A stretch of 64,000 bases of DNA from Actinopolymorpha alba DSM 45243. GTDB lineage: Bacteria > Actinomycetota > Actinomycetes > Propionibacteriales > Actinopolymorphaceae. Where the stretch lies: contig NZ_KB892752.1 of NCBI RefSeq assembly GCF_000373925.1, forward strand, positions 1 to 64,000, read 5' to 3'. The first letter of the stretch is position 1; every line of letters starts with the position of its first letter. The notes beneath the pieces are model-generated. The model made no database searches and had not been told where the DNA came from. It worked only from the letters and a program-made list of their open reading frames with translations. Both the position numbers and the translations under genes were made by a program. Shown here piece by piece: positions 1 to 64,000 of the stretch.

Positions 1-26
1 CCCCGATGGCAGGTGATGAAGTCCAC
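1..26 (-). CDS. IS3-family transposase OrfB, extreme 5' end (partial)
   Basis: Only about eight codons are in view, starting at a GTG that shares a base with the OrfA stop and reading V-D-F-I-T-C-H-R. This matches the start of IS3 OrfB proteins (xFIDxHR), the DDE integrase subunit. The catalytic domain lies outside the window. The assignment rests on its position behind OrfA. Confidence 0.45.
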
Positions 27-358
27 TAGAACCGGTGTGGGCGGTCGAGCTCCGCCGCGAAGAAAGCCGACGCCGCCTTCAAGATCTCGTTCGCCCGCCG
101 CAGCTCGGCGTTCTCCCGCTTCAGCCGCTTGATCTCCGTGTTCTCCTCACTGCTGACACCCGGCCGCTGCCCGGCATCGATCTCGGACTGCCGGACCCAC
201 TTCCGCAGGGTTTCCGCCGACCCGATCCCCAACTTCGAAGCGATCGACTTGATCGCCTCGAACTCAGATCCATAGTCATCCCGGTGCTCAGCCACCATCC
301 GCACCGCGCGTTCACGCAGCTCAGCGGGATACGAAGACGAACGTGCCATGAGAGTCAT
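26..358 (-). CDS. IS3-family transposase OrfA (helix-turn-helix subunit)
   Basis: This is the 110-residue OrfA of an IS3-type transposase, the DNA-binding half of the enzyme. It opens with the family hallmark RSSSYPAELRERAVRMV, carries a helix-turn-helix near residues 35-56 (SIASKLGIGSAETLRKWVRQ), and ends in a leucine-zipper-like coiled coil (IKRLKRENAELRRANEILK) used for multimerisation. The length is normal for OrfA. Its TAG stop overlaps a GTG that opens the orfB frame. In this family OrfAB is normally made by programmed -1 frameshifting near the end of orfA. It appears intact, so the element may still be active if orfB, outside the window, is complete. Confidence 0.9.
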   Translation of the reverse strand: MTLMARSSSYPAELRERAVRMVAEHRDDYGSEFEAIKSIASKLGIGSAETLRKWVRQSEIDAGQRPGVSSEENTEIKRLKRENAELRRANEILKAASAFFAAELDRPHRF

Positions 359-400
359 CCTTCCAAGGAATGAGCTCTCCGGACACTCCGGGGCGATTCA

Positions 401-681
401 GTCGCCCCCGCCTGGGAGGCAAGCTCGTGGGTGTCAACGTCGTGGATGGTCCGAAGCCGCAGCGCTTCAGACCGACCAACGATCTTATGCGCCAGCTCCA
501 CAGCCTCGGCCCGCTCAGCATCCGTATACGACCAGATGGGGGATTCCAGAATGTCAGCGAGCATGGAATCGACCGCACCCATCAAGCCCAGCACCGGGTG
601 CGTGGGTGGGGCGCCAGTCGTGATCTCCATAACCGGAACACTATCGGCGACCACCGACAAAACCCCGCCCAAAATCCCCAT
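401..681 (-). pseudogene. DUF222/13E12-type HNH endonuclease, N-terminal fragment cut by IS3
   Basis: The first 93 codons of a DUF222 (13E12 repeat) protein remain. The motif MLADILESPIW...AERAEAVELAHKIVGRSEALRLRTIHDVD is close to the start of these actinobacterial proteins, which usually carry an HNH nuclease domain at the C-terminus and total about 400-500 residues. Codon 94 runs into the IS3 end at 400. The IS then adds a short foreign tail before a stop. The ATG at 681 has a GGGGAG ribosome site 8 bases upstream. The rest of the gene, if still present, should lie on the far side of the IS outside the window. DUF222 genes occur in many copies in actinobacteria and are frequent insertion targets. 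Confidence 0.8.
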
Positions 682-993
682 TCGAAGGCTCCCCGGAATG
701 TAATTTTGTGTAGCTATGAATCGCTTTCCGTAACCCGTGAAGGTTCACTAAGCGATCCACAATCCCATTGAGTAAACCGTCACTGGGCTTGGGGTAGACA
801 GTGGAGACTTTTCCGGTCGGGACGCGGAAAAGTTTCCACTGCTTCGCCGGATATCCTGCGGCTCCCGCGAGCCGGGTCGGGTCGGATGCCCAGGATCGCG
901 GCGGCGCGGACCGCAGAGCCGTTACCCACAAAGGGGCCAGCCAAGATCACGATCTACGGCTGTAGTACCCGGCGGGTTCGGCATTCAGAGGCG
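682..993. other. Intergenic region upstream of the broken DUF222 gene
   Basis: There is no convincing gene here. The stretch is less GC-rich near 690-780 and probably holds the promoter of the interrupted DUF222 gene. Its most distinct feature is the long inverted repeat at 799-841, listed separately. Confidence 0.5.
799..841. repeat. Inverted repeat, 17-bp arms, 9-nt loop
   Basis: The arms CAGTGGAGACTTTTCCG and CGGAAAAGTTTCCACTG pair over 17 positions with one mismatch around a 9-base loop. No U-tract follows on either strand, so it is not a textbook terminator. It lies between the hydrolase and the interrupted DUF222 gene, both on the minus strand. It could be a protein-binding palindrome, an RNA hairpin in the DUF222 leader, or the relic of a mobile-element end. 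Confidence 0.6.
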
Positions 994-2052
994 TTAGTTC
1001 AAAGTGTCGGCGAGTACCCGACGCACCAGGATGTCGGTGAACTCCGCGGGTCGTTCGTACATCGATCGATGCGCGCTGTCGGCGAGGACGATGTGTTCCT
1101 TGCGCGGCGCCCGAAGTTCGGCGAGCCACTCTCGCATAAGCCGCAGCCTCGCGGGCACTTCGTTCTCACCGTCGACGAAATAGGCGGGTATCTTGAGTCG
1201 AGCGACCTGGGTGCGCAGGTCGACGTCCTGCACCCGCGGATAATAGATGCTGTAGGTGTCGAGAAACTCCGAGAAAGGATGAACTTTTTCAAGCAGCGTG
1301 TATTGTCGGGCGGCGATGCTCTCGTCAATCCCGCCCTGCCCGCCGCCTTGCGAGAAGACCTCGTTTTCGGCGAGCACCATTGGCTCGTACCCATAAATGG
1401 TTGAGTACGGCGGCGGGCCCGCTGCCGTCAAAGCCACTACGAGGTCGGTGCGGTGGTGACGACGCGCCCAGGCGAGGGTCTCGGCGTACTGCGCCCGGTC
1501 GGCTTCTGCGAGATCGACGGCCTGCCCGACTCCGACGTACGCCCGAAACAGCTCTGGTTGCCGTTGCGCGGCGAACACGGCCGGGATCGTTCCCCCGGAG
1601 TGGGCCAGAAGATAGATCCGGTTGGCGCGAAACCGCTGCCGCAGGTAGTTCGCAGCGGCGAGGGTGTTGTCGATCTCGTCGTTCAGACTCAGGGTGGCGG
1701 TTGGTTCGATCGAAGGGTACGAACTCCCTCCGCCGCGCCGGTCCACGGTGGCGACGACAAAGTGTCTCTCCAACTCGGACAGGTGTGCACGGACCGCGCC
1801 TCGTTCGGCGGCGCCCGGAGCGCCGCGCACGAACAGCAGAATGGGTTTGGTCGTGTCGACACCACGAATCATCAGGCCGAGCCGATGAGCGCCACTGGCG
1901 ATGGTGGTGAGTTCCGCGACGCCGCGGTTGCCCGGAATCGGGTCGGTGCTCGCCGGCAGGACCACCCCGACCGCCACCAGTACGACGGCCGCGGCGAGCA
2001 CGCCGACCACGACGCGACCCAGGCATCCTGGACACGCTCGACGGACTGGCAC
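994..2052 (-). CDS. Membrane-anchored alpha/beta hydrolase
   Basis: This is a serine hydrolase of the alpha/beta fold, 352 residues if the first ATG is used. A single hydrophobic stretch near residues 13-33 (VVVGVLAAAVVLVAVGVVLP) suggests a signal anchor, with the enzyme outside the membrane. The nucleophile elbow is LLAHSGG (Ser), the oxyanion region is VRGAPGAAERG, and a likely acid and histidine lie in VDGENE and DSAHRSMYE near the end. The set resembles proline-iminopeptidase or haloperoxidase-like hydrolases. The substrate cannot be told. The first dozen codons overlap, in antisense, a decayed TetR-like fragment (2016-2144), so a start a little downstream is possible. Confidence 0.75.
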   Translation of the reverse strand: MPVRRACPGCLGRVVVGVLAAAVVLVAVGVVLPASTDPIPGNRGVAELTTIASGAHRLGLMIRGVDTTKPILLFVRGAPGAAERGAVRAHLSELERHFVVATVDRRGGGSSYPSIEPTATLSLNDEIDNTLAAANYLRQRFRANRIYLLAHSGGTIPAVFAAQRQPELFRAYVGVGQAVDLAEADRAQYAETLAWARRHHRTDLVVALTAAGPPPYSTIYGYEPMVLAENEVFSQGGGQGGIDESIAARQYTLLEKVHPFSEFLDTYSIYYPRVQDVDLRTQVARLKIPAYFVDGENEVPARLRLMREWLAELRAPRKEHIVLADSAHRSMYERPAEFTDILVRRVLADTLN

Positions 2053-2144
2053 TCGATCGACTCGTCACGACCGATCCCGCCCGCGTCGACGCCGCGGCAG
2101 CAGCTTTCGCCGAACTCCTCGACCACCGCTATTCAGGAAAATGA
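2016..2144 (+). pseudogene. Possible C-terminal remnant of a TetR-type regulator
   Basis: On the plus strand an open frame of about 42 codons reads GILDTLDGLALDRLVTTDPA followed by RVDAAAAAFAELLDHRYSGK and a stop. This looks like the last helices of a TetR-family C-terminal domain. No start codon or helix-turn-helix precedes it, and it overlaps the 5' end of the hydrolase and the 3' end of the glycosyltransferase. It may be a leftover of a gene truncated by rearrangement. The call rests on amphipathic sequence character only. Confidence 0.3.
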
Positions 2145-2914
2145 CGGGAGGTTTCGGCGGATCTTACTTCACCGGCATCCTGGGAACGGAATCGATTCAG
2201 CCAGGCATCTCGGCGTTCCTGTTTTGCTGCAAGGAGGTTTTGCCATGCGTTGGGGTATGACACTCCGAACGCGTGCAGCACAAGCGTCTCGACGATCACG
2301 TGGTGTAGACCGTGGGTACGCATGATCCGGGTCATCAGTTCGCAAGTGTCGAGGTACTGACTTTCGTCGCCCTCCATGAGGGTTGCGCACGACAGGCCGA
2401 CTTCTTCGACAACTCGCCGAAACGCTGGTGTGTTGCGGATCAGAGCGCAGCACGGGTGTAGCCGAGCCTCGTACAAGCACCGGTTCTTCACCCACTGCTC
2501 CCGCTCGGCCGGTGTGACTGTCTCGCCATCCCAGGACATACGTGGTCCGGCTCCAAATGCTCGCTCGTCAGCGTTCAAAGCGTCGATGAGCTGGTTAACT
2601 GTGTCCTGGCGGGTGAAGCAGACGTCGGTGTCGAGGAACAGAAAATAGGAACAGTCGGCGTTCGCGGGGTCGAGCACGAATTGGCGCAGAACTTCGCCAT
2701 GGGAGTTGTGGGTGGAATCCGTGCTGAAGCCTGACTGGACGATGGGGACATCGAGTTGATCGGCCGCCTGCCGCAGGCCCGTCATGTCGTCACCGGAAGC
2801 GTTGTCGTAGATCGTCAGCGTGATGTCGAGCCCGGGGTGTTGCGCGAACAGCGACCGCACCGCGAGTTCGGTCCAGGTGGACGTGTTGTGGTTGACCACG
2901 GCCGCACGGATCAT
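2129..2914 (-). CDS. GT-A fold glycosyltransferase-like protein
   Basis: A predicted 261-residue cytoplasmic glycosyltransferase. The N-terminus RAAVVNHNTSTWTELAVRSL and the segment LTIYDNASGDD follow the GT-A (family 2-like) pattern. YFLFLDTDVCF near residue 100 supplies the DxD motif for metal and nucleotide-sugar binding. The start chosen is the ATG at 2914, with GGGAG 8 bases upstream; longer readings run through the divergent methyltransferase gene and are unlikely. No processing or membrane segment is seen. The methyltransferase at 2975 is transcribed divergently from about 60 bases away, so the two may share a control region. The sugar donor and acceptor cannot be inferred. Confidence 0.75.
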   Translation of the reverse strand: MIRAAVVNHNTSTWTELAVRSLFAQHPGLDITLTIYDNASGDDMTGLRQAADQLDVPIVQSGFSTDSTHNSHGEVLRQFVLDPANADCSYFLFLDTDVCFTRQDTVNQLIDALNADERAFGAGPRMSWDGETVTPAEREQWVKNRCLYEARLHPCCALIRNTPAFRRVVEEVGLSCATLMEGDESQYLDTCELMTRIMRTHGLHHVIVETLVLHAFGVSYPNAWQNLLAAKQERRDAWLNRFRSQDAGEVRSAETSRHFPE

Positions 2915-2974
2915 CGTGACGTCTCCCGTCCTGGTGGACGTTGCATTACGCATAGTCTCTGGTAGGACTGTTGC

Positions 2975-3649
2975 ATGGCTTCTATGAGGGCGGCGTACGA
3001 CGACGTGGCTGTGGTCTACCACCAGACGTTTGATCCGGAGGGGGCGCGTCCACGCGACCCGATCCTGGAGGACCTGGTCGGCAACGTGCAAGGCCAGCAG
3101 GTGCTCACCTTGGCCTGTGGGCAGGGGAGAGATGCCAGGTGGTTGGCTGATCTTGGTGCCGATGTCGTTGGCGTGGATATTTCCGAACGTTTGTTGGCGT
3201 ACGCCCGTCAACTCGAGCAGGTGAGTCCGCGCGCTATCCGGTACGTCCAAGGGGACGCTCAGGACCTTGCGGCGTTCGAAAGTGCGAGCTTCGACGGCGT
3301 GGTCTGCCATATGGCGTTGATGGACATTCCGGGGCTCGCACCCACGGTAGGAGCTGTCGCAAGGGTTCTCCGACCGGGTGGGTACTTTGTGCTGTCGGTC
3401 GTTCACCCCTGTTACAGACCGCACGTCGATGCGGTTGACGATTATCTGGCCGATGGCCCATACGAGAAGGTTGACGGTCCGGACTGGTTGCCACCGCACG
3501 CCTACCATCGATCGCTCAGCACATACGTCAACGCCCTTTCGAGCGCGGGCATGTCGATCGCGAAGATGGTCGAGCCGTCGGATGAGCCGCCTGCTGGGCG
3601 AGGGGTTCCGAACCTGCTTTACCTTCGTTGCATTGCCGCGACTGCCTGA
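2975..3649 (+). CDS. SAM-dependent class I methyltransferase
   Basis: A 224-residue soluble methyltransferase of the UbiE/Methyltransf_11 type. Motif I is LTLACGQGRDARWLADLGAD (residues about 42-60) followed by VVGVDISERLL. The post-motif VQGDAQDL and a motif IV-like FDGVVCHMALMDI are also present, then the conserved VLRPGGYFVLSVVHPC. The C-terminal SLSTYVNALSSAGMSIAKMVEPS is typical of small-molecule methyltransferases. The substrate is unknown. The ATG at 2975 is the first in frame; an ATG at 2984 is an alternative. It shares a bidirectional terminator with the small gene at 3689-3811. Confidence 0.85.
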   Translation: MASMRAAYDDVAVVYHQTFDPEGARPRDPILEDLVGNVQGQQVLTLACGQGRDARWLADLGADVVGVDISERLLAYARQLEQVSPRAIRYVQGDAQDLAAFESASFDGVVCHMALMDIPGLAPTVGAVARVLRPGGYFVLSVVHPCYRPHVDAVDDYLADGPYEKVDGPDWLPPHAYHRSLSTYVNALSSAGMSIAKMVEPSDEPPAGRGVPNLLYLRCIAATA

Positions 3650-3652
3650 GGT

Positions 3653-3688
3653 CCTCCATGGAGGCGCACCGATCCGCCTCCATGGAGG
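3653..3688. terminator. Bidirectional hairpin terminator between convergent genes
   Basis: The 14-base arms CCTCCATGGAGGCG and CGCCTCCATGGAGG pair perfectly around an 8-base loop. Each arm also contains the palindrome CCTCCATGGAGG. The hairpin begins 4 bases after the methyltransferase stop and ends directly before the stop of the convergent small gene, so it can serve both. Confidence 0.75.
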
Positions 3689-3811
3689 TCACCGACGCTC
3701 CTCTTCCTCCGCCGGGCGGGGGCGTTTCCTCAGCTCGCCCAGGATGTCCCGCAGGTACATGATCGTTATGACCTGGGTGCTCATAAAGAAGATGATCAAC
3801 AACACACTCAC
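3689..3811 (-). CDS. 40-residue single-pass membrane peptide (hypothetical)
   Basis: This small gene encodes MSVLLIIFFMSTQVITIMYL (one hydrophobic helix, residues 1-20) followed by a highly charged cytoplasmic-type tail RDILGELRKRPRPAEEEERR. It begins at a GTG preceded by a strong GGGAGGGG ribosome site 6-7 bases upstream, and it ends directly on the hairpin it shares with the convergent methyltransferase. The architecture of a short helix plus KR-rich then acidic tail fits regulatory membrane microproteins, but no known family is recognised. The good ribosome site, terminator and hydrophobicity pattern make it more than a chance frame. Confidence 0.6.
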   Translation of the reverse strand: MSVLLIIFFMSTQVITIMYLRDILGELRKRPRPAEEEERR

Positions 3812-4053
3812 TGCAAGACCCCTCCCGGCTAGCTGAGCCGCACGTTCGCCAGTCGCTCGCTTCCGGCGGAGCGCAGGCGACGATGTACGGTACAGCCACT
3901 CTCCTGGATCGACCGCTCTGATCGCCCTGCTGCGCTTCCGGGCCGACCGTGTGACGTTGGCCCTGCCTCGCCGGACCGATGAGTTTTGCGGCTCGGCGCC
4001 GTCTCAGTATGACGTTCGCCTTACTGCCATTGACCATGTGAGGAGGGTTCGCG

Positions 4054-4614
4054 GTGGGCAACTTGATCTATGCCGCGATCATGTCGCTGGACGGCTACAT
4101 CGAAGACGAGGATGGGAAGTTCGACTGGGCTGTGCCAGACGAGGAGGTACACGCGTTCGTCAACGACCTCGAGCGGGGGGCCGGCACGTACCTCTATGGG
4201 CGACGGATGTACGAAACGATGAACGGGTGGGAAACCGACCCCGGCATCGCTGCCCAGTCAGCGCTCGCGGCGGATTTCGCGCAGATCTGGCAGGCGGCAG
4301 ACAAGATCGTGTATTCCACGACGCTGCAGGAAGTGTCCACGACCAGGACATGCATCGAACGCGCCTTCGACCCCGAAGCGGTCCGGGAGTTGGAGGCGAA
4401 GACCAGTCATGACATCGCCGTCGGTGGGCCCAGCCTCGCCGCCCATGCGATCAAGGCAGGCTTGGTCGATGAGTACCACCTGTTCCTCATACCGATCATG
4501 GTCGGTGGCGGTAAACCGGCTCTGCCGGCCGGTGTCTGGACGCAGCTCGAACTCCTTGACGAACCCCGTTTCGGCAATGGCGTGGCTTATCTCCGTTACC
4601 TCGCCAAACGCTGA
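4054..4614 (+). CDS. Dihydrofolate reductase/RibD C-terminal family protein
   Basis: A 186-residue RibD-C domain reductase. The opening LIYAAIMSLDGYIEDEDGKF-D is the classic start of this family, followed by YLYGRRMYETM, the strand IVYSTTL, the NADPH-binding segment HDIAVGGPSLAAHAIKAGLVDEYHL and the late PIMVGGGKPALP. These proteins are NADPH-dependent reductases related to DHFR and RibD. Most lack a proven substrate and are often called deaminase/reductase. The GTG start has GAGGAGGG 7 bases upstream. It is a single-gene unit. A role in riboflavin or folate metabolism cannot be assumed from the domain alone. Confidence 0.85.
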   Translation: MGNLIYAAIMSLDGYIEDEDGKFDWAVPDEEVHAFVNDLERGAGTYLYGRRMYETMNGWETDPGIAAQSALAADFAQIWQAADKIVYSTTLQEVSTTRTCIERAFDPEAVRELEAKTSHDIAVGGPSLAAHAIKAGLVDEYHLFLIPIMVGGGKPALPAGVWTQLELLDEPRFGNGVAYLRYLAKR

Positions 4615-5968
4615 CGGAGTGCGTTTACACCAACGCATCTGCGGGTGGCCTATTCCGCGAACCATGGACCGTTGAATGGACCAGCGTCCAGGGTTGGCGA
4701 TCAGGGTGTCCGTGCGGGAAACGCCCAAGGGTGCAGGCGGTCCCGCACGGATCCATAGAGAGGTTGCGTAGTCCTCGTCACGCAGAGGTCGCGTCCTCGG
4801 CCGTGGACGTACGGCCTTGATCGCGATCCAGCTCATCCCCGAGGTCGGACGGAGACCGGCGCGGTTCCGGTTCGTCGAGGATGAGCTGCCTGGTACCACC
4901 GTTCTGTCGACGGGTGAGGCCCTCGGACCGGTGGTGGACGTACTTGGTGTTCATGCGAAACTTCATGATCTTTGTCTTCGCCGGGCGCATCTCACGCCTG
5001 CCCACGGAATGCGGGTAGGGCGCAGCGCCGCGCGTACGTACGCACGGTAGGCGTCTCCCTGAAGCGTCAGGAGGGAAGGGGCGGAGTCCCTCCGGCGCCT
5101 GGTTAAGGCCCGTGCGGCAGCTTCGACAGATGAGTGGGCTAGCCGGGATCGCCTATGAAATAAGGCAGAATCCCGTCGGTCCGACACCGCACCGGAGGGT
5201 GGGATGGACCGTAAGGGCTCGCATGACGGGTTCCTTCCTCCTGTACGAAGCGCGTGTACATGCGGGCTGGACCTCATGCCTCGCCATCGCGGCGCGGCGG
5301 CGTCCTAGGAGACGGCCTCGGCGCAGGCCAGGCAATGGTGAGGTGAGGGAACAGCAGGAATCGCGACGACGCGTCAGTCGGTGAAGTGAGTGGAGACGTG
5401 TCGGTGCAAGGGCCGCAGATAGGGCGTCGGCGGCAGTTGGCCGCGGACGTGAGAAACCTCAGCGGCAGGACCCCACGTGCTGGGAGATTACGTCAGCTGC
5501 GGGAAGCCGCGGAGGTGACCATAGAGGATGCGACTGGCATGGGTTCTGGTCTCCTCTCGCGCTCGTCTTTGATGACTCGCGTCATGCTCCCAACCCCTTC
5601 GCCAGCACGTCAAGGCCATATTGGCGCCTCTGGCCGCCCGGTGCCGCGGCCCGGAATGGCGATATCGCGGACAAATTCCAGCCCGGACATTGTCGGCGAA
5701 TTCCACAACCCGCACCGAAAGAAGATCACGGCTGAGCGGCGGCGCTCCCGCCAAGCGCGACGATCCGGTGCGCGTACGCCGTCGGTCGGACCACAACGAA
5801 CAGGGACAGCACCAGGCGGGGGACAGGACCCAGCGGGGAGCAGGGCAGAGAAGAGGACGTTACAGGGCATCCCGGGCCGGGTGAGCTGGCCGGGCCTGGC
5901 CACGGCGACGGCCCGGCACGGTTATGCTCGCCCCGAACATGCCCCGCGACGCCGAGGAGTCTGCCCGC
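4615..5968. other. Long region with no convincing gene
   Basis: About 1.35 kb separates the RibD-like gene from glmU. Frames here have weak codon bias, no family motifs and no good ribosome sites. The least poor is a minus-strand frame near 4778-4990 rich in charged residues (MKFRMNTKYVHHRSEG...), which I do not call. An inverted repeat at 4709-4751 (TCCGTGCGGGA / TCCCGCACGGA) may be the terminator of the upstream gene. No tRNA is found, although a tRNA often precedes glmU in actinobacteria. The glmU promoter is presumably near 5850-5960. Confidence 0.5.
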
Positions 5969-7489
5969 GTGATCGCGTCCATGAATCCAGCCGCCGTCCT
6001 CGTCCTTGCCGCCGGCAAGAGCACCCGGATGAAGTCCCGTACCCCCAAGTTCATGCACGAGATCGGTGGCCTGAGCCTCCTCGGCCACGTCGTGCGTTCG
6101 GCCCGTGCCCTCGAACCCACCTACCTCGCGGTGGTGGTGGGGCATGGCCGTGACCAGGTCGTCCCACATCTGGCTCAGCTCGACGAGGGCGCGCAGCCGG
6201 TGGTCCAGGAGGAGCAGCGCGGCACCGGGCACGCCGTCCGTACGGCGCTGGAGGCCCTCCCGGCGCTCGACGGCACCGTGGTGGTGACGTACGCCGATGT
6301 GCCGCTGCTGCCGGTCGAGACGCTCCGCCAACTGCTCGAGGGCCACCGCCAGGCCGGCGCGGCCGCGACGGTGCTGTCCGCCGTCGTTCCCGATCCGAGC
6401 GGTTACGGCCGGATCCTGCGCGACGAGAAGGGGGTCAGCGGCATTGTCGAACACAAGGACGCGACCCCCGAGCAGGCCGCGATCGCCGAGATCAACTCCG
6501 GCATCTACGCGTTCGACGCCCGCCTGCTGACCGACGCCCTCGGGCGGGTCAAGGCAGACAATAGCCAGGGCGAGGAGTACCTCACGGACGTGCTCGGGAT
6601 CCTGCGCGAGGACGGCCACACCGTCAGCGCGGTGGTCGCCGGGGATTACCAGGACATTCTGGGCGTCAACGACCAGTTGCAGCTGGCCGAGCTCCGACGG
6701 ATCCTCAACGATCGCATCCTCGCGCACTGGATGCGGTCCGGCGTCACCGTCGTCGACCCGGCGACCACCTGGGTCGACACCACGGTGACGCTGGAGCCGG
6801 ACGCCACGATCCACCCGAACACCCAGTTGCGGGGTACGACGACCGTCGCCGCCGGCACCCAGATCGGCCCCGACACGACCCTCATCGACACCCGCATCGG
6901 CGCCGACGCCCAGGTGATCCGTACCCACGGCGAGGGCGCCCAGGTCGGCGCGGGTGCGACCGTGGGTCCCTTCGCCTACCTCCGGCCCGGCACCCGGCTC
7001 GACGCGGGCGGCAAGATCGGTACGTTCGTCGAGACGAAGAACGCCGAGATCGGCCCCGGCGCCAAGGTCCCGCACCTGACGTACGTCGGTGACGCCACCA
7101 TCGGCGAGGGCACCAACATCGGCGCCGGCACGATCTTCGCCAACTACGACGGCGTCGCGAAACACCACACTCACGTCGGCAGCCACAGTTTCGTCGGCAG
7201 TGACTCGGTGCTGGTCGCGCCGAGACAGATCGCCGACGGCGCCTACGTCGCGGCCGGCTCCACCGTGGTCAAGGACGTCGAGCCCGGCGAACTCGCGGTC
7301 GCCCGCGGCCAGCAGCGCAACATCGCCGGCTGGGTGGCGCGCAAGCGGGCCGGCACTCGCACCGCGGAGGCTGCGGCGCGTGCCGTGGACGCTAGCGGCG
7401 GTACGCCCGCGGAGCCTGGTGGCCCACCTGACGGTCCGCCGAGAGACACTGGCAGCGTCGAGGATGTCCCCGGGAGGAGCGGTCAGTGA
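5969..7489 (+). CDS. glmU: Bifunctional GlcNAc-1-P uridyltransferase / GlcN-1-P acetyltransferase
   Basis: GlmU makes UDP-GlcNAc for peptidoglycan in two steps. It acetylates glucosamine-1-phosphate in the C-terminal domain and transfers UMP in the N-terminal domain. The pyrophosphorylase signature LAAGKSTRMKSRTPKFMHEI lies at the start, with QRGTGHAV and YADVPLLP after it. From about residue 250 a left-handed beta-helix of hexapeptide repeats follows, with the acetyltransferase residues in RPGTRL, KNAEIGPGAKVPHLTYVGDA and NYDGVAKHHT. About 506 residues, slightly longer than usual because of a Gly/Pro-rich tail. The GTG start at 5969 is preferred for its GAGGAG; ATG at 5981 is the alternative. 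It overlaps prs by 4 bases. Confidence 0.97.
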   Translation: MIASMNPAAVLVLAAGKSTRMKSRTPKFMHEIGGLSLLGHVVRSARALEPTYLAVVVGHGRDQVVPHLAQLDEGAQPVVQEEQRGTGHAVRTALEALPALDGTVVVTYADVPLLPVETLRQLLEGHRQAGAAATVLSAVVPDPSGYGRILRDEKGVSGIVEHKDATPEQAAIAEINSGIYAFDARLLTDALGRVKADNSQGEEYLTDVLGILREDGHTVSAVVAGDYQDILGVNDQLQLAELRRILNDRILAHWMRSGVTVVDPATTWVDTTVTLEPDATIHPNTQLRGTTTVAAGTQIGPDTTLIDTRIGADAQVIRTHGEGAQVGAGATVGPFAYLRPGTRLDAGGKIGTFVETKNAEIGPGAKVPHLTYVGDATIGEGTNIGAGTIFANYDGVAKHHTHVGSHSFVGSDSVLVAPRQIADGAYVAAGSTVVKDVEPGELAVARGQQRNIAGWVARKRAGTRTAEAAARAVDASGGTPAEPGGPPDGPPRDTGSVEDVPGRSGQ

Positions 7490-8466
7490 GCGGGCTCAAG
7501 CGCACCACCCAGAAGAACCTCATGCTTTTCTCCGGGCGGGCCCACCCGGAGCTTGCCCGCGAGGTGGCCGAACTCCTCGGGGTCGAGATCGTCCCGACGA
7601 CGGCGTACAACTTCGCCAACGGCGAGATCTACGTCCGCTTCGAGGAGTCGGTACGCGGCTCCGACGCCTTCGTGATCCAGAGCCACCCGGCGCCCATCAA
7701 CGAGTGGATCATGGAGCAGCTGATCATGGTGGACGCGCTCAAACGCGCGTCCGCCAAGCGGATCACGGTGGTGACGCCGTTCTACGGGTACGCCCGGCAG
7801 GACAAGAAGCATCGCGGCCGGGAGCCGATCTCCGCCCGCCTGATGGCTGACCTGCTCCAGACCGCCGGCGCCGACCGGTTGATGACGGTCGACCTGCACA
7901 CCGCGCAGACACAGGGGTTCTTCGACGGTCCCGTCGACCACCTGCTCGCGCTGCCGGTCCTGTCGAGCTACATCCAGTCCCGGGTCGACGCCTCCCAGAT
8001 CACCGTGGTCGCGCCCGACTCCGGCCGGGTGCGGGTCGCCGAGCAGTGGGCTGACCGGCTCGGCGGATGCCCGCTGGCCTTCATCCACAAGACCCGCGAC
8101 ATCAACGTCCCCAACCAGGTGGTCGCCAACCGGGTGGTGGGAGAGGTCGAGGGGCGCACCTGCATCGTCGTCGACGACATGATCGACACCGGCGGCACCG
8201 TCGTGAAGGCCGCCGATGCGCTGTTGCAGGCGGGCGCCGCGGACGTCATGGTCGCGGCGACCCACGGCATCCTCTCCGACCCCGCCGTCGACCGGCTCAA
8301 GAACGCCCGGATCCGCGAGGTCGTGGTCACCAACACGCTGCCGATCCCGCCGGAACGCCGGTTCGACACGCTGACCGTGCTCTCGATCGCGCCGTTGATC
8401 GCCCGGGCGATCCAGGAGGTCTTCGAGGACGGTTCGGTCACCAGCCTCTTCGGCGGAGCCAGCTGA
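7486..8466 (+). CDS. prs: Ribose-phosphate pyrophosphokinase (PRPP synthase)
   Basis: This enzyme transfers pyrophosphate from ATP to ribose-5-phosphate to form PRPP, the precursor of purines, pyrimidines, His and Trp. The 326-residue class I enzyme is complete. It has the N-terminal LFSGRAHPELAREVA, the flexible-loop and ATP region TPFYGYARQDKKHRGREPISA, the metal-binding VDLHTAQTQGFF and the PRPP loop VVDDMIDTGGTVVKAADAL. The GTG start overlaps the glmU stop (GTGA), so translation is coupled. The glmU-prs pairing is conserved across actinobacteria and places sugar-nucleotide and nucleotide supply under one transcript. Confidence 0.97.
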   Translation: MSGLKRTTQKNLMLFSGRAHPELAREVAELLGVEIVPTTAYNFANGEIYVRFEESVRGSDAFVIQSHPAPINEWIMEQLIMVDALKRASAKRITVVTPFYGYARQDKKHRGREPISARLMADLLQTAGADRLMTVDLHTAQTQGFFDGPVDHLLALPVLSSYIQSRVDASQITVVAPDSGRVRVAEQWADRLGGCPLAFIHKTRDINVPNQVVANRVVGEVEGRTCIVVDDMIDTGGTVVKAADALLQAGAADVMVAATHGILSDPAVDRLKNARIREVVVTNTLPIPPERRFDTLTVLSIAPLIARAIQEVFEDGSVTSLFGGAS

Positions 8467-8668
8467 GCGGACGGTCCCGCCGCCCGTTGCGCGGTGGTTA
8501 CGGCCCCTGGTACTCACGTCCAAGAGGGGGCCGGTATTCTTACCCGGTTGCCTCGGCGAGGGACGCTCGGACTACGGCTCCGTGATCGACGCGGTGTCGG
8601 CCTGGTGCGCCGCCGAGCAGCCATCGCCGCAGCCGACACCGCTCAGATTCTTTCGAGGAGTAGTTTCC

Positions 8669-9307
8669 GTGTCCGAGGTCAAGATCAAGGCCGAGTCCCG
8701 CACCGAGTTTGGCAAGGGTGCGGCACGACGGATCCGACGCGCGGGCCTGGTGCCCGCGGTGTTGTACGGCCACGGCAGCGCTCCCGTCCATGTGACGCTG
8801 CCTGGTCACGAGCTCATGCTCGCGCTCAAGACGCCCAACGCGCTGTTCGACATCGACCTGGGCGACCGGAGCGAGTTGGCGATCCCCAAGCAGATTCAGC
8901 GCGACCCGATCAAGGGTTTCCTCGAGCACGTCGACCTGCTCATCGTCAAGCGCGGCGAGAAGGTCGTCGTCGACGTCCCGGTGGTAACCGTCGGCGACCC
9001 GGCGCCGGGCTCGCTCGTCGCGGTGGAGCACACCACGTTGTCGGTCGAGGCTGAGGCGACCCACATTCCGGCCCAGATCGAGGTTTCGATCGAGGACGTC
9101 GCGGTGGGCACCCAGATCCTTGCGCGCGACATCGCCCTGCCGCGGGGTGTGACCCTCCAGGTCGACCCCGAGGCCCTGGTCGTCAACGTCGCCGCCGCTC
9201 CGACGGCCGCTGAGGTTGAGGGCGAGGTCGCCGAGGCGGCCACCGAAGCCGCTGGAGCGGCCGAGGGCGCTGCCGCTGAGGGTGCCGAGGGCGCCGAGAA
9301 GGAGTAG
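8669..9307 (+). CDS. rplY: 50S ribosomal protein L25/general stress protein Ctc
   Basis: A 212-residue L25 of the long Ctc type, which binds 5S rRNA in the large subunit. The start [20 protein letters not shown] is characteristic, followed by [13 protein letters not shown] and the C-terminal beta domain ([37 protein letters not shown]). The protein ends in an Ala/Glu-rich acidic tail of about 25 residues, as is common in actinobacterial Ctc. The GTG at 8669 is chosen because CGAGGAG stands 9-10 bases upstream; a longer frame would add unrelated residues. It precedes pth, the usual neighbour, by 29 bases and is probably co-transcribed. Confidence 0.96.
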
Positions 9308-9336
9308 AGGCGGACGTCACGGCGTCCGGCACTCTC

Positions 9337-9921
9337 ATGACCGAGAACGCCTGGCTGATTGTGGGCCTGGGCAATCCCGGGCCCACCTACGCGGGACACC
9401 GACACAACGTCGGACAGATGGTCCTCGACCTGCTCGCCGAACGCATGGGCGGGAAGTTCCGCCAACACCCGCGCGGGCGTGCCGAGGTGGTCGAGGGACG
9501 TCTCGGCGGCGTGCCGGGCGTCCGTGTGGTGGCGGCCAAGCCGCGCTCCTACATGAACGAGTCCGGCGGGCCGGTGGCGAGCCTTGCGTCGTTCTACAAA
9601 CTGAGTCCCGACCGCCTGGTCGTCGTGCACGACGAACTCGACATCCCGTACGCGACGTTGCGACTGAAGCTCGGTGGCGGCGACAACGGGCACAACGGGC
9701 TTCGTTCGATCCGCAGGTCCCTCTCGACCGGTGACTATTACCGCGTTCGATGCGGTGTTGGCCGACCACCCGGCCGCCAGGATCCGGCCGATTTCGTTCT
9801 GTCGCCTTTCTCGAGTTCTGAACGCAAGGAGCTGCCGCTCTTCGTCGATCGGGCGGCAGACGCGTGTGAGGCGCTGCTTGTCGACGGTCTCGAGTACGCA
9901 CAGAACGCTTACCACGGCTAG
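9337..9921 (+). CDS. pth: Peptidyl-tRNA hydrolase
   Basis: Pth cleaves the ester bond of peptidyl-tRNAs that fall off ribosomes and so recycles tRNA. The 194-residue protein carries all key elements: [20 protein letters not shown] with the catalytic His, [33 protein letters not shown] with the active Asp, and [12 protein letters not shown]. The usual C-terminal [10 protein letters not shown] lid is also present. Length and order are standard. It ends the conserved block; a strong terminator follows at 10062-10113, after which the polysaccharide locus begins. Confidence 0.96.
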
Positions 9922-10061
9922 GGCGCGTCCCTGGGCCCGGCGCCGGATTCTCGCCCCGAACGGCATCAGTTCGAGGCTCCTCATGGTCGCCGTTCAACGT
10001 TTGATCACGGTTTGGTCTCGCCCGCAACCGCCCCCGCGGCTGGTGGGTTCCACCTCCTGAA

Positions 10062-10113
10062 GCGTCGACTTCGCGCCTGGGGGGTGCGCGGAGTCGACGC
10101 CTTCCTTATTTTC
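10062..10113 (+). terminator. Rho-independent terminator after pth
   Basis: A 15-bp stem (GCGTCGACTTCGCGC with GCGCGGAGTCGACGC, one G-U pair) and a 9-base loop are followed by CTTCCTTATTTTC, a T-rich tail. It lies 140 bases after pth and separates the housekeeping block from the polysaccharide locus. Confidence 0.85.
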
Positions 10114-10195
10114 TGGAAGCCGGCCGCGTTTGCCTCCTGTGTCGACGGTGCCCGCATATCGTGTGGTCACCGGCCTTGAGGGGGGGAGGCCCGTC

Positions 10196-11236
10196 ATGCG
10201 GCTGAAACTCGGCGCGGCCTTCGCGGTCGCGTTCGCTCTGCTGTTTGCTTCGTGCCAGGGTCCGTCCGCGGAATCAGAATCGGACCCGGGTAAACCGCAG
10301 GTGGTGGGCGGCTGCGGAGTCGGGCCGAAACTCGTGCCGACCTGCGGAGCCTGGTGGGGAGTGGCGGCGAATCCGCTGAGCGGTGAGACCTGGGACAGAG
10401 CGCTCGTCAATTTCGAGAGCCAGATCGGGCGCACGGTCAACATCGCGCACTTCTACCACCGGGCGGGCGAGCTTTTCCCGACCCCGAGCGAAATCGCCCG
10501 AGCTAACGAACCCGGCAAGAACCGCATGCTGCTGATCAACTACAAACCCGAGGCTGGTCGCAGCTGGTACGACGTTTCCCGTGGGTCGAGCAACGACGAA
10601 ATCGACCGGCTCGCGGCGCACATCAACGCCAACTTCACCAAACCCTTCTTCCTCACGGTGCACCACGAACCCGAGGACGAGGTGATCCAGACGCCGGGAT
10701 CCGGTTTCACCGCAAGCGACTACAAGGCGATGTACCGCCACGTCGTCGTACGTCTGCGCCAACGCGGCGTCAGGAACATCGTCTCCGTCATGAACTATAT
10801 GGGCCTGCCGAGTTGGGGATCCCAGCCGTGGTTCCAAGATCTTTACCCGGGAAATGATGTCGTTGACTGGATCGCGTACGACCCCTACATCTTCGGGAGC
10901 GGGTTGTACCGCGGTGGTGTCACCGACCTCATCAACCGGCGCTTCAGCTCCTATCCCAACTGGCCCGGCTTTTATCGCTGGGCGACGGGGTTCGCGCCCG
11001 GCAAACCGCTGATGCTCGCCGAGTGGGGTGTTTCGGAAGAGAGCGGGAACCCAGCCGCGAAGGCGACCTTCTTCAAACAGCTCGCCCAGGACGCGTCCGA
11101 CTGGCCACAGGTCAAGGCGTTCGTCTACTGGAACAGCCCTTCGGGCAGGACGGTCGGCGTCACCCGGGTCGACTCGTCGGCGGCGTCGCTGACGGCGTAC
11201 CGCCAGACGGGAAAGTCGCCGTACTTCAATCCGTGA
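10196..11236 (+). CDS. GH26-like glycoside hydrolase lipoprotein
   Basis: A predicted 346-residue lipoprotein. The signal peptide MRLKLGAAFAVAFALLFASC ends in a lipobox (FASC), so the mature protein should be tethered outside the membrane. The rest resembles family 26 glycoside hydrolases (beta-mannanase type). FFLTVHHEPEDE supplies the acid/base Glu after the usual H-H/N pair, and KPLMLAEWGVSEE near residue 290 supplies the nucleophile Glu. VDWIAYDPYIF also fits the fold. The ATG has GGGGGGAGG 6 bases upstream. Standing at the head of the polysaccharide locus, it may trim, turn over or release the polymer, as hydrolases do in other exopolysaccharide clusters. It is convergent with the flippase fusion. 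Confidence 0.8.
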   Translation: MRLKLGAAFAVAFALLFASCQGPSAESESDPGKPQVVGGCGVGPKLVPTCGAWWGVAANPLSGETWDRALVNFESQIGRTVNIAHFYHRAGELFPTPSEIARANEPGKNRMLLINYKPEAGRSWYDVSRGSSNDEIDRLAAHINANFTKPFFLTVHHEPEDEVIQTPGSGFTASDYKAMYRHVVVRLRQRGVRNIVSVMNYMGLPSWGSQPWFQDLYPGNDVVDWIAYDPYIFGSGLYRGGVTDLINRRFSSYPNWPGFYRWATGFAPGKPLMLAEWGVSEESGNPAAKATFFKQLAQDASDWPQVKAFVYWNSPSGRTVGVTRVDSSAASLTAYRQTGKSPYFNP

Positions 11237-11248
11237 GCCTCTTGCCGA

Positions 11249-14176
11249 TCAGCGTGGCGTGCGGACACAGGCGAAGAGGTGGCGTCCGTAGTTGTCGGCG
11301 TACGGCGGGATCGCGTCCTGGTCGGGGCCCAGGTCGATGATCTCGTCGAACGTCGTGTGGCAACGCAGGAAATTACCGATGTGCTGGGCGTTCCAGCCGG
11401 CAAGGGAGCGGGCGAACCACGCCTCGTGGTCCTGGCCGGTGTCCAGGAACAGCACCCGCGCGCTCACCCCGTCGAGTAGCCGGGCGAGCTCCTCGGCGGT
11501 CGTGCTGCCCCGACCGAGGACGAAATGGTGCAGCAGGCTGAAGCACGACACGACATCCCAGCGGTGACCCGTGTCCTGGGCGTTGCGGAGGAACTCCACC
11601 GCGTCGCCAACGCTGATCCGCTGCGGGTCGAGTCCGTAGACGGCCGCGCCGAGTCGTGGGGCGAGCGGGTCACGTTCGACCCCTTCCGCGGCGAAGCCAC
11701 GCCGGGCGAACTGTCGAACGAACCAGCCGTAGCAACTCGCCACATCGAGATAGCTGTGGCCGGCCCTCTCGATACCGAGCGTCGCGAGCTGCCGATTCAT
11801 GAGCTCCATCCGGTCGGTGCACCGGCGTACGGTGGTCCAGCCACGCTGGAGTTCGGGAGCGTCGAGGGGCTGGTAGAGCTCCTTCTTGCCGCCGATCCAG
11901 CTCATCTGTCCGAGCAGGTCCTGCAGCGGTGTCGTGACTGGCACCCGTTTGACCTTGACCTTCGCCGAGGGCGCCCCACGATGGGCGAGGATGGCGAGCC
12001 GATGGTGCCCGTCGAGTACCTGAAAGCAGTCGGAGTCGCGGATGGGGGCGACGAGAACGGGGTCTGAGGCCGTGCTCTGGCCGTTGCGCTGATCGGGCCG
12101 CCGTGGCGCCCCACCATTCGCCCGGACCTCATTCGTCCGGACCTCATTGGCGCGGACCTCATTGCCGCGGGCAAGGAAGGTGCGCGCCACCTCGACGATG
12201 CCGGCGTCGTCGGACGCCCAGAAGTACCGTCCGGTGAGGCGCACACAACGGCGGGCGTGTGCGCCGTACGCGGACTCGAGGATGGCCTCGCTCGTCGGGC
12301 CGGTGTCAGCACTCCCGGCGGCCAGCCGGAGCAGCGCGGCGTGCGGCCCGTGCGGGACCGGCGTCGACGCCCACAGCAGGTCGTCGAACTCCCGCGCGTA
12401 GTCGGCGACAGGTACGCCGTCCTGGGCACCCAGCAGCAGCCGGTCCAACGGAACCTCTGTCAAGCCGGGCTTGCGGAGCAGCAGGGTGGAGAGCGCGACC
12501 CGCAGCCGGTGGGGTAGGGGCAGGCGGCGCAGCCGAGCCACAGACTTGACGACGACCACGCGGGCCAGGCGCCGCACCTTCCGGCCAAGCGACACTGTGG
12601 GCAGGACCGACCGCAGCGCTGAGAGTTCCAGAAGGTGGCGGCCGCGCCAGAGCAGTGCGGCGTACGTGACACACATGAGCGCCAGCCACACCGCGATGAC
12701 GGGGAGCCTGTCAGGGAGGACGAGTTCGAGGAGGAGGGGTATGACGCCGAAGCAGAGGCCGGCACTTCCCGCCACCCACGCGGTGCCCGGACCCAACGAC
12801 ATGACGCCGAACGCGCGGCGTACCTGGATCATCGGCAACACGTTGCGTACGCCCAGCGCCGCCGCCCAGGCGACTGCCGCGCCGGTGATTCCCAGCCACG
12901 GAACGAGCAGGACGACCAGCCCGACGTCGACGACCAGCGCCAGCGCGTTGTTGACGAGGCTCTGCCGGCTGCGTCCGGCCATCAGCAGAACCACGTCCAC
13001 GGAACCGGTCGCGGTCGTTGCGAGCATGGTGATGGCCAGGATGACCACCGTCGCATGGCCCGCCGCGTAGCCACCACCGAACACCTGCAACAGCGCCGGC
13101 GCGGCCACGGCGCTGGTGAGGTAGATCGGCCAGGAGATCGCCATCAGCCAGGCCGTCGACGTCGCGAAGACCCGGCGAACCCCGGCCAGGTCGCCACGCG
13201 CGAACATCCCAGACAGCTGCGGCGCCAGGACCTGCTGGATGGCCTGGATACCAAGCTGCCCGAAGACGAGGAAGCGGGTCGCCGCCGTATAGACCGCAGC
13301 GTGTCTGGGTGTGAGCAGTGCGGCGACGAGCACGATGTCGGCTCGCTGCAGCGCGACCTGGCAGATCCGGCCGAAGGCCCGCGGGATGGTGAACGCCCAG
13401 AACTCCCGGGCCAGCGCGGCATGCGGACCAGCGCCGTCCGGACCAGCGCCGTCCGGACCAGCGCCGTTCAGGTCAGCGCGCTTCAGCGAGGCGACAATCG
13501 AGCGGTACCACCAGCTGACGCCGATCAGACCGAGGAAGTACGGCGCCACCCAGGCCACCGCGAGGGCGACCGGGCCAAGGCCGAGTGCCCACACAACAAG
13601 GACGCAGAGGATCTGGCCGGGTAGCCGGCCGAGCTTCTCCACAACGACGTTCGGCCGCATCGTGCCGTGCGCGCGGGTCGCCGCCAGGACGGTGTCGTAC
13701 GCCGATGCCACGGGCAGGGCGACGGCGAGCACCCGCAGCATCGCCGTCATCGTGGCGGGATCGGCGTCAGAGCTGGCCAGCGCGCCCAACCACGGCGCGA
13801 GGATCCAGACCGCGATGGCGGCGGCGAAACTCATCGCGATCACCGCGCGAAGAGCGATCCGGACGGTGGCGAGCGCGCCGGCCCGGCTTCCCTTGGCCAG
13901 CTGCCGCTGGATCGTGTGGGCGAGTCCGACGTCAGTGCCGAGTCCGGAGATCGCCGAGACGATGAGGAAGAACGACGTCGCGGCGAACAACGTACCGGCG
14001 ACGTCCTGCGGAAACCCGTTCGTGACAACGACGACGAGGGCGATGGTGGCCGCGCCACCCGCGAGGGTGCCCGCGAGGTTGAGGGTGCCGCTACGGGCCA
14101 GGCGCTGGAGTGAAGGACTTAGGGGTCGCGCGGATCGGGGCGCCGCGCCCCTATCCGCGCGACCTCTAACAGTCAC
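11249..14176 (-). CDS. Polysaccharide flippase fused to ParB-like and methyltransferase domains
   Basis: A 975-residue fusion. Residues about 1-520 form a MATE/Wzx-type flippase with some 12-14 hydrophobic helices (NLAGTLAGGAATIALVVVVT onward; VAPYFLGLIGVSWWY). A soluble linker follows, then a ParB/sulfiredoxin-like segment around DSDCFQVLDGHHRLAILAHRG. The C-terminus is a SAM methyltransferase (HSYLDVASCYGWFVRQFARRG, then WDVVSCFSLLHH). The flippase half should move undecaprenyl-linked repeat units across the membrane; the other domains face the cytoplasm and could modify or gate the substrate. Two in-frame 15-bp micro-repeats occur (GAGPD three times; NEVRA/T three times), and the first 20 codons lie on a palindromic repeat. 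It overlaps the upstream gene by 4 bases. Confidence 0.82.
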   Translation of the reverse strand: MTVRGRADRGAAPRSARPLSPSLQRLARSGTLNLAGTLAGGAATIALVVVVTNGFPQDVAGTLFAATSFFLIVSAISGLGTDVGLAHTIQRQLAKGSRAGALATVRIALRAVIAMSFAAAIAVWILAPWLGALASSDADPATMTAMLRVLAVALPVASAYDTVLAATRAHGTMRPNVVVEKLGRLPGQILCVLVVWALGLGPVALAVAWVAPYFLGLIGVSWWYRSIVASLKRADLNGAGPDGAGPDGAGPHAALAREFWAFTIPRAFGRICQVALQRADIVLVAALLTPRHAAVYTAATRFLVFGQLGIQAIQQVLAPQLSGMFARGDLAGVRRVFATSTAWLMAISWPIYLTSAVAAPALLQVFGGGYAAGHATVVILAITMLATTATGSVDVVLLMAGRSRQSLVNNALALVVDVGLVVLLVPWLGITGAAVAWAAALGVRNVLPMIQVRRAFGVMSLGPGTAWVAGSAGLCFGVIPLLLELVLPDRLPVIAVWLALMCVTYAALLWRGRHLLELSALRSVLPTVSLGRKVRRLARVVVVKSVARLRRLPLPHRLRVALSTLLLRKPGLTEVPLDRLLLGAQDGVPVADYAREFDDLLWASTPVPHGPHAALLRLAAGSADTGPTSEAILESAYGAHARRCVRLTGRYFWASDDAGIVEVARTFLARGNEVRANEVRTNEVRANGGAPRRPDQRNGQSTASDPVLVAPIRDSDCFQVLDGHHRLAILAHRGAPSAKVKVKRVPVTTPLQDLLGQMSWIGGKKELYQPLDAPELQRGWTTVRRCTDRMELMNRQLATLGIERAGHSYLDVASCYGWFVRQFARRGFAAEGVERDPLAPRLGAAVYGLDPQRISVGDAVEFLRNAQDTGHRWDVVSCFSLLHHFVLGRGSTTAEELARLLDGVSARVLFLDTGQDHEAWFARSLAGWNAQHIGNFLRCHTTFDEIIDLGPDQDAIPPYADNYGRHLFACVRTPR
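14121..14168. repeat. Palindromic repeat (GGTCGCGC family), full copy inside a gene start
   Basis: Arms of 22 bases pair with two mismatches: AGGGGTCGCGCGGAT plus GGGGCG on one side, CGCCCCT plus ATCCGCGCGACCTCT on the other, around CCG. It encodes residues 3-19 of the flippase fusion. A shortened copy is at 42268-42301 and a half copy at 28805-28828, so it is a dispersed element. Confidence 0.6.
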
Positions 14177-16104
14177 CGGCCCTCCGCGGAGCGCCGCCGG
14201 CCGTGCGGAGCGTCGCCGCCGCGGTCAGTGGGGTCGGCTCCGGTCGGGATCTCCAGGACGTATCCGGCTGCCCGCTGCGTGCCGTTGGACGGATCAAGGC
14301 GCCTGGATCGACGAGGTGTCAGGTCGGGGGGTAGTTCTGGCGAGTCGTCCCCTACCGGAGGCAGCTCACTGGTGGGGTTGGGGCCGGTCTGGCTGCCGGA
14401 GGCGTTGGTGGTTGAGGTCGCCTGGCTGGTGTCTGTCGTCCTCGCGCGCGGCGACCGGGATTCTGGCAGCGCGGACGAGAGCGGTGCAGCCTCGCTGCTG
14501 GCGGACGAACGCGTCGTGGTCGCCGTGCCGGCGGCCGCCGAACGCGTGGACGTCGCGGCGCCGCTCACAGAGGAACGACTGGTGCGCTCGTCGGCGTCCT
14601 GAGAGGGTCCCTGCCCACCTCCCCGGCCGGCACGGATGCCTTCGATCATGACGGCGCCGACCGGCATCGCCTGGACGCGTTCGAGTGCGGCCATCGCGGT
14701 CTCGAACTCCCCGCGGGTGGTCAGCTGCTCGGCCGCGACCAGCACCACCGCATCGGTGAGGGAGGCCAGCGCCTGACCGTCGGCAGAGGCCGCGCCCGGG
14801 CCGGCGATGATCACGTAGTCGTACCACTCGCGGAGCCGCTTGATGGTCGACCGCATCTGCGGGGACAGCAGTTGGTCCATCGTCTGCCGGTCGGCCTTTC
14901 CGAGCGGGAGGAGCACGAGGTTGTCTTCGGGCTGGACGAGTACGTGGCGCAGGTCGGCGCTGCCCGCGAGGAGTTCCGCCAGCCCTGGAAGGGATCCCGT
15001 GCCCGCGAGCAGCCGGGAGGCCTCGCCTACGGTGTCAACGACCACGACACTGAACCCCGCACGGGCGAGACCGGTGGCCAGGCCCGACGTCTCGGGAGCC
15101 GGCGAGATCTGCGGCGAGACGCTCGCGACCGCCAGCGCGATGGGTGGCGCGTCGACGGACGTCACGATCGCGGTGCGGATCTCACGATATGCCTCAGTGA
15201 GTTCGCGGACCCGGCCGCGCGCCGGTGCCGCCCGGCCACTGAACCGCGCGCCCTTGGGTACGACGCCGAGGACTCGTACGCCGGCGCGTTCGATCTCGGA
15301 CCGGTCGTGGATCCGGTTGTCAGTGCGGGCTCGGAGCAGGGCGAAGACGGCGGCGAGCAGGAGCCCACCCAAGGCCCCACCCGCGCCGAAGGCACCGGCC
15401 GTGGTGCCGCCCGCGGTCATGGGCAACGCGGCGGGGCTGATCACCTGGCCGGGTGAGGAGTCGGCGGCGGTGAGGGTGCTGACCTCGGTCTCGAGACTGG
15501 CGAGCTGGGACGCGAGGGCGCTCACGCGTTCTTCCAGATACGCACGGCGGGTCGCGCTGGCATCGTCGAGTTCGGCGGTGGCCTCACCGAGTGCCTTCTG
15601 GATGTCGGACTGCTGCTTGCGGATCCTCGCGAGCCTGGTGCTGACGACGGACTTCGCCCGGCTGGCGCGATAGCTGAGGTAGGACTCGGCGAAGGTCTGC
15701 GCGCCCGCGATCGCTGCGTCCCTGCTGCCGGAGGTGAACGAAATCTTGAGCACCTGCGTGTTGGTGGGGTTCTCCACCCCGACGGCCTGCCGGAGCTCGT
15801 CCGGGGTGAGGTCGGTCTTGAGCTTGTGGATCGCGAGTGCCGCCACGCCTTCGGTGCGGACCAGTTGGGATTCGGTCTCGAGGTTCATCAACTGCTCGCC
15901 GCGGCCATCAGGTGCGTACGGGTTGCCCTGAAGCGGGTTGACCAGGATCGAGGCCGTCGCGGTATAACTCACGCCCTGATAGAGCGCGAACGCGACACCT
16001 GCCGCGGCGCCCAGAACGCCTAGGGCGAGAAGCAGGATGAGGTGCCGGCGAAGAGCGTTCGTCGTGAACGTCGCAAGCGCAGACGTACCCTCGACGTCGC
16101 GCAT
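14173..16104 (-). CDS. Wzz-type chain-length protein with degenerate tyrosine-kinase domain
   Basis: A 643-residue polysaccharide co-polymerase. The N-terminal Wzz domain has a first membrane helix (LILLLALGVLGAAAGVAFAL), an extracytoplasmic coiled region with SYTATASILVNP and RIRKQQSDIQKALGE, and a second helix (TTAGAFGAGGALGGLLLAAV). A cytoplasmic BY-kinase-like domain follows (LTEAYREIRTAI, VVVVDTVGEASRLL, YDYVIIAGPGAASADGQALA). Where active kinases carry a Walker A with GK[ST], this one reads SPQISPAPETSG, so ATP binding is doubtful. The C-terminal 120 residues are a low-complexity Ser/Thr/Arg tail without a Tyr cluster. The ATG has GGGGGG 7 bases upstream. It heads the operon with the flippase fusion and probably sets chain length structurally. 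Confidence 0.85.
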   Translation of the reverse strand: MRDVEGTSALATFTTNALRRHLILLLALGVLGAAAGVAFALYQGVSYTATASILVNPLQGNPYAPDGRGEQLMNLETESQLVRTEGVAALAIHKLKTDLTPDELRQAVGVENPTNTQVLKISFTSGSRDAAIAGAQTFAESYLSYRASRAKSVVSTRLARIRKQQSDIQKALGEATAELDDASATRRAYLEERVSALASQLASLETEVSTLTAADSSPGQVISPAALPMTAGGTTAGAFGAGGALGGLLLAAVFALLRARTDNRIHDRSEIERAGVRVLGVVPKGARFSGRAAPARGRVRELTEAYREIRTAIVTSVDAPPIALAVASVSPQISPAPETSGLATGLARAGFSVVVVDTVGEASRLLAGTGSLPGLAELLAGSADLRHVLVQPEDNLVLLPLGKADRQTMDQLLSPQMRSTIKRLREWYDYVIIAGPGAASADGQALASLTDAVVLVAAEQLTTRGEFETAMAALERVQAMPVGAVMIEGIRAGRGGGQGPSQDADERTSRSSVSGAATSTRSAAAGTATTTRSSASSEAAPLSSALPESRSPRARTTDTSQATSTTNASGSQTGPNPTSELPPVGDDSPELPPDLTPRRSRRLDPSNGTQRAAGYVLEIPTGADPTDRGGDAPHGRRRSAEGR

Positions 16105-16335
16105 GGATTATCCCCCCAACCGGTTCCAGCGCTGATCACCAGACGTTAGACCAGAATGTGACCTGACGCCGACCTTTTTCCATCATTATGTGCGCTGTTT
16201 TTCCTGCGTGAGTGGGAGACTGGGTCGATCCCGGTCGTGCCGAGCAACGATTGTGCATCAGGCCTGAAAGCACAGGCGATTCGTCACTACTTTGCACGCA
16301 TCGGATCACCGTGAGTCATGATCGTTGGGGGGACT
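16105..16335. promoter_or_regulatory. Divergent promoter region of the polysaccharide locus
   Basis: These 230 bases separate the Wzz/flippase operon from pssD/pssE and are clearly richer in A/T than their surroundings (for example TTTTTCCATCATTATG). Both flanking genes carry the same GTTGGGGGGA just before their start codons. No operator can be named, but both operons should start here. Confidence 0.5.
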
Positions 16336-16827
16336 ATGAAAGGAAATGGTGGTGGTGGACTCGACCTTGCTCCGCCACGACGCCTTTTACTCGTCGGATC
16401 GAGTGGAGGGCATCTCGCGCAGCTACTCGCGTTGAAGCCATGGTGGGAGACCCGGGACCGGACCTGGGTCACCTTTGCGACCCAGGACGCCAAATCCCGA
16501 CTCCGTGAAGAGAGCGTGATCTGGGCGCATTTCCCCACCACGAGAAACATCCCGAACCTGCTGCGTAACCTGATCCTTGCGATCGGTGTACTCCGCCGGA
16601 CCCAGCCCGACGTCGTCGTCTCCACCGGCGCGGCCGTGGCTTTCCCGTTCTTCCTCGTCGCCCGCGCGATGGGCATCCGGACCGTCTATCTCGAGGTCTA
16701 CGACCGGCTCGACACCCGTACGCTCACTGGCCGGCTGTGCCGACCGCTGTCTTCGTTGTTCTGCGTGCAGTGGGAGGAACAAGCCAGCCTCTACAAAGGC
16801 GCCCGCGTGATCGGGACCATCCTGTGA
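16336..16827 (+). CDS. PssD/Alg14-like glycosyltransferase membrane subunit
   Basis: A 163-residue Alg14-type protein. RLLLVGSSGGHLAQLLAL is the family signature, followed by TWVTFATQDAKSRL, a hydrophobic helix (NLILAIGVLRRTQPDVVVSTGAAVAFPFFLVARAMG) and IRTVYLEVYDRLDTRTLTGRL. In bacterial exopolysaccharide clusters (PssD, Cps14F) this subunit anchors the catalytic PssE/Alg13-like partner to the membrane, and together they add the second sugar to the lipid-linked primer. The partner follows with a 4-base overlap, which supports this role. The ATG at 16336 is chosen for its adjacent GGGGGG. Confidence 0.85.
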   Translation: MKGNGGGGLDLAPPRRLLLVGSSGGHLAQLLALKPWWETRDRTWVTFATQDAKSRLREESVIWAHFPTTRNIPNLLRNLILAIGVLRRTQPDVVVSTGAAVAFPFFLVARAMGIRTVYLEVYDRLDTRTLTGRLCRPLSSLFCVQWEEQASLYKGARVIGTIL

Positions 16828-17348
16828 GCGGGCTGGTAGGTGGACGTGTCGACCTTCTGGCTCTGGTCGGGACCGACTATCACCCATTCCAACGACTCGT
16901 GCGATGGGTGGACGGCTGGAGCCTGCAGAGACCAGCGGTCGGATGCCTGATCCAGTACGGCACCGCCGCACCGCCCCGCCACGCGGGCGGGACGGCCTAC
17001 GCCGAACACGACGAGGTCGGTGACTGGATGGACAGCGCCGGCATTCTGGTCTGCCATGCCGGTCCGTCGACCATCCTGGAGGCGCGCCGTCGTGGGCACC
17101 GCCCGATCGTCATACCGCGGCGGGCGCATTGGGGTGAGCATGTCGACGATCACCAGCACCGCTTCGCCAGCAGGCTCGCGGAATTGGGGCACGTGCTGAC
17201 AGCCACGTCGCAACAGGAGTTCGAAGCGCTCCTCGACCAAGCGGTCGACGATCCCGAACTCGTCCGCATCCCACCGGTCGAGCGAGAATCCGGTACGGAG
17301 GAGGCGGTCGAGAGGTTCGGGCACCTGGTGTCCGACCTCTTCCGTTGA
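16824..17348 (+). CDS. PssE/Alg13-like glycosyltransferase catalytic subunit
   Basis: A 174-residue partner of the preceding gene, from a GTG that overlaps its stop (GTGA). The sequence resembles the C-terminal half of family 28 transferases: VDLLALVGTDYHPFQRLVRW at the start, then the donor-binding ILVCHAGPSTILEARRRGHRPIVIPRRAHWGEHVDDHQ, and an end with RLAELGHVLTA. The His-Ala-Gly-Pro-Ser-Thr loop and following Glu are the nucleotide-sugar site of MurG/Alg13 enzymes. UDP-sugar transfer to an undecaprenyl-diphosphate sugar is likely. The sugar is unknown. Confidence 0.85.
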   Translation: MSGLVGGRVDLLALVGTDYHPFQRLVRWVDGWSLQRPAVGCLIQYGTAAPPRHAGGTAYAEHDEVGDWMDSAGILVCHAGPSTILEARRRGHRPIVIPRRAHWGEHVDDHQHRFASRLAELGHVLTATSQQEFEALLDQAVDDPELVRIPPVERESGTEEAVERFGHLVSDLFR

Positions 17349-17373
17349 GAGGGCGTACGAACGGAACCATCGG

Positions 17374-17409
17374 AGGCGGGGCACCTGGACTCAACCGGGT
17401 GCCCCGCCT
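17374..17409. terminator. Hairpin terminator after pssE-like gene
   Basis: A perfect 12-bp stem (AGGCGGGGCACC / GGTGCCCCGCCT) with a 12-base loop lies 25 bases after the stop, directly before the CACGTATACGTG palindrome at 17413. Both could end transcription from either side, since the glycosyltransferase at 17471 converges here. Confidence 0.75.
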
Positions 17410-17412
17410 GCG

Positions 17413-17442
17413 CTGAATGATCACGTATACGTGATCATTCAG
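17413..17442. repeat. CACGTATACGTG palindromic element, copy 1
   Basis: A perfect 30-base palindrome centred on CACGTATACGTG. The flanking sequence reads CTGAATGAT on the left and ATCATTCAG on the right. It stands between two convergent genes, right after a GC hairpin. Related copies occur at 42160-42246 and 53895-53974. Confidence 0.75.
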
Positions 17443-17470
17443 GCAGCTTCGCCGCCGGTCACACGATCCC

Positions 17471-18433
17471 TCAGATGCCGCGCCCGACCGAATGGGCGAG
17501 CCGCAGCGCGCGGTCCGCGGAAACCAACCGCATCGCGACCACGATCGCGACGTACGCGCGTTGTTCCCGCCAGTTCAGCCGCAGGGTCTGGAACGCCCAG
17601 CGCACGGCGGTCCGGCTCTCGCCCAGCGCGGCGTACGCGAACGCCTTCCGGCCCTGCAGCCGCGCCAGCCCACGGGAGTCGGCGCTGAGTATCGCGTGCT
17701 TGGCGAGGCCGTAGTCGATCGCCTCGATGATGGTGCGCCAGCGGGTGGAGAAGTACGACTGGCGCCCCCAGAGCACCCGGACCAGCGGGAGTTCGACGAC
17801 AGCGATGGGCCCCGCCTGGGCGGCGCGCAGGATCCAGTCGAAATCCTCGCCGTAGCTGCCGGGGATGTCCTCGTCGACCAGGCCGATGCGGTCTCGGAGC
17901 GCGCTGGTGCGTACGACGACGGTGGACGGGTGCGCCTCCATGACCCGGCGGCGGGCGAGCTGGGCGAGGTCGAGATCCGCGGCCTTCGGCACCCGGCGTA
18001 CGACCTTGTCGTCGTACCGCACCTCGATACCTGACACGACGACATCGGCGCCAGTGCGGCTCAGGTGCTCGACCTGGCGGTCCAGCTTCTCCGGGAGCCA
18101 CTCGTCGTCGTCATCGCAGAAGGCGATGAGCTCTCCTTGTGCCGCGTCGATCCCGGCGTTCCGGGCGCCGGCGAGTCCTGGCGTTCGTGGGTTGGGAATC
18201 GCGACGAGCGTACGCTCGCCCTTCTCGTCAGCGCCGTCACCAGCACCGGCGTTCGCGGACGCGACGAGCGAATCGTCCACCGGTGCCTGGTCGAAGACCA
18301 CGACGCATTCGATCGGACCCGCGTAGGTCTGGCGGCGGACCGCTTCGATCGCTTGGCGGAGGAGTTCGGGGCGGTTCCTGGTGGCGATCACCACTGACAC
18401 CAGGGGCAGCGGGTCCTGGGCCATTGCGTTCAC
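17471..18433 (-). CDS. Family 2 glycosyltransferase
   Basis: A 320-residue cytoplasmic GT-A enzyme. LPLVSVVIATRNRPELLRQA opens the nucleotide-binding domain, PGLAGARNAGIDAAQGELIAF leads into the metal site FCDDDDEWLPEKL, and later GEDFDWILRAAQAGPIAVVE supplies the catalytic ED pair. It should add one sugar to the growing lipid-linked unit. The GTG start at 18433 overlaps the stop of the CDP-alcohol transferase gene by 4 bases, so it is the last gene of the minus-strand operon running from 23400. Its product has no transmembrane helix. Donor and linkage cannot be told. Confidence 0.88.
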   Translation of the reverse strand: MNAMAQDPLPLVSVVIATRNRPELLRQAIEAVRRQTYAGPIECVVVFDQAPVDDSLVASANAGAGDGADEKGERTLVAIPNPRTPGLAGARNAGIDAAQGELIAFCDDDDEWLPEKLDRQVEHLSRTGADVVVSGIEVRYDDKVVRRVPKAADLDLAQLARRRVMEAHPSTVVVRTSALRDRIGLVDEDIPGSYGEDFDWILRAAQAGPIAVVELPLVRVLWGRQSYFSTRWRTIIEAIDYGLAKHAILSADSRGLARLQGRKAFAYAALGESRTAVRWAFQTLRLNWREQRAYVAIVVAMRLVSADRALRLAHSVGRGI

Positions 18434-19236
18434 GTCAAGCTCTCCTTGTCAGTGCCATCGCCGTGCAGGTTGCGCAGGTCACGTACGTGGCGGGCATCGA
18501 GCGCATCCGCGCAGCGCCAGGTGCGGTAGACATTGAGCGCCGACGCCAGGACGTAGAACCCGGTGGCCCCCCACAGGCAGGCCACCACGACGGCGAGCGC
18601 GTGCCCGGGCACCACCAGTACGGAGAGCGGCGCCAGCGTCAGAACGCAGGCCTCCACCTCGACGGCGTACGGTGTGGGAACCATCCCATGCCGTGCCATC
18701 GCCTGGACGATCCGGCCGCGAAAGGACCGGCTGGCCGGCGTTCCACCCTCCACCGCGGCCTCGCCGAGCCAGTCGTGCTGGCTACCGCCGGGCAGGGACT
18801 TTCGGTGTGTCAGCGTCCACATGTACACCCCGCTGGTGGCGATGACCGCGCTGGCGAGGACCGGCGGTGCCGCGCCGGCGTTCACCACATACGTCGCCAG
18901 CGCCGCGTAGCTCAGGGTGATTCCCACGACGTCGACGATCAGGTCGAGGGCACCGCCCCAGGTCGTGGCCGTTCCGCGCAGCCGGGCCAGCCGGCCGTCG
19001 AGGCAGTCGACGAGGAAGCGCAGTTGGAACGCCACCGCTCCCACGACGAGCTGCCCGGTGCCGAACGCCACGGCGGCGCAGACCGCGAGGAACCCCGCGG
19101 CGAGCGTCACGCGGTTCGGGGTGACCCAGAGCCGGCGGACGAGGAGCCGGACGACCCGGTCCGCCACGGGGTCGATGACCAGCCGGGTCCAGATCGCCTC
19201 GAGTGGCTTGCGGCCGGTGATGCTGGTCGTGGTCAT
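18430..19236 (-). CDS. CDP-alcohol phosphatidyltransferase-family membrane protein
   Basis: A 268-residue integral membrane enzyme with the complete family motif, DG-x2-AR-x8-G-x3-D-x3-D, read as DGRLARLRGTATTWGGALDL followed by IVD near residues 95-117. About six hydrophobic segments surround it. The family moves a phosphoalcohol from a CDP donor to an acceptor alcohol, as in phosphatidylinositol or phosphatidylglycerol synthesis. Within a polysaccharide operon the substrate is more likely a glycan or its lipid carrier; a primer or a phosphodiester decoration are possible. The ATG at 19236 overlaps the upstream stop (ATGA), which fixes the start. Confidence 0.85.
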   Translation of the reverse strand: MTTTSITGRKPLEAIWTRLVIDPVADRVVRLLVRRLWVTPNRVTLAAGFLAVCAAVAFGTGQLVVGAVAFQLRFLVDCLDGRLARLRGTATTWGGALDLIVDVVGITLSYAALATYVVNAGAAPPVLASAVIATSGVYMWTLTHRKSLPGGSQHDWLGEAAVEGGTPASRSFRGRIVQAMARHGMVPTPYAVEVEACVLTLAPLSVLVVPGHALAVVVACLWGATGFYVLASALNVYRTWRCADALDARHVRDLRNLHGDGTDKESLT

Positions 19237-20585
19237 GGAGCGGACTCCTTGGCGGCCAGGTCGACAGGGTGGGCGTTGGAGAGATCGATGGGGTGGGCGG
19301 AGATCGTGACGGCCGCGGCGGGCGCGCCGGCTCGGGCCAGCTGCCGGGCCGTACAAACGAGGTCGTTCCGCCGGCTGTGCTCGAGGTGGGCGAGGAGGAG
19401 TGCGACGTGCGCGGTCCGTGCGCGCTCCAGTGTGCTGGTCGATTCGGCGCGTCCGTTCTGGAGGACGACGTCCTCGATCGTGGATCCGTGCGCCCGAAGA
19501 GGCTCCGCCGCCAGGGCCTGCCGGAGCTGACGCGTGACCATCTCGACCAAGGCCTGCGCGCAGCAGCCGGTGACCAGGATCCGCATCGGGTCAGACACGG
19601 ACGTGGCCGGGTCTCGGTTCGTGTGCAGGCCTTCGACCAGCCGCCGGAGTTCGGGGTCGGCGTTCGGAGTCGACCCGAGGCGACGGGCGTCCAGCTGCGC
19701 GATGACGTCCAACCCGGTGGCCGCGACCACGCCCGCCGCGTCGGGTACGTAAGGCCGGAGACGATCCCGCAGGCATCCCACGCCGATCCCGCAGACCAAC
19801 CCGGCAAGGAGCCCGGATACCGGCGGCACCTCGTCGTTGTCGTCGCGCGGATGGGTGGGCAGCGTCGCCGGTCGCACGATCTCGGCCGGCGCCGCCGTCG
19901 TGGTCGCGGCGGTGGCGAGCGTCTGGTCGATGCGCGCCATCTGCGACCGGATATGTGCGCGCAAGGCACGGTTGACAGGGACGGTGGGGCTTCGCGGGTC
20001 ATCCTGATTCGCCGGAGCGAACGCGTCGGTGAGCATCTCCTGCAGGCGGACCCGCTGTTCGACCAGGGCGGCACCGGCGTGCTGGGCACGCTGGGCGAGA
20101 ATCGCGGACCGCTGGCGGATGAACTCCGAGGCGATCAGGTCAGCCCCGCGCCGGGCGGCCGCGGGATCGGCGGCGTCGAAGCTGATGGTGAAGACGCGGG
20201 TGCTGGTCGGAACGTCGATCGACAGGCGCTTCCTGAGGTCCGCGGCGGTCGTAGCAGCACCGAGCTGACGGGCCACCGCGCCCAGGACAGTGTCTGATGT
20301 GATCAGCGCGGCCTCGGTGTCCTGGGTCCATTCGCGGGGCGCGCGCTGGGACGTCCCCGACCGAAGATCCACCTGAAGGTACGCGGGCGTGCCGGGAGCG
20401 AACACCGTGACGGCCGACTGATAGATCGGCGGGGACAACACCGTGAGAAGCAGGCCGACCATGAGCCCAGCGAGGGTGAGGACACCGATCACCGGCAGGT
20501 GCCGGCGGAGGACACGAAGGTGACTTGCGAGTTCGACGGTGTGGGTCTGCCGGGCCGGCGTCGCTGAGGGCGTCCGGGTGGTCAT
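19233..20585 (-). CDS. Second Wzz-type chain-length determinant protein
   Basis: A 450-residue Wzz/CapC-like protein. The N-terminal helix near residues 32-55 (LPVIGVLTLAGLMVGLLLTV) is followed by SPPIYQSAVTVFAPG, long charged helices (FIRQRSAILAQRAQHAGAAL) and a second helix (VPPVSGLLAGLVCGIGVGCL). The cytoplasmic tail of about 170 residues is not a recognisable kinase; it lacks Walker motifs, though its layout (MRILVTGCCAQALVEMVTRQ) echoes a decayed kinase domain. It likely controls polymer length together with the ligase/polymerase upstream. ATGA overlaps on both sides show tight operon packing. Confidence 0.8.
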   Translation of the reverse strand: MTTRTPSATPARQTHTVELASHLRVLRRHLPVIGVLTLAGLMVGLLLTVLSPPIYQSAVTVFAPGTPAYLQVDLRSGTSQRAPREWTQDTEAALITSDTVLGAVARQLGAATTAADLRKRLSIDVPTSTRVFTISFDAADPAAARRGADLIASEFIRQRSAILAQRAQHAGAALVEQRVRLQEMLTDAFAPANQDDPRSPTVPVNRALRAHIRSQMARIDQTLATAATTTAAPAEIVRPATLPTHPRDDNDEVPPVSGLLAGLVCGIGVGCLRDRLRPYVPDAAGVVAATGLDVIAQLDARRLGSTPNADPELRRLVEGLHTNRDPATSVSDPMRILVTGCCAQALVEMVTRQLRQALAAEPLRAHGSTIEDVVLQNGRAESTSTLERARTAHVALLLAHLEHSRRNDLVCTARQLARAGAPAAAVTISAHPIDLSNAHPVDLAAKESAP

Positions 20586-21919
20586 CGCGGGACCAGGAGG
20601 TCGTCGAGAAGGCGCAACAACCAGGCGGTCCGGGCGTGCAGTGGCGCGCCTTCGACGAGATCGCAGGCGAGAACGTAGCGGCGGGCGAGCTCCACAAGAT
20701 AGCTGACCATCACGGCGGTCGGATGGTTGCCGCCGAGCAGGTCCGAACCGCCGTCCCACCGCTGGCGGACGAGCCGCTCGGCCACGCGTTCGCCCCTCGC
20801 CCGCAGCACGGTGTGAAGGCGGTAGTGGGCCAGATCGAAGCCGAGGGGTACGCCGGTCGCGAAGCGCTCGAAGTCCCACAGCAGGACCCGGTCGCCGTCC
20901 CAGGCCATGTTCCATGGCGTCCAGTCCCCGTGCCAGGTGCCGACGGTGACGCAGCGGTCGCCGTACCTCGCCTCGGCCTCCGCGACGATGCGCGCGAACG
21001 CCGCCGCCCGGGCACTGTCCTGCAGCGAGCCGACCGCGGCGCGGGCCGCTCGCCAGGCGGGACTGACGGCGAGCGGGTGCCGGGACGTGCCGAGCCGCAC
21101 CGCGAGTTCGTGCATCGCGCCGGTCGGGATGGTCCGTCGCTGCCGGCCGCCCGACGATGGACGAACCGGCGACAGTACGAGGATTTCGAGGTCGCGCCAC
21201 CGCCCGTGGTGCAGCACCCTTGGCACCTTCAGCCGGCTCGCGGCGGGGGTCTCAGAGGTGGCGGAGGTGGCAGACCAATAGTCGCGGAGGGCCTCGGACT
21301 CTCCACGTACCAGCGCGGTCGTCGACGGTGAGGTGCCCACCTTCACGAAGGCGAGCGTCGTGCCGTCCGGGGTGAGCACCTGCAAGACGGGCTTGCGGTT
21401 GGCGCGCGGCGGCCCGACCCCGATGCTGACCACCACGTCTTCACCGAGGATCCGCCCGAGGTGGGTTTCCAGCGAGTCGACCGCCGCGCCGTGCGGGACG
21501 GTCACCCGCAGGCGGTACGGCATCATCCGGGCGAGGAGCTGCGTGCCGGCGGGCTGTCGTACGCACGCGGACAGCACGGACCGGACGGCGCGTTCGACGA
21601 ACGACAGGCCCTGGCTGTATCTCCGTAGGGCTTCGGCGGCGACCGCGGGAGTGTGCGTCGGCAGCGCAAGGCGAGGTTGACGGGGATGGGGAAGGATGAG
21701 GAACTCCCGGAGGACGGCGCGCTCCTCGTCGGGTTCCTCGGTCGCGGATTCCCCGACCGTGGGTTCGCTGGTCGCGGATTCCCCGACCCGGGGTTCGCTG
21801 GTCGCGGGTTCCCTGGCGGCGTCCCGGCCGATCGTGCTGTGGGCGGGGGCCGGCCAGAGCAGGCGGGCCGTGTCGTTGAGGGCGTCCAGGGTGTTCTGGG
21901 CGCCGGACCCGCCGGTCAT
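20582..21919 (-). CDS. APH-fold kinase of unknown substrate
   Basis: A 445-residue protein with an aminoglycoside-phosphotransferase-type kinase domain in its C-terminal two thirds. The catalytic loop reads TWHGDWTPWNMAWDGDRVLL and the metal Asp is in LLWDFERFATGVPLGFDLAH. The N-lobe contains KPVLQVLTPDGTTLAFVKVG. The first 150 residues hold an acidic repeat region (SEPRVGESATSEPTVGESAT) and are not recognised. It sits between the polymerase-like and Wzz genes, with ATGA overlaps at both ends, so phosphorylation of a sugar, a polyprenyl-linked glycan or a polymer precursor is more plausible than antibiotic resistance. That is inference from position. Confidence 0.78.
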   Translation of the reverse strand: MTGGSGAQNTLDALNDTARLLWPAPAHSTIGRDAAREPATSEPRVGESATSEPTVGESATEEPDEERAVLREFLILPHPRQPRLALPTHTPAVAAEALRRYSQGLSFVERAVRSVLSACVRQPAGTQLLARMMPYRLRVTVPHGAAVDSLETHLGRILGEDVVVSIGVGPPRANRKPVLQVLTPDGTTLAFVKVGTSPSTTALVRGESEALRDYWSATSATSETPAASRLKVPRVLHHGRWRDLEILVLSPVRPSSGGRQRRTIPTGAMHELAVRLGTSRHPLAVSPAWRAARAAVGSLQDSARAAAFARIVAEAEARYGDRCVTVGTWHGDWTPWNMAWDGDRVLLWDFERFATGVPLGFDLAHYRLHTVLRARGERVAERLVRQRWDGGSDLLGGNHPTAVMVSYLVELARRYVLACDLVEGAPLHARTAWLLRLLDDLLVPR

Positions 21920-23400
21920 CGGGCTCCACCCACCTGTCCACCCACCTGTCCACCCACCTGTCCACCCACCTGTCCAGCCACCGTGGCTGGCTCCTCGCGC
22001 GGGTCGGAGCCGCCGCGCGCCAGCAGCCCCAGCGCGATCATGACCGTGACCATCGGGGCGCCGAGGGTGTCGTAGACGAAGAGCTCGATGGAGAAGAACA
22101 CAAGGACACAACAGCCCGCGATCGCCAGAGGTGACGGGTCGCGCCAGTGGGCGAAGAACCTCCGGGCGAAGAACGCCACGAACAACCCCAGCCCGAGCAG
22201 GCCCTGGGAGAAGACCACGAGCCAGATCTGGCCCTGCGTACCCAGGGGCGGCACGCCACAGGCCGGGCAGTCGGGGGTGGATCCGCCGGCGATCGAGGCG
22301 AAGCTGCCCTTCACGTCGCGGGTCGAGCCGTATCCGAGGATCGGCGAGCCCTCGACGACGTTCCGCACGGTCTCGGTGGCGAGTTGGGCGCGGCGGTCGT
22401 TCGAGTGGGGAGCGTCGAGCCGCTGCTGCACGATCGTGCTGAGCGGGCTGGCGACGAACGCGACCGCACCCAGGACGGCCGCCACGGCGAGTGCCTGGAC
22501 AAGCCAGTAACGGCCGAGCAGCGCCAGGCGTACCGCCACGTAGCAGATGCCGACACCGAGGGCGAGCCACAGACCGCGGTTGAGGGAGTAGACCGTCGGC
22601 ACGAGGCCGGCGAAGAGGACGAGCGGCGCCACCCGGCGTCGCCACCCGGCGGTCCGGCCACACCAGCCCAGCAGGAAGAACGGCAGGTAGAGCGAGAAGT
22701 TCGCGCCCCAGGAGTTGGCGAAGGAGAACGGTGCGATCGGCCGCGCCTCGGCGTACCCCAGCACGACCTGGATATCCGCGGCGGCCGGATGGATCATGCG
22801 GTTGACGAACTCGTTCGTGGCGATCCCGTGCGGCAGCAGCAACTCCATCAGAGAGCGGAACTCAAAGCCGGGCGCGGCCACACCGAGCAGCCCGCCGCAG
22901 ACGGTGACCACGAACATGAAGCCGAGCAACCTCAGCACCCGGGTCGTGGGCAGGGCGCGGTGACTGGCGTTCAGAACGTACAGCAGGACGATCGTCGCGG
23001 CGACGTACATCCCGGCCCGGTAGCCGAAGACCATCAGCCGGTTCGCGCCGCCGCCACCGGGCACGCCTCCCGGCGCGTCGCTCTCGAGCAGAGTTGCGCT
23101 CGCCGCCACGCAGAGCAGGAAGAGCACCCAGAGGCCGAAGCCACGCGGCACCCGGAGCGGTCGGTGCCGCAGAAGCTCGAACGCCATCGGAATGGCCAGG
23201 AGGACGAAGGCGAACACGCCAAGACCAAGCGCCCACCAGAGCGGGAAGCCGAGGAAGAGCACACTGAGGGGCCAGCCAGGGCCGAGCAGTCGAGGCCGGG
23301 GAGCGGCGGCCGGGGGAGAAGCCGGTGTCGTGGGATGAACGGCTGGCCGCCTACCCGTCGTCGACATGGCAGGCAGGCTCGGCGTATCTACGGCCCGCAC
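21916..23400 (-). CDS. O-antigen ligase/Wzy polymerase-like membrane protein
   Basis: A 494-residue multi-spanning protein with about 11 hydrophobic helices (GWPLSVLFLGFPLWWALGLG near the start; later GLVPTVYSLNRGLWLALGVG). The motif SLNRGLWLAL and the extracellular loop before it fit the Wzy_C/O-antigen ligase domain, which polymerises repeat units or joins the polymer to an acceptor outside the membrane. The GTG at 23400 is preferred because GGGGAGGG stands 7 bases upstream; the frame opens further back. The C-terminus is the 12-bp repeat tail. It is the first gene of the minus-strand operon and diverges from the beta-propeller gene. Confidence 0.82.
   Translation of the reverse strand: MRAVDTPSLPAMSTTGRRPAVHPTTPASPPAAAPRPRLLGPGWPLSVLFLGFPLWWALGLGVFAFVLLAIPMAFELLRHRPLRVPRGFGLWVLFLLCVAASATLLESDAPGGVPGGGGANRLMVFGYRAGMYVAATIVLLYVLNASHRALPTTRVLRLLGFMFVVTVCGGLLGVAAPGFEFRSLMELLLPHGIATNEFVNRMIHPAAADIQVVLGYAEARPIAPFSFANSWGANFSLYLPFFLLGWCGRTAGWRRRVAPLVLFAGLVPTVYSLNRGLWLALGVGICYVAVRLALLGRYWLVQALAVAAVLGAVAFVASPLSTIVQQRLDAPHSNDRRAQLATETVRNVVEGSPILGYGSTRDVKGSFASIAGGSTPDCPACGVPPLGTQGQIWLVVFSQGLLGLGLFVAFFARRFFAHWRDPSPLAIAGCCVLVFFSIELFVYDTLGAPMVTVMIALGLLARGGSDPREEPATVAGQVGGQVGGQVGGQVGGAR
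21926..21973. repeat. Tandem repeat, 12 bp x 4, inside a gene
   Basis: Four exact copies of CCACCCACCTGT. Read on the minus strand within the polymerase-like gene they encode a short Gly-Gln-Val-Gly tail repeat. The 12-base unit keeps the frame, so copy number can vary without breaking the protein. Confidence 0.9.
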
Positions 23401-23703
23401 CGGGTCGCCCTCCCCTTCGGCCCTCACAAGGCCGCTGACTCCGCTGCACGGGGCGTGCTCAGGCTGTGCTCGCGCACCAGAACCGCGCGACGTGGGCCCC
23501 CGGTTTCGTCGAGGATACGAGAGATCGTGGGACCCGGAACGACAATTCGCGATTTAGGTCGGGTCATCTTGCACCGAGGGTACGCCGAGGGCAAACTATG
23601 GCCTACGCTTTCGCGTTCCAACCTCTACTACCACCTACCCCCCAAAACTTGCTTGCTTCGGATCCTGAGGGGGTCGGTTGTGTCCTGTTCCTGGGGGGAA
23701 CCC
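23401..23703. promoter_or_regulatory. Divergent promoter region, ligase operon versus secreted propeller operon
   Basis: About 300 bases hold no credible gene and should contain both start sites. A repeated CCGAGGG pair (in CACCGAGGGTACGCCGAGGG near 23573-23592) is the only local motif that stands out. No operator is recognised. Confidence 0.4.
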
Positions 23704-26700
23704 TTGTTACTGCGCCGGATCGGCGTGGCTCTCGCCTTGGTGTGTGCGTTGGTGCCGGCGGCCTTGGCCGCGACCCCGGCATCGGCTGTCCAGACGCCGC
23801 AGCCGAAGGTCGTGAGCGACGATCCCGTCAACTGGACGCCGCACGTGCTCGATGGCCGGGTGAAGGCAATCGTGCAGGCTGGCGACACAGTCATCCTCGG
23901 TGGTGCCTTCACACAGGTCAGCTCCGCTGACGGCGCCACCATCCTCAACCGCTCCAACATCGTCGCCTTCAACGCGAAGACCGGAGCCATCAGCACCACC
24001 TTCGCGCCGCAGGTCGACGGCGAGGTGACCGCGCTCGTCGTCTCCGACGACGGCCGGTCCGTCTTCGCCGGCGGCTTCTTCAACACCGTCAACTCCCAGC
24101 CGGCCAAGAGCCTGGCCAAGATCGACCTCTCGAACGGCCAGCTGACGCCGGAGTTCATCACGCCGGCCATGGACGGCCGGGTCAAGGACCTCAAGCTCGC
24201 CGCCGGCCGGCTCTGGGTGGCCGGACACTTCGGCTACGTCGGGGGCAAGAAGCAGCCGGCCCTCGTCACGCTCAACCCCACGACCGGTGCGTTCGACACG
24301 TTCAACCGCGTTGTCTTCGACGGACCGCTCAACGACTCCGTCCTGCAGGTGCTGAAGATGGACATCACGCCTGACGGCTCGCGGTTGGTGGCGATCGGCA
24401 ACTTCTCCACCGTGCAGGGGCAGCCCCGCGTGCGGCTCGCCGTCCTCGACCTCACCGGTAGCGAGGCGCAGGTCGCCGACTGGCAGACCGACTTCTTCGC
24501 GGCTGCCTGCTCGGCGTCGTTCGACACTTACATGCGAGACCTCGACATCTCACCGGACGGGTCCTACTTCGTCGTCTCCACCACGGGTGCCTACAGGGCA
24601 CCACCGTCGCCGTGTGACACGACCAGTCGCTGGGAGCTCGGCGCGCGCGGGTCGGGTCTGTCGGCCACCTGGGTCGACTACACCGGCGGCGACACGACGT
24701 ACGCCGTTGCGATCACCGGCACCGCGGTCTACGTCGGCGGGCACATGCGCTGGCAGAACAACCCCTCGGGAAACAACCGCGCCGCGGCTGGCGCGGTGAG
24801 CCGGGAGGGCATCGCGGCGCTCGATCCGGCGACCGGCCTGCCCCTGCGTTGGAACCCCGGCCGCACCCGCGGCGTGGGTGTCTTCGACATGCTCGCGACA
24901 CCCGACGGGCTCTGGGTCGGCAGCGACACTGACCGGATCGGCAACTGGGAGTACCACGCGCGGATCGCGTACCTCCCGGTCGCCGGCGGCACTGAGGTCC
25001 CGAACCCCTCGGTCGCCGCGCTGCCGGGCGACGTCCACCTCGTTCCGTCTTCGGGCACCAGCCCGGTGAAGCGGTCATTCGACGGCACCACCGTCGGGTC
25101 GACTGGTGCGGTGCCGAGCGGTGGCATCAGCTGGCAGAACGTCAAGCAGGGCTTCATGCTCGGCGACCAGCTCTACTCCGGCTGGTCTGATGGCACGTTC
25201 ACGCGGCGCGGGTTCGACGGTACGACGTACGACGCGCCGATGACCATCAACACCGCCGACCAGCTGGTCGCGGACTCGGTCTGGCACCAGGACGTCGCCA
25301 ACCTCACGGGGATGTTCTGGTCGGGCGGTCGGCTCTACTACACCCGCAGCGGCGCGAGTGCGCTTTATTACCGCTACTTCACGGTGGAGAGCGATGTCGT
25401 CGGAGCCCAGCGCTTCACCGCGAGCGCCAGCATCACCGACGTGGACTTCTCGCGGGTGTCGGGCATGTTCGTCGTCGGGGACAAGCTCTACTGGGCGTCG
25501 TCCGCCGACGGCAACCTCCGCCGGGTCGACTTCGTGGACGGCAAGCCGGTCGCCGGCACCGTGCGGGTCCTGAGCGGCCCCACCGTCGACGGCAACGACT
25601 GGCGTTCGCGAGCGATGTACGTCTTCACCCGCGCGACCCCGCCGCCCAACCAGCCTCCGGTCGCCACCATCACCAACACCTGCACCAACCTCGCCTGCGA
25701 GTTCGGTTCGGCGGGTTCGTACGACCCCGACGGCACGATCGCGTCGTACGCCTGGGACTTCGGTGACGGAGCGACCGCGAGCGGACCCACGGCCTCGCAC
25801 ACCTATCCGGCGAGCGGCACCTATCCGGTCCGGCTCACCGTGACCGACGACGACGGCGCTAAGACCAGCACCGAGGTCCCGGTGACGGTCCGCCGTCCCA
25901 ACCAGGCGCCCACCGCGTCGTTCACCGTCGAGTGTGACGATCGCGCCTGCTCGGTGAACGGCAGCGGGTCGAAGGACCCCGATGGCACGATCGCGTCGTA
26001 CGCCTGGAACTTCGGTGACGGAGCGACCGGGAGCGGAGCCACCGCGTCCCACACCTACGCCGCCGACGGTGCCTACACGGTCCGTCTGACGGTCACCGAC
26101 AACGAAGGCGCGATCGGACAGATCGAACGCCGGATCTCCGTTGCCGCCAGCGGCACGTCCGTGCGGTTCGTCGCCCAAGCCGGCGCCAACGGCAACCTGC
26201 TGACGCACAAGGTGACCATCCCGACCAGCGTCGCGGCCGGTGACCGGTTGCTGCTCCTGCTGACGATCAACTCGACGACACCGACGATCTCGGCGCCGAG
26301 CGGTGTGACCGGATGGTCAGGTGCGGGGGCGAAGTCGACATCCAGCATGGTGAGCCGGGCCTGGCAGAAGAAGGCCTCGGCCACCGACGCCGGCGCCACT
26401 GTCAACGTCACCTTGTCGGCGTACGCGAAGGGAGACCTCACACTGGTCGCGTATCGCGGTCCCAACGTCATCCTTCGCACGTCCACGTCGGCGGCCGAAA
26501 CCACGTCGCAGACCACGCACAAGACCCCGACTCTGACCGGCGACGCCTCGTCATGGTTGGTGAGCTACTGGGGCGAGAAGTCGTCGTCCGCGGCCGGGCT
26601 GACCGCTCCGACCGGCCAGACCGTACGCCGCACCGGCACCGGCACCGGCAGCGGCCGGATCGCAGCGCTCCTGACCGACAGCGGGCGTACGCTCGGCACC

Positions 26701-26790
26701 GGCGGCACGGCCGGCGGCCTGACCGCCACCGCCGACACCGCCAGCGCGCAGGCCACGATGTGGTCGTTCCTGATCGGACCCACGCCATGA
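23704..26790 (+). CDS. Secreted beta-propeller protein with two PKD domains
   Basis: A large secreted protein (about 1028 residues). A signal peptide (LLRRIGVALALVCALVPAAL then ATPASA) is followed by a beta-propeller-like half with repeats such as GRVKAIVQAGDTVILGGAFT and GEVTALVVSDDGRSVFAGGF. Two PKD domains follow at about residues 650-820, each with DPDGTIASYAWDFGDGATAS-like cores and HTYxxxGxYxVRLTVTD ends. The last 210 residues are an unrecognised beta-rich domain ending in MWSFLIGPTP. Such proteins bind or organise surface glycans. The TTG at 23704 has GGGGGG 5 bases before it; GTG at 23680 with GAGGGGG is an alternative. It is coupled to the next two genes. Confidence 0.85.
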   Translation: MLLRRIGVALALVCALVPAALAATPASAVQTPQPKVVSDDPVNWTPHVLDGRVKAIVQAGDTVILGGAFTQVSSADGATILNRSNIVAFNAKTGAISTTFAPQVDGEVTALVVSDDGRSVFAGGFFNTVNSQPAKSLAKIDLSNGQLTPEFITPAMDGRVKDLKLAAGRLWVAGHFGYVGGKKQPALVTLNPTTGAFDTFNRVVFDGPLNDSVLQVLKMDITPDGSRLVAIGNFSTVQGQPRVRLAVLDLTGSEAQVADWQTDFFAAACSASFDTYMRDLDISPDGSYFVVSTTGAYRAPPSPCDTTSRWELGARGSGLSATWVDYTGGDTTYAVAITGTAVYVGGHMRWQNNPSGNNRAAAGAVSREGIAALDPATGLPLRWNPGRTRGVGVFDMLATPDGLWVGSDTDRIGNWEYHARIAYLPVAGGTEVPNPSVAALPGDVHLVPSSGTSPVKRSFDGTTVGSTGAVPSGGISWQNVKQGFMLGDQLYSGWSDGTFTRRGFDGTTYDAPMTINTADQLVADSVWHQDVANLTGMFWSGGRLYYTRSGASALYYRYFTVESDVVGAQRFTASASITDVDFSRVSGMFVVGDKLYWASSADGNLRRVDFVDGKPVAGTVRVLSGPTVDGNDWRSRAMYVFTRATPPPNQPPVATITNTCTNLACEFGSAGSYDPDGTIASYAWDFGDGATASGPTASHTYPASGTYPVRLTVTDDDGAKTSTEVPVTVRRPNQAPTASFTVECDDRACSVNGSGSKDPDGTIASYAWNFGDGATGSGATASHTYAADGAYTVRLTVTDNEGAIGQIERRISVAASGTSVRFVAQAGANGNLLTHKVTIPTSVAAGDRLLLLLTINSTTPTISAPSGVTGWSGAGAKSTSSMVSRAWQKKASATDAGATVNVTLSAYAKGDLTLVAYRGPNVILRTSTSAAETTSQTTHKTPTLTGDASSWLVSYWGEKSSSAAGLTAPTGQTVRRTGTGTGSGRIAALLTDSGRTLGTGGTAGGLTATADTASAQATMWSFLIGPTP

Positions 26791-27446
26791 GGGCCCGCGG
26801 GCGCGCCAGCCGGGCGCTCCTGCTCGCCGTGCTGGTGGCGCTGAGCCTCGGGGCATGCGCGAAGGCCGGCGCCGGGGATGACGGTGCGGCGGTCAGCACG
26901 CCAGCTGGTAAGGACGCGGCTGGGCGGTCAGCTGGGTCTGCTGACCAGACCGCCACCGCTGGCAAGCCCGCCGCCACGGAGCAGCCGGGCGCGGGTGGTG
27001 AGCCGACGCGACGTTCGCCAAAGGAGTTCGCCGAGCAACCGCTGGAGCAGCAGAGTTCGGCGAAGGCCCGCCTGGTCGGACTCGACGCCGGGCGTGGCAA
27101 GGGTGTGGAGACGGTGACCTTCACCTTCGCCGACACCAAGGTCCTGCCGAGCTACCGCGTGGCGTACGTTGACGCCATCCGCGCGCACCCGGAGGATGAC
27201 CCAATTCCGATGGAGGGCAAGGCCTTCCTGGAGGTCAGCTTCTCCCTGACCAACCCCAACACCAGGGGCCGGTTGGCGGTGCCACCTGATCTGGCGCCGG
27301 ACCAGCCCCTGGTCAAGTCGATCCTGCTGGCCCGTAACCTCGCGGGCAGTCTGGGCTTCGGGGTCGGGCTGGAGAAGCGCTCGGCCTTTCGGGTGCGTGA
27401 GCTGCACAACCCGACGCGTTTGATAGTGGAGGTACGCGCCAAGTGA
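26787..27446 (+). CDS. AMIN-like domain lipoprotein
   Basis: A 219-residue lipoprotein. The signal ALLLAVLVALSLGACAK ends in a lipobox (LGAC). A flexible Ala/Gly/Pro linker leads to an AMIN-like beta domain of about 120 residues (RLVGLDAGRGKGVETVTFTF, KAFLEVSFSLTNPNTRG, SLGFGVGLEKRSAFRVRELH, RLIVEVRA). AMIN-like domains bind cell-wall glycans or help localise envelope proteins. The ATG overlaps the propeller stop (ATGA) and its stop overlaps the sulfotransferase start. It probably anchors or guides the secreted partner at the surface. Confidence 0.8.
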   Translation: MRARGRASRALLLAVLVALSLGACAKAGAGDDGAAVSTPAGKDAAGRSAGSADQTATAGKPAATEQPGAGGEPTRRSPKEFAEQPLEQQSSAKARLVGLDAGRGKGVETVTFTFADTKVLPSYRVAYVDAIRAHPEDDPIPMEGKAFLEVSFSLTNPNTRGRLAVPPDLAPDQPLVKSILLARNLAGSLGFGVGLEKRSAFRVRELHNPTRLIVEVRAK

Positions 27447-28354
27447 GTGGGACGGGTCCGGCCGGCACAGGTGTGACGAGGCTACGCTCGGCCGCACCGC
27501 CGTGGATGAAGCGATCCGGACGGGTGGTGAGCCGGACCCTGGGGCGCTACACCTCAGGTGGTCGGCTGGTGCCGAGCTTCCTCCTGGCCGGAGGGCAGCG
27601 GTGTGGCACCACCTCGTTGCACCGCGCGCTCATCGCACACCCTGTCGTCGCCGGGCCCGTCCTTCACAAAGGCGTCAACTACTTCGATCTCAACTACGAC
27701 CGTGGCCCGGCCTGGTATCGCGGCCACTTTCCGCTCCTGTCGACCGCCCGCCGGCGAGCCGGTAACTGGTCAGTCGGCTCCGGCGAACCCCAGGCCATGG
27801 AATCCACGGGCTATTACCTCTACCACCCGCTGGCGTTGCCGCGGATCGCCCGCGACCTGCCGGGCGTACGCCTCATCGTCATGCTGCGCGACCCGGTCGA
27901 ACGGGCCTACTCGGCGTACAAGCACGCGGTCGCTCGGGGCTTCGAGACCGAGTCTTTCGAGCGGGCTCAGGAGTTGGAGCCCGAACGCCTCGCGGGTGAG
28001 GAGGAGCGGCTGGCCTCCGACCCGAGCTACCAGAGCCACGCGCACCGCCACTTTGCCTATGTCGAGCGGGGACGGTACTCCGAGCAGCTGCGGCGGGTCT
28101 TCGACCTCCTCGGCCGCGATCGGGTGCACGTTCTCGAAAGCGAGGAGTTCTTTACGAAGCCGGAGGACTCCTACGCCGAGGCGCTCGAATTCCTCGGACT
28201 CCCGAGCTGGCTGCCGTCGTCGTTCGACCAACACAACGCCCGGCCTAGCGAGCCTATGCCGGGTTCGGTCCGGAGGCGGCTCGAGGAGCATTTCCAGCCG
28301 TACGACGAGGAGCTGACGAACCTGCTGGGCCGCACCCCCACCTGGCGTCGCTGA
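27443..28354 (+). CDS. PAPS-dependent sulfotransferase
   Basis: A 303-residue sulfotransferase, which moves a sulfuryl group from PAPS to a hydroxyl. The 5'-phosphosulfate loop is FLLAGGQRCGTTSLHRAL, the 3'-phosphate site is LIVMLRDPVERAYSAYKHAV, and a later RYSEQLRRVF and VLESEEFF match the heparan-type (Sulfotransfer_1/3) enzymes. The catalytic His/Glu region near HKGVNYFD is also typical. As the last gene of the plus-strand operon with the propeller and AMIN-like lipoprotein (GTGA overlap), it suggests that the exported polysaccharide, or a lipid, is sulfated. No PAPS synthesis genes are in view. Confidence 0.87.
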   Translation: MSGTGPAGTGVTRLRSAAPPWMKRSGRVVSRTLGRYTSGGRLVPSFLLAGGQRCGTTSLHRALIAHPVVAGPVLHKGVNYFDLNYDRGPAWYRGHFPLLSTARRRAGNWSVGSGEPQAMESTGYYLYHPLALPRIARDLPGVRLIVMLRDPVERAYSAYKHAVARGFETESFERAQELEPERLAGEEERLASDPSYQSHAHRHFAYVERGRYSEQLRRVFDLLGRDRVHVLESEEFFTKPEDSYAEALEFLGLPSWLPSSFDQHNARPSEPMPGSVRRRLEEHFQPYDEELTNLLGRTPTWRR

Positions 28355-28395
28355 CTGTTGGGCGTTTGCCTGTTTGCCGACTGCCAGCGGCTGTC

Positions 28396-28467
28396 GAGTT
28401 GATCAACGGCGGCCGAATCGGACATCGGCAGCGGCACGTGTCCGAATTCAGGACCGTTGATCAACTC
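28396..28467. terminator. Long inverted repeat after the sulfotransferase gene
   Basis: Perfect 14-base arms (GAGTTGATCAACGG / CCGTTGATCAACTC) enclose 44 bases that contain a second, imperfect stem (ATCGGACA with TGTCCGAAT). The result is a cruciform-like structure 42 bases after the stop. It is likely the terminator of the polysaccharide locus. Each outer arm also contains the palindrome GTTGATCAAC. Confidence 0.6.
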
Positions 28468-28499
28468 CACGCCGGACGGCCTTCAGAAAGGGTGGCGCT

Positions 28500-28829
28500 A
28501 TGCCGGAGCCCGTGTCTGTGAACCAGACGACCGCGCCGGCTCCGCTGAGAGTTCCGGAACCTCCACCGCCGTCGTCGAGGCGCACGGTGAACTCGATACC
28601 GGCTGGTCCCACCTTGGAGAGGGAAAGGGTGCCGGAACCGATATCGATAGGACCGGGCTGGGAGACGGATACCTCGCAGCGCCCCCCCAGACTACGCTCG
28701 CGGCACCCAGAATTGGGATATCTCCCGCCCGCCTTGGGTGCCGACATCTACCAGCAACGCATGCAACGTCATGAGGTGCTGCTCAGCCGGCTCAAACAGT
28801 TCCCCGCCCCTATCCGCCCGACCTCCTAG
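28500..28829 (+). CDS. Hypothetical proline-rich protein
   Basis: An unrecognised 109-residue frame. It has an AAAGGGTGG ribosome site 5 bases before the ATG and Pro/Ser/Arg-rich sequence (PVSVNQTTAPAPLRVPEPPP) with a more helical end (YQQRMQRHEVLLSRLKQF). No signal peptide, membrane segment or motif is seen. The C-terminal 8 codons lie on a half copy of the GGTCGCGC palindrome family. A competing minus-strand frame overlaps it. It may be a real small gene or, with the next fragment, part of a decayed one. Confidence 0.35.
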   Translation: MPEPVSVNQTTAPAPLRVPEPPPPSSRRTVNSIPAGPTLERERVPEPISIGPGWETDTSQRPPRLRSRHPELGYLPPALGADIYQQRMQRHEVLLSRLKQFPAPIRPTS

Positions 28830-28869
28830 TCGAGCGGGGGGAGTTGGCTGCCGAGTTTGGGTACGCCGA

Positions 28870-29046
28870 GTTGCCGCTGGAGCAGTTCTCCACAACTACG
28901 TCGGCACCGAACACCTCCTGCTCGGCATCCTCCGCGACCGGCAGGGGGCGGTCGCCCGGATCCTGGCCGACCGGGGGCTGACGCTCGCCGCGGTCCGGGA
29001 GTCGGTCCAGGCACTCCTCAACGAGTTCCTCCGCGCCCGGCAGTGA
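28870..29046 (+). pseudogene. Clp N-terminal (ClpC-type repeat) domain remnant
   Basis: The frame reads HNYVGTEHLLLGILRDRQGA then VARILADRGLTLAAVRESVQ, a clear half of the Clp_N repeat found in ClpC/ClpB and small Clp_N proteins that bind adaptors or substrates. No start codon with a ribosome site precedes it in frame. Upstream residues that look protein-like (GELAAEFGYAELPLEQF) are in another frame, which suggests a frameshift. Only one repeat remains, and it ends at a normal stop after LLNEFLRARQ. Confidence 0.55.
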
Positions 29047-29238
29047 TCGAGCCGCACCCGATCGGGCGTCGAAGCCACGAATATCGCCGCCCACCCTGTC
29101 GGCGAGGCGCGCTAGCCTGGTGCGAACAACCCCGGTCCGCTCCGCGAATCGGGGCGTTTGTGGTGCGTCGTGCCTGTATGTGGTGCTCCAGTACGCAGGA
29201 CCCGCGCCCACGCACAACCCCTCCAGGCGAAGGATCCC

Positions 29239-32200
29239 ATGAGCCTCACCGGACTCGTCGAACTCGTCGTCGCAGACCCCGCGCTCACCGCCGCGGTGGC
29301 TGCCGCGCAGGCGCCGACCGCCGCTCCGCTCGATCTCACCGCACCCAAGGCCCTGCAGCCGTTCGCGGTGGCCGCTCTCGCCGCGTCCCCCGAGCACGGC
29401 GGCGCCGGTCGGACCGTCCTCGCTGTCACGGCGACCGGCCGGGAGGCCGAGGACCTCACCGCCACGTTGCAGAGCCTGCTCGGCGACGAGAACGCCGCCG
29501 TCTACTACCCCGCCTGGGAGACGCTGCCGCACGAGCGGCTCTCACCGCGTTCTGACACGGTCGGACGCCGGCTCGCCGTGCTGCGCCGGCTGGTCCACCC
29601 CACCGATGAGACCCCCGCGCCACGGGTGGTGGTCGCGCCGGTTCGCAGCGTGCTGCAGCCGCAGGTCAAGGGCCTGGCCGACCTCGAGCCCGTGTGGCTG
29701 CATGTGGGTGACGAGGTTGATCTCGAAGACGTCGTACGCCGGCTGGCTGGCGCGGCGTACCACCGGGTCGACCTGGTGGAGCGGCGCGGTGAGTTCGCCG
29801 TCCGCGGCGGGATCATCGACGTCTTCTCGCCCACCGAGGAGCACCCGATCCGGGTGGAGTTCTTCGGTGACGAGGTGGAGGAGATCCGTGCGTTCAAGGT
29901 GGCCGACCAGCGGTCCCTGGGCGCTCTGGAGCACGGACTGTACGCCCCACCGTGCCGTGAGCTGCTGCTCACCGACGAGGTGCGGGACCGCGCCGCCAAG
30001 CTCGCCGACGCCCATCCCGAGTTGGCGGAGTTGTTCGAGAAGCTCGCGAACGGGCACGCGGTCGAGGGGATGGAATCGCTCGCGCCGGTGCTGGTCGACG
30101 AGATGGAGCTGCTGGTCGACCTGATGCCGGCCCGCACCCACGTGGTGGTGTGCGACCCCGAACGCGTTCGCAGCCGCGCACACGACCTGGTGGCAACCAG
30201 CCAGGAGTTCCTCGAGGCGAGCTGGGCGGCCGCGGCCGGCGGGGGCGAGGCGCCGATCGACCTGGGCGCGGCGGCGTACCGCTCGCTCGGCGAGATTCGT
30301 ACGCATGCCCTGGCCAGGGACCTCGCCTGGTGGAGCGTCTCGCCGTTCGCCCTGGAGCCGGAGGCCGAGCCGGCCGGTCCGCAGCGCACCGAGATGGGTG
30401 AGATCGTCCAGCTCGACGTGGACGTCGAGCGGGGAGCCGTCGAGTCGCACAGCATCGTGGCCCACGGCGCCGACGCCTACCGCGGCGACACCGCCCGCGC
30501 GCTCGTCGACGTCGGACGGTGGCTCGGGGAGGGGTGGCGGATCGTCTTCGTCACCGAAGGCCACGGTCCCGCCGAGCGCCTCGTCGAGGTCCTGCGCGGT
30601 CAGGACATCCCGGCCCGGCTCGCCGACCGGCTCGACACCGTCCCCGAGGCGTCCGTCGTCCACGTGACGTGCGGGCGGCTCGACCAGGGCTTCGTCGCGC
30701 CGGAGGTCCGGGTCGCGATCCTCGCCGAGGCCGACCTGGTCGGGCGTGGCGGTCCGTCCACCAAGGACATGCGCCGGATGCCGACCCGGCGGCGCCGCAC
30801 CATCGACCCGCTGGAGCTGCGCCCCGGCGACTACGTCGTTCACGACCAGCACGGCGTGGGCCGCTACATCGAGATGACCCAGCGCACGGTGGGCAGCGGG
30901 CAGCAGCGCACGACGCGGGAGTACCTCGTCCTGGAGTACGCCCCGTCCAAGCGGGGCCAGCCCGGCGACCGGCTCTTCGTACCCACCGACCAGCTCGACC
31001 TGGTCACCCGCTACGTCGGCGGGGAGCAACCCAGCCTTGACAAGATGGGCGGCTCCGACTGGGCCAAGCGCAAGGGCCGCGCCCGTAAGGCGGTCAAGCA
31101 GATCGCCGCCGAACTCATCAAGCTGTACGCCGCCCGCCAGGCCACCCACGGGCACGCGTTCGGACCCGACACGCCCTGGCAGCGCGAGCTCGAGGACGCG
31201 TTCCCCTACATCGAGACGCCCGACCAGCTCGCCACCATCGAGGACGTCAAGCTCGACATGGAAAAGCCGATCCCGATGGACCGCCTCGTCTGCGGCGACG
31301 TCGGATACGGCAAGACCGAGATCGCGATCCGGGCGGCGTTCAAGGCGGTCCAGGACGGCAAGCAGGTGGCGGTGCTCGTCCCCACCACGTTGCTCGTCCA
31401 GCAACACCACTCGACCTTCGCGGAGCGGTTCGCGCCGTTCCCGGTCACGGTCAAGGCCCTGTCGAGGTTCCAGACCGACAAGGAGGCCGAGGAAGTCCTG
31501 CGGGGTCTCCTGACCGGCGAGATCGACGTGGTGATCGGCACGCACCGGCTGCTCAGCACCGAGACGGCGTTCAAGGATCTCGGGCTGATCGTCGTCGACG
31601 AGGAGCAGCGGTTCGGCGTCGAGCACAAGGAGAAGCTCAAGGCACTGCGGGCGAGCGTCGACGTCCTCACCATGTCGGCGACGCCCATCCCGCGCACGCT
31701 GGAGATGGCGATCACCGGCATCCGCGAGATGTCGACGATCATGACGCCGCCGGAGGAGCGCCACCCGGTGCTGACCTTCGTCGGCGGGTACGACGAACGC
31801 CAGTTGACCGCGGCGATCCGCCGTGAGCTGCTGCGTGAGGGCCAGGTCTTCTTCGTTCACAACCGGGTCAACACGATCGAGAAGGCCGCGGCCCGGATCC
31901 GCCAGCTGATCCCGGAAGCCCGGGTCTCCGTCGGACACGGCCAGATGAACGAACACCAGCTCGAGCAGGTGATCGTCGACTTCTGGGAGAAGCGGGCCGA
32001 CGTCCTGGTCTGTACGACGATCGTCGAGGCCGGCCTCGACATCTCCAACGCCAACACGCTGATCGTCGAGCGCTCCGATCTGTTCGGGCTCTCCCAGCTT
32101 CACCAGCTGCGCGGGCGGGTCGGCCGGGGCCGGGAGCGGGCGTACGCCTACTTCCTCTACCCGCCCGAGCGCCCGCTGACCGAGACCGCCCACGACCGGC

Positions 32201-32871
32201 TCGCCACGCTCGCCCAGAACACCGAGCTGGGCGCCGGCATGGCCGTCGCCATGAAGGACCTGGAGATCCGCGGCGCTGGCAACATGCTCGGCGGCGAGCA
32301 GTCCGGCCACATCGCCGACGTCGGCTTCGACCTGTACATACGCCTGGTCGGCGAGGCGGTCGCGGAGTACCGCGGCGACGGAGGCACCGAGGAGGCCGAG
32401 GTCAAGGTCGAGCTGCCGGTCGACGCGCACCTGCCGCACGACTACGTCGACAGCCAGCGACTCCGGCTGGAGATGTACCAACGGCTGGCCGCCGTCCGCG
32501 ACCTCGACGAGGTGGCGCAGGTGGGCGAGGAACTCACCGACCGGTACGGCGCGCTGCCGCAGCCGGTGGAGAACCTCCTCGAGGTGGCGAGGTTCCGCCT
32601 GCACGCCAAGAAGGCGGGGCTCACCGACGTCACCCTGCAGGGCAACCAGGTGCGGTTCGGTCCGGTGGAGCTGCGGGAGAGCCAGGAGCTGCGGTTGTTG
32701 CGGCTGTATCCCCGCACCATCGTCAAGCGGCCGACCAAGACGATCCTGGTTCCTCGGCCCGCCACCGCGCCGATCGGCGGGCAACCGCTGCGGGATGTGG
32801 AGCTGCTGCACTGGGCCCGCGACCTCATCGACGCCGTACTCCTGGAGGCGGCGGCAGCGGCCGCGCGGTAG
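29239..32871 (+). CDS. mfd: Transcription-repair coupling factor
   Basis: Mfd removes RNA polymerase stalled at DNA lesions and recruits UvrA. The 1210-residue protein has the full order: the UvrB-like N-terminal region (GREAEDLTATLQSLLGDENA, YPAWETLPHERLSP), the polymerase-interacting domain (LRPGDYVVHDQHGVGRYIEM near residue 530), and the RecG-like translocase with Walker A CGDVGYGKTEIAIRAAFKA, DEEQRFG and SATPIPRTLEMAI. The second helicase half (HNRVNTIEK, VGHGQMNE, EAGLDISNANTLIV, QLRGRVGRG) and a TRCF C-terminal domain follow. The ATG at 29239 has GAAGGA upstream. It marks the return to the conserved chromosomal backbone after the polysaccharide locus. Confidence 0.97.
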   Translation: MSLTGLVELVVADPALTAAVAAAQAPTAAPLDLTAPKALQPFAVAALAASPEHGGAGRTVLAVTATGREAEDLTATLQSLLGDENAAVYYPAWETLPHERLSPRSDTVGRRLAVLRRLVHPTDETPAPRVVVAPVRSVLQPQVKGLADLEPVWLHVGDEVDLEDVVRRLAGAAYHRVDLVERRGEFAVRGGIIDVFSPTEEHPIRVEFFGDEVEEIRAFKVADQRSLGALEHGLYAPPCRELLLTDEVRDRAAKLADAHPELAELFEKLANGHAVEGMESLAPVLVDEMELLVDLMPARTHVVVCDPERVRSRAHDLVATSQEFLEASWAAAAGGGEAPIDLGAAAYRSLGEIRTHALARDLAWWSVSPFALEPEAEPAGPQRTEMGEIVQLDVDVERGAVESHSIVAHGADAYRGDTARALVDVGRWLGEGWRIVFVTEGHGPAERLVEVLRGQDIPARLADRLDTVPEASVVHVTCGRLDQGFVAPEVRVAILAEADLVGRGGPSTKDMRRMPTRRRRTIDPLELRPGDYVVHDQHGVGRYIEMTQRTVGSGQQRTTREYLVLEYAPSKRGQPGDRLFVPTDQLDLVTRYVGGEQPSLDKMGGSDWAKRKGRARKAVKQIAAELIKLYAARQATHGHAFGPDTPWQRELEDAFPYIETPDQLATIEDVKLDMEKPIPMDRLVCGDVGYGKTEIAIRAAFKAVQDGKQVAVLVPTTLLVQQHHSTFAERFAPFPVTVKALSRFQTDKEAEEVLRGLLTGEIDVVIGTHRLLSTETAFKDLGLIVVDEEQRFGVEHKEKLKALRASVDVLTMSATPIPRTLEMAITGIREMSTIMTPPEERHPVLTFVGGYDERQLTAAIRRELLREGQVFFVHNRVNTIEKAAARIRQLIPEARVSVGHGQMNEHQLEQVIVDFWEKRADVLVCTTIVEAGLDISNANTLIVERSDLFGLSQLHQLRGRVGRGRERAYAYFLYPPERPLTETAHDRLATLAQNTELGAGMAVAMKDLEIRGAGNMLGGEQSGHIADVGFDLYIRLVGEAVAEYRGDGGTEEAEVKVELPVDAHLPHDYVDSQRLRLEMYQRLAAVRDLDEVAQVGEELTDRYGALPQPVENLLEVARFRLHAKKAGLTDVTLQGNQVRFGPVELRESQELRLLRLYPRTIVKRPTKTILVPRPATAPIGGQPLRDVELLHWARDLIDAVLLEAAAAAAR

Positions 32872-33112
32872 GCGAGCGCGGCGGCCGCGGCGGAAGGCAG
32901 TCTCCGCGGTCGCCGCGGACCGTTCTTCTGGGCGACGCGGATCGGCTCTCCGCGTTGTCGGCTCTCCTGCGCATTGTCACGGAACGTGGTCGCCGGGTGC
33001 CTTTGTGACAATCAGTTATGGTTGCGTCGGCTTTGGCCCCTCCACTGGGGCCGGAACCACCCAGCGGGCTGCCCGCCACGTTTGACGAAGAGCGCAACAC
33101 CAGGGAGTGCGC

Positions 33113-34039
33113 ATGCCGTTCGACAACCTGCCTGTTGACGACGGCTCCGTCCAGGAGCACAGGCCACAGCTTCCACCCGGACGCCATCGCCGCCCCCGGC
33201 GTGGGCTGGTGATCGCAGGGGTCGCGGCCAGCGTGCTGGCGGTTGGTACGGCCGCGACGACCGCGGGCTGGTACCTCTTCGGTACGACACCCGTTGATGG
33301 TGGCCGGGGACAGATCGCGGCGAGTGTCGTGCGTCCGAGTTCCGTGGTGACCCCGTCGCCGGGTGAGGACTCCTCGAACCCCGCACCGACCTCCCCGTCG
33401 GCCCGCGTCTCCGGCGCGACGAGGCTGACGCCGGGTACGCCGGCAGCGGGGCCGTCCCCGACTGGCATCGCGGTGACCAAGCCGCCAGCGAGCCCTTCTC
33501 CCCTCGCGGCGTTCTTCGGGCCGGACTCGACGGGTCGTACTCCGGCGCCGACGCAGCGGCGCGACATCGCGCCGGCACCGCGTCCGACCTCCTCGCCCGC
33601 GCCCGTGCCGACGGAGCCTGAGCCGACAGATCCCGGGCCGACCCGGGCCGCACCCGTGCCGACGGAGCCCGCACCCACCCCGACGCAGAGCCGGACGACG
33701 AGTCCCAAGCCGACGTCCGCACCCACGACTCCGGCACCGACGCCGAGCCGGACCACGAGCCCCAAGCCGACGTCCGCACCCACGACTCCGACACCGACGC
33801 CGAGCCGGACCACGAGCCCCAAGCCGACACCCAGGCCGACCACCTCGGCCCCGACTCCGACTCCTACGGCGACGCCCACCCCAACGCCGACGCCCACGCC
33901 CACAAAGACCGGCCCGCCGTTGCCGTTGCCGCTGCCCACCCTGCCGTTGCCGACGCCGACGCTCTCGCTGCCGCCGTTGCCGCTGCCCACGCTCACCACC
34001 GAGCCCACCTCAGCGGCACCCGAACCGGGCGCGCAGTAG
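33113..34039 (+). CDS. Pro/Thr-rich membrane-anchored protein (hypothetical)
   Basis: A 308-residue protein with a basic N-terminus (GRHRRPRRG), one membrane helix (LVIAGVAASVLAVGTAATTAGWYLF, residues about 34-58) and then some 245 residues almost wholly of Pro, Thr, Ser and Ala. Repeats such as TTSPKPTSAPTT recur three times, followed by PTPTPTPT runs. Such PT-rich segments span the cell wall, and no catalytic domain is present. The ATG at 33113 has GGGAG 5 bases upstream. The opposite strand shows a long GVGVG frame, which is only the complement of the repeat. Confidence 0.65.
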   Translation: MPFDNLPVDDGSVQEHRPQLPPGRHRRPRRGLVIAGVAASVLAVGTAATTAGWYLFGTTPVDGGRGQIAASVVRPSSVVTPSPGEDSSNPAPTSPSARVSGATRLTPGTPAAGPSPTGIAVTKPPASPSPLAAFFGPDSTGRTPAPTQRRDIAPAPRPTSSPAPVPTEPEPTDPGPTRAAPVPTEPAPTPTQSRTTSPKPTSAPTTPAPTPSRTTSPKPTSAPTTPTPTPSRTTSPKPTPRPTTSAPTPTPTATPTPTPTPTPTKTGPPLPLPLPTLPLPTPTLSLPPLPLPTLTTEPTSAAPEPGAQ

Positions 34040-34067
34040 GCCGAGTGCGGAGAATCAGCTCAGTACG

Positions 34068-34601
34068 TCAGCTCAGTAGGTCCTGCCGCAGCGGCTTGCT
34101 GAAGTAGCGGCCGTCGGGCGCGTCGCGGTAGTGGCCGAACCCCGGGATCGGTGTGTAGCCCGAGGAGGCGTACAACGCGAGTGCCTCGGGTTGTTGGGTT
34201 CCCGTGTGGAGGACCATGCGGCACAGCCCAGCCACGGCGGCGGTGCGCTCGAGTTCGGCCAGCAGGGCGCGGGAGTGCCCCTGGCCGCGGGCGCGCGGTG
34301 CGACGTACATGCGCTTCAGTTCGACGTCGCCGGGGAGCAGGTCGGGATCACTCCCGTCGTGCGTACGCCACCCGCCGCAGCCGAGCGGCTTGCCGTCGTC
34401 GTCGTACCCGATCACGAAGATCCCGCCCGGGGGAGCGAACTCCGCCGGATCGACCGGCGTCGTGTCCCGGCCGCCGTAGCGGTGGACGTACTCCTGCTGC
34501 AGATCCTCGATGAGTGCCTCAGCGTCGGGGTGATCGTAGGGAACGGCGCGGAACTCCACGTCGATGAATGTAGCCGGCCGGTGCGCGACCGGCGCCGGCA
34601 C
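34068..34601 (-). CDS. GNAT-family N-acetyltransferase
   Basis: A 177-residue acetyltransferase. The GNAT core is plain: GGIFVIGYDDDGKPLGCGGW (beta4), VELKRMYVAPRARGQGHSRA with the acetyl-CoA pyrophosphate loop RxxGxG/A, LLAELERTAAVAGLCRMVLH, and ALALYASSGYTPIPGFGHYR near the end. The substrate is unknown. It is divergent from the aldo-keto reductase 90 bases away and convergent with the Pro/Thr-rich gene. The start at 34601 is the first codon of the frame. Confidence 0.88.
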   Translation of the reverse strand: MPAPVAHRPATFIDVEFRAVPYDHPDAEALIEDLQQEYVHRYGGRDTTPVDPAEFAPPGGIFVIGYDDDGKPLGCGGWRTHDGSDPDLLPGDVELKRMYVAPRARGQGHSRALLAELERTAAVAGLCRMVLHTGTQQPEALALYASSGYTPIPGFGHYRDAPDGRYFSKPLRQDLLS

Positions 34602-34690
34602 GGGGACCGTTTGGGCACGCCCGCGGTGGTGTGGTCTGATGTTTCCGGCTTCGCTCCTGACCTCGTTCCCGTGCGGAGGATCACTCGGAC

Positions 34691-35521
34691 ATGTCCAGCG
34701 TCCCCAGCGTCACCCTCAACAACAGCGTGGAGATTCCCCAGCTTGGCTTCGGCGTCTGGCAGGTGCCTGACGACGAGGCGACCTCGGCTGTCCAGACCGC
34801 CATCGAGTCGGGATACCGCAGCATCGACACTGCCGCCATCTACCGCAACGAGGAGGGCACCGGGCGGGCGATCGCCGCGTCGGGCGTACCCCGCCACGAG
34901 CTCTTCATCACCACCAAGCTGTGGAACTCTGAGCAGGGTTATGACACCACGCTCGCGGCGTTCGACGAGAGCCTGCGCAAGCTGGGGCTCGACTACGTCG
35001 ACCTCTACCTGATCCACTGGCCGACGCCTGGCCAGGACAAGTATGTCGACACCTGGCGGGCGTTCGAGAAGCTGTACGCCGACGGACGGATCCGGGCGAT
35101 CGGCGTCTCGAACTTCCACGCCCACCACCTGAAGCGGCTCTTCGACGAGACCGAGACGGTGCCGGTCCTCAACCAGATCGAGCTGCATCCGTACCTCGCG
35201 CAGGGCCCGTTGCGGGAGTTCAACGCGCAGAACGGCATCGCGACCGAGGCGTGGAGCCCGCTCGCGCAGGGCGGTGACGTGCTGACGGACCCGGCGGTCG
35301 TCGCGCTCGGAGGGAAGTACGGCAAGACGCCCGCCCAGGTGATCATCCGCTGGCACCTCCAGCTCGGCAACGTGGTGATCCCGAAGTCGGTGACGCCGAC
35401 GCGGATCAGGGAGAACATCGACGTGTTCGACTTCGAGCTGTCCGCTGATGACGTGGCCGCGATCACGGCTCTGGACAAGGGGCAGCGCACCGGGGGAGAC
35501 CCCGACGTCTTCGGCGCCTGA
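34691..35521 (+). CDS. Aldo/keto reductase
   Basis: A 276-residue NADPH-dependent aldo-keto reductase, of the bacterial 2,5-diketo-D-gluconate reductase type. The tetrad is visible as Asp/Tyr in YRSIDTAAIYRNEEG, Lys in LFITTKLWNSEQGYD and His in YLIHWPTP. The cofactor region GNVVIPKSVTPTRIRENIDV and the family's GVSNFHAHHLKRL are also intact. It reduces small carbonyls; the natural substrate is unclear. The ATG at 34691 follows GGAGGATC. The GNAT gene is divergent, and the decayed AbiE pair lies downstream. Confidence 0.93.
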   Translation: MSSVPSVTLNNSVEIPQLGFGVWQVPDDEATSAVQTAIESGYRSIDTAAIYRNEEGTGRAIAASGVPRHELFITTKLWNSEQGYDTTLAAFDESLRKLGLDYVDLYLIHWPTPGQDKYVDTWRAFEKLYADGRIRAIGVSNFHAHHLKRLFDETETVPVLNQIELHPYLAQGPLREFNAQNGIATEAWSPLAQGGDVLTDPAVVALGGKYGKTPAQVIIRWHLQLGNVVIPKSVTPTRIRENIDVFDFELSADDVAAITALDKGQRTGGDPDVFGA

Positions 35522-35659
35522 GGCTCTGCTCTCTAGCTCTTTGAGGCGGCTCGGGACTCGCGCGACAGCGGGTCTCGGGCCGCCGCGTCGTCATCGGCTT
35601 GACACTCGCCGACGCCCTCGTCGTCAACATCGCCTTGACGGCCATCGTCGTCAGAGCCG

Positions 35660-36106
35660 TCACATCGCTCCGCGGCCGCGCTCTACGGTCTCGGTCACCT
35701 CCCGGCTGACGTCCACGAGTTCACCCTCCCCGCTCGCAAGCAGACCCGCCGCCCGGACGTCCGCCTCCATCGCGGAGATCTTCCGGATGGCAGCTGGCTC
35801 ACTCTCCACGGTCTTCCGGTCACCCGGCCACGCCGGATCACCGCGGATCTCCTCGCCGAGCGAGAGGATCCGGGAGCCGTCGGCGAGCTCATCGTCGACG
35901 CGCTCCGTTCTGGCAATGACTACCCCGGCACCGTCGCGCGCGCGATCGCGCCGTACGCCGCTACACATGGCCTTCGCCGTGGTGACGGCGTTGGCCTGCT
36001 TCGTTGGCTCCTGGACCTGACCGGAGACCTCGAACGGCAGACCTGGCTCGAAGAGGCTGCCGCCACCGACCCAGACGCAGACGGCGGGAAGAGCGGTGCC
36101 GCGTGA
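35660..36106 (+). pseudogene. AbiEi-type antitoxin, C-terminal part only
   Basis: The open frame ends in TGA at 36104-36106 and reads SHRSAAALYGLGHLPADVHE then FTLPARKQTRRPDVRLHRGD and LHGLPVTRPRRITADLLAER. This is the middle and C-terminal domain of AbiEi antitoxins of type IV toxin-antitoxin systems. The N-terminal winged helix that binds DNA and a credible start codon are missing; the sequence before 35660 does not continue the domain. The stop overlaps the GTG of the toxin gene, preserving the usual coupling. The system has probably lost its antitoxin function. Confidence 0.6.
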
Positions 36107-36741
36107 CGACCGACGAGCAGCGCTACAAGACGCCCGAGGCCGCCCGGCGCGCGGTCACCGACAAGCTGAAAGACCGAGCCGTGAGGATCACCGCCAACGG
36201 AGCTCAATCGGCCCGGGTCAAGGTCCGGTCCCTCATGGGCGCGAAGCTCTGGGCCGCCTTCCAGATCGACATCGTCGCCGACGGCGTTGTGATGACCGGG
36301 CTTCCCGAGCCGGTGCCACCGCTGACAGAGGTCCGCATCATTGACCGCGAGCGGGCGATCTGGAAGGCCTACCCGCTGGTCGACCACGTCGCCGACAAGG
36401 TCTGTGCGATCCTCGAGCGCCATAACGGCAAGCCCTCGACCCGCTTCAAGGACCTTGTCGACCTGGTCGCGATCAGTCGCGGCGCAACCGTCGAAGCCGA
36501 TCTCCAGAAACGGGCCTTGGGAAATGAGGCTGTACGACGGGACCTCGAGTTGCCAGCCGCCTTCGACGTTCCCGACCGGACCATCTGGGAGCGCGGTTAC
36601 CGCGCCGAGGCCCGCCGTACGGTCGGCCTCGGCGCGGTCGATCTCGAGGCAGCATTGACCGTCGTACGGCCGTTCCTCGATCCGCTCCTCGACGGCACGG
36701 CCACAGGCTCCTGGGGCCCCGACGCCCGAGCCTGGGCGTAG
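36103..36741 (+). CDS. AbiEii-family toxin lacking its nucleotidyltransferase core
   Basis: A 212-residue AbiEii-type protein. The start RYKTPEAARRAVTDKLKD and the C-terminal half (AFQIDIVADGVVMTGLPEPV, YPLVDHVADKVCAILERHNG, PSTRFKDLVDLVAISR) match the family. Active AbiEii proteins carry, between these parts, a segment with a KGG-x-AL strand and a D-[IL]-D motif that binds metal and nucleotide. Here TDKLKD runs directly into RAVRITANGAQ, so about 80-100 residues appear deleted in frame. The family acts by transferring nucleotides to tRNA or other targets; this product is probably inactive. Confidence 0.7.
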   Translation: MTTDEQRYKTPEAARRAVTDKLKDRAVRITANGAQSARVKVRSLMGAKLWAAFQIDIVADGVVMTGLPEPVPPLTEVRIIDRERAIWKAYPLVDHVADKVCAILERHNGKPSTRFKDLVDLVAISRGATVEADLQKRALGNEAVRRDLELPAAFDVPDRTIWERGYRAEARRTVGLGAVDLEAALTVVRPFLDPLLDGTATGSWGPDARAWA

Positions 36742-36780
36742 CCACGCCGCACGTCGATCTCGTCCGCAGAATCGCGAACC

Positions 36781-37368
36781 TCACACCAGCTGGGTAATCG
36801 CCTCGACCAGAAGCCAGACCCCGAAGATCGCGAACAACGCGGACGCGCCGTACCGCACCGCCTTCTCCGGCAGTCGCTTCCCCAGCTGCTGCCCGATCAC
36901 AATGGCGATCGCGTCCGCGACGACCATGCCGACGGTGGATCCCAGCCAGGTGCCGAACCACCCGTGCTGGGTGGCCAGGGTGATCGTGGCGAGCATCGTC
37001 TTGTCGCCGAGTTCGGCCAGGAAGAACGCAATGGTGACGGCGATGATCGCGGATCGCTTTGCCCGCTGGGCTTTCTGGCGTTCATTCTCGGTCAGGACGT
37101 CGCCACGAAGTGTCCATCCCGCGAAGCCGAGGAACGCGATCGCCGCGATCAGTGTGATCCATTCCGTGGGCAGGGCCGCGCCGAGACCGAAACCGAGGCC
37201 GACCGAGACGGCATGCACCACGGCCGTCGCGACGGTGATCCCGATCAGTACCGGCATGGCCCGGTAGCGAGTGGCGAAGGTCAGGGCCATCAGCTGTGAC
37301 TTGTCCCCGAGCTCCGCGACGAAGATGACTCCGAAGCTGATGAGGAAGCTGGTGGTCAGGGCGTCCAT
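36781..37368 (-). CDS. TMEM165/GDT1 (UPF0016) family Mn/Ca exporter
   Basis: A 195-residue membrane protein with six predicted helices in two homologous halves. Each half carries the family signature E-x-GDK-[ST]: FVAELGDKSQLMAL at residues about 17-30 and FLAELGDKTMLATI at about 115-128. These acidic motifs form the cation path. Bacterial members export manganese and protect against Mn excess. That fits the yybP-ykoY-type riboswitch in its leader. It is a single gene; the ATG at 37368 has GAGGAG 8 bases upstream. Confidence 0.93.
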   Translation of the reverse strand: MDALTTSFLISFGVIFVAELGDKSQLMALTFATRYRAMPVLIGITVATAVVHAVSVGLGFGLGAALPTEWITLIAAIAFLGFAGWTLRGDVLTENERQKAQRAKRSAIIAVTIAFFLAELGDKTMLATITLATQHGWFGTWLGSTVGMVVADAIAIVIGQQLGKRLPEKAVRYGASALFAIFGVWLLVEAITQLV

Positions 37369-37427
37369 ACGGGCGTTTCTCCTCGATCCGTGCCGGACCG
37401 AGGGCTAGCCCAACTGGGATGGCAGCC

Positions 37428-37556
37428 AAAACCTCGACCCGGCATATCGCCTGGGTCGAAGGTCTCGCCCGCCTCGACAGGAGGCCGCCGGGCCGGGCAT
37501 CCATCGGGGACGCCAGTGTGTCGACCACGGCGTTGTGGGCTACTCCCCTTCGCGCT
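37428..37556 (-). promoter_or_regulatory. yybP-ykoY-type manganese riboswitch
   Basis: On the minus strand the leader of the UPF0016 exporter contains AAGGGGAGTAGCCC (complement of 37537-37550), the conserved 5' element of yybP-ykoY Mn2+ riboswitches. Some 80 bases later comes a hairpin GACCTTCGACCC ... GGGTCGAGGT and the element TTTTGGCTGCC, which can pair back toward the start. This riboswitch class commonly controls UPF0016/TMEM165 exporters, so family, position and orientation agree. The boundaries are approximate. Mn2+ would be expected to turn expression on. Confidence 0.78.
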
Positions 37557-37676
37557 GACAAGGGTGGCCCGGGACCCGCTTGATTGTCAAACAGTTGCGC
37601 AAGTATTCGAGGGTTGTGCCGAACGTCACACCGCCAGATGCCTCCGAACGCTGTCGTACGGAAGAATCGGGAGGTG

Positions 37677-38093
37677 ATGAGCGACCCTGGCGAACCACCC
37701 CGTTCAGCGGGTCCGTCCTCTGGGCACCAGCCCGCGGCACCTACGCCTCCGACGGCTCCGCAGCTCAAGGCCGCCGCCGACACGTTCGACCTGCTGTCCG
37801 CGCCCACGCGGCTGCACCTGGTGTGGCTGCTCGCCCGCCATGAGTACGACGTCGGCACCCTCGCCGAGCACACCGGCGCCACCGTCGCCGCGGTGAGCCA
37901 GCACCTCGCCAAGCTCCGCCTCGCCAGCCTGGTCACCGCGCGTCGGGACGGAAGGCGGCAGATCTACGCGGTGGAGGACCCGCACGTGCTCACGCTGATC
38001 GAGCAGATCTTCGAGCACATCGCGCCCGACGGTTCGCTCGCGCCCGACCCTCCGACGCCGACCCACCCGAGCCGCCGCCCGCCAGCGGGCTGA
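37677..38093 (+). CDS. ArsR-family transcriptional regulator
   Basis: A 138-residue winged-helix repressor. A Pro/Ala-rich N-terminal tail of about 30 residues precedes the ArsR core: AADTFDLLSAPTRLHLVWLL, YDVGTLAEHTGATVAAVSQH (recognition helix), LAKLRLASLVTARRDGRRQI and YAVEDPHVLTLIEQIFEH. No Cys-rich metal site (such as ELCVCD) is seen, so arsenic or cadmium sensing of the classic type is unlikely; His residues in AVEDPHV and IFEHI could bind Zn or Ni. GGGAGG directly precedes the start, with GTG/ATG alternatives 3 bases apart. It is divergent from the Mn exporter leader. No target gene is adjacent. Confidence 0.85.
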   Translation: MSDPGEPPRSAGPSSGHQPAAPTPPTAPQLKAAADTFDLLSAPTRLHLVWLLARHEYDVGTLAEHTGATVAAVSQHLAKLRLASLVTARRDGRRQIYAVEDPHVLTLIEQIFEHIAPDGSLAPDPPTPTHPSRRPPAG

Positions 38094-38169
38094 CCGCCGG
38101 TGACCTTACCCCCGGCGTGCTGACCGCCAGGGCCAGCTGACAAACCACCCCGCCGACGGCAGGCCGGCC

Positions 38170-38832
38170 TCAGGGCGTCGCGTGGCCCGACTCCCACGCC
38201 CAGGCGGCGATGCCAACCCGGTTGCGTACGCCGAGCTTGCGCTGGATGTTCGCAATGTGCGTCTTCGTCGTACCAGCCGAGATGAAGAGCTCAGCGCCGA
38301 TCTCGGCGTTCGTCCTGCCCGTGGCGACCAGCCGGGCGACCTCGATCTCGCGGTCGGTGAGCGTCTCCTGCGGTCGCGCCCCTGACGCCGGCCGCTGCGC
38401 GGTCAGGTGCCGCAGCAGCCGTACCGTCACGGAGGGGCTGATGAGCGTGTCGCCGGCCATCGCCGCGCGTACGGCCTCGACCAGCAGCGTGGGCCCGGAC
38501 CGCTTCAGGAGGAAGCCACAGGCGCCGTGCCGCAGAGCCGTGTGGACGTACTCGTCGAGGTCGAACGTCGTCACCACCACGACCTTCACCGGGTCCTCGA
38601 CGTCGGGGCCGGCGAGCTGGCGGGTGAGTTCGAGCCCGTCGAGGCGGGGCATGCGGATGTCGGCGAGTACGACGTCAGGGCGCAGGAGCCGGGCCAGCTC
38701 CAGCGCGGAGGCGCCGTCCGCTGCTTCGCCGACGACCTGCATGTCGGGTTGGGCGTCCAGGATCAGGCGGAATCCGCTGCGGATGTTCTCCTGGTCGTCC
38801 GCGATGAGGATGCGGGTGGTCACGTCGGTCAT
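38170..38832 (-). CDS. NarL/LuxR-type response regulator
   Basis: A 220-residue two-component regulator. The receiver domain starts RILIADDQENIRSGFRLILD, has the phosphorylated Asp in VVLADIRMPRLDGLE and the switch Thr in VVVVTTFDLDEYV. The C-terminal LuxR helix-turn-helix is LTDREIEVARLVATGRTNAE then LFISAGTTKTHIANIQRKLG. The start MTDVTT at 38832 is chosen because the kinase stop lies 4 bases upstream, so the two genes form an operon. Target genes are unknown. Confidence 0.93.
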   Translation of the reverse strand: MTDVTTRILIADDQENIRSGFRLILDAQPDMQVVGEAADGASALELARLLRPDVVLADIRMPRLDGLELTRQLAGPDVEDPVKVVVVTTFDLDEYVHTALRHGACGFLLKRSGPTLLVEAVRAAMAGDTLISPSVTVRLLRHLTAQRPASGARPQETLTDREIEVARLVATGRTNAEIGAELFISAGTTKTHIANIQRKLGVRNRVGIAAWAWESGHATP

Positions 38833-38836
38833 GCTG

Positions 38837-40159
38837 TCAGGCCGATTCCGTGCTGGGCAGGGGGAGCGACGCCGTCGTACGCCAACCGGCGCTGCCATGG
38901 GGTCCGGCGCTGAGCCGACCACCGAGCGCCTCGACGCGTTCGGTCAGGCCGAGGAGCCCAAGCCCGCCACCGCGGCGTTCGCCGGCATCGAACGCCGCCG
39001 ACGCCGGGACCGCCGAGGCCGCCGAGGCCGCTGAGCCCACTGAGCCCGCTGGGGCCAAAGCCGACGATGCCGGGCTGCTGTCGTTCGTCACGGTCACCGT
39101 CAACGCGGGGTTGCCCGCGGTGCCGGACCGCTCGATGACCACGGTGACGTGGGAGGCGGTCGGCGCGTGCCGGCGTACGTTCGTCAACGCCTCGACGATG
39201 ATCCGGTAGACGGTGGTGTCGACCTCGCGCGGGATCTGAACGCCGTCCGGCGCCACCTGGAGGTCAACGGTGCTCTGGCCGCTCGCGGCGAAACGCGCGA
39301 CAAGGTCGGGTACGTCGGCGGTTCCGACCAACGGCATACGGCTGGCAGGACCGCCTAGCTCAGGTCCACCGGCCGGCTCATCGCCAGTGTCGTCAGCGCC
39401 GGTAGCGGGCGATTCCTCCACATCGTGGAGCATGTGCACGGTGCGGTCCATGGCGGCCAGCGCCTGAAGGCCGGCCTCCTCGATCCGTTTGAGGGCGTCC
39501 AGCACCGCATCGGGGTCGTGCGGCGCGATCACCTGGGCCGCCTGCGCCTGGACGACGATGCCGCTCACGTCGTGTGCCACGAAATCGTGCAGATCACGCG
39601 CCAACTCCAGGCGCTGCGACCGGCGGGCGGCCAGCACCGCGCGGACGCGGTTGGCGTCCAGAGATCGCAGGTAGCTTCCGCCGAGGATCGCGCAGACCGC
39701 TCCGGTCGTCCAGAACGCCACCGCGGCGGCCTGGTCCATGGGCGGGAGCGCCTTGATCGGGCGGAGGATGAGGGTCGCCTGGGCGACACTCGCGAGGCCC
39801 GCATAGAACCACACCTGCGGAACCGGCACATGGCGGACGACCAGGACGATCAGCCAGATGAGCGCTGCGAGTTCGGCGAGGCCGGCTACCTGGATGGGTG
39901 TGCTGTTCGGTGCGGCCCACAGCAGCGTGACGCCGAGGGAGACGGCCGACACAGCCGCTGACACCGCCATCACCCGGCGGGCCGGTCTGGCGCCACCGAT
40001 CAGCAGGCCGAGTAGGCCAGCTACGGCCACCCCCGTGGGCACGGTGACGAACGGGCCGGCGAACGGCGCCGCGACGACGCCGAGCGCGACCGTGCTCGTG
40101 GCGACGGCCACGGCGACCCGGCTCCGGGTCACCAGGCGCGCCTCCCGCTGCTTCCGCAT
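38837..40159 (-). CDS. NarL-type (HisKA_3) sensor histidine kinase
   Basis: A 440-residue membrane kinase, partner of the regulator at 38170. About five or six hydrophobic helices fill the first 165 residues (for example VPTGVAVAGLLGLLIGGA). The dimerisation helix LELARDLHDFVAHDVSGIVV carries the phosphorylated His. The ATPase domain has the N box YRIIVEALTNVRRHA and the G boxes around GGGLGLLGLTERVEALGG. An Ala/Ser/Gly-rich insert of about 35 residues (SSALAPAGSVGSAASAASAV) sits within the ATP lid, longer than usual. The helical sensor has no extracytoplasmic domain, which suggests that it senses the membrane. Confidence 0.9.
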   Translation of the reverse strand: MRKQREARLVTRSRVAVAVATSTVALGVVAAPFAGPFVTVPTGVAVAGLLGLLIGGARPARRVMAVSAAVSAVSLGVTLLWAAPNSTPIQVAGLAELAALIWLIVLVVRHVPVPQVWFYAGLASVAQATLILRPIKALPPMDQAAAVAFWTTGAVCAILGGSYLRSLDANRVRAVLAARRSQRLELARDLHDFVAHDVSGIVVQAQAAQVIAPHDPDAVLDALKRIEEAGLQALAAMDRTVHMLHDVEESPATGADDTGDEPAGGPELGGPASRMPLVGTADVPDLVARFAASGQSTVDLQVAPDGVQIPREVDTTVYRIIVEALTNVRRHAPTASHVTVVIERSGTAGNPALTVTVTNDSSPASSALAPAGSVGSAASAASAVPASAAFDAGERRGGGLGLLGLTERVEALGGRLSAGPHGSAGWRTTASLPLPSTESA

Positions 40160-40446
40160 GGGAAGAGGGTAGGCAGGGCGACCGACGGCCGGCGTCCGCC
40201 AAACAGCCGAGCCCGCCAGACGCCGTACGCCGTCCAGTCAGCCGATCGGCCGATCTGGTTCGCCGGCCGCACAACCGGGGTCGTCCCCGCCGGCGACCGT
40301 GCGGCGGCACCCCTCAGTCCCGCCCGGCGCCAGCGTCCCAGCCCCGCGCCCGCCCCCTACCCGCCGGCACCGTGGGGTCCTTGCGTACGATCAGCTGCGA
40401 CGTGGCTGGCATCCAGTGGCTCACACGCCCAGAGGAAAGAGGTCCC

Positions 40447-41079
40447 GTGGTCGGTCAGAGGCACACTCGTCGACTTGCCGGAGTCGCACTCGTCGCCGCG
40501 CTGGGGCTCTCCGGCTGCGGTGCTGCCGCCGCCGCGAAGCCTGGCGCTGCGGCCCAGGTGGGCGGCGAGGCGATCTCGGTGAGCTATGTCCAGAAGCAGC
40601 TGGACGAGCTGCTCGCGCAGGCCGGTCGTACCAACCTCGGTCAGACCGAGCTCGCCGACACCCAGCGCGCCCTGTTGCAGCAGCTCATCGAGGACTCCCT
40701 GATCGTCGCCACCGGGGAACGCCTCGGCGTCACGGCGAACCAGTCGGCGGTCGACAAGGTGAAGGACGAGATCAAGGCCCAGCAGGTCATGATCCCGGCC
40801 GACATGCTCGACGGGTTCGCCCGCTGGGTGGCGCTTCGCCGCGACCTCGCCACGAAGCTCCTGGGCGTGGCGCCGACCACCCAGGATGAGCAGGTCAAAG
40901 CCGACGAACTCATCGCCCAGGAGTTGGCCAAGACCGCCAAGGCGGTCGGCGTGACGGTCAACCCCCGCTACGGCGAGTGGAGCGGCGCACAGCTGCGGCC
41001 CGGTGGCCAGCTCGTCACCACCGAGCCCACCGCGCCGGCGACCGGGCTCCCTGAGGCTCCGGCTCCCGCCGGCCCATAG
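40447..41079 (+). CDS. SurA N-terminal domain lipoprotein
   Basis: A 210-residue lipoprotein. The signal RLAGVALVAALGLSGCG has a lipobox (LSGC). The mature part follows the SurA/PrsA N-terminal fold: VGGEAISVSYVQKQLDELLA, then RALLQQLIEDSLIVATGERL and VDKVKDEIKAQ. No parvulin PPIase domain follows. A Pro-rich tail (TEPTAPATGLPEAPAPAGP) ends it. It could chaperone secreted proteins at the outer face of the membrane. The gene precedes mazG, as in many actinobacteria. The GTG start has GAGGT nearby. Confidence 0.85.
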   Translation: MVGQRHTRRLAGVALVAALGLSGCGAAAAAKPGAAAQVGGEAISVSYVQKQLDELLAQAGRTNLGQTELADTQRALLQQLIEDSLIVATGERLGVTANQSAVDKVKDEIKAQQVMIPADMLDGFARWVALRRDLATKLLGVAPTTQDEQVKADELIAQELAKTAKAVGVTVNPRYGEWSGAQLRPGGQLVTTEPTAPATGLPEAPAPAGP

Positions 41080-41115
41080 CCTCGTGTCATTGAGCCTCGT
41101 GCCATCGTCGGTACC

Positions 41116-42138
41116 GTGACCAGCGGTCGTGTCGTCCTGCTCCTGACCACCCCGCGGGTGGCTCCCGGTCTGCTGGCCTGGCCGGCGTGGGAGCTGCTGC
41201 GTAGCGCTGACCGGGTGTTGACCGGCGACCCGCACCACTCCCAGCTACCCGCGATCGCCGCGGCGGGCGTGGCTGTCGAGACTCTCGATCAACCGGACGC
41301 GCCGCTCGCCGTCGCCCGCACCCTCCTCGACGCCGCCCGGGCCGGCCGTACCCTCGTCTGGCTCACGGCCGACGACGGGGACCCTGGGCTGGCCGACGCG
41401 CTCGGCCAACTGCTCGCCGGCCAGGCCGAAGCGGGCGTGCCGGACCTGCCCGAACTCGAGGTACTCCCTGGTTCGTACGACCTGCCAGGCTCCCGGCTGC
41501 TCGACCTGCTCTCGGTGATGGACCAGCTCCGTGACCGGTGCCCGTGGGTCAAGCAGCAGGACCACCGGTCGCTGGTGCGGTACCTCATCGAGGAGGCGTA
41601 CGAAACGGTCGAGGCGATCGAGACCGGTGACCGCACGCATCTGCGGGAGGAGCTGGGCGACCTGCTCTTCCAGGTGGTGTTCCACGCCCGGCTCGCCGAG
41701 GAGCACGCCGAGTCGCCGTGGGCGATCGACGACGTGGCGGGTGATCTGGTCGAGAAGTTGGTACGCCGCAACCCGCACGTCTTCGGCGAGGCGACGCCCG
41801 CCGACGTGGCCGAGATCGAGAACGTCTGGGACCAGCTCAAGCTCGCCGAAAAGCGGCGTACGTCCGCCGTCGAGGGCGTACCCCTCGGCCTGCCCGGACT
41901 CACGCTCGCCGAGAAGCTCCTCGGACGTACGTCCCGAGCCGGCCTCGACCTTCCCCTCCCGCGGGTGGAGCCGCTGCCTGACCAGCCGACGGCCGAGCAG
42001 CTGGGCGAGGCGTTGTTCGGGCTGGTGAACGCCGCACGGGAGGCCGGCCTGGATCCCGAACAGGCACTCCGCGACGCCTGCCGCCGCTACATCGCCGCCG
42101 TCCACGCCGCCGAATCCGGGTCGGGCTCGGGTTCCTGA
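41116..42138 (+). CDS. mazG: Nucleoside triphosphate pyrophosphohydrolase MazG
   Basis: A 340-residue MazG, which hydrolyses NTPs and dNTPs to monophosphates and cleans abnormal nucleotides. The catalytic domain begins with LLSVMDQLRDRCPWVKQQDH and has the EE-x-x-E metal site in LIEEAYETVEAIE, then LREELGDLLFQVVFHARLAE, followed by EKLVRRNPHVFG and ENVWDQLKLAEK. The first 110 residues (VVLLLTTPRVAPGLLAWPAW) are a decayed tetrapyrrole-methylase-like domain typical of actinobacterial MazG. It is a GTG start. It lies between the SurA-type lipoprotein and eno, the common actinobacterial order. Confidence 0.94.
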   Translation: MTSGRVVLLLTTPRVAPGLLAWPAWELLRSADRVLTGDPHHSQLPAIAAAGVAVETLDQPDAPLAVARTLLDAARAGRTLVWLTADDGDPGLADALGQLLAGQAEAGVPDLPELEVLPGSYDLPGSRLLDLLSVMDQLRDRCPWVKQQDHRSLVRYLIEEAYETVEAIETGDRTHLREELGDLLFQVVFHARLAEEHAESPWAIDDVAGDLVEKLVRRNPHVFGEATPADVAEIENVWDQLKLAEKRRTSAVEGVPLGLPGLTLAEKLLGRTSRAGLDLPLPRVEPLPDQPTAEQLGEALFGLVNAAREAGLDPEQALRDACRRYIAAVHAAESGSGSGS

Positions 42139-42159
42139 GCAGCAGCCGCCGCCACCCAC

Positions 42160-42246
42160 AATGACCACGTATACGTGGCGCGTACCTGCCTCACATGGCA
42201 CCGACACCATGTGAGGCGGGTAATGACCACGTATACGTGATCATTG
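42160..42246. repeat. CACGTATACGTG palindromic element, copies 2 and 3 with a hairpin between
   Basis: Two palindromes, ATGACCACGTATACGTGG (from 42161) and AATGACCACGTATACGTGAT (from 42222), flank the hairpin GCCTCACATGG / CCATGTGAGGC (42188-42217). The hairpin plus right palindrome is nearly the same as the element at 53895-53974. It lies between mazG and eno. Confidence 0.75.
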
Positions 42247-42267
42247 TGGAGCGGGCTCGGTGGGCCT

Positions 42268-42301
42268 GAGGTCGCGCAAGTAAGGGGCGCCGCGCGACCT
42301 C
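42268..42301. repeat. Palindromic repeat (GGTCGCGC family), shortened copy
   Basis: The 10-base arms GAGGTCGCGC and GCGCGACCTC enclose AAGTAAGGGGCGCC. Compared with 14121-14168, one inner arm (CGCCCCTATCC) is missing while the outer arms and GGGGCGCC are kept, as expected from a deletion in a shared element. It lies in the eno upstream region. Confidence 0.6.
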
Positions 42302-42304
42302 TAA

Positions 42305-43726
<1,422 letters not shown>

Positions 43727-43752
43727 GTGCCCGGCCCGCTGCTGGTCCTGGC

Positions 43753-43788
43753 GTACGACGGCGGCCCGGGTATGGGCGGCCGTCGTAC
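43753..43788. terminator. Hairpin after eno
   Basis: The arms GTACGACGGCGGCCC and GGGCGGCCGTCGTAC pair over 15 bases with two mismatches and a 6-base loop, 27 bases after the enolase stop. No U-tract is present. It may attenuate rather than fully stop transcription into the divIC-like gene. Confidence 0.6.
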
Positions 43789-43842
43789 CCGCCAGCACGG
43801 GCCATCTCCCGCACCCGTGACCGCTGTCGTGAGGGGGCTTTG

Positions 43843-44637
43843 ATGGCAGACGCGCGCGGTGGTCGTAATGCTCGACCGCCCGGAGGTGGCCGCGGCCGTC
43901 CCCGTTCCAAGCCGGCTGCCGGGCGCGGCGCTCGTGGCGGTGCGGGTCCGGCGCGCGCACCCCGCCGTCAGGGTTCGCCCCCGGGCGCGTCGGGTGCGTC
44001 CGGCAGCAGCTCGTCGTCGGCGTCCAATGCAGACGTACGCCGGGGCGGCAGCTCCGCGCGGTCCTCTGGCGGGAGTGCCCGGGCCACCTCCGCGCGGTCT
44101 GGCGGATCGGGCGGAGGCTCCCGGTCGGCCGCTCCGGCGCAGCCGGCGGGTGAACAGCGCCGCCGATCGAGCCTGACCGGCCGGGCCGCGATCCTCGCGC
44201 TCGTGCTCGCCGCATTGGTCGTGTCGTACGCGTCCAGCCTGCGGGCCTGGGCTGAGCAGCGCTCCCGGATCGCCGAACTCCGGGCCGAGTCCGCGCAGCG
44301 CACCGAACGCGTCGCCGACCTCGAGAAGGAACTCGAACGCTGGCGCGACCCGGCTTACGTCGAGGCGCAGGCGCGGGAGAGATTCGGCTGGGTGATGCCG
44401 GGCGAGACGGGGTACGTCGTCGTCGGCGGCGATGGTGACACCGCTCCCAAGGCTCCGAGCTCCGGACCGGCGGACCCGTCTGACCGGGCGCAGCGGCCGC
44501 CGTGGTGGGGCGGGCTGTGGGGGAGCGTCGAGGAGGCCGGCAACCCGCCGAAACCAAAGCCGAAGCCGACTCGCCGTCCGGCCCCCGCCGCGACCATCGA
44601 CCCGAACGCGACGAGCCCGTCCCAGCCGAAGCGCTAG
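43843..44637 (+). CDS. Septum formation initiator (FtsB/DivIC family)
   Basis: A 264-residue DivIC/FtsB-like division protein. A long, disordered, Arg/Gly/Ser/Ala-rich cytoplasmic tail (about 110 residues) precedes the single membrane helix AAILALVLAALVVSYASSL. A coiled coil follows (QRSRIAELRAESAQRTERVA, DLEKELERWRDPAYVEAQAR), then the FtsB hallmark RERFGWVMPGETGYVVV. A Pro/Lys-rich extracytoplasmic tail ends it. It works with FtsL and FtsQ at the divisome. The location just after eno is standard for actinobacteria. ATG at 43843 is preferred over an upstream TTG; GAGGGGG precedes it. Confidence 0.9.
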   Translation: MADARGGRNARPPGGGRGRPRSKPAAGRGARGGAGPARAPRRQGSPPGASGASGSSSSSASNADVRRGGSSARSSGGSARATSARSGGSGGGSRSAAPAQPAGEQRRRSSLTGRAAILALVLAALVVSYASSLRAWAEQRSRIAELRAESAQRTERVADLEKELERWRDPAYVEAQARERFGWVMPGETGYVVVGGDGDTAPKAPSSGPADPSDRAQRPPWWGGLWGSVEEAGNPPKPKPKPTRRPAPAATIDPNATSPSQPKR

Positions 44638-44640
44638 GGC

Positions 44641-45216
44641 GTGGCCTCTAAAATGACGCAAGCGATGACCGAACTCCCTGACGACGCCGCCCCTGCCGCG
44701 GCAGACGCGACTGTTGATCCGGATGACCTGGCGGCGGTGTCCCGCCAGCTGGGCCGGCCCGCCCGGGGAGTCCGGCGGGTGGCCCACCGCTGCGCCTGCG
44801 GCCTGCCCGACGTCGTGGCCACCGAGCCGCGCCTGCCGGACGGAACGCCGTTCCCCACGACGTTCTATCTCACCTGCCCGCGCCTGGCTTCGGAGATCGG
44901 CCGGCTGGAGTCGAGCGGCCTCATGCGCGAATGGACGCAGCGGCTGCGGACCGACCCTGACCTGGCCGCGGCGTATCACCGGGCCCATGAGCACTACCTC
45001 GCCTACCGCGCCGCACTCGGTGAGGTGCCCGAGATCGCTGGCGTCTCGGCGGGCGGCATGCCTGACCGGGTGAAGTGCCTGCACGCGCTGGTCGCGCACT
45101 CGCTCGCCGCCGGGCCAGGCGTCAACCCACTGGGCGACGAGGCGCTCGCGCTGCTTCCCGACTGGAGTGCGGGCGGCCCCTGCGTCGAGGTGGACCTGGA
45201 GACCCCGGACCACTAA
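44641..45216 (+). CDS. DUF501 domain protein
   Basis: A 191-residue protein of the actinobacterial DUF501 family, of unknown function. Family features include RRVAHRCACGLPDVVATEPR, GTPFPTTFYLTCPRLASEIG, YLAYRAALGEVPEIAGVSAG and the strongly conserved GGMPDRVKCLHALVAHSLAA with GVNPLGDEAL. The conserved Cys and His residues (CACGLP, CLHALVAH) could bind a metal. It starts 3 bases after the divIC-like gene, and in most actinobacteria stands between divIC and ppx. Here an unrelated two-component system interrupts that order. GTG start; ATG at 44653 is an alternative. Confidence 0.92.
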   Translation: MASKMTQAMTELPDDAAPAAADATVDPDDLAAVSRQLGRPARGVRRVAHRCACGLPDVVATEPRLPDGTPFPTTFYLTCPRLASEIGRLESSGLMREWTQRLRTDPDLAAAYHRAHEHYLAYRAALGEVPEIAGVSAGGMPDRVKCLHALVAHSLAAGPGVNPLGDEALALLPDWSAGGPCVEVDLETPDH

Positions 45217-45261
45217 CCGGGGCCCCATCTACGTAGCACCCGCGGCCCAGCGCGACAAGCC

Positions 45262-47928
45262 CTAGCCGCGCTGGACTGGCTCGCAGAAGCCCGTGCGGTC
45301 GATGCTGGTCCTGCTCAGAAGGTCCCGAGCCTGTACGCGGGCCAGGTTCCAGCTGTTCCACGGGTCCGGCTTGTCCAGCCGGTTGGCCCAAATGACCTGG
45401 CGCAACACGCAACTGCGAGTCGGCTCGGCCAGCCGGTCCAAAGCGGGTACGGCCTCAGAGGCGAGGTCGCCGAGGTACGCCACGTCGAGCCGGCCGGCCT
45501 CGCGAACGTTCAGCTGGGTCTGCGCCACGCGAAGGTCGGGATTCCAGATACCGAACGCGAGCAGCCCCACACCGGTGACCGCCACCAGCGTTCGAGGAAG
45601 CCAGTACGCCCGGCCACGGCCGGCCAGCCGCAGCGCGCCCGCGATCAGGACCAGAGCGAAGATCGCGGCGAGCCAGAAGATGGCGGCCCCGACCGAGGCC
45701 CGCAGCCTCGACAGCCCATACACGTCGATGTAGAGGGCCAGCCGTTGCTGCGCGGAGGCTAGGACCACGAGGGTCAGTCCGCACAACAGTCCGAGCTGCC
45801 CGGCGATCAGCCATCGGTCGCGGCCCTGGAGGGCGAGCGTTCCGGCGACTACCGCCACGATGGCGAGTACGAAGACGCTGATCCACACCAGCTGGAAGAA
45901 GCCTGACCGGGCGTACTCCGCGTACGTCAGCCCGGCCGTCCGCAGCACCTGCCGCTGACCGCCGAACAGCACGGAGATCTGCACCACCACGAACGTCGCG
46001 AACAACAGGTTGAGCGCACTGAGCGGTATGAACCACATCGCCCGGCTGACGCGGAGGCTGATCTGTGGCGGAGTCGGCTCGACGGCCGGTTGGAGGGCGG
46101 CCAGCACGGCCGCCGCGAGGAGCGCCCCGAAGACGACGAACACGAAGATCCGCGTTGGCGCGGGAGACAGCCAGTCGGAGGCCTTGAACAGCTGGCTCAG
46201 ATAGCTGGAGAACACCGCGTCGGCGGACGAGAACAACGCACCGAAGACCAGCAGGAGCAAGCCGGTCAGCGCCGCTCCGACCAACACAGGTCCCATCCGC
46301 CTCGGGGCCGCGATCCGCTTGAACGGCGCTTCCAGGAACCACGGAAGCCGCAGCACTGCCATCGGCACCGACAGCCCGCCTTTGATCACGCCGAGCCACC
46401 CACGCCCGTTCCCGGAAATGGCGAGCGCGGCCAGCAGAAATGCGGCCAGCAGGAGCAGCGACACCAGCCAGTCGGCGTCCCGTACGACCGCGACCGCGAC
46501 CAGGCCGTAGGCGAGCGCCAGAAACGTCACTGACCAGGGGGTGATCCGCTCCCGCAGGGCGGGGGCGGCCGCGACCCCCAGAGCGACCGCAACCAACAGA
46601 AGTCCGATTCCTGGCGGGCCGTACGGCAGGGCGATCGACGCCAGGACGCCGACCGCCCCGGCGGCGGGCAGGAGCCAGCCTGGTGTTCTGGGTAGGTCGG
46701 GGCGCGGAAAGAGCGGCGGCGGAACGTACGGCGAAGCGGGCTGCGGCTTCGGTGTCTCCGCGGGCGGCGCGACCGGTGCGGCAGGGGAGACCTCGCTCAT
46801 GGTGATCCTTCCGGGAAGGTCGATCGTCATCGTGCAGCCAGGACCGTCGTCGACGCGGATGGAGCCGTTGTGGAGTTCGACGATCTCCTTGGTGATGGCC
46901 AGTCCGAGCCCGGTGCCGCCGTCGTCGGCGGCGCGTCCGGCGTCCAGCCGGGAGAAGCGCTCGAACACCCGCGCCCGGTCCGCGAGCGGGATACCGGGTC
47001 CCTGATCCGTCACGGTCAGGCGTACGCCGGTGCCGCGTGGAACGGCCGCCAGGGTGACCACACCGCCGGGCGGGCTGTGGCGTACGGCGTTGTCGAGCAG
47101 GTTCGCGAGGACCTGCGCCAGCAGGTCAGGGTCGGCGCGAAGGGCCAGTCCGGGTGCGGCCCTGGCCTTGATGGTGATGTTGTCGCCGGCCAAGCCCGCT
47201 TCACGAACCGCCTGGTCGCAGAGCTCGCGGAGCTCTACGGACCTGGACTCGATGATCCGGATCCCGGACTCGAGTCGCGACAGGTCGAGCAGTTGGGCGA
47301 CCAGGCGGCCAAGGCGTTCGGCCTGGGCCAGGGCTGTGCCCAGGGTCTCCTGGTCCGGCTCGGAAACTCCGTCGACGAGGTTCTCCAGGACGGCCCGCAG
47401 TGCGGTGATCGGGGTGCGGAGCTCGTGGCTGACGTTGGCCACGAGCTCTCGCCGTTGCCGGTCCACCTCGCCGAGATCGGCGGCCATCGCGTTGAACGCC
47501 CTGGCGAGTTCGCCGACTTCGTCGCGAGACGTGGCTTCGACGCGCAGGTCGTACCGTCCCATGGCGATCGTCTGTGCCCCGGCCGCCATGTCTCGCAGTG
47601 GCTTGGTCATACCTCGGGTCAGCACCTGCACCATGAGCAGGGCGAGGAGCGTCGCCAGCGCCGCCCGCATCAGACCGGGTACGCCGGCGACGATGCCAAC
47701 TTCGTTCACGACGAACGCTGTCGCCACTCCGAGCACGATGACCAGCCCGAGCTTGACCTTGATCCGGCCGAGGCCGGCGAGGGGACTCGTGAGCGCCCGC
47801 GAACGGGTGTGGGTGGGGGTGGGGGTGGGCCCGGACGGGCGAAGCCCGTGCGGGGCCGGATCCACACTGCGGGTGGGCCCGGACGGGCGAAGCCCGTGCG
47901 GGGCTGGATCCACACTGCGGTCCTTCAT
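45262..47928 (-). CDS. Sensor histidine kinase fused to a DUF4173-type membrane domain
   Basis: An 888-residue fusion. Residues 1-376 are an OmpR-type kinase: two helices (KLGLVIVLGVATAFVVNEVG; LMRAALATLLALLMVQVL), a HAMP (TKPLRDMAAGAQTIAMGRYD), the His box ELVANVSHELRTPITALRAV, N box LANLLDNAVRHSPPGG and GTGLGLAITKEIVELHNGSI. The rest is a DUF4153/DUF4173 protein with some 11 helices and a soluble end (CVLRQVIWANRLDKPDPWNS). These parts are usually separate neighbouring genes. Here the second ATG (46800) is in frame, with its own GGAAGGA, so a free DUF4173 protein of 512 residues may also be made. The N-terminus carries a duplicated 48-bp repeat. ATGA overlap with the regulator. Confidence 0.87.
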   Translation of the reverse strand: MKDRSVDPAPHGLRPSGPTRSVDPAPHGLRPSGPTPTPTHTRSRALTSPLAGLGRIKVKLGLVIVLGVATAFVVNEVGIVAGVPGLMRAALATLLALLMVQVLTRGMTKPLRDMAAGAQTIAMGRYDLRVEATSRDEVGELARAFNAMAADLGEVDRQRRELVANVSHELRTPITALRAVLENLVDGVSEPDQETLGTALAQAERLGRLVAQLLDLSRLESGIRIIESRSVELRELCDQAVREAGLAGDNITIKARAAPGLALRADPDLLAQVLANLLDNAVRHSPPGGVVTLAAVPRGTGVRLTVTDQGPGIPLADRARVFERFSRLDAGRAADDGGTGLGLAITKEIVELHNGSIRVDDGPGCTMTIDLPGRITMSEVSPAAPVAPPAETPKPQPASPYVPPPLFPRPDLPRTPGWLLPAAGAVGVLASIALPYGPPGIGLLLVAVALGVAAAPALRERITPWSVTFLALAYGLVAVAVVRDADWLVSLLLLAAFLLAALAISGNGRGWLGVIKGGLSVPMAVLRLPWFLEAPFKRIAAPRRMGPVLVGAALTGLLLLVFGALFSSADAVFSSYLSQLFKASDWLSPAPTRIFVFVVFGALLAAAVLAALQPAVEPTPPQISLRVSRAMWFIPLSALNLLFATFVVVQISVLFGGQRQVLRTAGLTYAEYARSGFFQLVWISVFVLAIVAVVAGTLALQGRDRWLIAGQLGLLCGLTLVVLASAQQRLALYIDVYGLSRLRASVGAAIFWLAAIFALVLIAGALRLAGRGRAYWLPRTLVAVTGVGLLAFGIWNPDLRVAQTQLNVREAGRLDVAYLGDLASEAVPALDRLAEPTRSCVLRQVIWANRLDKPDPWNSWNLARVQARDLLSRTSIDRTGFCEPVQRG
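47824..47919. repeat. GGGCTTCGCCC palindrome family, two tandem 48-bp copies in a gene start
   Basis: Two 48-base copies differ at about one base. Each contains GACGGGCGAAGCCCGTGCGG, a hairpin. They encode the kinase N-terminal repeat RSVDPAPHGLRPSGPT (twice). The same core is found on the other strand at 60095-60134 and 60148-60185, so a dispersed intergenic repeat has entered a coding region and been kept in frame. Confidence 0.8.
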
Positions 47929-48614
47929 GGGCGGACCAGGGCGTAGCCGACACCGTGCACGGTCCGGACCACACCAGGTCCGAGCTTCCGGCGCAGTGCG
48001 CGGATATGACTGTCGACCGTGCGGGTGGCCGCTGGTTGCGAGAAGCCCCAGATATCGGTGAGCAGGCGTTCCCTTTCGAAGACCTGGCCGGGCCGGTCTG
48101 CGAGGCGCCTGAGTAGGTCGAACTCGGTCTTGGTGAGCTGGACTTCGGCGTCGCGTACGAACACCCTCCGCTCGCCCGGGTCAATGGCGACAGCCCCGAT
48201 CCGCACCACCTGGTCGTCGACCGCGAGCCTGGCGGCCCGGTCGACCCGGCGCAGCAGGGCGTTCACCCGTGCGACCAGTTCGCGCATGCTGAACGGCTTG
48301 GCCATGTAGTCGTCCGCACCGACCCCGAGTCCGACCAGCAGGTCGGTTTCCTCACCGAGCGCCGTCACCATGAGGACGGGTACGGGCCGGGTCGCCTGAA
48401 TCCGGCGGCAGACCTCCAGCCCGTCAACCCCGGGCAGCATCCGGTCCAGAATGACGAGGTCCGGCTCGTCCTGCTGGTACGCCGCGAGGGCCGACTCTCC
48501 GTCGCCGGTGCACCGCACCTCGAAGCCCTCAGCCCTCAGGCGGTGCTGGATGGCCTGCGCGATCGTGTCGTCGTCCTCCACCACGAGGACGCGCCGGTGC
48601 TGAGCGGTTTCCAT
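47925..48614 (-). CDS. OmpR-family response regulator
   Basis: A 229-residue two-component regulator. The receiver domain begins HRRVLVVEDDDTIAQAIQHR, has the phospho-Asp in PDLVILDRMLPGVDGLE and the Lys in DDYMAKPFSMRELVAR. The winged helix follows: VQLTKTEFDLLRRLADRPGQ, VFERERLLTDIWGFSQPAAT, RTVDSHIRALRRKLGPGVVR, TVHGVGYALV. Its stop overlaps the start of the kinase fusion (ATGA), which gives the cognate pair. Its regulon is unknown. Confidence 0.94.
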   Translation of the reverse strand: METAQHRRVLVVEDDDTIAQAIQHRLRAEGFEVRCTGDGESALAAYQQDEPDLVILDRMLPGVDGLEVCRRIQATRPVPVLMVTALGEETDLLVGLGVGADDYMAKPFSMRELVARVNALLRRVDRAARLAVDDQVVRIGAVAIDPGERRVFVRDAEVQLTKTEFDLLRRLADRPGQVFERERLLTDIWGFSQPAATRTVDSHIRALRRKLGPGVVRTVHGVGYALVRP

Positions 48615-48817
48615 GGCCGAAGCCTAGGACCGCGCTGTGCAGGCATCCTGAGGGAAATTGTGAAGATTCCGCGCACATGGAATGCCTGTGCCCGGGTCAG
48701 GCGGAGGAGCGGGGATCACTTGACGAAGGCCTCGCGCACCCCGGGCACTCGCCTGAAGGAGCCCTTGCTGCAATAGGTTCGTAGCAGGGGTCCAGCTGTG
48801 AAGGGAGACGGTGCGAC

Positions 48818-49765
48818 GTGAGGGTTGCGGCGATCGACTGCGGAACGAACTCGATCCGGCTGCTGGTCGCGGACATCACTCCCGATCCCGAGACCGGCAT
48901 CGACCGGCTCGTCGACCTTGACCGGCGCCTGGAGATCGTCCGCCTCGGCCAGGGCGTCGACCGTACCGGCCGGCTGGCACCGGAGGCGCTGGCCCGCACG
49001 TTCGACGCGTGCAAGCGGTACGCCGACCGGATCGCGGAGCTTGGTGCGGAGCGGATCAGGTTCGTGGCCACCTCGGCCTCGCGCGATGCGGACAACCGCG
49101 GGGAGTTCGTGGCGGGTGTCCGCGACCTGCTCGGCGTCGAGCCGGAGGTCGTCACCGGTGACGAGGAGGCCCGGCTGTCCTTCGCCGGCGCGACCCGCGA
49201 GCTGGCCGGACACGGGCTCGCGAGGCCGTACCTCGTGGTCGACATCGGCGGCGGCTCGACGGAGTTCGTCGTCGGCGCCGACAAACCCGATCGCGCGGTG
49301 TCGGTGGACATGGGCTGTGTACGCCTGACGGAGCGCTTCCTGCACGATGACCCACCAACCGCGGACGAGGTGGCTGAGGCTTCCGCGGAGGTGGACCGGC
49401 AACTCGACAAGGCGGCCTTGACGGTGCCGCTCGACCAGGCCCACACCCTCGTCGGGCTTGCCGGCACCGTCACCACCTTGGCCGCGATGGCGCTCGACCT
49501 GCCGGCGTACGAGCCTGACCGCATCCACCACGCGCGGATCCCCGCGAACGACATCCACGCGGTGACCGAGCGACTCCTCACCATGAACCACGACGAACGC
49601 CGCGCCATGCCGTTCATGCATCCCGGCCGGGTCGACGTGATCGGGGCGGGCTCGCTGATCCTGGACCGGATCCTGCGGCGGGTCGGCGGTCACCTCGCGA
49701 TCAACGAGGTGGTCGTCAGCGAACACGACATTCTCGACGGGATCGCCTGGTCCTGCGCTGAGTAG
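48818..49765 (+). CDS. ppx: Exopolyphosphatase/pppGpp phosphohydrolase family protein
   Basis: A 315-residue Ppx/GppA protein of the short actinobacterial type. The ASKHA fold is evident: phosphate-1 AAIDCGTNSIRLLVADIT, then RFVATSASRDADNRGEFVAG, phosphate-2 LVVDIGGGSTEFVVG, the family's MGCVRLTERFLH, and VGLAGTVTTLAAMALDLPAY near the end. These enzymes shorten polyphosphate or hydrolyse pppGpp. Short actinobacterial copies often act on short-chain polyphosphate. The GTG start follows GGGAGACGGTGCGAC. The uracil-DNA glycosylase follows 13 bases later and is probably co-transcribed. Confidence 0.93.
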   Translation: MRVAAIDCGTNSIRLLVADITPDPETGIDRLVDLDRRLEIVRLGQGVDRTGRLAPEALARTFDACKRYADRIAELGAERIRFVATSASRDADNRGEFVAGVRDLLGVEPEVVTGDEEARLSFAGATRELAGHGLARPYLVVDIGGGSTEFVVGADKPDRAVSVDMGCVRLTERFLHDDPPTADEVAEASAEVDRQLDKAALTVPLDQAHTLVGLAGTVTTLAAMALDLPAYEPDRIHHARIPANDIHAVTERLLTMNHDERRAMPFMHPGRVDVIGAGSLILDRILRRVGGHLAINEVVVSEHDILDGIAWSCAE

Positions 49766-49778
49766 AGGATCGGCGACG

Positions 49779-50651
49779 ATGACCGTCAAGCCCGCCTTGC
49801 CGCATCCGGTGACCGGAGCGGCCTACCCCAGTCCCGTACCCCCGGGCACCCACTGGCCCGACGACCCGGCGACGGCGCGGACGCCGGTGGCCGAGCAGGC
49901 CGAGGACGTCGTATCCCTCGCGGTGTCGGCCTCGGACCTTCACCAACTCACCGCCCGGCAGTCGGTCTGCCGGGCGTGCCCGCGACTGGTCGCGTGGCGT
50001 GAGCAGGTGGCGGGCGAACGCCGGCGGGCCTTCGCCGATCAGCCGTACTGGGGTCGGCCCGTGCCGGGCTGGGGTTCCGACGCCCCGAAGGTTCTCATCG
50101 TGGGACTGGCGCCGGCCGCGCACGGCGGCAACCGGACCGGCCGGATCTTCACCGGTGACCGTTCCGGTGACTGGCTCTTCGCCGCGCTGCACGAGGTGGG
50201 CCTGGCGGCGACCCCGACGAGTACGTCCGCCGGCGACGGGCAGGGTTTGCCGCAGGCCCGAGTGGTCGCGGCGGTCCGGTGCGCGCCGCCCGACAACAAA
50301 CCCCTGCCGAGTGAACGGGACGCCTGCTTCCCCTGGCTGGTTCGCGAGGTCGAGCTGTGCCGGCCGTCGGTGCGCAGTGTGGTCGCGCTCGGTATGTACG
50401 GCTGGAACGCCGCCCTCCGAGCGTTCGCGGAGGCGGGCTACTCCGTGCCGCGACCGAGGCCGAAGTTCGGACACGGAGCCGAGACGGTGCTGGCGCCGCG
50501 GACCGCTGGGCCGCCGGAGCACCCGGGACAGGAGGTGCTCCTCGTGGGCTCCTATCACCCGAGCCAGCAGAACACCTTTACCGGCAAGCTCACCCACGGC
50601 ATGCTCGAAGCGGTCCTTGATCGCGCCAAGACCTACGCCGGCCTGGAGTAG
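49779..50651 (+). CDS. Uracil-DNA glycosylase, family 5 (UDGb) type
   Basis: A 290-residue UDG-superfamily protein that should remove uracil or other deaminated bases from DNA. CRACPRLVAWREQVAGERRR, with further Cys residues, supports a 4Fe-4S site as in families 4 and 5. Motif 1 reads VGLAPAAHGGNRTGRIFTGD and motif 2 LLVGSYHPSQQNTFTGKLT. The A-H-G-G-N-R-T-G-R string and absence of the GEAPG of family 4 point to family 5, which has broader specificity. It follows ppx closely. Confidence 0.92.
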   Translation: MTVKPALPHPVTGAAYPSPVPPGTHWPDDPATARTPVAEQAEDVVSLAVSASDLHQLTARQSVCRACPRLVAWREQVAGERRRAFADQPYWGRPVPGWGSDAPKVLIVGLAPAAHGGNRTGRIFTGDRSGDWLFAALHEVGLAATPTSTSAGDGQGLPQARVVAAVRCAPPDNKPLPSERDACFPWLVREVELCRPSVRSVVALGMYGWNAALRAFAEAGYSVPRPRPKFGHGAETVLAPRTAGPPEHPGQEVLLVGSYHPSQQNTFTGKLTHGMLEAVLDRAKTYAGLE

Positions 50652-50714
50652 TCCACGGAGTCCCGGACGCCAAGAGGCGAGACGTTACGTATCACGCGAG
50701 GCATATTGCGTGTT

Positions 50715-51299
50715 ATGCAAAGTCAAGGCCCGCCGCTCCTGCCGCTCCTGCGGTCCCGGCTGCAGGCCGAGCTGCTTACCCTGATCTTGCTCAATCCTGC
50801 CCAAGAGTGGACCTTGACCGAGCTCGCCCGAATTGTCGGCACCTCTGTCGCGACCGCTCAGCGCGAGGTCGCCCGCGCTGAGCAGGCCGGGGTGGTCACC
50901 TCGCGTCGACTCGGCAATGTCCGGCTTGTTCGGGCGGCGGACTCCCCACTCACCGAACCCCTTACCGAGCTGTTGGTTAGATCATTCGGTCCGCTCCACG
51001 TCATCGCCGGGGAACTCGCCGACGTCGACGACATCGAGGCGATCTACCTCTTCGGATCATGGGCGGCCCGCTATGCAGGAGAGCAGGGGAGGGCGCCCAA
51101 TGACATCGACGTCCTGGTCATTGGCCGACCGGACCGAGACGAACTCGATGATGCGGGTCAGCGCGCCGCCCGTCGGCTCGGACGCGAGGTCAACATGACC
51201 ATCCGCTCCCCGCAGTGGTGGCGCGACAGTAACGACGCCTTCCATCGCCAGATCGCTACCCGCCCCCTTGTCCAAGTCGCCGAAAGGGCAAGCGCATAG
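50715..51299 (+). CDS. Winged-helix protein with MNT-type nucleotidyltransferase domain
   Basis: A 194-residue two-domain protein. The N-terminal winged helix (EWTLTELARIVGTSVATAQR, EVARAEQAGVVTSRRLGNVR) is joined to a minimal nucleotidyltransferase: IEAIYLFGSWAARYAGEQGR then APNDIDVLVIG, which supplies the GS and D-x-D residues, and a later REVNMTIRSPQWW. Such HTH-NTase proteins resemble the antitoxin half of HEPN/MNT modules or autoregulated NTases. No HEPN partner is adjacent, so it stands alone. The ATG at 50715 has no clear ribosome site, and translation may be leaderless. An imperfect palindrome (ATCACGC / GCGTGTTAT) overlaps the probable promoter. Confidence 0.8.
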   Translation: MQSQGPPLLPLLRSRLQAELLTLILLNPAQEWTLTELARIVGTSVATAQREVARAEQAGVVTSRRLGNVRLVRAADSPLTEPLTELLVRSFGPLHVIAGELADVDDIEAIYLFGSWAARYAGEQGRAPNDIDVLVIGRPDRDELDDAGQRAARRLGREVNMTIRSPQWWRDSNDAFHRQIATRPLVQVAERASA

Positions 51300-51302
51300 A
51301 GG

Positions 51303-51662
51303 TCAGGTCGAGGCTGAGGCCTTCTCGGTGGTGAGTCGCTTGATCCGCTTGGTGCCCCATGCGCCCAGCGGGCGGAGGGCGTCGTTGAGGGACCTGCCGT
51401 GCTCGGTGAGGGAGTACTCAACCCTCGGCGGGACTTCGCGGTAGACCTCCCGGTGAACCAGGCCGTCCTCCTCCATCTCCCGCAGGTGCTGGATAAGCAT
51501 CTTTTCGCTGACACCGACCAGCCCTCGCTTCAGTTCGCCGAAGCGGCGCGTGCCGTAGTTGTCCAACTCCCAGAGGATCAGCGACTTCCACTTCCCGGAC
51601 ACCACGTCCATCCCAGCGTCGATGCCGCAGATGTACGGGCCGCGCCGCGTGCTCGACGTCAT
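51303..51662 (-). CDS. HxlR-family transcriptional regulator
   Basis: A 119-residue MarR-like winged helix. The HxlR pattern is complete: the Cys in GPYICGIDAGMDVVSGKWKS, LILWELDNYGTRRFGELKRG, LVGVSEKMLIQHLREMEEDG, LVHREVYREVPPRVEYSLTE and LNDALRPLGAWG. Members sense aldehydes, quinones or thiol-reactive compounds through that Cys. The ATG at 51662 has GGGAGGAG 6-8 bases upstream. It is divergent from the two imine-reductase-like genes, with two palindromes in the shared control region, so it is very likely their regulator. Confidence 0.93.
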   Translation of the reverse strand: MTSSTRRGPYICGIDAGMDVVSGKWKSLILWELDNYGTRRFGELKRGLVGVSEKMLIQHLREMEEDGLVHREVYREVPPRVEYSLTEHGRSLNDALRPLGAWGTKRIKRLTTEKASAST

Positions 51663-51700
51663 CAGATCTCCTCCCGCGTCGTACCTGCTCACGCCCAATG

Positions 51701-51740
51701 CTTACCAGAAAGTAAGTATTGAACAAATAAGTAGGTACTT
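51701..51740. promoter_or_regulatory. Two candidate HxlR operators
   Basis: CTTACCAGAAAGTAAG (51701-51716) and AAGTAGGTACTT (51729-51740) are inverted repeats that share the half-site (A)AGTA/TACTT. They lie in an unusually AT-rich stretch between the HxlR gene and the reductase genes. HxlR and MarR-type proteins bind such TACTT-half-site palindromes, as known for HxlR-family operators. Confidence 0.65.
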
Positions 51741-51818
51741 GTCGGAACGGATGTACGGACGAAGGATGGAGGTCGGCGCGCCACGCACGAACCACCAAGC
51801 GAAGAGAAGGAACCTTCG

Positions 51819-52688
51819 ATGACCACCAGAACCACGTTCCTTGGATTGGGAGCGATGGGCAGCGCGCTCGCGGTGGCGGCGCTCGACGCCGGCCGACCCA
51901 CCGTCGGGTGGAATCGCACGCCGCACCGGGCGCAGGTCCTCGGCGAGCGCGGTGCCACGGTCGCCGACACCGTCGAGGACGCGGTGGCCGGCGACGGAGT
52001 GATCGTCGCCTGCCTGTACGACCACGAGTCGGTGCACCAGGTGCTCGATCCAGTCGTGGCTCGCCTGTCCGGGCGTACTCTCATCAACCTCACGACCACC
52101 ACGCCCAACCAGGCTCGGGAGCTTGCCGCCTGGGCCGCCGAGCACGGCATCGACTACCTCGACGGCGCGATCATGGCAGTCCCCGCGATGATCGGCGGTC
52201 CGGGTTCGGCGCTCTTCTACAGCGGCTCGACCTCGGTCTTTGACGAGCATCGCGCGCTGCTCGATCTGTGGGGCGAGAGCAGCTACTTCGGGACCGACGC
52301 CGGCCTGGCCTCGCTGCAGGACCTGGCGATGCTCGCGGGGATGTACGCGATGTTCGCCGGCTTCCTGCACGGAGCGGCGATGGTCGACTCCGTGGGGGTG
52401 CCGGCGACGGAGTTCGCCAGCCGGCAGGCGCCGTTCCTCGCCGCCATGACCGGGTCGTTCGCGCACGTCGCCGCCATCATCGACGCCAAGGACTATGCCG
52501 GCGAGGGTCAGCAGAGTCTGGAGTTCACCCAGGCCGCGCTCGACTCGATCCTGCAGGCGAGCATCGACCAGGGGGTCAGCGTCGAGGTGTTGCGGCCCGT
52601 GCGCGACCTCGTACGCCGCCAGATCGCCGCTGGGTTCGGCAAACAAGGTTCTGACCGCATCTTCGAGGAGCTCAGGAACACCCGATGA
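51819..52688 (+). CDS. Imine reductase-like NAD(P)-binding protein 1
   Basis: A 289-residue member of the 6-phosphogluconate/3-hydroxyisobutyrate dehydrogenase superfamily. The Rossmann motif is TTFLGLGAMGSALAVAALDA, then VGWNRTPHRAQ, which shows NADP preference. The segment TLINLTTTTPNQARELAAWA and YLDGAIMAVPAMIGGPGSAL matches imine reductases rather than sugar-acid dehydrogenases, since the catalytic Lys of the latter is absent. The helical second domain is complete. Together with its tandem paralogue (4-base overlap) it is divergent from the HxlR regulator. The substrate is unknown. Confidence 0.87.
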   Translation: MTTRTTFLGLGAMGSALAVAALDAGRPTVGWNRTPHRAQVLGERGATVADTVEDAVAGDGVIVACLYDHESVHQVLDPVVARLSGRTLINLTTTTPNQARELAAWAAEHGIDYLDGAIMAVPAMIGGPGSALFYSGSTSVFDEHRALLDLWGESSYFGTDAGLASLQDLAMLAGMYAMFAGFLHGAAMVDSVGVPATEFASRQAPFLAAMTGSFAHVAAIIDAKDYAGEGQQSLEFTQAALDSILQASIDQGVSVEVLRPVRDLVRRQIAAGFGKQGSDRIFEELRNTR

Positions 52689-53590
52689 CCGCCGCAAGTA
52701 ACCAGATCCCAGTCACCGTCATCGGCCTCGGTCCGATGGGCCGCGCGATGGCCAACACCCTGCTCACGGGCGGGCACCCCGTCACGGTGTGGAACCGCAC
52801 CCCGAGCCGCGCCGACGAACTCGTCGCCGCGGGTGCGACGCTCGCTCCCACTCCGGCGGCAGCGGTCGCCGCAAGCGAGCTGACCATCCTCAGCCTCACG
52901 GACTACCAGGCGATGTACGACATCCTCGGCCCGGTCGTCGAAGACCCGCGGAACGCCGATGCCCTTGCTGGCAAGGTCCTCGTCAATCTCAGCTCGGATA
53001 CGCCGGACGTGTCCCGCGACGCTGCGACCTGGGCGACCAAACAGGGAGCGAGCTTCGTGACGGGCGGTCTGATGGTGCCCGCCCCGGCCGTCGGCACTCC
53101 CAGCGCGTACGCGTTCTACAGCGGACCCAAGGACGTGTTCGGCGCGTACGAACCCGTGCTGAGGTTGATCGGAGAGCCGAAGTACCTCGGCGCCGACCCG
53201 GGCCTGGCGCAGCTCTTCTACCAGGCGCACCTCGACGTCTTCCTCACCGGGCTGTCGAGCCTGCTCCACGCGACGGCGCTCGTCACCGCGGCGGGCGTCC
53301 CGGCCGCGGAGTTCCTGCCCGGTGCGCTGACCACGTTGACCGACATCCCCGCGATGATCGGCGACGGGCACGAACTCGCCCGCCAACTGGAATCCGGCGA
53401 CCACCCCGGTCACCTCAGTACGGCAACGATGATGGGCGCCACGGCCGACCACATCCTGCGTACCAGCCAGCAAGCGGGCATTGACGTCGAGCTGCCCACG
53501 GCGGTCAAGGCGCACTACGACAGGGCGATCGCCGCCGGCCACGGTGCCGACAACTGGACCGCTCTCTACGAGGTCATCAAGGCACACTGA
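52685..53590 (+). CDS. Imine reductase-like NAD(P)-binding protein 2
   Basis: A 301-residue paralogue of the preceding gene. The start IPVTVIGLGPMGRAMANTLL, then VTVWNRTPSRADELVAAG, GKVLVNLSSDTPDVSRDAAT and FVTGGLMVPAPAVGTPSAYA follow the same plan. The C-terminal helices contain ALVTAAGVPAAEFLPGALTT. The two proteins share fold and motif order but differ widely in residues, so the duplication is old or they were brought together. Imine reductases are dimers that share helices, and a heterodimer is conceivable. The ATG overlaps the upstream stop. Confidence 0.87.
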   Translation: MTAASNQIPVTVIGLGPMGRAMANTLLTGGHPVTVWNRTPSRADELVAAGATLAPTPAAAVAASELTILSLTDYQAMYDILGPVVEDPRNADALAGKVLVNLSSDTPDVSRDAATWATKQGASFVTGGLMVPAPAVGTPSAYAFYSGPKDVFGAYEPVLRLIGEPKYLGADPGLAQLFYQAHLDVFLTGLSSLLHATALVTAAGVPAAEFLPGALTTLTDIPAMIGDGHELARQLESGDHPGHLSTATMMGATADHILRTSQQAGIDVELPTAVKAHYDRAIAAGHGADNWTALYEVIKAH

Positions 53591-54015
53591 CCGCACGCGC
53601 TACCAGGTGTGTTTGGCGGCCTCTCGTAGGGCGACGTCTCGATTCGGGGCGTAGGGGCCGCCAGACGTGCCGATGTCCGCACTGTGCGGGGAACTGACAT
53701 CTGGCGTGCGTTGATCCGCATGATCTACCCGCAAGCCGGCTGGGGCGTGTCCCGTAGATCAGGCTCGGTCAGCGAGCGGCACGCATCCCGCGTGAGGTGG
53801 CTGGTCGGTGGGGTGAGTGGAACCTACTCGAGCTTTTGTCTCACCTTCTGGTCAATCCAGGGGGTTGTCTCACATTGTGTACACCTGGCGGGTACTTCAC
53901 ATGGCTAGCACCTGCTTTGCATGGCGTCCATGCCATGTGAAGCCCGTAATGACCACGTATACGTGATCATTCAGGGGGCTGGCCTCCACCGGAAAACCTG
54001 ATCTCCAGGACACGC
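53591..54015. other. Intergenic region rich in inverted repeats
   Basis: No gene is credible. From left to right there are an imperfect stem GGCGGCCTCTCG / GTAGGGGCCGCC at about 53613-53658 (a likely terminator for the reductase operon), two near-direct repeats TTGTCTCACCTT and TTGTCTCACATT at about 53836 and 53868 that look like a worn mobile-element end, and the CACGTATACGTG composite element at 53895-53974. Confidence 0.5.
53895..53974. repeat. CACGTATACGTG palindromic element, copy 4, with hairpin
   Basis: The hairpin CTTCACATGGC / GCCATGTGAAG (53895-53942) is followed after five bases by AATGACCACGTATACGTGAT (from 53948). Hairpin stem, spacer (GTAATGACC) and palindrome match the element before eno at 42188-42246, while the hairpin loop differs. 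It stands between two convergent genes. Confidence 0.75.
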
Positions 54016-54657
54016 CTACAGGCCGAACTCCTTCAGGCAGGGCTTGAGTCCCTCGATGGTGACGCTAGGCCGGTTCGTGGCCGCCCATCCCTCGCGGGTC
54101 AGGCGGAATCGTTGGGAGATCACGGGCTTGCCGTTCAAAACGTCGCGGTCGATGCCGTCGGGCTGGTAACCGAGTTTGCGAGAGACACCTATTGATGGGC
54201 TGTTGTCTGTGAACGACAGGGAGGTCGCCTCGACCGCGTTGAGTCCGGCGAAGGCCAGGTGTAGGGCCGCGGAGCGCATTTCGGTGCCGATACCGCGGCC
54301 TTGGTACTCCAGTCCCAGCCACGATCCCGTGACCACCTCGCGCAGCGTCGGGAAGTCGCGCGACCTCAGGTCCTGGATACCCACCGGGCGCCCGTGCTCG
54401 AAGACCGCGAGGTCGAGCGCCCAGGCCCCGGGAGTCCAGGTGCCGCGCCGATGCCAGTGGCGCTGCATGACCACGCGCGCCCGCTCCACGGGAGGAGCGT
54501 CCGCCCACGGGGTGAGGAACGGCTGTTCGTGGGGTTCGTGGACCCCGCGCGCCGCCACGTCGGCCAGCTCGCCGAGTTCGTCCTCGGTGGGGAGCCGGAG
54601 TTCGAGGCGGGCGGTCCGGATACGCAAGCCCAGCAGGGGCCAGTGGTCGATCAGCAC
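54016..54657 (-). CDS. GNAT-family acetyltransferase (RimJ/RimL type)
   Basis: A 213-residue acetyltransferase of the Acetyltransf_3 (RimJ-like) class. RTARLELRLPTEDELGELAD opens the fold, DLAVFEHGRPVGIQDLRSRD leads to SWLGLEYQGRGIGTEMRSAA (acetyl-CoA loop), and SLSFTDNSPSIGVSRKLGYQ to the end of the core. Members modify amino groups of proteins or small molecules. It runs towards the repeat-rich region. The neighbouring membrane protein gene lies 85 bases upstream in the same direction. The substrate is unknown. Confidence 0.88.
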   Translation of the reverse strand: MLIDHWPLLGLRIRTARLELRLPTEDELGELADVAARGVHEPHEQPFLTPWADAPPVERARVVMQRHWHRRGTWTPGAWALDLAVFEHGRPVGIQDLRSRDFPTLREVVTGSWLGLEYQGRGIGTEMRSAALHLAFAGLNAVEATSLSFTDNSPSIGVSRKLGYQPDGIDRDVLNGKPVISQRFRLTREGWAATNRPSVTIEGLKPCLKEFGL

Positions 54658-54742
54658 CGCCGAAGTATCGACCGAGGAACCTGCGCAAGCCCAGGGAATT
54701 TTGGTGCGCCTGTCTCCGCGCGGCTGCCCCGAGTCGCGCCGG

Positions 54743-55414
54743 TCAGTGCCCGAGTAGCCCCGCGATGCGGACCACTGAGTCGAGTGCCGGCAGGACCCGC
54801 GCGGGCTCCATCCGGCCCTGCCAGTAGACCAGCAGGTCAGTGCCGTGCAGGCTCCAGTTCGGTGTCAGCCCCGCCAGATGGGTGCGTACCAACGCCGGCC
54901 CGATGATCTGGCGGACCATCTCCGGGTGGGTGCTCCGCACGTGGAAGTCCTTGTCGAACTGATCGATGCCGATCTCGGTGTCGTCCGGACCGTTGAGCCA
55001 GCGCCACATCCGTGATCCCGAGCCCCGGCTGCTGACCTCGATGCCGGGGTACGTATAGGGCAGATGTACGACACAGACCACGAAGTCGTGACTGTCGGTG
55101 GTGACCTGGGTCTGGCCGTTCACATGCGTCGTCTGCGTCGTGTGGTAGGTGTACTCCGCGACGCTCACGGGCATGTCACGGTAGATGCCGGTGAAGAGAC
55201 AGCGCACCCCGCGCGGGTTGGCACCGGGGAGCCTGGCCGTCCAGGGCACCTCGACGCTTCCGGCATATGCCGTCCAGCCGATCGAGTGCGCCCATGCGGC
55301 GAGTGACTCAAGGCGCCGTTGTTCTCTGCGCTGGGCGAGCATGACGAGGGGGACCGTCAGCACGACGAGCGCGGCGACGAGGGCAATGACGATGACAGCG
55401 ATGATCGCGCCCAA
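54743..55414 (-). CDS. Single-pass membrane protein (hypothetical)
   Basis: A 223-residue protein with one N-terminal helix (AIIAVIVIALVAALVVLTVP) and a mixed alpha/beta cytoplasmic region. RLESLAAWAHSIGWTAYAGS and CLFTGIYRDMPVSVAEYTYH are followed by VCVVHLPYTYPGIEVSSRGS and VRSTHPEMVRQIIGPALVRT. The pattern recalls DUF3137-like actinobacterial membrane proteins, but the family is not certain. A TTG start at 55414 is chosen because GGGAGGG precedes it by 5 bases; a longer frame would run into the Rex site. It is divergent from the NADH dehydrogenase gene. Confidence 0.65.
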   Translation of the reverse strand: MGAIIAVIVIALVAALVVLTVPLVMLAQRREQRRLESLAAWAHSIGWTAYAGSVEVPWTARLPGANPRGVRCLFTGIYRDMPVSVAEYTYHTTQTTHVNGQTQVTTDSHDFVVCVVHLPYTYPGIEVSSRGSGSRMWRWLNGPDDTEIGIDQFDKDFHVRSTHPEMVRQIIGPALVRTHLAGLTPNWSLHGTDLLVYWQGRMEPARVLPALDSVVRIAGLLGH

Positions 55415-55490
55415 AGCTTCCCTCCCACGTTCCTTCGAGCTTAAGCGTCCGACGAAGGTCGTTGTGACGTTCCCGACAGGCTCAGGGACT

Positions 55491-55508
55491 TTGTGAATGT
55501 ATTCACGA
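55491..55508. promoter_or_regulatory. Rex (redox-sensing repressor) operator
   Basis: TTGTGAATGTATTCACGA fits the Rex consensus TTGTGAANNNNTTCACAA at 13 of 14 defined positions and contains the perfect palindrome GTGAATGTATTCAC. It lies 39 bases upstream of the start of the type II NADH dehydrogenase gene, a well-known Rex target in actinobacteria. High NADH releases Rex and induces the gene. Confidence 0.8.
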
Positions 55509-55546
55509 GGGACTAACGTGATGGATGACCGAGGAGGTGAACGGAC

Positions 55547-56923
55547 GTGAACAAACGCCACGTCCTCATCGTCGGGGGCGGGTACGTCGGGATGTACGCC
55601 GCGCTCCGGCTCCAGAAAGCTCTCCGCCGGGACATCAAGAAGGGCGCCGTCGAGATCACGGTCGTCGACCCGCGCTCATACATGACATACCAGCCGTTCC
55701 TGCCCGAAGCGGCCGCCGGAAATCTCGAACCCCGGCACGTCGTGGTGGCTCTTCGACGGGTGCTCCCACACGTGAAGGTCATCACCGGCCGGGTCGTGGC
55801 CATCGACCACGCGAACCGCACCGCCCGCATCGAACCCCGCGGGGGCGACGAATACGACCTCCACTACGACGAGTTGGTTGTCGCGCTCGGGTCAGTTGCC
55901 CGGACGCTCCCCATTCCAGGGCTCGCCCAGGTCGGCATCGGCTTCAAGCAGGTCGAAGAAGCGATCTGGCTCCGCAACCACGTCATTGACCGGCTCGATG
56001 TCGCCGAGTCGACCCGGGACGAGGCGGCCCGCCGCCGGGCGCTGTCGTTCGTCTTCGTCGGCGGTGGGTACGCCGGCGTGGAGGCGCTCGGCGAACTCGA
56101 GGACATGGCCCGGTATGCCTGCCGCTACTACGAACACGTGAACCCTGACGAGATGCGCTGGGTTCTCGTGGAGGTCGCCGACCGGATCCTCCCCGAGGTG
56201 GGGGAGGAGATGGGTCGCTACACGGTCGACGAACTCCGCAAACGCGGCATCGACGTGAAGCTCCACACCCGGCTCGAATCCTGCGTGGACGGGCATGTCG
56301 TCCTCTCCGACGGGACGGAGTTCGACTCCGACACGATCGTGTGGACCGCCGGTGTGAAGGCGAACCCCGTACTTGCCGCCTCCGACCTGCCGCTCGACGA
56401 CAAGGCGCGGGTCAGGGCTGAGGCCAACCTGCGGATCGTCGACACTGAGGACGCCTGGGCGGCCGGCGACAGTGCCGCCGTACCCGACCTGACCGGCCCG
56501 CCAGGTGCGATGTGCGGCCCGTCGGCCCAGCACGCGGTGCGCCAGGCCAAGGTGCTCGGCGACAACGTCGCACGCGCCCTACACGGTCGTCCGATCCGGG
56601 ACTACCGCCACAAGTATGTCGGCTCGGTCGCGAGCCTCGGCCTGGGCAAGGGCGTCGCGCAGGTCTACGGCATCAAGCTCAAGGGCTGGCTCGCGTGGTT
56701 CATGCACCGCACCTACCACGTCAGCCGGATGCCGACCCTGAACCGCAAGATCCGCATCATCCTCGACTGGACGCTCGCCCTCTTCTTCCACCGCGAGCTG
56801 GTCTCGCTCGGCACCCTGCAGCGGCCACGGGAGGAGTTCGAACGAAGCGCTCTTCCGCGCCAGGCGACGCCGCTCGAACACGTCGGCGGGGCGGCCCGGG
56901 CGGGGGTCGGTCTCAGGAGATAG
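55547..56923 (+). CDS. ndh: Type II NADH dehydrogenase
   Basis: A 458-residue membrane-bound flavoenzyme that passes electrons from NADH to menaquinone without pumping protons. The FAD site is KRHVLIVGGGYVGMYAALRL and the NADH site LSFVFVGGGYAGVEALGELE. The second FAD motif is RIVDTEDAWAAGDSAAVPDL, followed by GPSAQHAVRQAKVLGDN with the quinone-site Gln pair (AQHAVRQ). The C-terminal amphipathic part (LGKGVAQVYGIKLKGWLAWFMHRTYH) anchors it to the membrane. The GTG start has GAGGAGGT 7 bases upstream. The Rex-like operator upstream ties it to the redox state. Confidence 0.93.
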   Translation: MNKRHVLIVGGGYVGMYAALRLQKALRRDIKKGAVEITVVDPRSYMTYQPFLPEAAAGNLEPRHVVVALRRVLPHVKVITGRVVAIDHANRTARIEPRGGDEYDLHYDELVVALGSVARTLPIPGLAQVGIGFKQVEEAIWLRNHVIDRLDVAESTRDEAARRRALSFVFVGGGYAGVEALGELEDMARYACRYYEHVNPDEMRWVLVEVADRILPEVGEEMGRYTVDELRKRGIDVKLHTRLESCVDGHVVLSDGTEFDSDTIVWTAGVKANPVLAASDLPLDDKARVRAEANLRIVDTEDAWAAGDSAAVPDLTGPPGAMCGPSAQHAVRQAKVLGDNVARALHGRPIRDYRHKYVGSVASLGLGKGVAQVYGIKLKGWLAWFMHRTYHVSRMPTLNRKIRIILDWTLALFFHRELVSLGTLQRPREEFERSALPRQATPLEHVGGAARAGVGLRR

Positions 56924-56983
56924 CGTCGGACGCGGCGATCCGTGGCCGGTCCACGGATGGTCGTACGAACAATGGGGGTGAGC

Positions 56984-58261
56984 GTGGCCGGACCAGTTGT
57001 CGCGGAACGCCTTCATGACGTGTTACGCCGGTTGTTCGGCCGGGAGGCGCCGGTCCGCATCCACGCGTGGGACGGATCGGTGGCCGGTCCGGCCGATGCG
57101 CCGGTCGTGCGGGTCCACTCCCGGCGGGCGCTTCGCCGCCTGATGTGGCGACCTGACGAGTTGGGGTTGGCGCGCGCCTACGTCGCGGGGGAGGTGGACG
57201 TCGAAGGTGACCTGCTCACCGCGCTGGAGCGGCTGGCGCCGTTCGGGCGTTCCATCGGGCGGCGTCCCGAGCTGACAGCGGCCGACCGGAGCGAGTTGTT
57301 GCGCACCGCCGTCCTTCTCGGCGCCGTCGGCCCGCAGCCGAAGCCTCCGCCCGAGGAGATCACCGGAGCCGACCGCCGGCACGCGCTGGTCCGCGACAAG
57401 ACGCTGAGCGGCGCGCATGACGGGCCGGTGACTCCGGCGCTCCTCGCGCGGGTCTTCGGGGAGACGCTCGTGCCCTCCAGCGGGTACTGGTCCGATCCGT
57501 CGTACACCCTCGACGACGCCCAGCGGGCCGGTCTGGAGCTCGCCTGCCGCAAGCTCGGGTTGACGAGCGGGATGCGGGTGCTGGACGTCGGCTGCGGTTG
57601 GGGTGCGTTCCTGCTGCACGCGGCGGAGAGGTACGGCGTGACCGGCGTCGGTATCACGCTGTCCCCCGACCAGGTGGAGGTGGCGACCAAGCGGGCGGTC
57701 GAGGCCGGACTCGCCGACCGGGTGGAGTTTCGCCTGGCCGACTGGCGGGAGGTCATCGACGGTCCGTACGACGCGATCGTCGGCAGCGGGATGATGGAGT
57801 ACGTCGGGTCGGCCCGGCTCGCGGAGTACGCCGGAACCCTCCACGAGCTCCTGCGCCCGGGCGGCCGGTTGCTCGTCCACCAGGTCAGCCGGCGCGGCGA
57901 CCCGGTGGTGCAGGAGCGGTCCTTCATCGACGCGTACGTCTTCCCGGGCGCCGAGCTGCTGCCACTGGGGACGATCGTCGGCACCTTCGAGGGGGCGGGG
58001 TTCGAGGTACGCGACCTCGAGTCGTTCCGGGAGCACTACGCGCGGAGCCTGCGGGCCTGGGTCAGTAACCTCGAGGAGGCCTGGACCGCGTGCGTACGCC
58101 AGACCTCGCCGGGGCGGGCCCGGGTCTGGCATCTGCATCTCGCGGTGTCTGCCCTGGCCTTCGAGGCGGCGAGGATCAGCGTCCACCAGCTCCTTGCCGT
58201 CCGGCCCCAGTCGGACGGACGATCCGGGATGCCGAGCACCCGATTGGAGTGGACGCTCTAG
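56984..58261 (+). CDS. Cyclopropane-fatty-acyl-phospholipid synthase family protein
   Basis: A 425-residue CFA/mycolic-acid-type methyltransferase that modifies unsaturated acyl chains in membrane lipids with SAM. An N-terminal lipid-binding part (PVVRVHSRRALRRLMWRPDE, LGLARAYVAGEVDVEGDLLT) precedes the catalytic domain: GLTSGMRVLDVGCGWGAFLL, VGITLSPDQVEVATKRAVEA, DAIVGSGMMEYVG and FIDAYVFPGAELLPLG. The usual bicarbonate-site residues appear conserved. The GTG at 56984 is chosen for GGGGGTGA just before it; an ATG at 56972 and GTG at 56942 are also possible. It lies 60 bases after ndh. Confidence 0.9.
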   Translation: MAGPVVAERLHDVLRRLFGREAPVRIHAWDGSVAGPADAPVVRVHSRRALRRLMWRPDELGLARAYVAGEVDVEGDLLTALERLAPFGRSIGRRPELTAADRSELLRTAVLLGAVGPQPKPPPEEITGADRRHALVRDKTLSGAHDGPVTPALLARVFGETLVPSSGYWSDPSYTLDDAQRAGLELACRKLGLTSGMRVLDVGCGWGAFLLHAAERYGVTGVGITLSPDQVEVATKRAVEAGLADRVEFRLADWREVIDGPYDAIVGSGMMEYVGSARLAEYAGTLHELLRPGGRLLVHQVSRRGDPVVQERSFIDAYVFPGAELLPLGTIVGTFEGAGFEVRDLESFREHYARSLRAWVSNLEEAWTACVRQTSPGRARVWHLHLAVSALAFEAARISVHQLLAVRPQSDGRSGMPSTRLEWTL

Positions 58262-58319
58262 TGTCATCTGGTGAGTGCAGGCTCTAGCCTGGCGCCGAGC
58301 ACGTGGACGTGAGTAGCAA

Positions 58320-58401
58320 GCCCCCGTAGCCCAATTGGTCGAGGCGGCCCACTTAAAATGGGTGTCAGTTTTTGTGGGTTCGAATCCCACCGGGGGCACC
58401 A
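58320..58401 (+). tRNA. tRNA-Leu (anticodon UAA), short variable arm, CCA encoded
   Basis: A complete cloverleaf. The acceptor stem is GCCCCCG/CGGGGGC with discriminator A (58398) and encoded CCA. The D-arm contains AATTGGTC. The anticodon stem GCCCA/TGGGT holds the loop CTTAAAA with anticodon TAA (58354-58356), which reads UUA leucine codons. The T arm is GTGGG-TTCGAAT-CCCAC. The variable region is only about 10 unpaired bases (GTCAGTTTTT), where a leucine tRNA normally has a long stem. UUA codons are rare in high-GC actinobacteria. Confidence 0.9.
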
Positions 58402-58496
58402 CCCACATCGCCAAGCTCCGCGCGTATCGAACGGTGACCACAGTCGGGACATCGGGTTGTAGCGCTTCGTAGCACACCCGAGATATCCTCGGCCGC

Positions 58497-58766
58497 ATGA
58501 CCGAGCACGCGTCGCACGAGATTACCCAGCGGGAACTCCGCAACGACTCGGGCGCGATCATGCGCGCGGTTGAGCGGGGCGAATCGTTCACGATTACTCG
58601 TAATGGGACTCCGGTAGGACGTCTGATCCCCTTGCGTCGGCGCACGTATGTCCCTCGTGAAGAAGTGCTGGCTGCCTTCGCCACCGCGCCGGTTCTCGAC
58701 GCGGAAAGGTTCCGCCGGGACATCGACACCGTCGCTGACCAGGATCCCTTCCGCCGTGAGTGGTGA
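58497..58766 (+). CDS. Phd/YefM-type antitoxin
   Basis: An 89-residue antitoxin. HEITQRELRNDSGAIMRAVE followed by RGESFTITRNGTPVGRLIPL is the Phd/YefM DNA-binding and dimerisation fold. The C-terminal tail (EEVLAAFATAPVLDAERFRR, DIDTVADQDPFRREW) is the toxin-wrapping part. It should repress its own operon and neutralise the PIN toxin that follows with an 11-base overlap. The pair stands directly after a tRNA gene, a common site for mobile TA modules. Confidence 0.92.
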   Translation: MTEHASHEITQRELRNDSGAIMRAVERGESFTITRNGTPVGRLIPLRRRTYVPREEVLAAFATAPVLDAERFRRDIDTVADQDPFRREW

Positions 58767-59172
58767 CCAGGTAAGCCGCGGTCTGGTCGACACGAACATC
58801 GTCGTCCACCTGCCGGCTCTCGACCCGTCACACCTACCGGACGAAATGGTGATCAGCGCGGTGACTCTCGCCGAGCTGTCCGCGGCGCCCCACCATGCCG
58901 GTGATGCCGCGGAACGGGCACGACGAATGTCGGTCCTCCAACACGTCGAGGCCACCTTCGATCCGTTGCCCTTCGATACCGAGGCTGCCCGTGCTTATGG
59001 GCTGGTCTCAGCCGCTGTGCTTGAGGTTGGACGTAAGCCGCGCCGGCGGGTCGCCGATCTCATGATCGCCTCCGTCGCGATCGCGCATCGGCTGCCGCTC
59101 TATACCACCAACCCGGATGACTTCACCGGACTCAATGATCTTGTCACCGTCGTTTCGGTCAAGCGGCCTTGA
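58756..59172 (+). CDS. VapC-like PIN domain ribonuclease toxin
   Basis: A 138-residue PIN-domain toxin, a metal-dependent RNase that in this family cuts tRNA or rRNA. The acidic residues are in GLVDTNIVVHLPALDPSHLP (first Asp), ISAVTLAELSAAPHHAGDA (Glu), RVADLMIASVAIAHRLPLYT (Asp) and TTNPDDFTGLND (last Asp). The set is complete, so it should be active. The GTG start overlaps the antitoxin end, as in most vapBC operons. Confidence 0.92.
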   Translation: MSGDQVSRGLVDTNIVVHLPALDPSHLPDEMVISAVTLAELSAAPHHAGDAAERARRMSVLQHVEATFDPLPFDTEAARAYGLVSAAVLEVGRKPRRRVADLMIASVAIAHRLPLYTTNPDDFTGLNDLVTVVSVKRP

Positions 59173-59303
59173 GGTTCCTGGCCACCGACACGGCCTGACC
59201 GCCGCGCGCCACTCAGGACAAAATGGCCGGCGGTTCACTTCCCGGCACCGCGTTTGTCGGTACCGTTCAGCTGCGGCCGACGCTTTACGGCTGCACTGCG
59301 ACG

Positions 59304-59810
59304 TCACAGCGCCCGGCGCATGCAGCCCCGAGGCCACCGGTCCAGGCCGTGTGTCGCTTCGCGCTCGCGAATCTTCCGCAGGCCCGGGGTGAGCTCGCTG
59401 TCATCCAGGAGCTGGAAGCCGCAGCGCGCATAGTAGGGGGCGTTCCACGGGACCTCGACGAACGTGGTGAGGGTCAAGGCGGGCGCCCCCTCGCTGGTGG
59501 CGTGAATCGCCAGATGGTTCAGCAGAGCCCGGCCGATACCGCGATGCGCACTGCCCGGGTGCACCGAGACCTGTTCGACATGGAGGTTGCCGTCGACACG
59601 GTCGGCGATCAGGTAGGCGACCGGGGTATCGGCCTCGTTGACCGCGACCCAGGCCAGCCCGGCCCGGTGGTAACGGGCGAGCTCGCCGAGCGGGAGCGGC
59701 TCGTCGTCGGCGATCTCCGGCATGCCGATGTCGCGGAAGCACCGACCGGCGGCCCGCTCGATGTCCTGCAGGCGAGGCAGCTCGTCCAGACGCACGGCTC
59801 GAATATCCAT
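59304..59810 (-). CDS. GNAT-family N-acetyltransferase
   Basis: A 168-residue acetyltransferase. DIRAVRLDELPRLQDIERAA starts the fold. GLAWVAVNEADTPVAYLIAD is followed by NLHVEQVSVHPGSAHRGIGR with the acetyl-CoA loop, ALLNHLAIHATSEGAPALTL and TFVEVPWNAPYYARCGFQLL. The last 40 residues (REREATHGLDRWPRGCMRRA) match common actinobacterial GNATs. The ATG at 59810 fits the fold start; the frame continues upstream through GC repeats. No ribosome site is clear. The substrate is unknown. Confidence 0.85.
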   Translation of the reverse strand: MDIRAVRLDELPRLQDIERAAGRCFRDIGMPEIADDEPLPLGELARYHRAGLAWVAVNEADTPVAYLIADRVDGNLHVEQVSVHPGSAHRGIGRALLNHLAIHATSEGAPALTLTTFVEVPWNAPYYARCGFQLLDDSELTPGLRKIREREATHGLDRWPRGCMRRAL

Positions 59811-60094
59811 GGACGCATTGTCCAGGGGCAGCCGGACGGGGCACCGAGATAGGCGGCCACGCCGGACTGCCGCCCGCCGCTGGACCTCTCTGGTCACAAC
59901 AGGGATGGACGACCCGGAGTGGTCAGGGAGGCAATCCGGCGGGCAAGGCTCTGGTATGCGTGCCGATCGCATCCGTCGCCTTCTGGACCTGACCGACGAG
60001 CGGTAGTAACTTCCCCGGGAACCCACGACCCGGGTGAAACGTCTCCGAAGTGACGACACCGGCTTTGCCGATTCATTACCATTGCCGTCACTGT

Positions 60095-60185
60095 GTGGGT
60101 TCCGGCCCCCACGGGCTTCGCCCGTAGGGCCCACCCCCACCGCCATTGTGGGTCCCGGTCCCGCGGGCTTCGCCCGTAGGGCCAC
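60095..60185. repeat. GGGCTTCGCCC palindrome family, two copies
   Basis: Two copies (60095-60134 and 60148-60185), each with a GTGGG-TCCGG-like left side, the hairpin GGGCTTCGCCC and then GTAGGGCCAC or GTAGGGCCCAC on the right. They are about 53 bases apart, between the GNAT and the Bax-inhibitor-like gene. The same core is found twice at 47824-47919. They may also act as the terminator or as leader hairpins. Confidence 0.75.
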
Positions 60186-60235
60186 CCCACTGCCCCGCAC
60201 GCCATCGGATCCGCCTCGGCGGAGGAGGACAGAGC

Positions 60236-61045
60236 ATGCAGAGCAAGAACCCGGTGTTCCGGCGCCGCGACGCGTTCCAGTCGACCGGGTACGCCGCGGC
60301 GGCGTCGACCATGAACAGTGAACAACTCCAGGAGATGTACAACGCGCCGGCGTACGACGGGCCCCGTCGTGACCGGATGACGATCGACGACGTGGTGGCC
60401 CGGACCGCCATGACGCTCGGCACCCTCATCGTGGTGGCCGCCGCGACGTGGCAGCTGGCGGGCCCCCTTCAGCCGTCCCACTTCGGCCTTCTGCTCGGTG
60501 CCGCGCTGGTCGGGCTCGGGCTCGGCTTCGTCATTGGGCTCAAGCACATCACCAACCCGGTGGTGATCCTGTCGTACGCCGCCGTCGAGGGCGTGTTTGT
60601 CGGGTTGGCGAGCAAGGTGCTGTCGGCGTACGCCGGAGACTCCGGCATCGTCGCGCAGGCCGTGCTCGGCACGCTGTGCGCGTCGGCGGGCATGCTCGCG
60701 GTCTACAAGTTCCGCGTCATCAGGGTCACGCCGAAGTTCCAGCGGTTCGTCGTGGCCGCCACGATGGGCTTCTTCCTCATCGTGCTGGCCAACCTGGTGC
60801 TGGGTATGTTCGGTATGCCCCTCGGCACCAGCGGGTTCGGTGCCATGGGCCTGCTCTTCGCGGTGATCGGTGTCGCCCTCGCCTGCTTCAACCTCCTGCT
60901 CGACTTCGACTACGTCGAGCAGGGCATCGCGCAGGGAGCTCCGAGCAAGGACGCGTGGTTCGCGGCGTTCGGGCTCACCGTGACGCTCGTCTGGCTCTAC
61001 ATCGAAATTCTGCGGATCATCGCGATCCTGCGCGGCGGAGACTGA
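60236..61045 (+). CDS. Bax inhibitor-1/YccA-family membrane protein
   Basis: A 269-residue membrane protein with seven helices, from TAMTLGTLIVVAAATWQLAG to LTVTLVWLYIEILRIIAILR. The soluble N-terminus (MQSKNPVFRRRDAF...NSEQLQEMYNAPAY) is the standard start of actinobacterial YccA/Bax-inhibitor-1-like proteins. The helices GLKHITNPVVILSYAAVEGV and FNLLLDFDYVEQGIAQGAPS carry the family's acidic pair that is linked to proton/calcium passage in bacterial homologues. The function in actinobacteria is unknown. The ATG has a strong GGAGGAGG. Hairpins flank it on both sides. Confidence 0.92.
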   Translation: MQSKNPVFRRRDAFQSTGYAAAASTMNSEQLQEMYNAPAYDGPRRDRMTIDDVVARTAMTLGTLIVVAAATWQLAGPLQPSHFGLLLGAALVGLGLGFVIGLKHITNPVVILSYAAVEGVFVGLASKVLSAYAGDSGIVAQAVLGTLCASAGMLAVYKFRVIRVTPKFQRFVVAATMGFFLIVLANLVLGMFGMPLGTSGFGAMGLLFAVIGVALACFNLLLDFDYVEQGIAQGAPSKDAWFAAFGLTVTLVWLYIEILRIIAILRGGD

Positions 61046-61087
61046 TGCTCCTGAAGGCGCGCCGGCCCTGAGGCGGACGCCTTCTCC

Positions 61088-61134
61088 ACGACGCGGCGGG
61101 TCCCCGATCTTTGGTCGGGGACCCGCCGCGTCGT
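61088..61134. terminator. Very strong hairpin terminator, 20-bp perfect stem
   Basis: The arms ACGACGCGGCGGGTCCCCGA and TCGGGGACCCGCCGCGTCGT pair perfectly over 20 bases with a 7-base loop, 42 bases after the Bax-inhibitor-like gene. No U-tract follows, as often in actinobacteria. Confidence 0.85.
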
Positions 61135-61145
61135 ATGTGAGCGAT

Positions 61146-61198
61146 TGGGTCGGGGGCACCCTGGTACGGCTCTATTGGACAAGGGTGCCCCCGACCCA
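61146..61198. terminator. Second hairpin, terminator of the convergent PPOX gene
   Basis: The arms TGGGTCGGGGGCACCCT and AGGGTGCCCCCGACCCA pair perfectly over 17 bases, with a 19-base loop. The hairpin sits directly after the PPOX stop (61200) on the minus strand, 12 bases from the preceding hairpin. Together they insulate two convergent genes. Confidence 0.8.
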
Positions 61199-61199
61199 G

Positions 61200-61610
61200 T
61201 CAGCCGCTTACGGACGGACCTGCCCGGTCGATGCGGATCCGGAGGAGACACCGGCGTTCCCGCCTCATCGCGGCGCGGTAGTCGTCCCAGTCCGGGTGCT
61301 CGCCCGCGATCCCGCGGTAGTAGTCGACGAGCGGCTCCATCGCGTCGGGGAGGGAGAGGATGCTGGCCTCTCCCTCGACCTGGACCCATGGGCCGTAGAA
61401 CCTGTCGGTGAAGACGCAGAGACTCGCTCGGGGGTCCCGGCGGAGGTTACGGACCTTGTAGGCGGGTTCGCGCGTACTGATCGTCGCGAACCCTTCCGCG
61501 TCGACGCCGACGGTGACGGGCGAGAGCTGCGGTAGCCCGTCGCCGCGGAAGGTGCTCAACACGGCGTGGTGATGGTCGCGCAGGAAAGCCCGCGCCTCGT
61601 CAGGATTCAT
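61200..61610 (-). CDS. PPOX-class (F420-type) oxidoreductase 1
   Basis: A 136-residue split-barrel flavin/deazaflavin protein of the pyridoxamine-phosphate-oxidase-like class. EARAFLRDHHHAVLSTFRGD, then GLPQLSPVTVGVDAEGFATI, STREPAYKVRNLRRDPRASL and the late YRGIAGEHPDWDDYRAAMRR are typical of actinobacterial F420-dependent PPOX proteins. Dimers bind cofactor between subunits; the substrate is unknown. It is paralogous to the gene at 62037. The ATG at 61610 begins the recognised domain, and no good ribosome site is seen. Confidence 0.88.
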   Translation of the reverse strand: MNPDEARAFLRDHHHAVLSTFRGDGLPQLSPVTVGVDAEGFATISTREPAYKVRNLRRDPRASLCVFTDRFYGPWVQVEGEASILSLPDAMEPLVDYYRGIAGEHPDWDDYRAAMRRERRCLLRIRIDRAGPSVSG

Positions 61611-61657
61611 GTGCGCGGTCGTACTCCCGCTCGAAGATGCCGGCTGGGCGGACGAAC

Positions 61658-61888
61658 TCAGCCGAAGTAACGCTGCGCCCGCTGGAGGTCGTGCTCGTGC
61701 ACGATGGCAGTGGCGTGCCCGTGGGCGATGCCGTACTCGGCGCGAAGCCACTTGACCCGATCCTCGAACCTGAGGAAGGCAGGGCCGTCTTCGAGAGCTC
61801 TGAGCCACTCTGGGAGATCGCGGCCAGTCGCGTGGGACAGGCGGGCGACGAGATTCTGATGGGTCTCTTCGGAGTGGTGCAGAGCCAT
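61658..61888 (-). CDS. DUF4287 domain protein
   Basis: A 76-residue protein of the DUF4287 family. The whole length matches: MALHHSEETHQNLVARLSHA, TGRDLPEWLRALEDGPAFLR, FEDRVKWLRAEYGIAHGHAT and AIVHEHDLQRAQ. In larger homologues this domain stands beside a DUF5655 domain; the function is unknown. The conserved pattern GRDxPEW...YGIxHGxATAIVHExD suggests a compact helical fold. It lies between two PPOX genes on the same strand and may be co-transcribed with the one at 61200. Confidence 0.85.
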   Translation of the reverse strand: MALHHSEETHQNLVARLSHATGRDLPEWLRALEDGPAFLRFEDRVKWLRAEYGIAHGHATAIVHEHDLQRAQRYFG

Positions 61889-62036
61889 GACAGCCTCCCG
61901 GAGTGCGGGGTCAGAGTCGGGTCATGTCACCGAGCCTGCCTGACGTTCGCCCTGGAGACAACCCCCCATTCCCTACCGGGGCGAATCGGGCGGAAAATCT
62001 CCGTCCATCGGCGAGATCGCTTGTGTACGTTGACGA

Positions 62037-62513
62037 TCACGATCCGGTGGACTCGACCACTCGGGCCGGGAAGCCGCCCGTGGCGATGGGACCCCAGCTT
62101 TCGATCTCGATCTCGATCAGGCTTTTACCCTGGCGTTTCATGGCCGCGCGGTATTCGTCCCAGTCGGGGTGTTCGCCGCTGATGCAGCGGAAGTACTCCA
62201 CCAGAGGCTCCAGCGCCTCGGGCAGGTCGAGCACGCGGGCGATGCCGTCAACCTGGACGTAGGGATCGCTCCAGCCCTCCGACATGACGCAGACGCTCAC
62301 GCGTGGGTCACGGCGGGCGTTCACCGCCTTGGCCCGGTCTGGGTAGGTGGAGATGACGATCCGGCCATCGCTGTTGAGACCGCAGGTGACGGGTGACAGC
62401 TGCGGCCGGCCGTTGCGGCGGGTGGTCGCGAGAAGGGCGTTGTGGCGGGTACGCAGGAAGTCGAGGAGTTCGGTGCGGGTCGGAGTGCGGGCGGTGGCGA
62501 TCGATGGACTCAT
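62037..62513 (-). CDS. PPOX-class (F420-type) oxidoreductase 2
   Basis: A 158-residue split-barrel protein. TELLDFLRTRHNALLATTRR, NGRPQLSPVTCGLNSDGRIV, ISTYPDRAKAVNARRDPRVS, VCVMSEGWSDPYVQVDGIAR and YFRCISGEHPDWDEYRAAMK correspond step by step to the gene at 61200, including the GEHPDWDxYRAAM block, so the two are paralogues. A short C-terminal extension (ESWGPIATGGFPARVVESTG) sets it apart. The ATG at 62513 is chosen. The longer open frame upstream runs antisense-like through the thiolase and is spurious. Confidence 0.88.
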   Translation of the reverse strand: MSPSIATARTPTRTELLDFLRTRHNALLATTRRNGRPQLSPVTCGLNSDGRIVISTYPDRAKAVNARRDPRVSVCVMSEGWSDPYVQVDGIARVLDLPEALEPLVEYFRCISGEHPDWDEYRAAMKRQGKSLIEIEIESWGPIATGGFPARVVESTGS

Positions 62514-62545
62514 GGTCCTCCACCCTACGGCGCGCGTCGTACGCC

Positions 62546-63769
62546 TCAGGACAGGCGTTCGAGGAGGATGGCCATGCCCTGACCGCCGCCGACGCACATG
62601 GTCTCCAGGCCGATCTGCTTGTCCTGCCAGGCGAGTCCGTTGATCAGCGTCGTCATGATCCGGGCGCCGGTCATCCCGAAGGGGTGCCCGAGCGCGATGG
62701 CGCCGCCATGCACGTTGAGCTTGTCCCAGGGAATGCCGAGATCCTCCGCGGAGGGGATGACCTGGGCCGCGAACGCCTCGTTGATCTCCACCAGGTCCAC
62801 GTCGGCGATGGTCATGCCGGCCCGGGCGAGGGCGCGCCGGCTGGCTTCGACCGGCCCGAGGCCCATGATCTCCGGCGACAGCGCGGAGGCCGCCGTCGCG
62901 ACGATCCGGGCGAGGGGCGTGATCTGGAGTTGCCTGGCCCGCTCGGCGCTCATGATGACGACCGCCGCCGCGCCGTCGTTGAGGGGACAGCAGTTTCCGG
63001 CCGTGATGGTGCCGGTTGACCGAAAGACCGGCTCGAGCGACGCGACCTTCTCCAGCGTGGTGCCGAACCTCGGGCCGTCGTCGTCCTCGACCACCCGCCC
63101 GTCGGGGAGTGGATACGGTGCGATCTCCCGGGCGAAGAAGCCCGCCCTGCTGGCCTGCTCGGCGAGATTCTGTGAACGTACGCCGAACTCGTCCTGGATC
63201 GCGCGGCTCACGCCTCTCGCGGTCGCGACGTTCTCGGCGGTCTGTCCCATGGCGATGTAGATGTCGGGGAGCAGACCATCCTCGCGAGGATCGTGCCAGG
63301 TCTCGTTGCTCGCGGCGTACTTCGTCGTGCGCGCCTCGGCCTCGGCGAACAACGGGTTGTGCGTGTCGACGGGATCGACGCCCGCGCTGCTGAAGCCGGC
63401 GTACCGGGAGACGCACTCGACACCGGCGGAGACGAAGACGTCGCCCTCGCCGGCCTTGATCGCGTGGAACGCCATCCGTGCGGTCTGGACGCTCGAAGCG
63501 CAGAACCGGTTGACGGTGACGGCGGGCACCGTGTCGAGACCGAGTTGGACGGCGACCCGGCGGGCCATGTTGCCGCCATGTTCGTCGCGCGGCTCGGCGC
63601 AGCCGAGGTAGAGGTCGTCGATCTCGGACCGGTCGAGTTGTGGCACCTTGGCGAGGGCCGCGTCCACGGCGAACGCCGCGAGGTCGTCGGGGCGGGCATC
63701 CTTGAGGGAACCCTTCACAGCGCGGCCGATCGGCGTCCGCGCGGCGGCGACGATGACTGCCTCGGACAT
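62546..63769 (-). CDS. Acetyl-CoA C-acyltransferase (thiolase)
   Basis: A 407-residue thiolase that cleaves 3-ketoacyl-CoA in beta-oxidation. The sequence begins EAVIVAAARTPIGRAVKGSL. The nucleophile Cys is in VNRFCASSVQTARMAFHAIK, and the second half has EINEAFAAQVIPSAEDLGIP, NVHGGAIALGHPFGMTGARI with the His, and TMCVGGGQGMAILLERLS with the second Cys. The ATG has GGAGGGG 5-6 bases upstream. No fadB-like partner is in view. A palindrome in the promoter may be an operator for a TetR-type fatty-acid regulator. Confidence 0.93.
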   Translation of the reverse strand: MSEAVIVAAARTPIGRAVKGSLKDARPDDLAAFAVDAALAKVPQLDRSEIDDLYLGCAEPRDEHGGNMARRVAVQLGLDTVPAVTVNRFCASSVQTARMAFHAIKAGEGDVFVSAGVECVSRYAGFSSAGVDPVDTHNPLFAEAEARTTKYAASNETWHDPREDGLLPDIYIAMGQTAENVATARGVSRAIQDEFGVRSQNLAEQASRAGFFAREIAPYPLPDGRVVEDDDGPRFGTTLEKVASLEPVFRSTGTITAGNCCPLNDGAAAVVIMSAERARQLQITPLARIVATAASALSPEIMGLGPVEASRRALARAGMTIADVDLVEINEAFAAQVIPSAEDLGIPWDKLNVHGGAIALGHPFGMTGARIMTTLINGLAWQDKQIGLETMCVGGGQGMAILLERLS

Positions 63770-64000
63770 GACCCCTCCTTCGGTTACCCGTAAGTAATCT
63801 CGAGGCTAGTACGCGGGCGGCCGCAACGGTAGCGAACCAGCCGGACGACCATGCTTGGTTCCGGAGGACGCACGCAATCCGGGACAGGACGTACGACCCG
63901 GGCCACAGGACCTGGCCCACCACACGAGTCGGGCCGCCGGGACGAGCCGGGCCGGGTGCCGGACCCGGCTCGTCCGGTGGTTCTACGGCGGCGCCGCCTG
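63770..64000. other. Upstream region of the thiolase gene, to the window edge
   Basis: TTACCCGTAAGTAA at 63784-63797 contains an imperfect TTAC/GTAA inverted repeat near the expected thiolase promoter and could be an operator. A perfect 12-bp stem (GGACGAGCCGGG / CCCGGCTCGTCC, 63940-63975) looks like a terminator, probably of a minus-strand gene entering from the right. No gene can be supported here. Confidence 0.4.

Follow-up and report, generated by a model that had tools for sequence, protein, structure and literature searches.

A wps-1-type Wzx/Wzy gene cluster between pth and mfd in Actinopolymorpha alba, widespread in actinobacteria and probably directing synthesis of a sulfated polysaccharide

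The closest described system is the wps-1 cluster of Actinoplanes missouriensis, which comprises genes for a GT2 enzyme, two sulfotransferases, a GT26 enzyme, a DUF4262 protein, a GH26 protein, a methyltransferase, Wzx, a kinase-like protein, Wzy and Wzz (PMC13390465, published in 2026). Single deletions of the flippase, the sulfotransferase WpsH, the kinase, Wzy or Wzz resulted in squashed sporangia, and deletion of the adjacent sulfate adenylyltransferase/APS kinase caused a severe sporangium defect, which the authors found "unexpected". A sulfated polymer was proposed for wps-1 without being demonstrated. In the same paper, bacterial sulfated polysaccharides were attributed exclusively to cyanobacteria and wps-1 was treated as a sporangium locus (PMC13390465). 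Since the terms 'mfd', 'conserved', 'homolog' and 'ortholog' are absent from its main text, a broad distribution apparently went unremarked there. Apart from this paper, the open-access literature on Wzy and sulfotransferases in actinobacteria, Nocardioides and Kribbella yielded nothing on the locus.

The window analyzed here is a stretch of 64,000 nucleotides of the 8.0-Mb genome of Actinopolymorpha alba DSM 45243. The locus spans window positions 10163-28354 and is flanked by pth (9337-9921) and mfd (29239-32871). Gene models were obtained with a simple home-made gene caller, families were assigned by Pfam and NCBIfam profile searches against the products, and the naming of proteins is homology-based. 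An earlier note on this DNA had counted 12 genes, although its own list holds 13, which is the number given here, preceded by a stem-loop:

10062..10100, no strand: 15-nt stem-loop without T-run, between pth and the cluster
10163..11236 (start 10163 or 10196), plus strand: GH26-like lipoprotein (Pfam GH26 17.8 bits, below cut-off; lipobox FASC)
11249..14176, minus strand: Wzx-type flippase (residues ~1-530) fused to a ParB-like and SAM-methyltransferase half (~536-975) (hydrophobic segments; Methyltransf_23; AF2 model and fold search)
14173..16104, minus strand: Wzz chain-length protein with a degenerate BY-kinase-like domain (Wzz 24.8 bits; eps_fam E = 1.7e-15)
16318..16827, plus strand: PssD-type glycosyltransferase subunit (NF041549 113.5 bits, cut-off 110)
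16824..17348, plus strand: PssE-type glycosyltransferase subunit (NF041548 60.6 bits, below the cut-off of 120; Glyco_tran_28_C 41.5 bits)
17471..18433, minus strand: GT2 glycosyltransferase (PF00535 E = 2e-25; 43% identity to WpsA)
18430..19236, minus strand: CDP-alcohol phosphotransferase, an optional component (PF01066, CDP-OH_P_transf, 45.6 bits)
19233..20585, minus strand: second Wzz-type protein (PF02706 30.3 bits)
20582..21919, minus strand: APH-fold small-molecule kinase, orthologue of WpsI (invariant residues; AF2 model; PDB fold matches)
21916..23427 (start 23262 or 23427), minus strand: Wzy-type polymerase or O-antigen-ligase-like protein, orthologue of WpsJ (Wzy_C 25.5 bits, cut-off 31.7)
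23680..26790, plus strand: secreted beta-propeller and PKD protein with a C-terminal domain of ~210 residues (PKD_4 152 bits; Rax2 propeller)
26787..27446, plus strand: AMIN-like lipoprotein (PF24837 67 bits; lipobox LGAC)
27443..28354, plus strand: heparan-sulfate-type sulfotransferase, orthologue of WpsH (Sulfotransfer_3 42.8 bits)

All products named in the earlier note were recovered at their positions. According to the coordinates, four-base overlaps connect the genes for Wzy, the kinase, the second Wzz, the CDP-alcohol transferase and the GT2 enzyme in a single minus-strand row. They also occur in the minus-strand row of the Wzz-kinase and flippase genes and in the plus-strand row of the PKD, AMIN and sulfotransferase genes, and such overlaps between neighbors suggest operons. 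Hairpin terminators had been reported near both ends of the block. A stem-loop is indeed located after pth and a short one before mfd (29138-29156), but a consensus scan found 10 terminator-like sites compared with 5.9 ± 3.0 in shuffled sequences, which is not clearly above chance, and terminators at both ends of the locus were not retained.

The locus was compared with L169 (~0.78 Mb), which was matched to the published wps-1 by gene content and order and comes from a genome that we take to be that of A. missouriensis. BLASTP identities were 55% for the sulfotransferase, 43% for GT2, 40% for Wzy, 37.5% for the kinase, 36% for the flippase and 30% for Wzz. Orthologues of the flippase, sulfotransferase, APH-fold kinase, Wzy and Wzz are encoded together in the window (BLASTP E 6e-30 to 1e-101, and synteny). 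The kinase gene adjoins Wzy as in wps-1, and the sulfotransferase gene lies in a separate plus-strand row in Actinopolymorpha and beside the kinase gene in most other orders. The suggestion that this gene combination was undescribed has to be abandoned, as the same core is present in wps-1 and was knocked out there (PMC13390465). Judged by homology and synteny, the window locus belongs to the type of cluster reported in 2026 and has a layout specific to its lineage. It supplies an almost full complement of genes for producing and exporting a surface polysaccharide that is probably sulfated.

With a probability of about 0.8, we regard the block as the Actinopolymorpha version of a wps-1-type Wzx/Wzy cluster and propose the following mechanism. 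The repeat would be started on a lipid carrier by an initiating sugar-phosphate transferase whose gene lies elsewhere in the genome, and PssD/PssE and the GT2 enzyme would extend it. Sulfotransferase, APH-fold kinase and methyltransferase would then decorate the repeat in the cytoplasm, and the flippase half of the fused protein would move it across the membrane. The Wzy-type protein would polymerize the repeats, and the two Wzz proteins would determine the length of the chains. The polymer would be trimmed or remodeled by the GH26-like lipoprotein and bound at the cell surface by the propeller/PKD and AMIN proteins. We infer the order of these steps, the sugar identities, the sulfate on the polymer and its surface retention; gene identity and the conserved grouping are directly observed, as are the conserved catalytic residues and the sulfate-activation genes within the loci of some relatives.

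Comparison across related genomes revealed the same genes grouped throughout the class, which confirms that the block is no chance assembly. Among 395 class genomes, the kinase marker was found in 69 and the sulfotransferase marker in 72. Both occurred in 65 genomes (the window genome excluded), where they were ≤5 kb apart in 60 and ≤20 kb apart on one contig in 64. In an uneven sample of 80 named loci, fetched with the Wzy protein alone as the best-scoring of 550, we found the sulfotransferase in 73, the kinase and the Wzz-kinase in 71 each, the flippase in 69, the PKD protein in 66, the GH26-like protein in 61, GT2 in 49 and the methyltransferase in 30. The hosts include Kribbella, Nocardioides, Arthrobacter, Paenarthrobacter, Mumia, Serinicoccus, Phycicoccus, Nonomuraea, Actinomadura, Planomonospora, Modestobacter and Microbacterium. 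The cluster is also present in loci of Actinomadura madurae (L116), A. pelletieri (L108) and A. latina (L120), some of which are agents of mycetoma. In a phylum-wide sample the kinase marker was rarer (17/296), yet it reached other classes, and the cluster was present in five of six such loci examined. A distant kinase match in another class (L177) had no surrounding cluster, and weak matches to the kinase marker alone are therefore no proof of the locus.

A flippase, a Wzy-type polymerase and Wzz are encoded together, as in Wzx/Wzy-dependent pathways; the Wzy_C match falls below the Pfam cut-off, but the product is an orthologue of WpsJ. Nocardioides-like genomes have Wzy and Wzz combined in a single open reading frame of 710-750 residues (L039 4339-6570, L041 3689-5824, L045 2067-4319). 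It is conceivable, if unlikely, that the locus makes a cell-wall-linked secondary polymer and that the Wzy_C protein is a ligase attaching the glycan to wall or protein rather than a polymerase. The Pfam family is that of O-antigen ligases, and the lipoproteins and the PKD protein point to the surface. However, two Wzz-type proteins and a flippase fit polymerization, and the cluster has no other Wzy candidate.

The Wzz match of the first Wzz protein (14173-16104) lies just below the Pfam cut-off (24.8 versus 25.5 bits). BY-kinases of the Wzc/CapB type are recognized by a Walker A P-loop and a tyrosine-rich tail; the window protein has neither, its tail containing one tyrosine. The classic Walker A pattern occurred in none of 138 long members of this Wzz-kinase family, and a loose pattern in six, leaving 132 without it. 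Since the motif is missing across nearly the whole family, the kinase-like half is degenerate, pseudokinase-like and probably inactive as a tyrosine kinase, and active tyrosine-kinase control of chain length was ruled out as a candidate. Among four related proteins elsewhere, two retain the Walker A motif and a third has SEGRS.

The sulfotransferase has the 5'-phosphosulfate loop and the 3'-phosphate-binding Arg and Ser of PAPS-dependent carbohydrate sulfotransferases (sequence and PDB profile), and the respective residues R53/G55/T56/T57 and R149/S157 were invariant in 26 of 26 sequences. Among solved structures, the enzyme is nearest to the bacterial sulfotransferase 3rnl and then to the heparan sulfate 3-O- and N-sulfotransferases (3-OST/NDST, E ~1e-27). 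Wzx/Wzy-dependent synthesis requires an initiating phosphoglycosyl transferase, whose gene is not always part of the cluster. No initiating transferase and no sulfate-activation gene was found within the window locus. Elsewhere in the same genome, however, there is an APS kinase (contig 84), CysD/CysN beside an initiating transferase (contig 47), and four initiating transferases in all, so that supply of the sulfate donor is available. Counted within the contig 47 region 62000-81900 (L067), CysN lies at 3985-5235, CysD at 5235-6155 and a small initiating sugar-phosphate transferase at 8365-9042, and a similar grouping occurs in another genome (G007, locus L061). Kribbella-like loci go on to encode an initiating sugar-phosphate transferase, a CysQ-type member of the inositol-monophosphatase family, CysD, CysN, PssD and PssE, and the respective genomes encode an APS kinase a few tens of kb from the locus. 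Some loci of other orders also have CysD/CysN within the cluster or next to it, and likewise the initiating transferase. The names CysQ, CysD and CysN are based on Pfam families and reading of the sequences.

The presence of sulfate-activation genes inside relatives' loci supports sulfation. It also offers a reason why the adjacent sulfate-activation gene is required in A. missouriensis, since several lineages have such genes as part of the locus. The earlier view of a Wzx/Wzy-type, probably sulfated polymer is upheld, since the sulfotransferase is conserved alongside Wzy and the kinase, its PAPS residues are kept, and CysQ-CysD-CysN are present in the loci of some relatives. We consider it quite improbable that the product is an ordinary unsulfated Wzx/Wzy exopolysaccharide and that the sulfotransferase-like protein acts on another molecule. 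Families with this fold have many substrates, and a lipid or a protein could be the actual target of the enzyme. The window locus itself is devoid of sulfate-activation genes, and sulfate on the polymer is a proposal both here and in A. missouriensis. Against this stand the carbohydrate sulfotransferases among the closest solved relatives, the invariant PAPS-binding residues, the sulfotransferase genes in 73 of the best 80 of 550 Wzy-fetched loci and the CysQ/CysD/CysN genes embedded in several relatives' loci. Moreover, sporangia of A. missouriensis were disturbed by both the sulfotransferase and the sulfate-activation knockouts (PMC13390465).

The APH fold of the kinase was not detected by Pfam. 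In its AlphaFold2 model (pLDDT 87), the fold was confirmed by Foldseek and VIA-align, with matches in the PDB to APH, fructosamine-3-kinase (FN3K) and choline kinases. K193, E207, HGD 330-332, N337 and D349 were invariant in 27 sequences, and the protein combines this fold with the catalytic HGDxxxxN ... D residues. One locus of another actinobacterial class (L174) contains two different APH-fold kinase copies a few kb apart. The CDP-alcohol transferase was missing from five of six close relatives and present in four of the best 80 of 550 Wzy-fetched loci, and by this distribution it is an optional extra rather than core. A phospho-alcohol decoration pathway combining it with the kinase is weakened, as the transferase is rare and the kinase nearly constant.

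The gene at 11249-14176 had been described as a flippase. This holds for the N-terminal half of the 975-residue product, which has 10 hydrophobic segments, but the C-terminal half had been overlooked. It comprises a SAM-methyltransferase domain (Methyltransf_23; AF2 model and fold search) and a DGHHR motif that we take to be ParB-like. The fusion was kept in six of six relatives examined from two genera (the same genus and its sister genus), and flippase and methyltransferase are separate neighboring genes in Nocardioides-like genomes (L039-L041) and in Streptosporangiales (L069-L071). An RCC1-repeat lipoprotein gene adjoins the flippase or methyltransferase gene in Kribbella-like genomes (L043 7858-9159) and in most Actinomadura loci. 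The top structural rank of the methyltransferase half was WbdD (PDB 4azs; Z 16.6 over 200 residues, 18% identity), with other methyltransferases tied within ~1 Z unit.

The genes for lipoproteins and for the secreted PKD protein suggest that the polymer may be surface-anchored. In the GH26-like protein, the acid/base-like E169 and the nucleophile-like E287 were invariant in 11 sequences. Its Pfam score is 17.8 bits (cut-off 20.2), and it is 23% identical to WpsE, which has been called GH26 (PMC13390465). In the sister genus (L037), this gene is absent from the corresponding position. The ~210-residue C-terminal domain of the PKD protein (window 26146-26790), which may bind the polymer, is found again in large secreted proteins encoded next to the cluster of Nocardioides-like genomes (L040, L041, L046).

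The layout of the block is the same in the genus and its sister genus, and it adjoins pth or mfd wherever the flanks were read. In several families, mfd lies ≤22 kb from the cluster in 22 of the 35 carriers with both on one contig; by our own estimate, random placement in a 5-Mb genome would give ~1%. In other carriers the cluster is flanked by pth. We infer that the pth-mfd site of the cluster is old, and the comparison suggests a locus that is widespread, probably old in actinobacteria and often near mfd. Many exopolysaccharide loci are horizontally acquired, strain-specific islands, and in this one glycosyltransferase content and gene order differ among orders, but such an origin is very unlikely given the shared pth-mfd place in same-genus genomes with readable flanks and in a second genus, the proximity to mfd in several families and one large family in which 176 of 201 genomes have the kinase marker.

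The cluster is common to many unrelated actinobacteria, including ones not known for sporangia, and the role of the polymer is therefore probably older and more general than sporangia. This distribution contrasts with the view of wps-1 as a sporangium locus (PMC13390465). A more far-reaching and doubtful idea is that the locus makes an ancient, general actinobacterial surface glycan with sulfate and phosphate, perhaps methylphosphate, groups that the sulfotransferase, the kinase and a methyltransferase resembling WbdD would add. The sporangial role in Actinoplanes would then be a late specialization, because the locus is also present in Nocardioides, Kribbella, Arthrobacter, Microbacterium and other actinobacterial classes. 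Sulfation is directly testable in several culturable genera, and the sulfotransferases named here may serve for making sulfated glycans.

Among known systems, wps-1 resembles the window locus most, sharing an orthologous flippase, heparan-sulfate-type sulfotransferase, kinase-like protein, Wzy, Wzz and GT2 enzyme as well as a GH26 protein; it has a sulfate-activation gene next door and lies ~21 kb from mfd. In contrast to wps-1, PssD/PssE replaces the GT26 (WecG) enzyme in the window, the flippase forms one protein with a longer methyltransferase half, the sulfotransferase is in a separate plus-strand row, and a second Wzz, the CDP-alcohol transferase and the PKD and AMIN proteins are extra, while a second sulfotransferase of the WpsB type is absent. 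New with respect to wps-1 are how broadly the cluster is distributed and how often it lies near mfd, along with the sulfate-activation genes embedded in some loci and the degenerate Wzz-kinase. WbdD is a kinase-methyltransferase that caps O-antigen chains. The WbdD of E. coli O-antigen is similar in that a kinase and a methyltransferase act on a polysaccharide, its structural rank for the methyltransferase half being tied with others, but the window kinase is a separate gene product with an APH fold and capping is putative. The synechan cluster of Synechocystis, a cyanobacterial system, is reported to make a sulfated exopolysaccharide and to include sulfotransferase and Wzx genes (PMC8205485). 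Sulfated capsular polysaccharides with a gene cluster are likewise reported for Vibrio sp. KMM 8419 and for Cobetia marina KMM 1449 (PMC11641403, PMC11766843), which are marine Gram-negative bacteria, unlike the host of the window locus.
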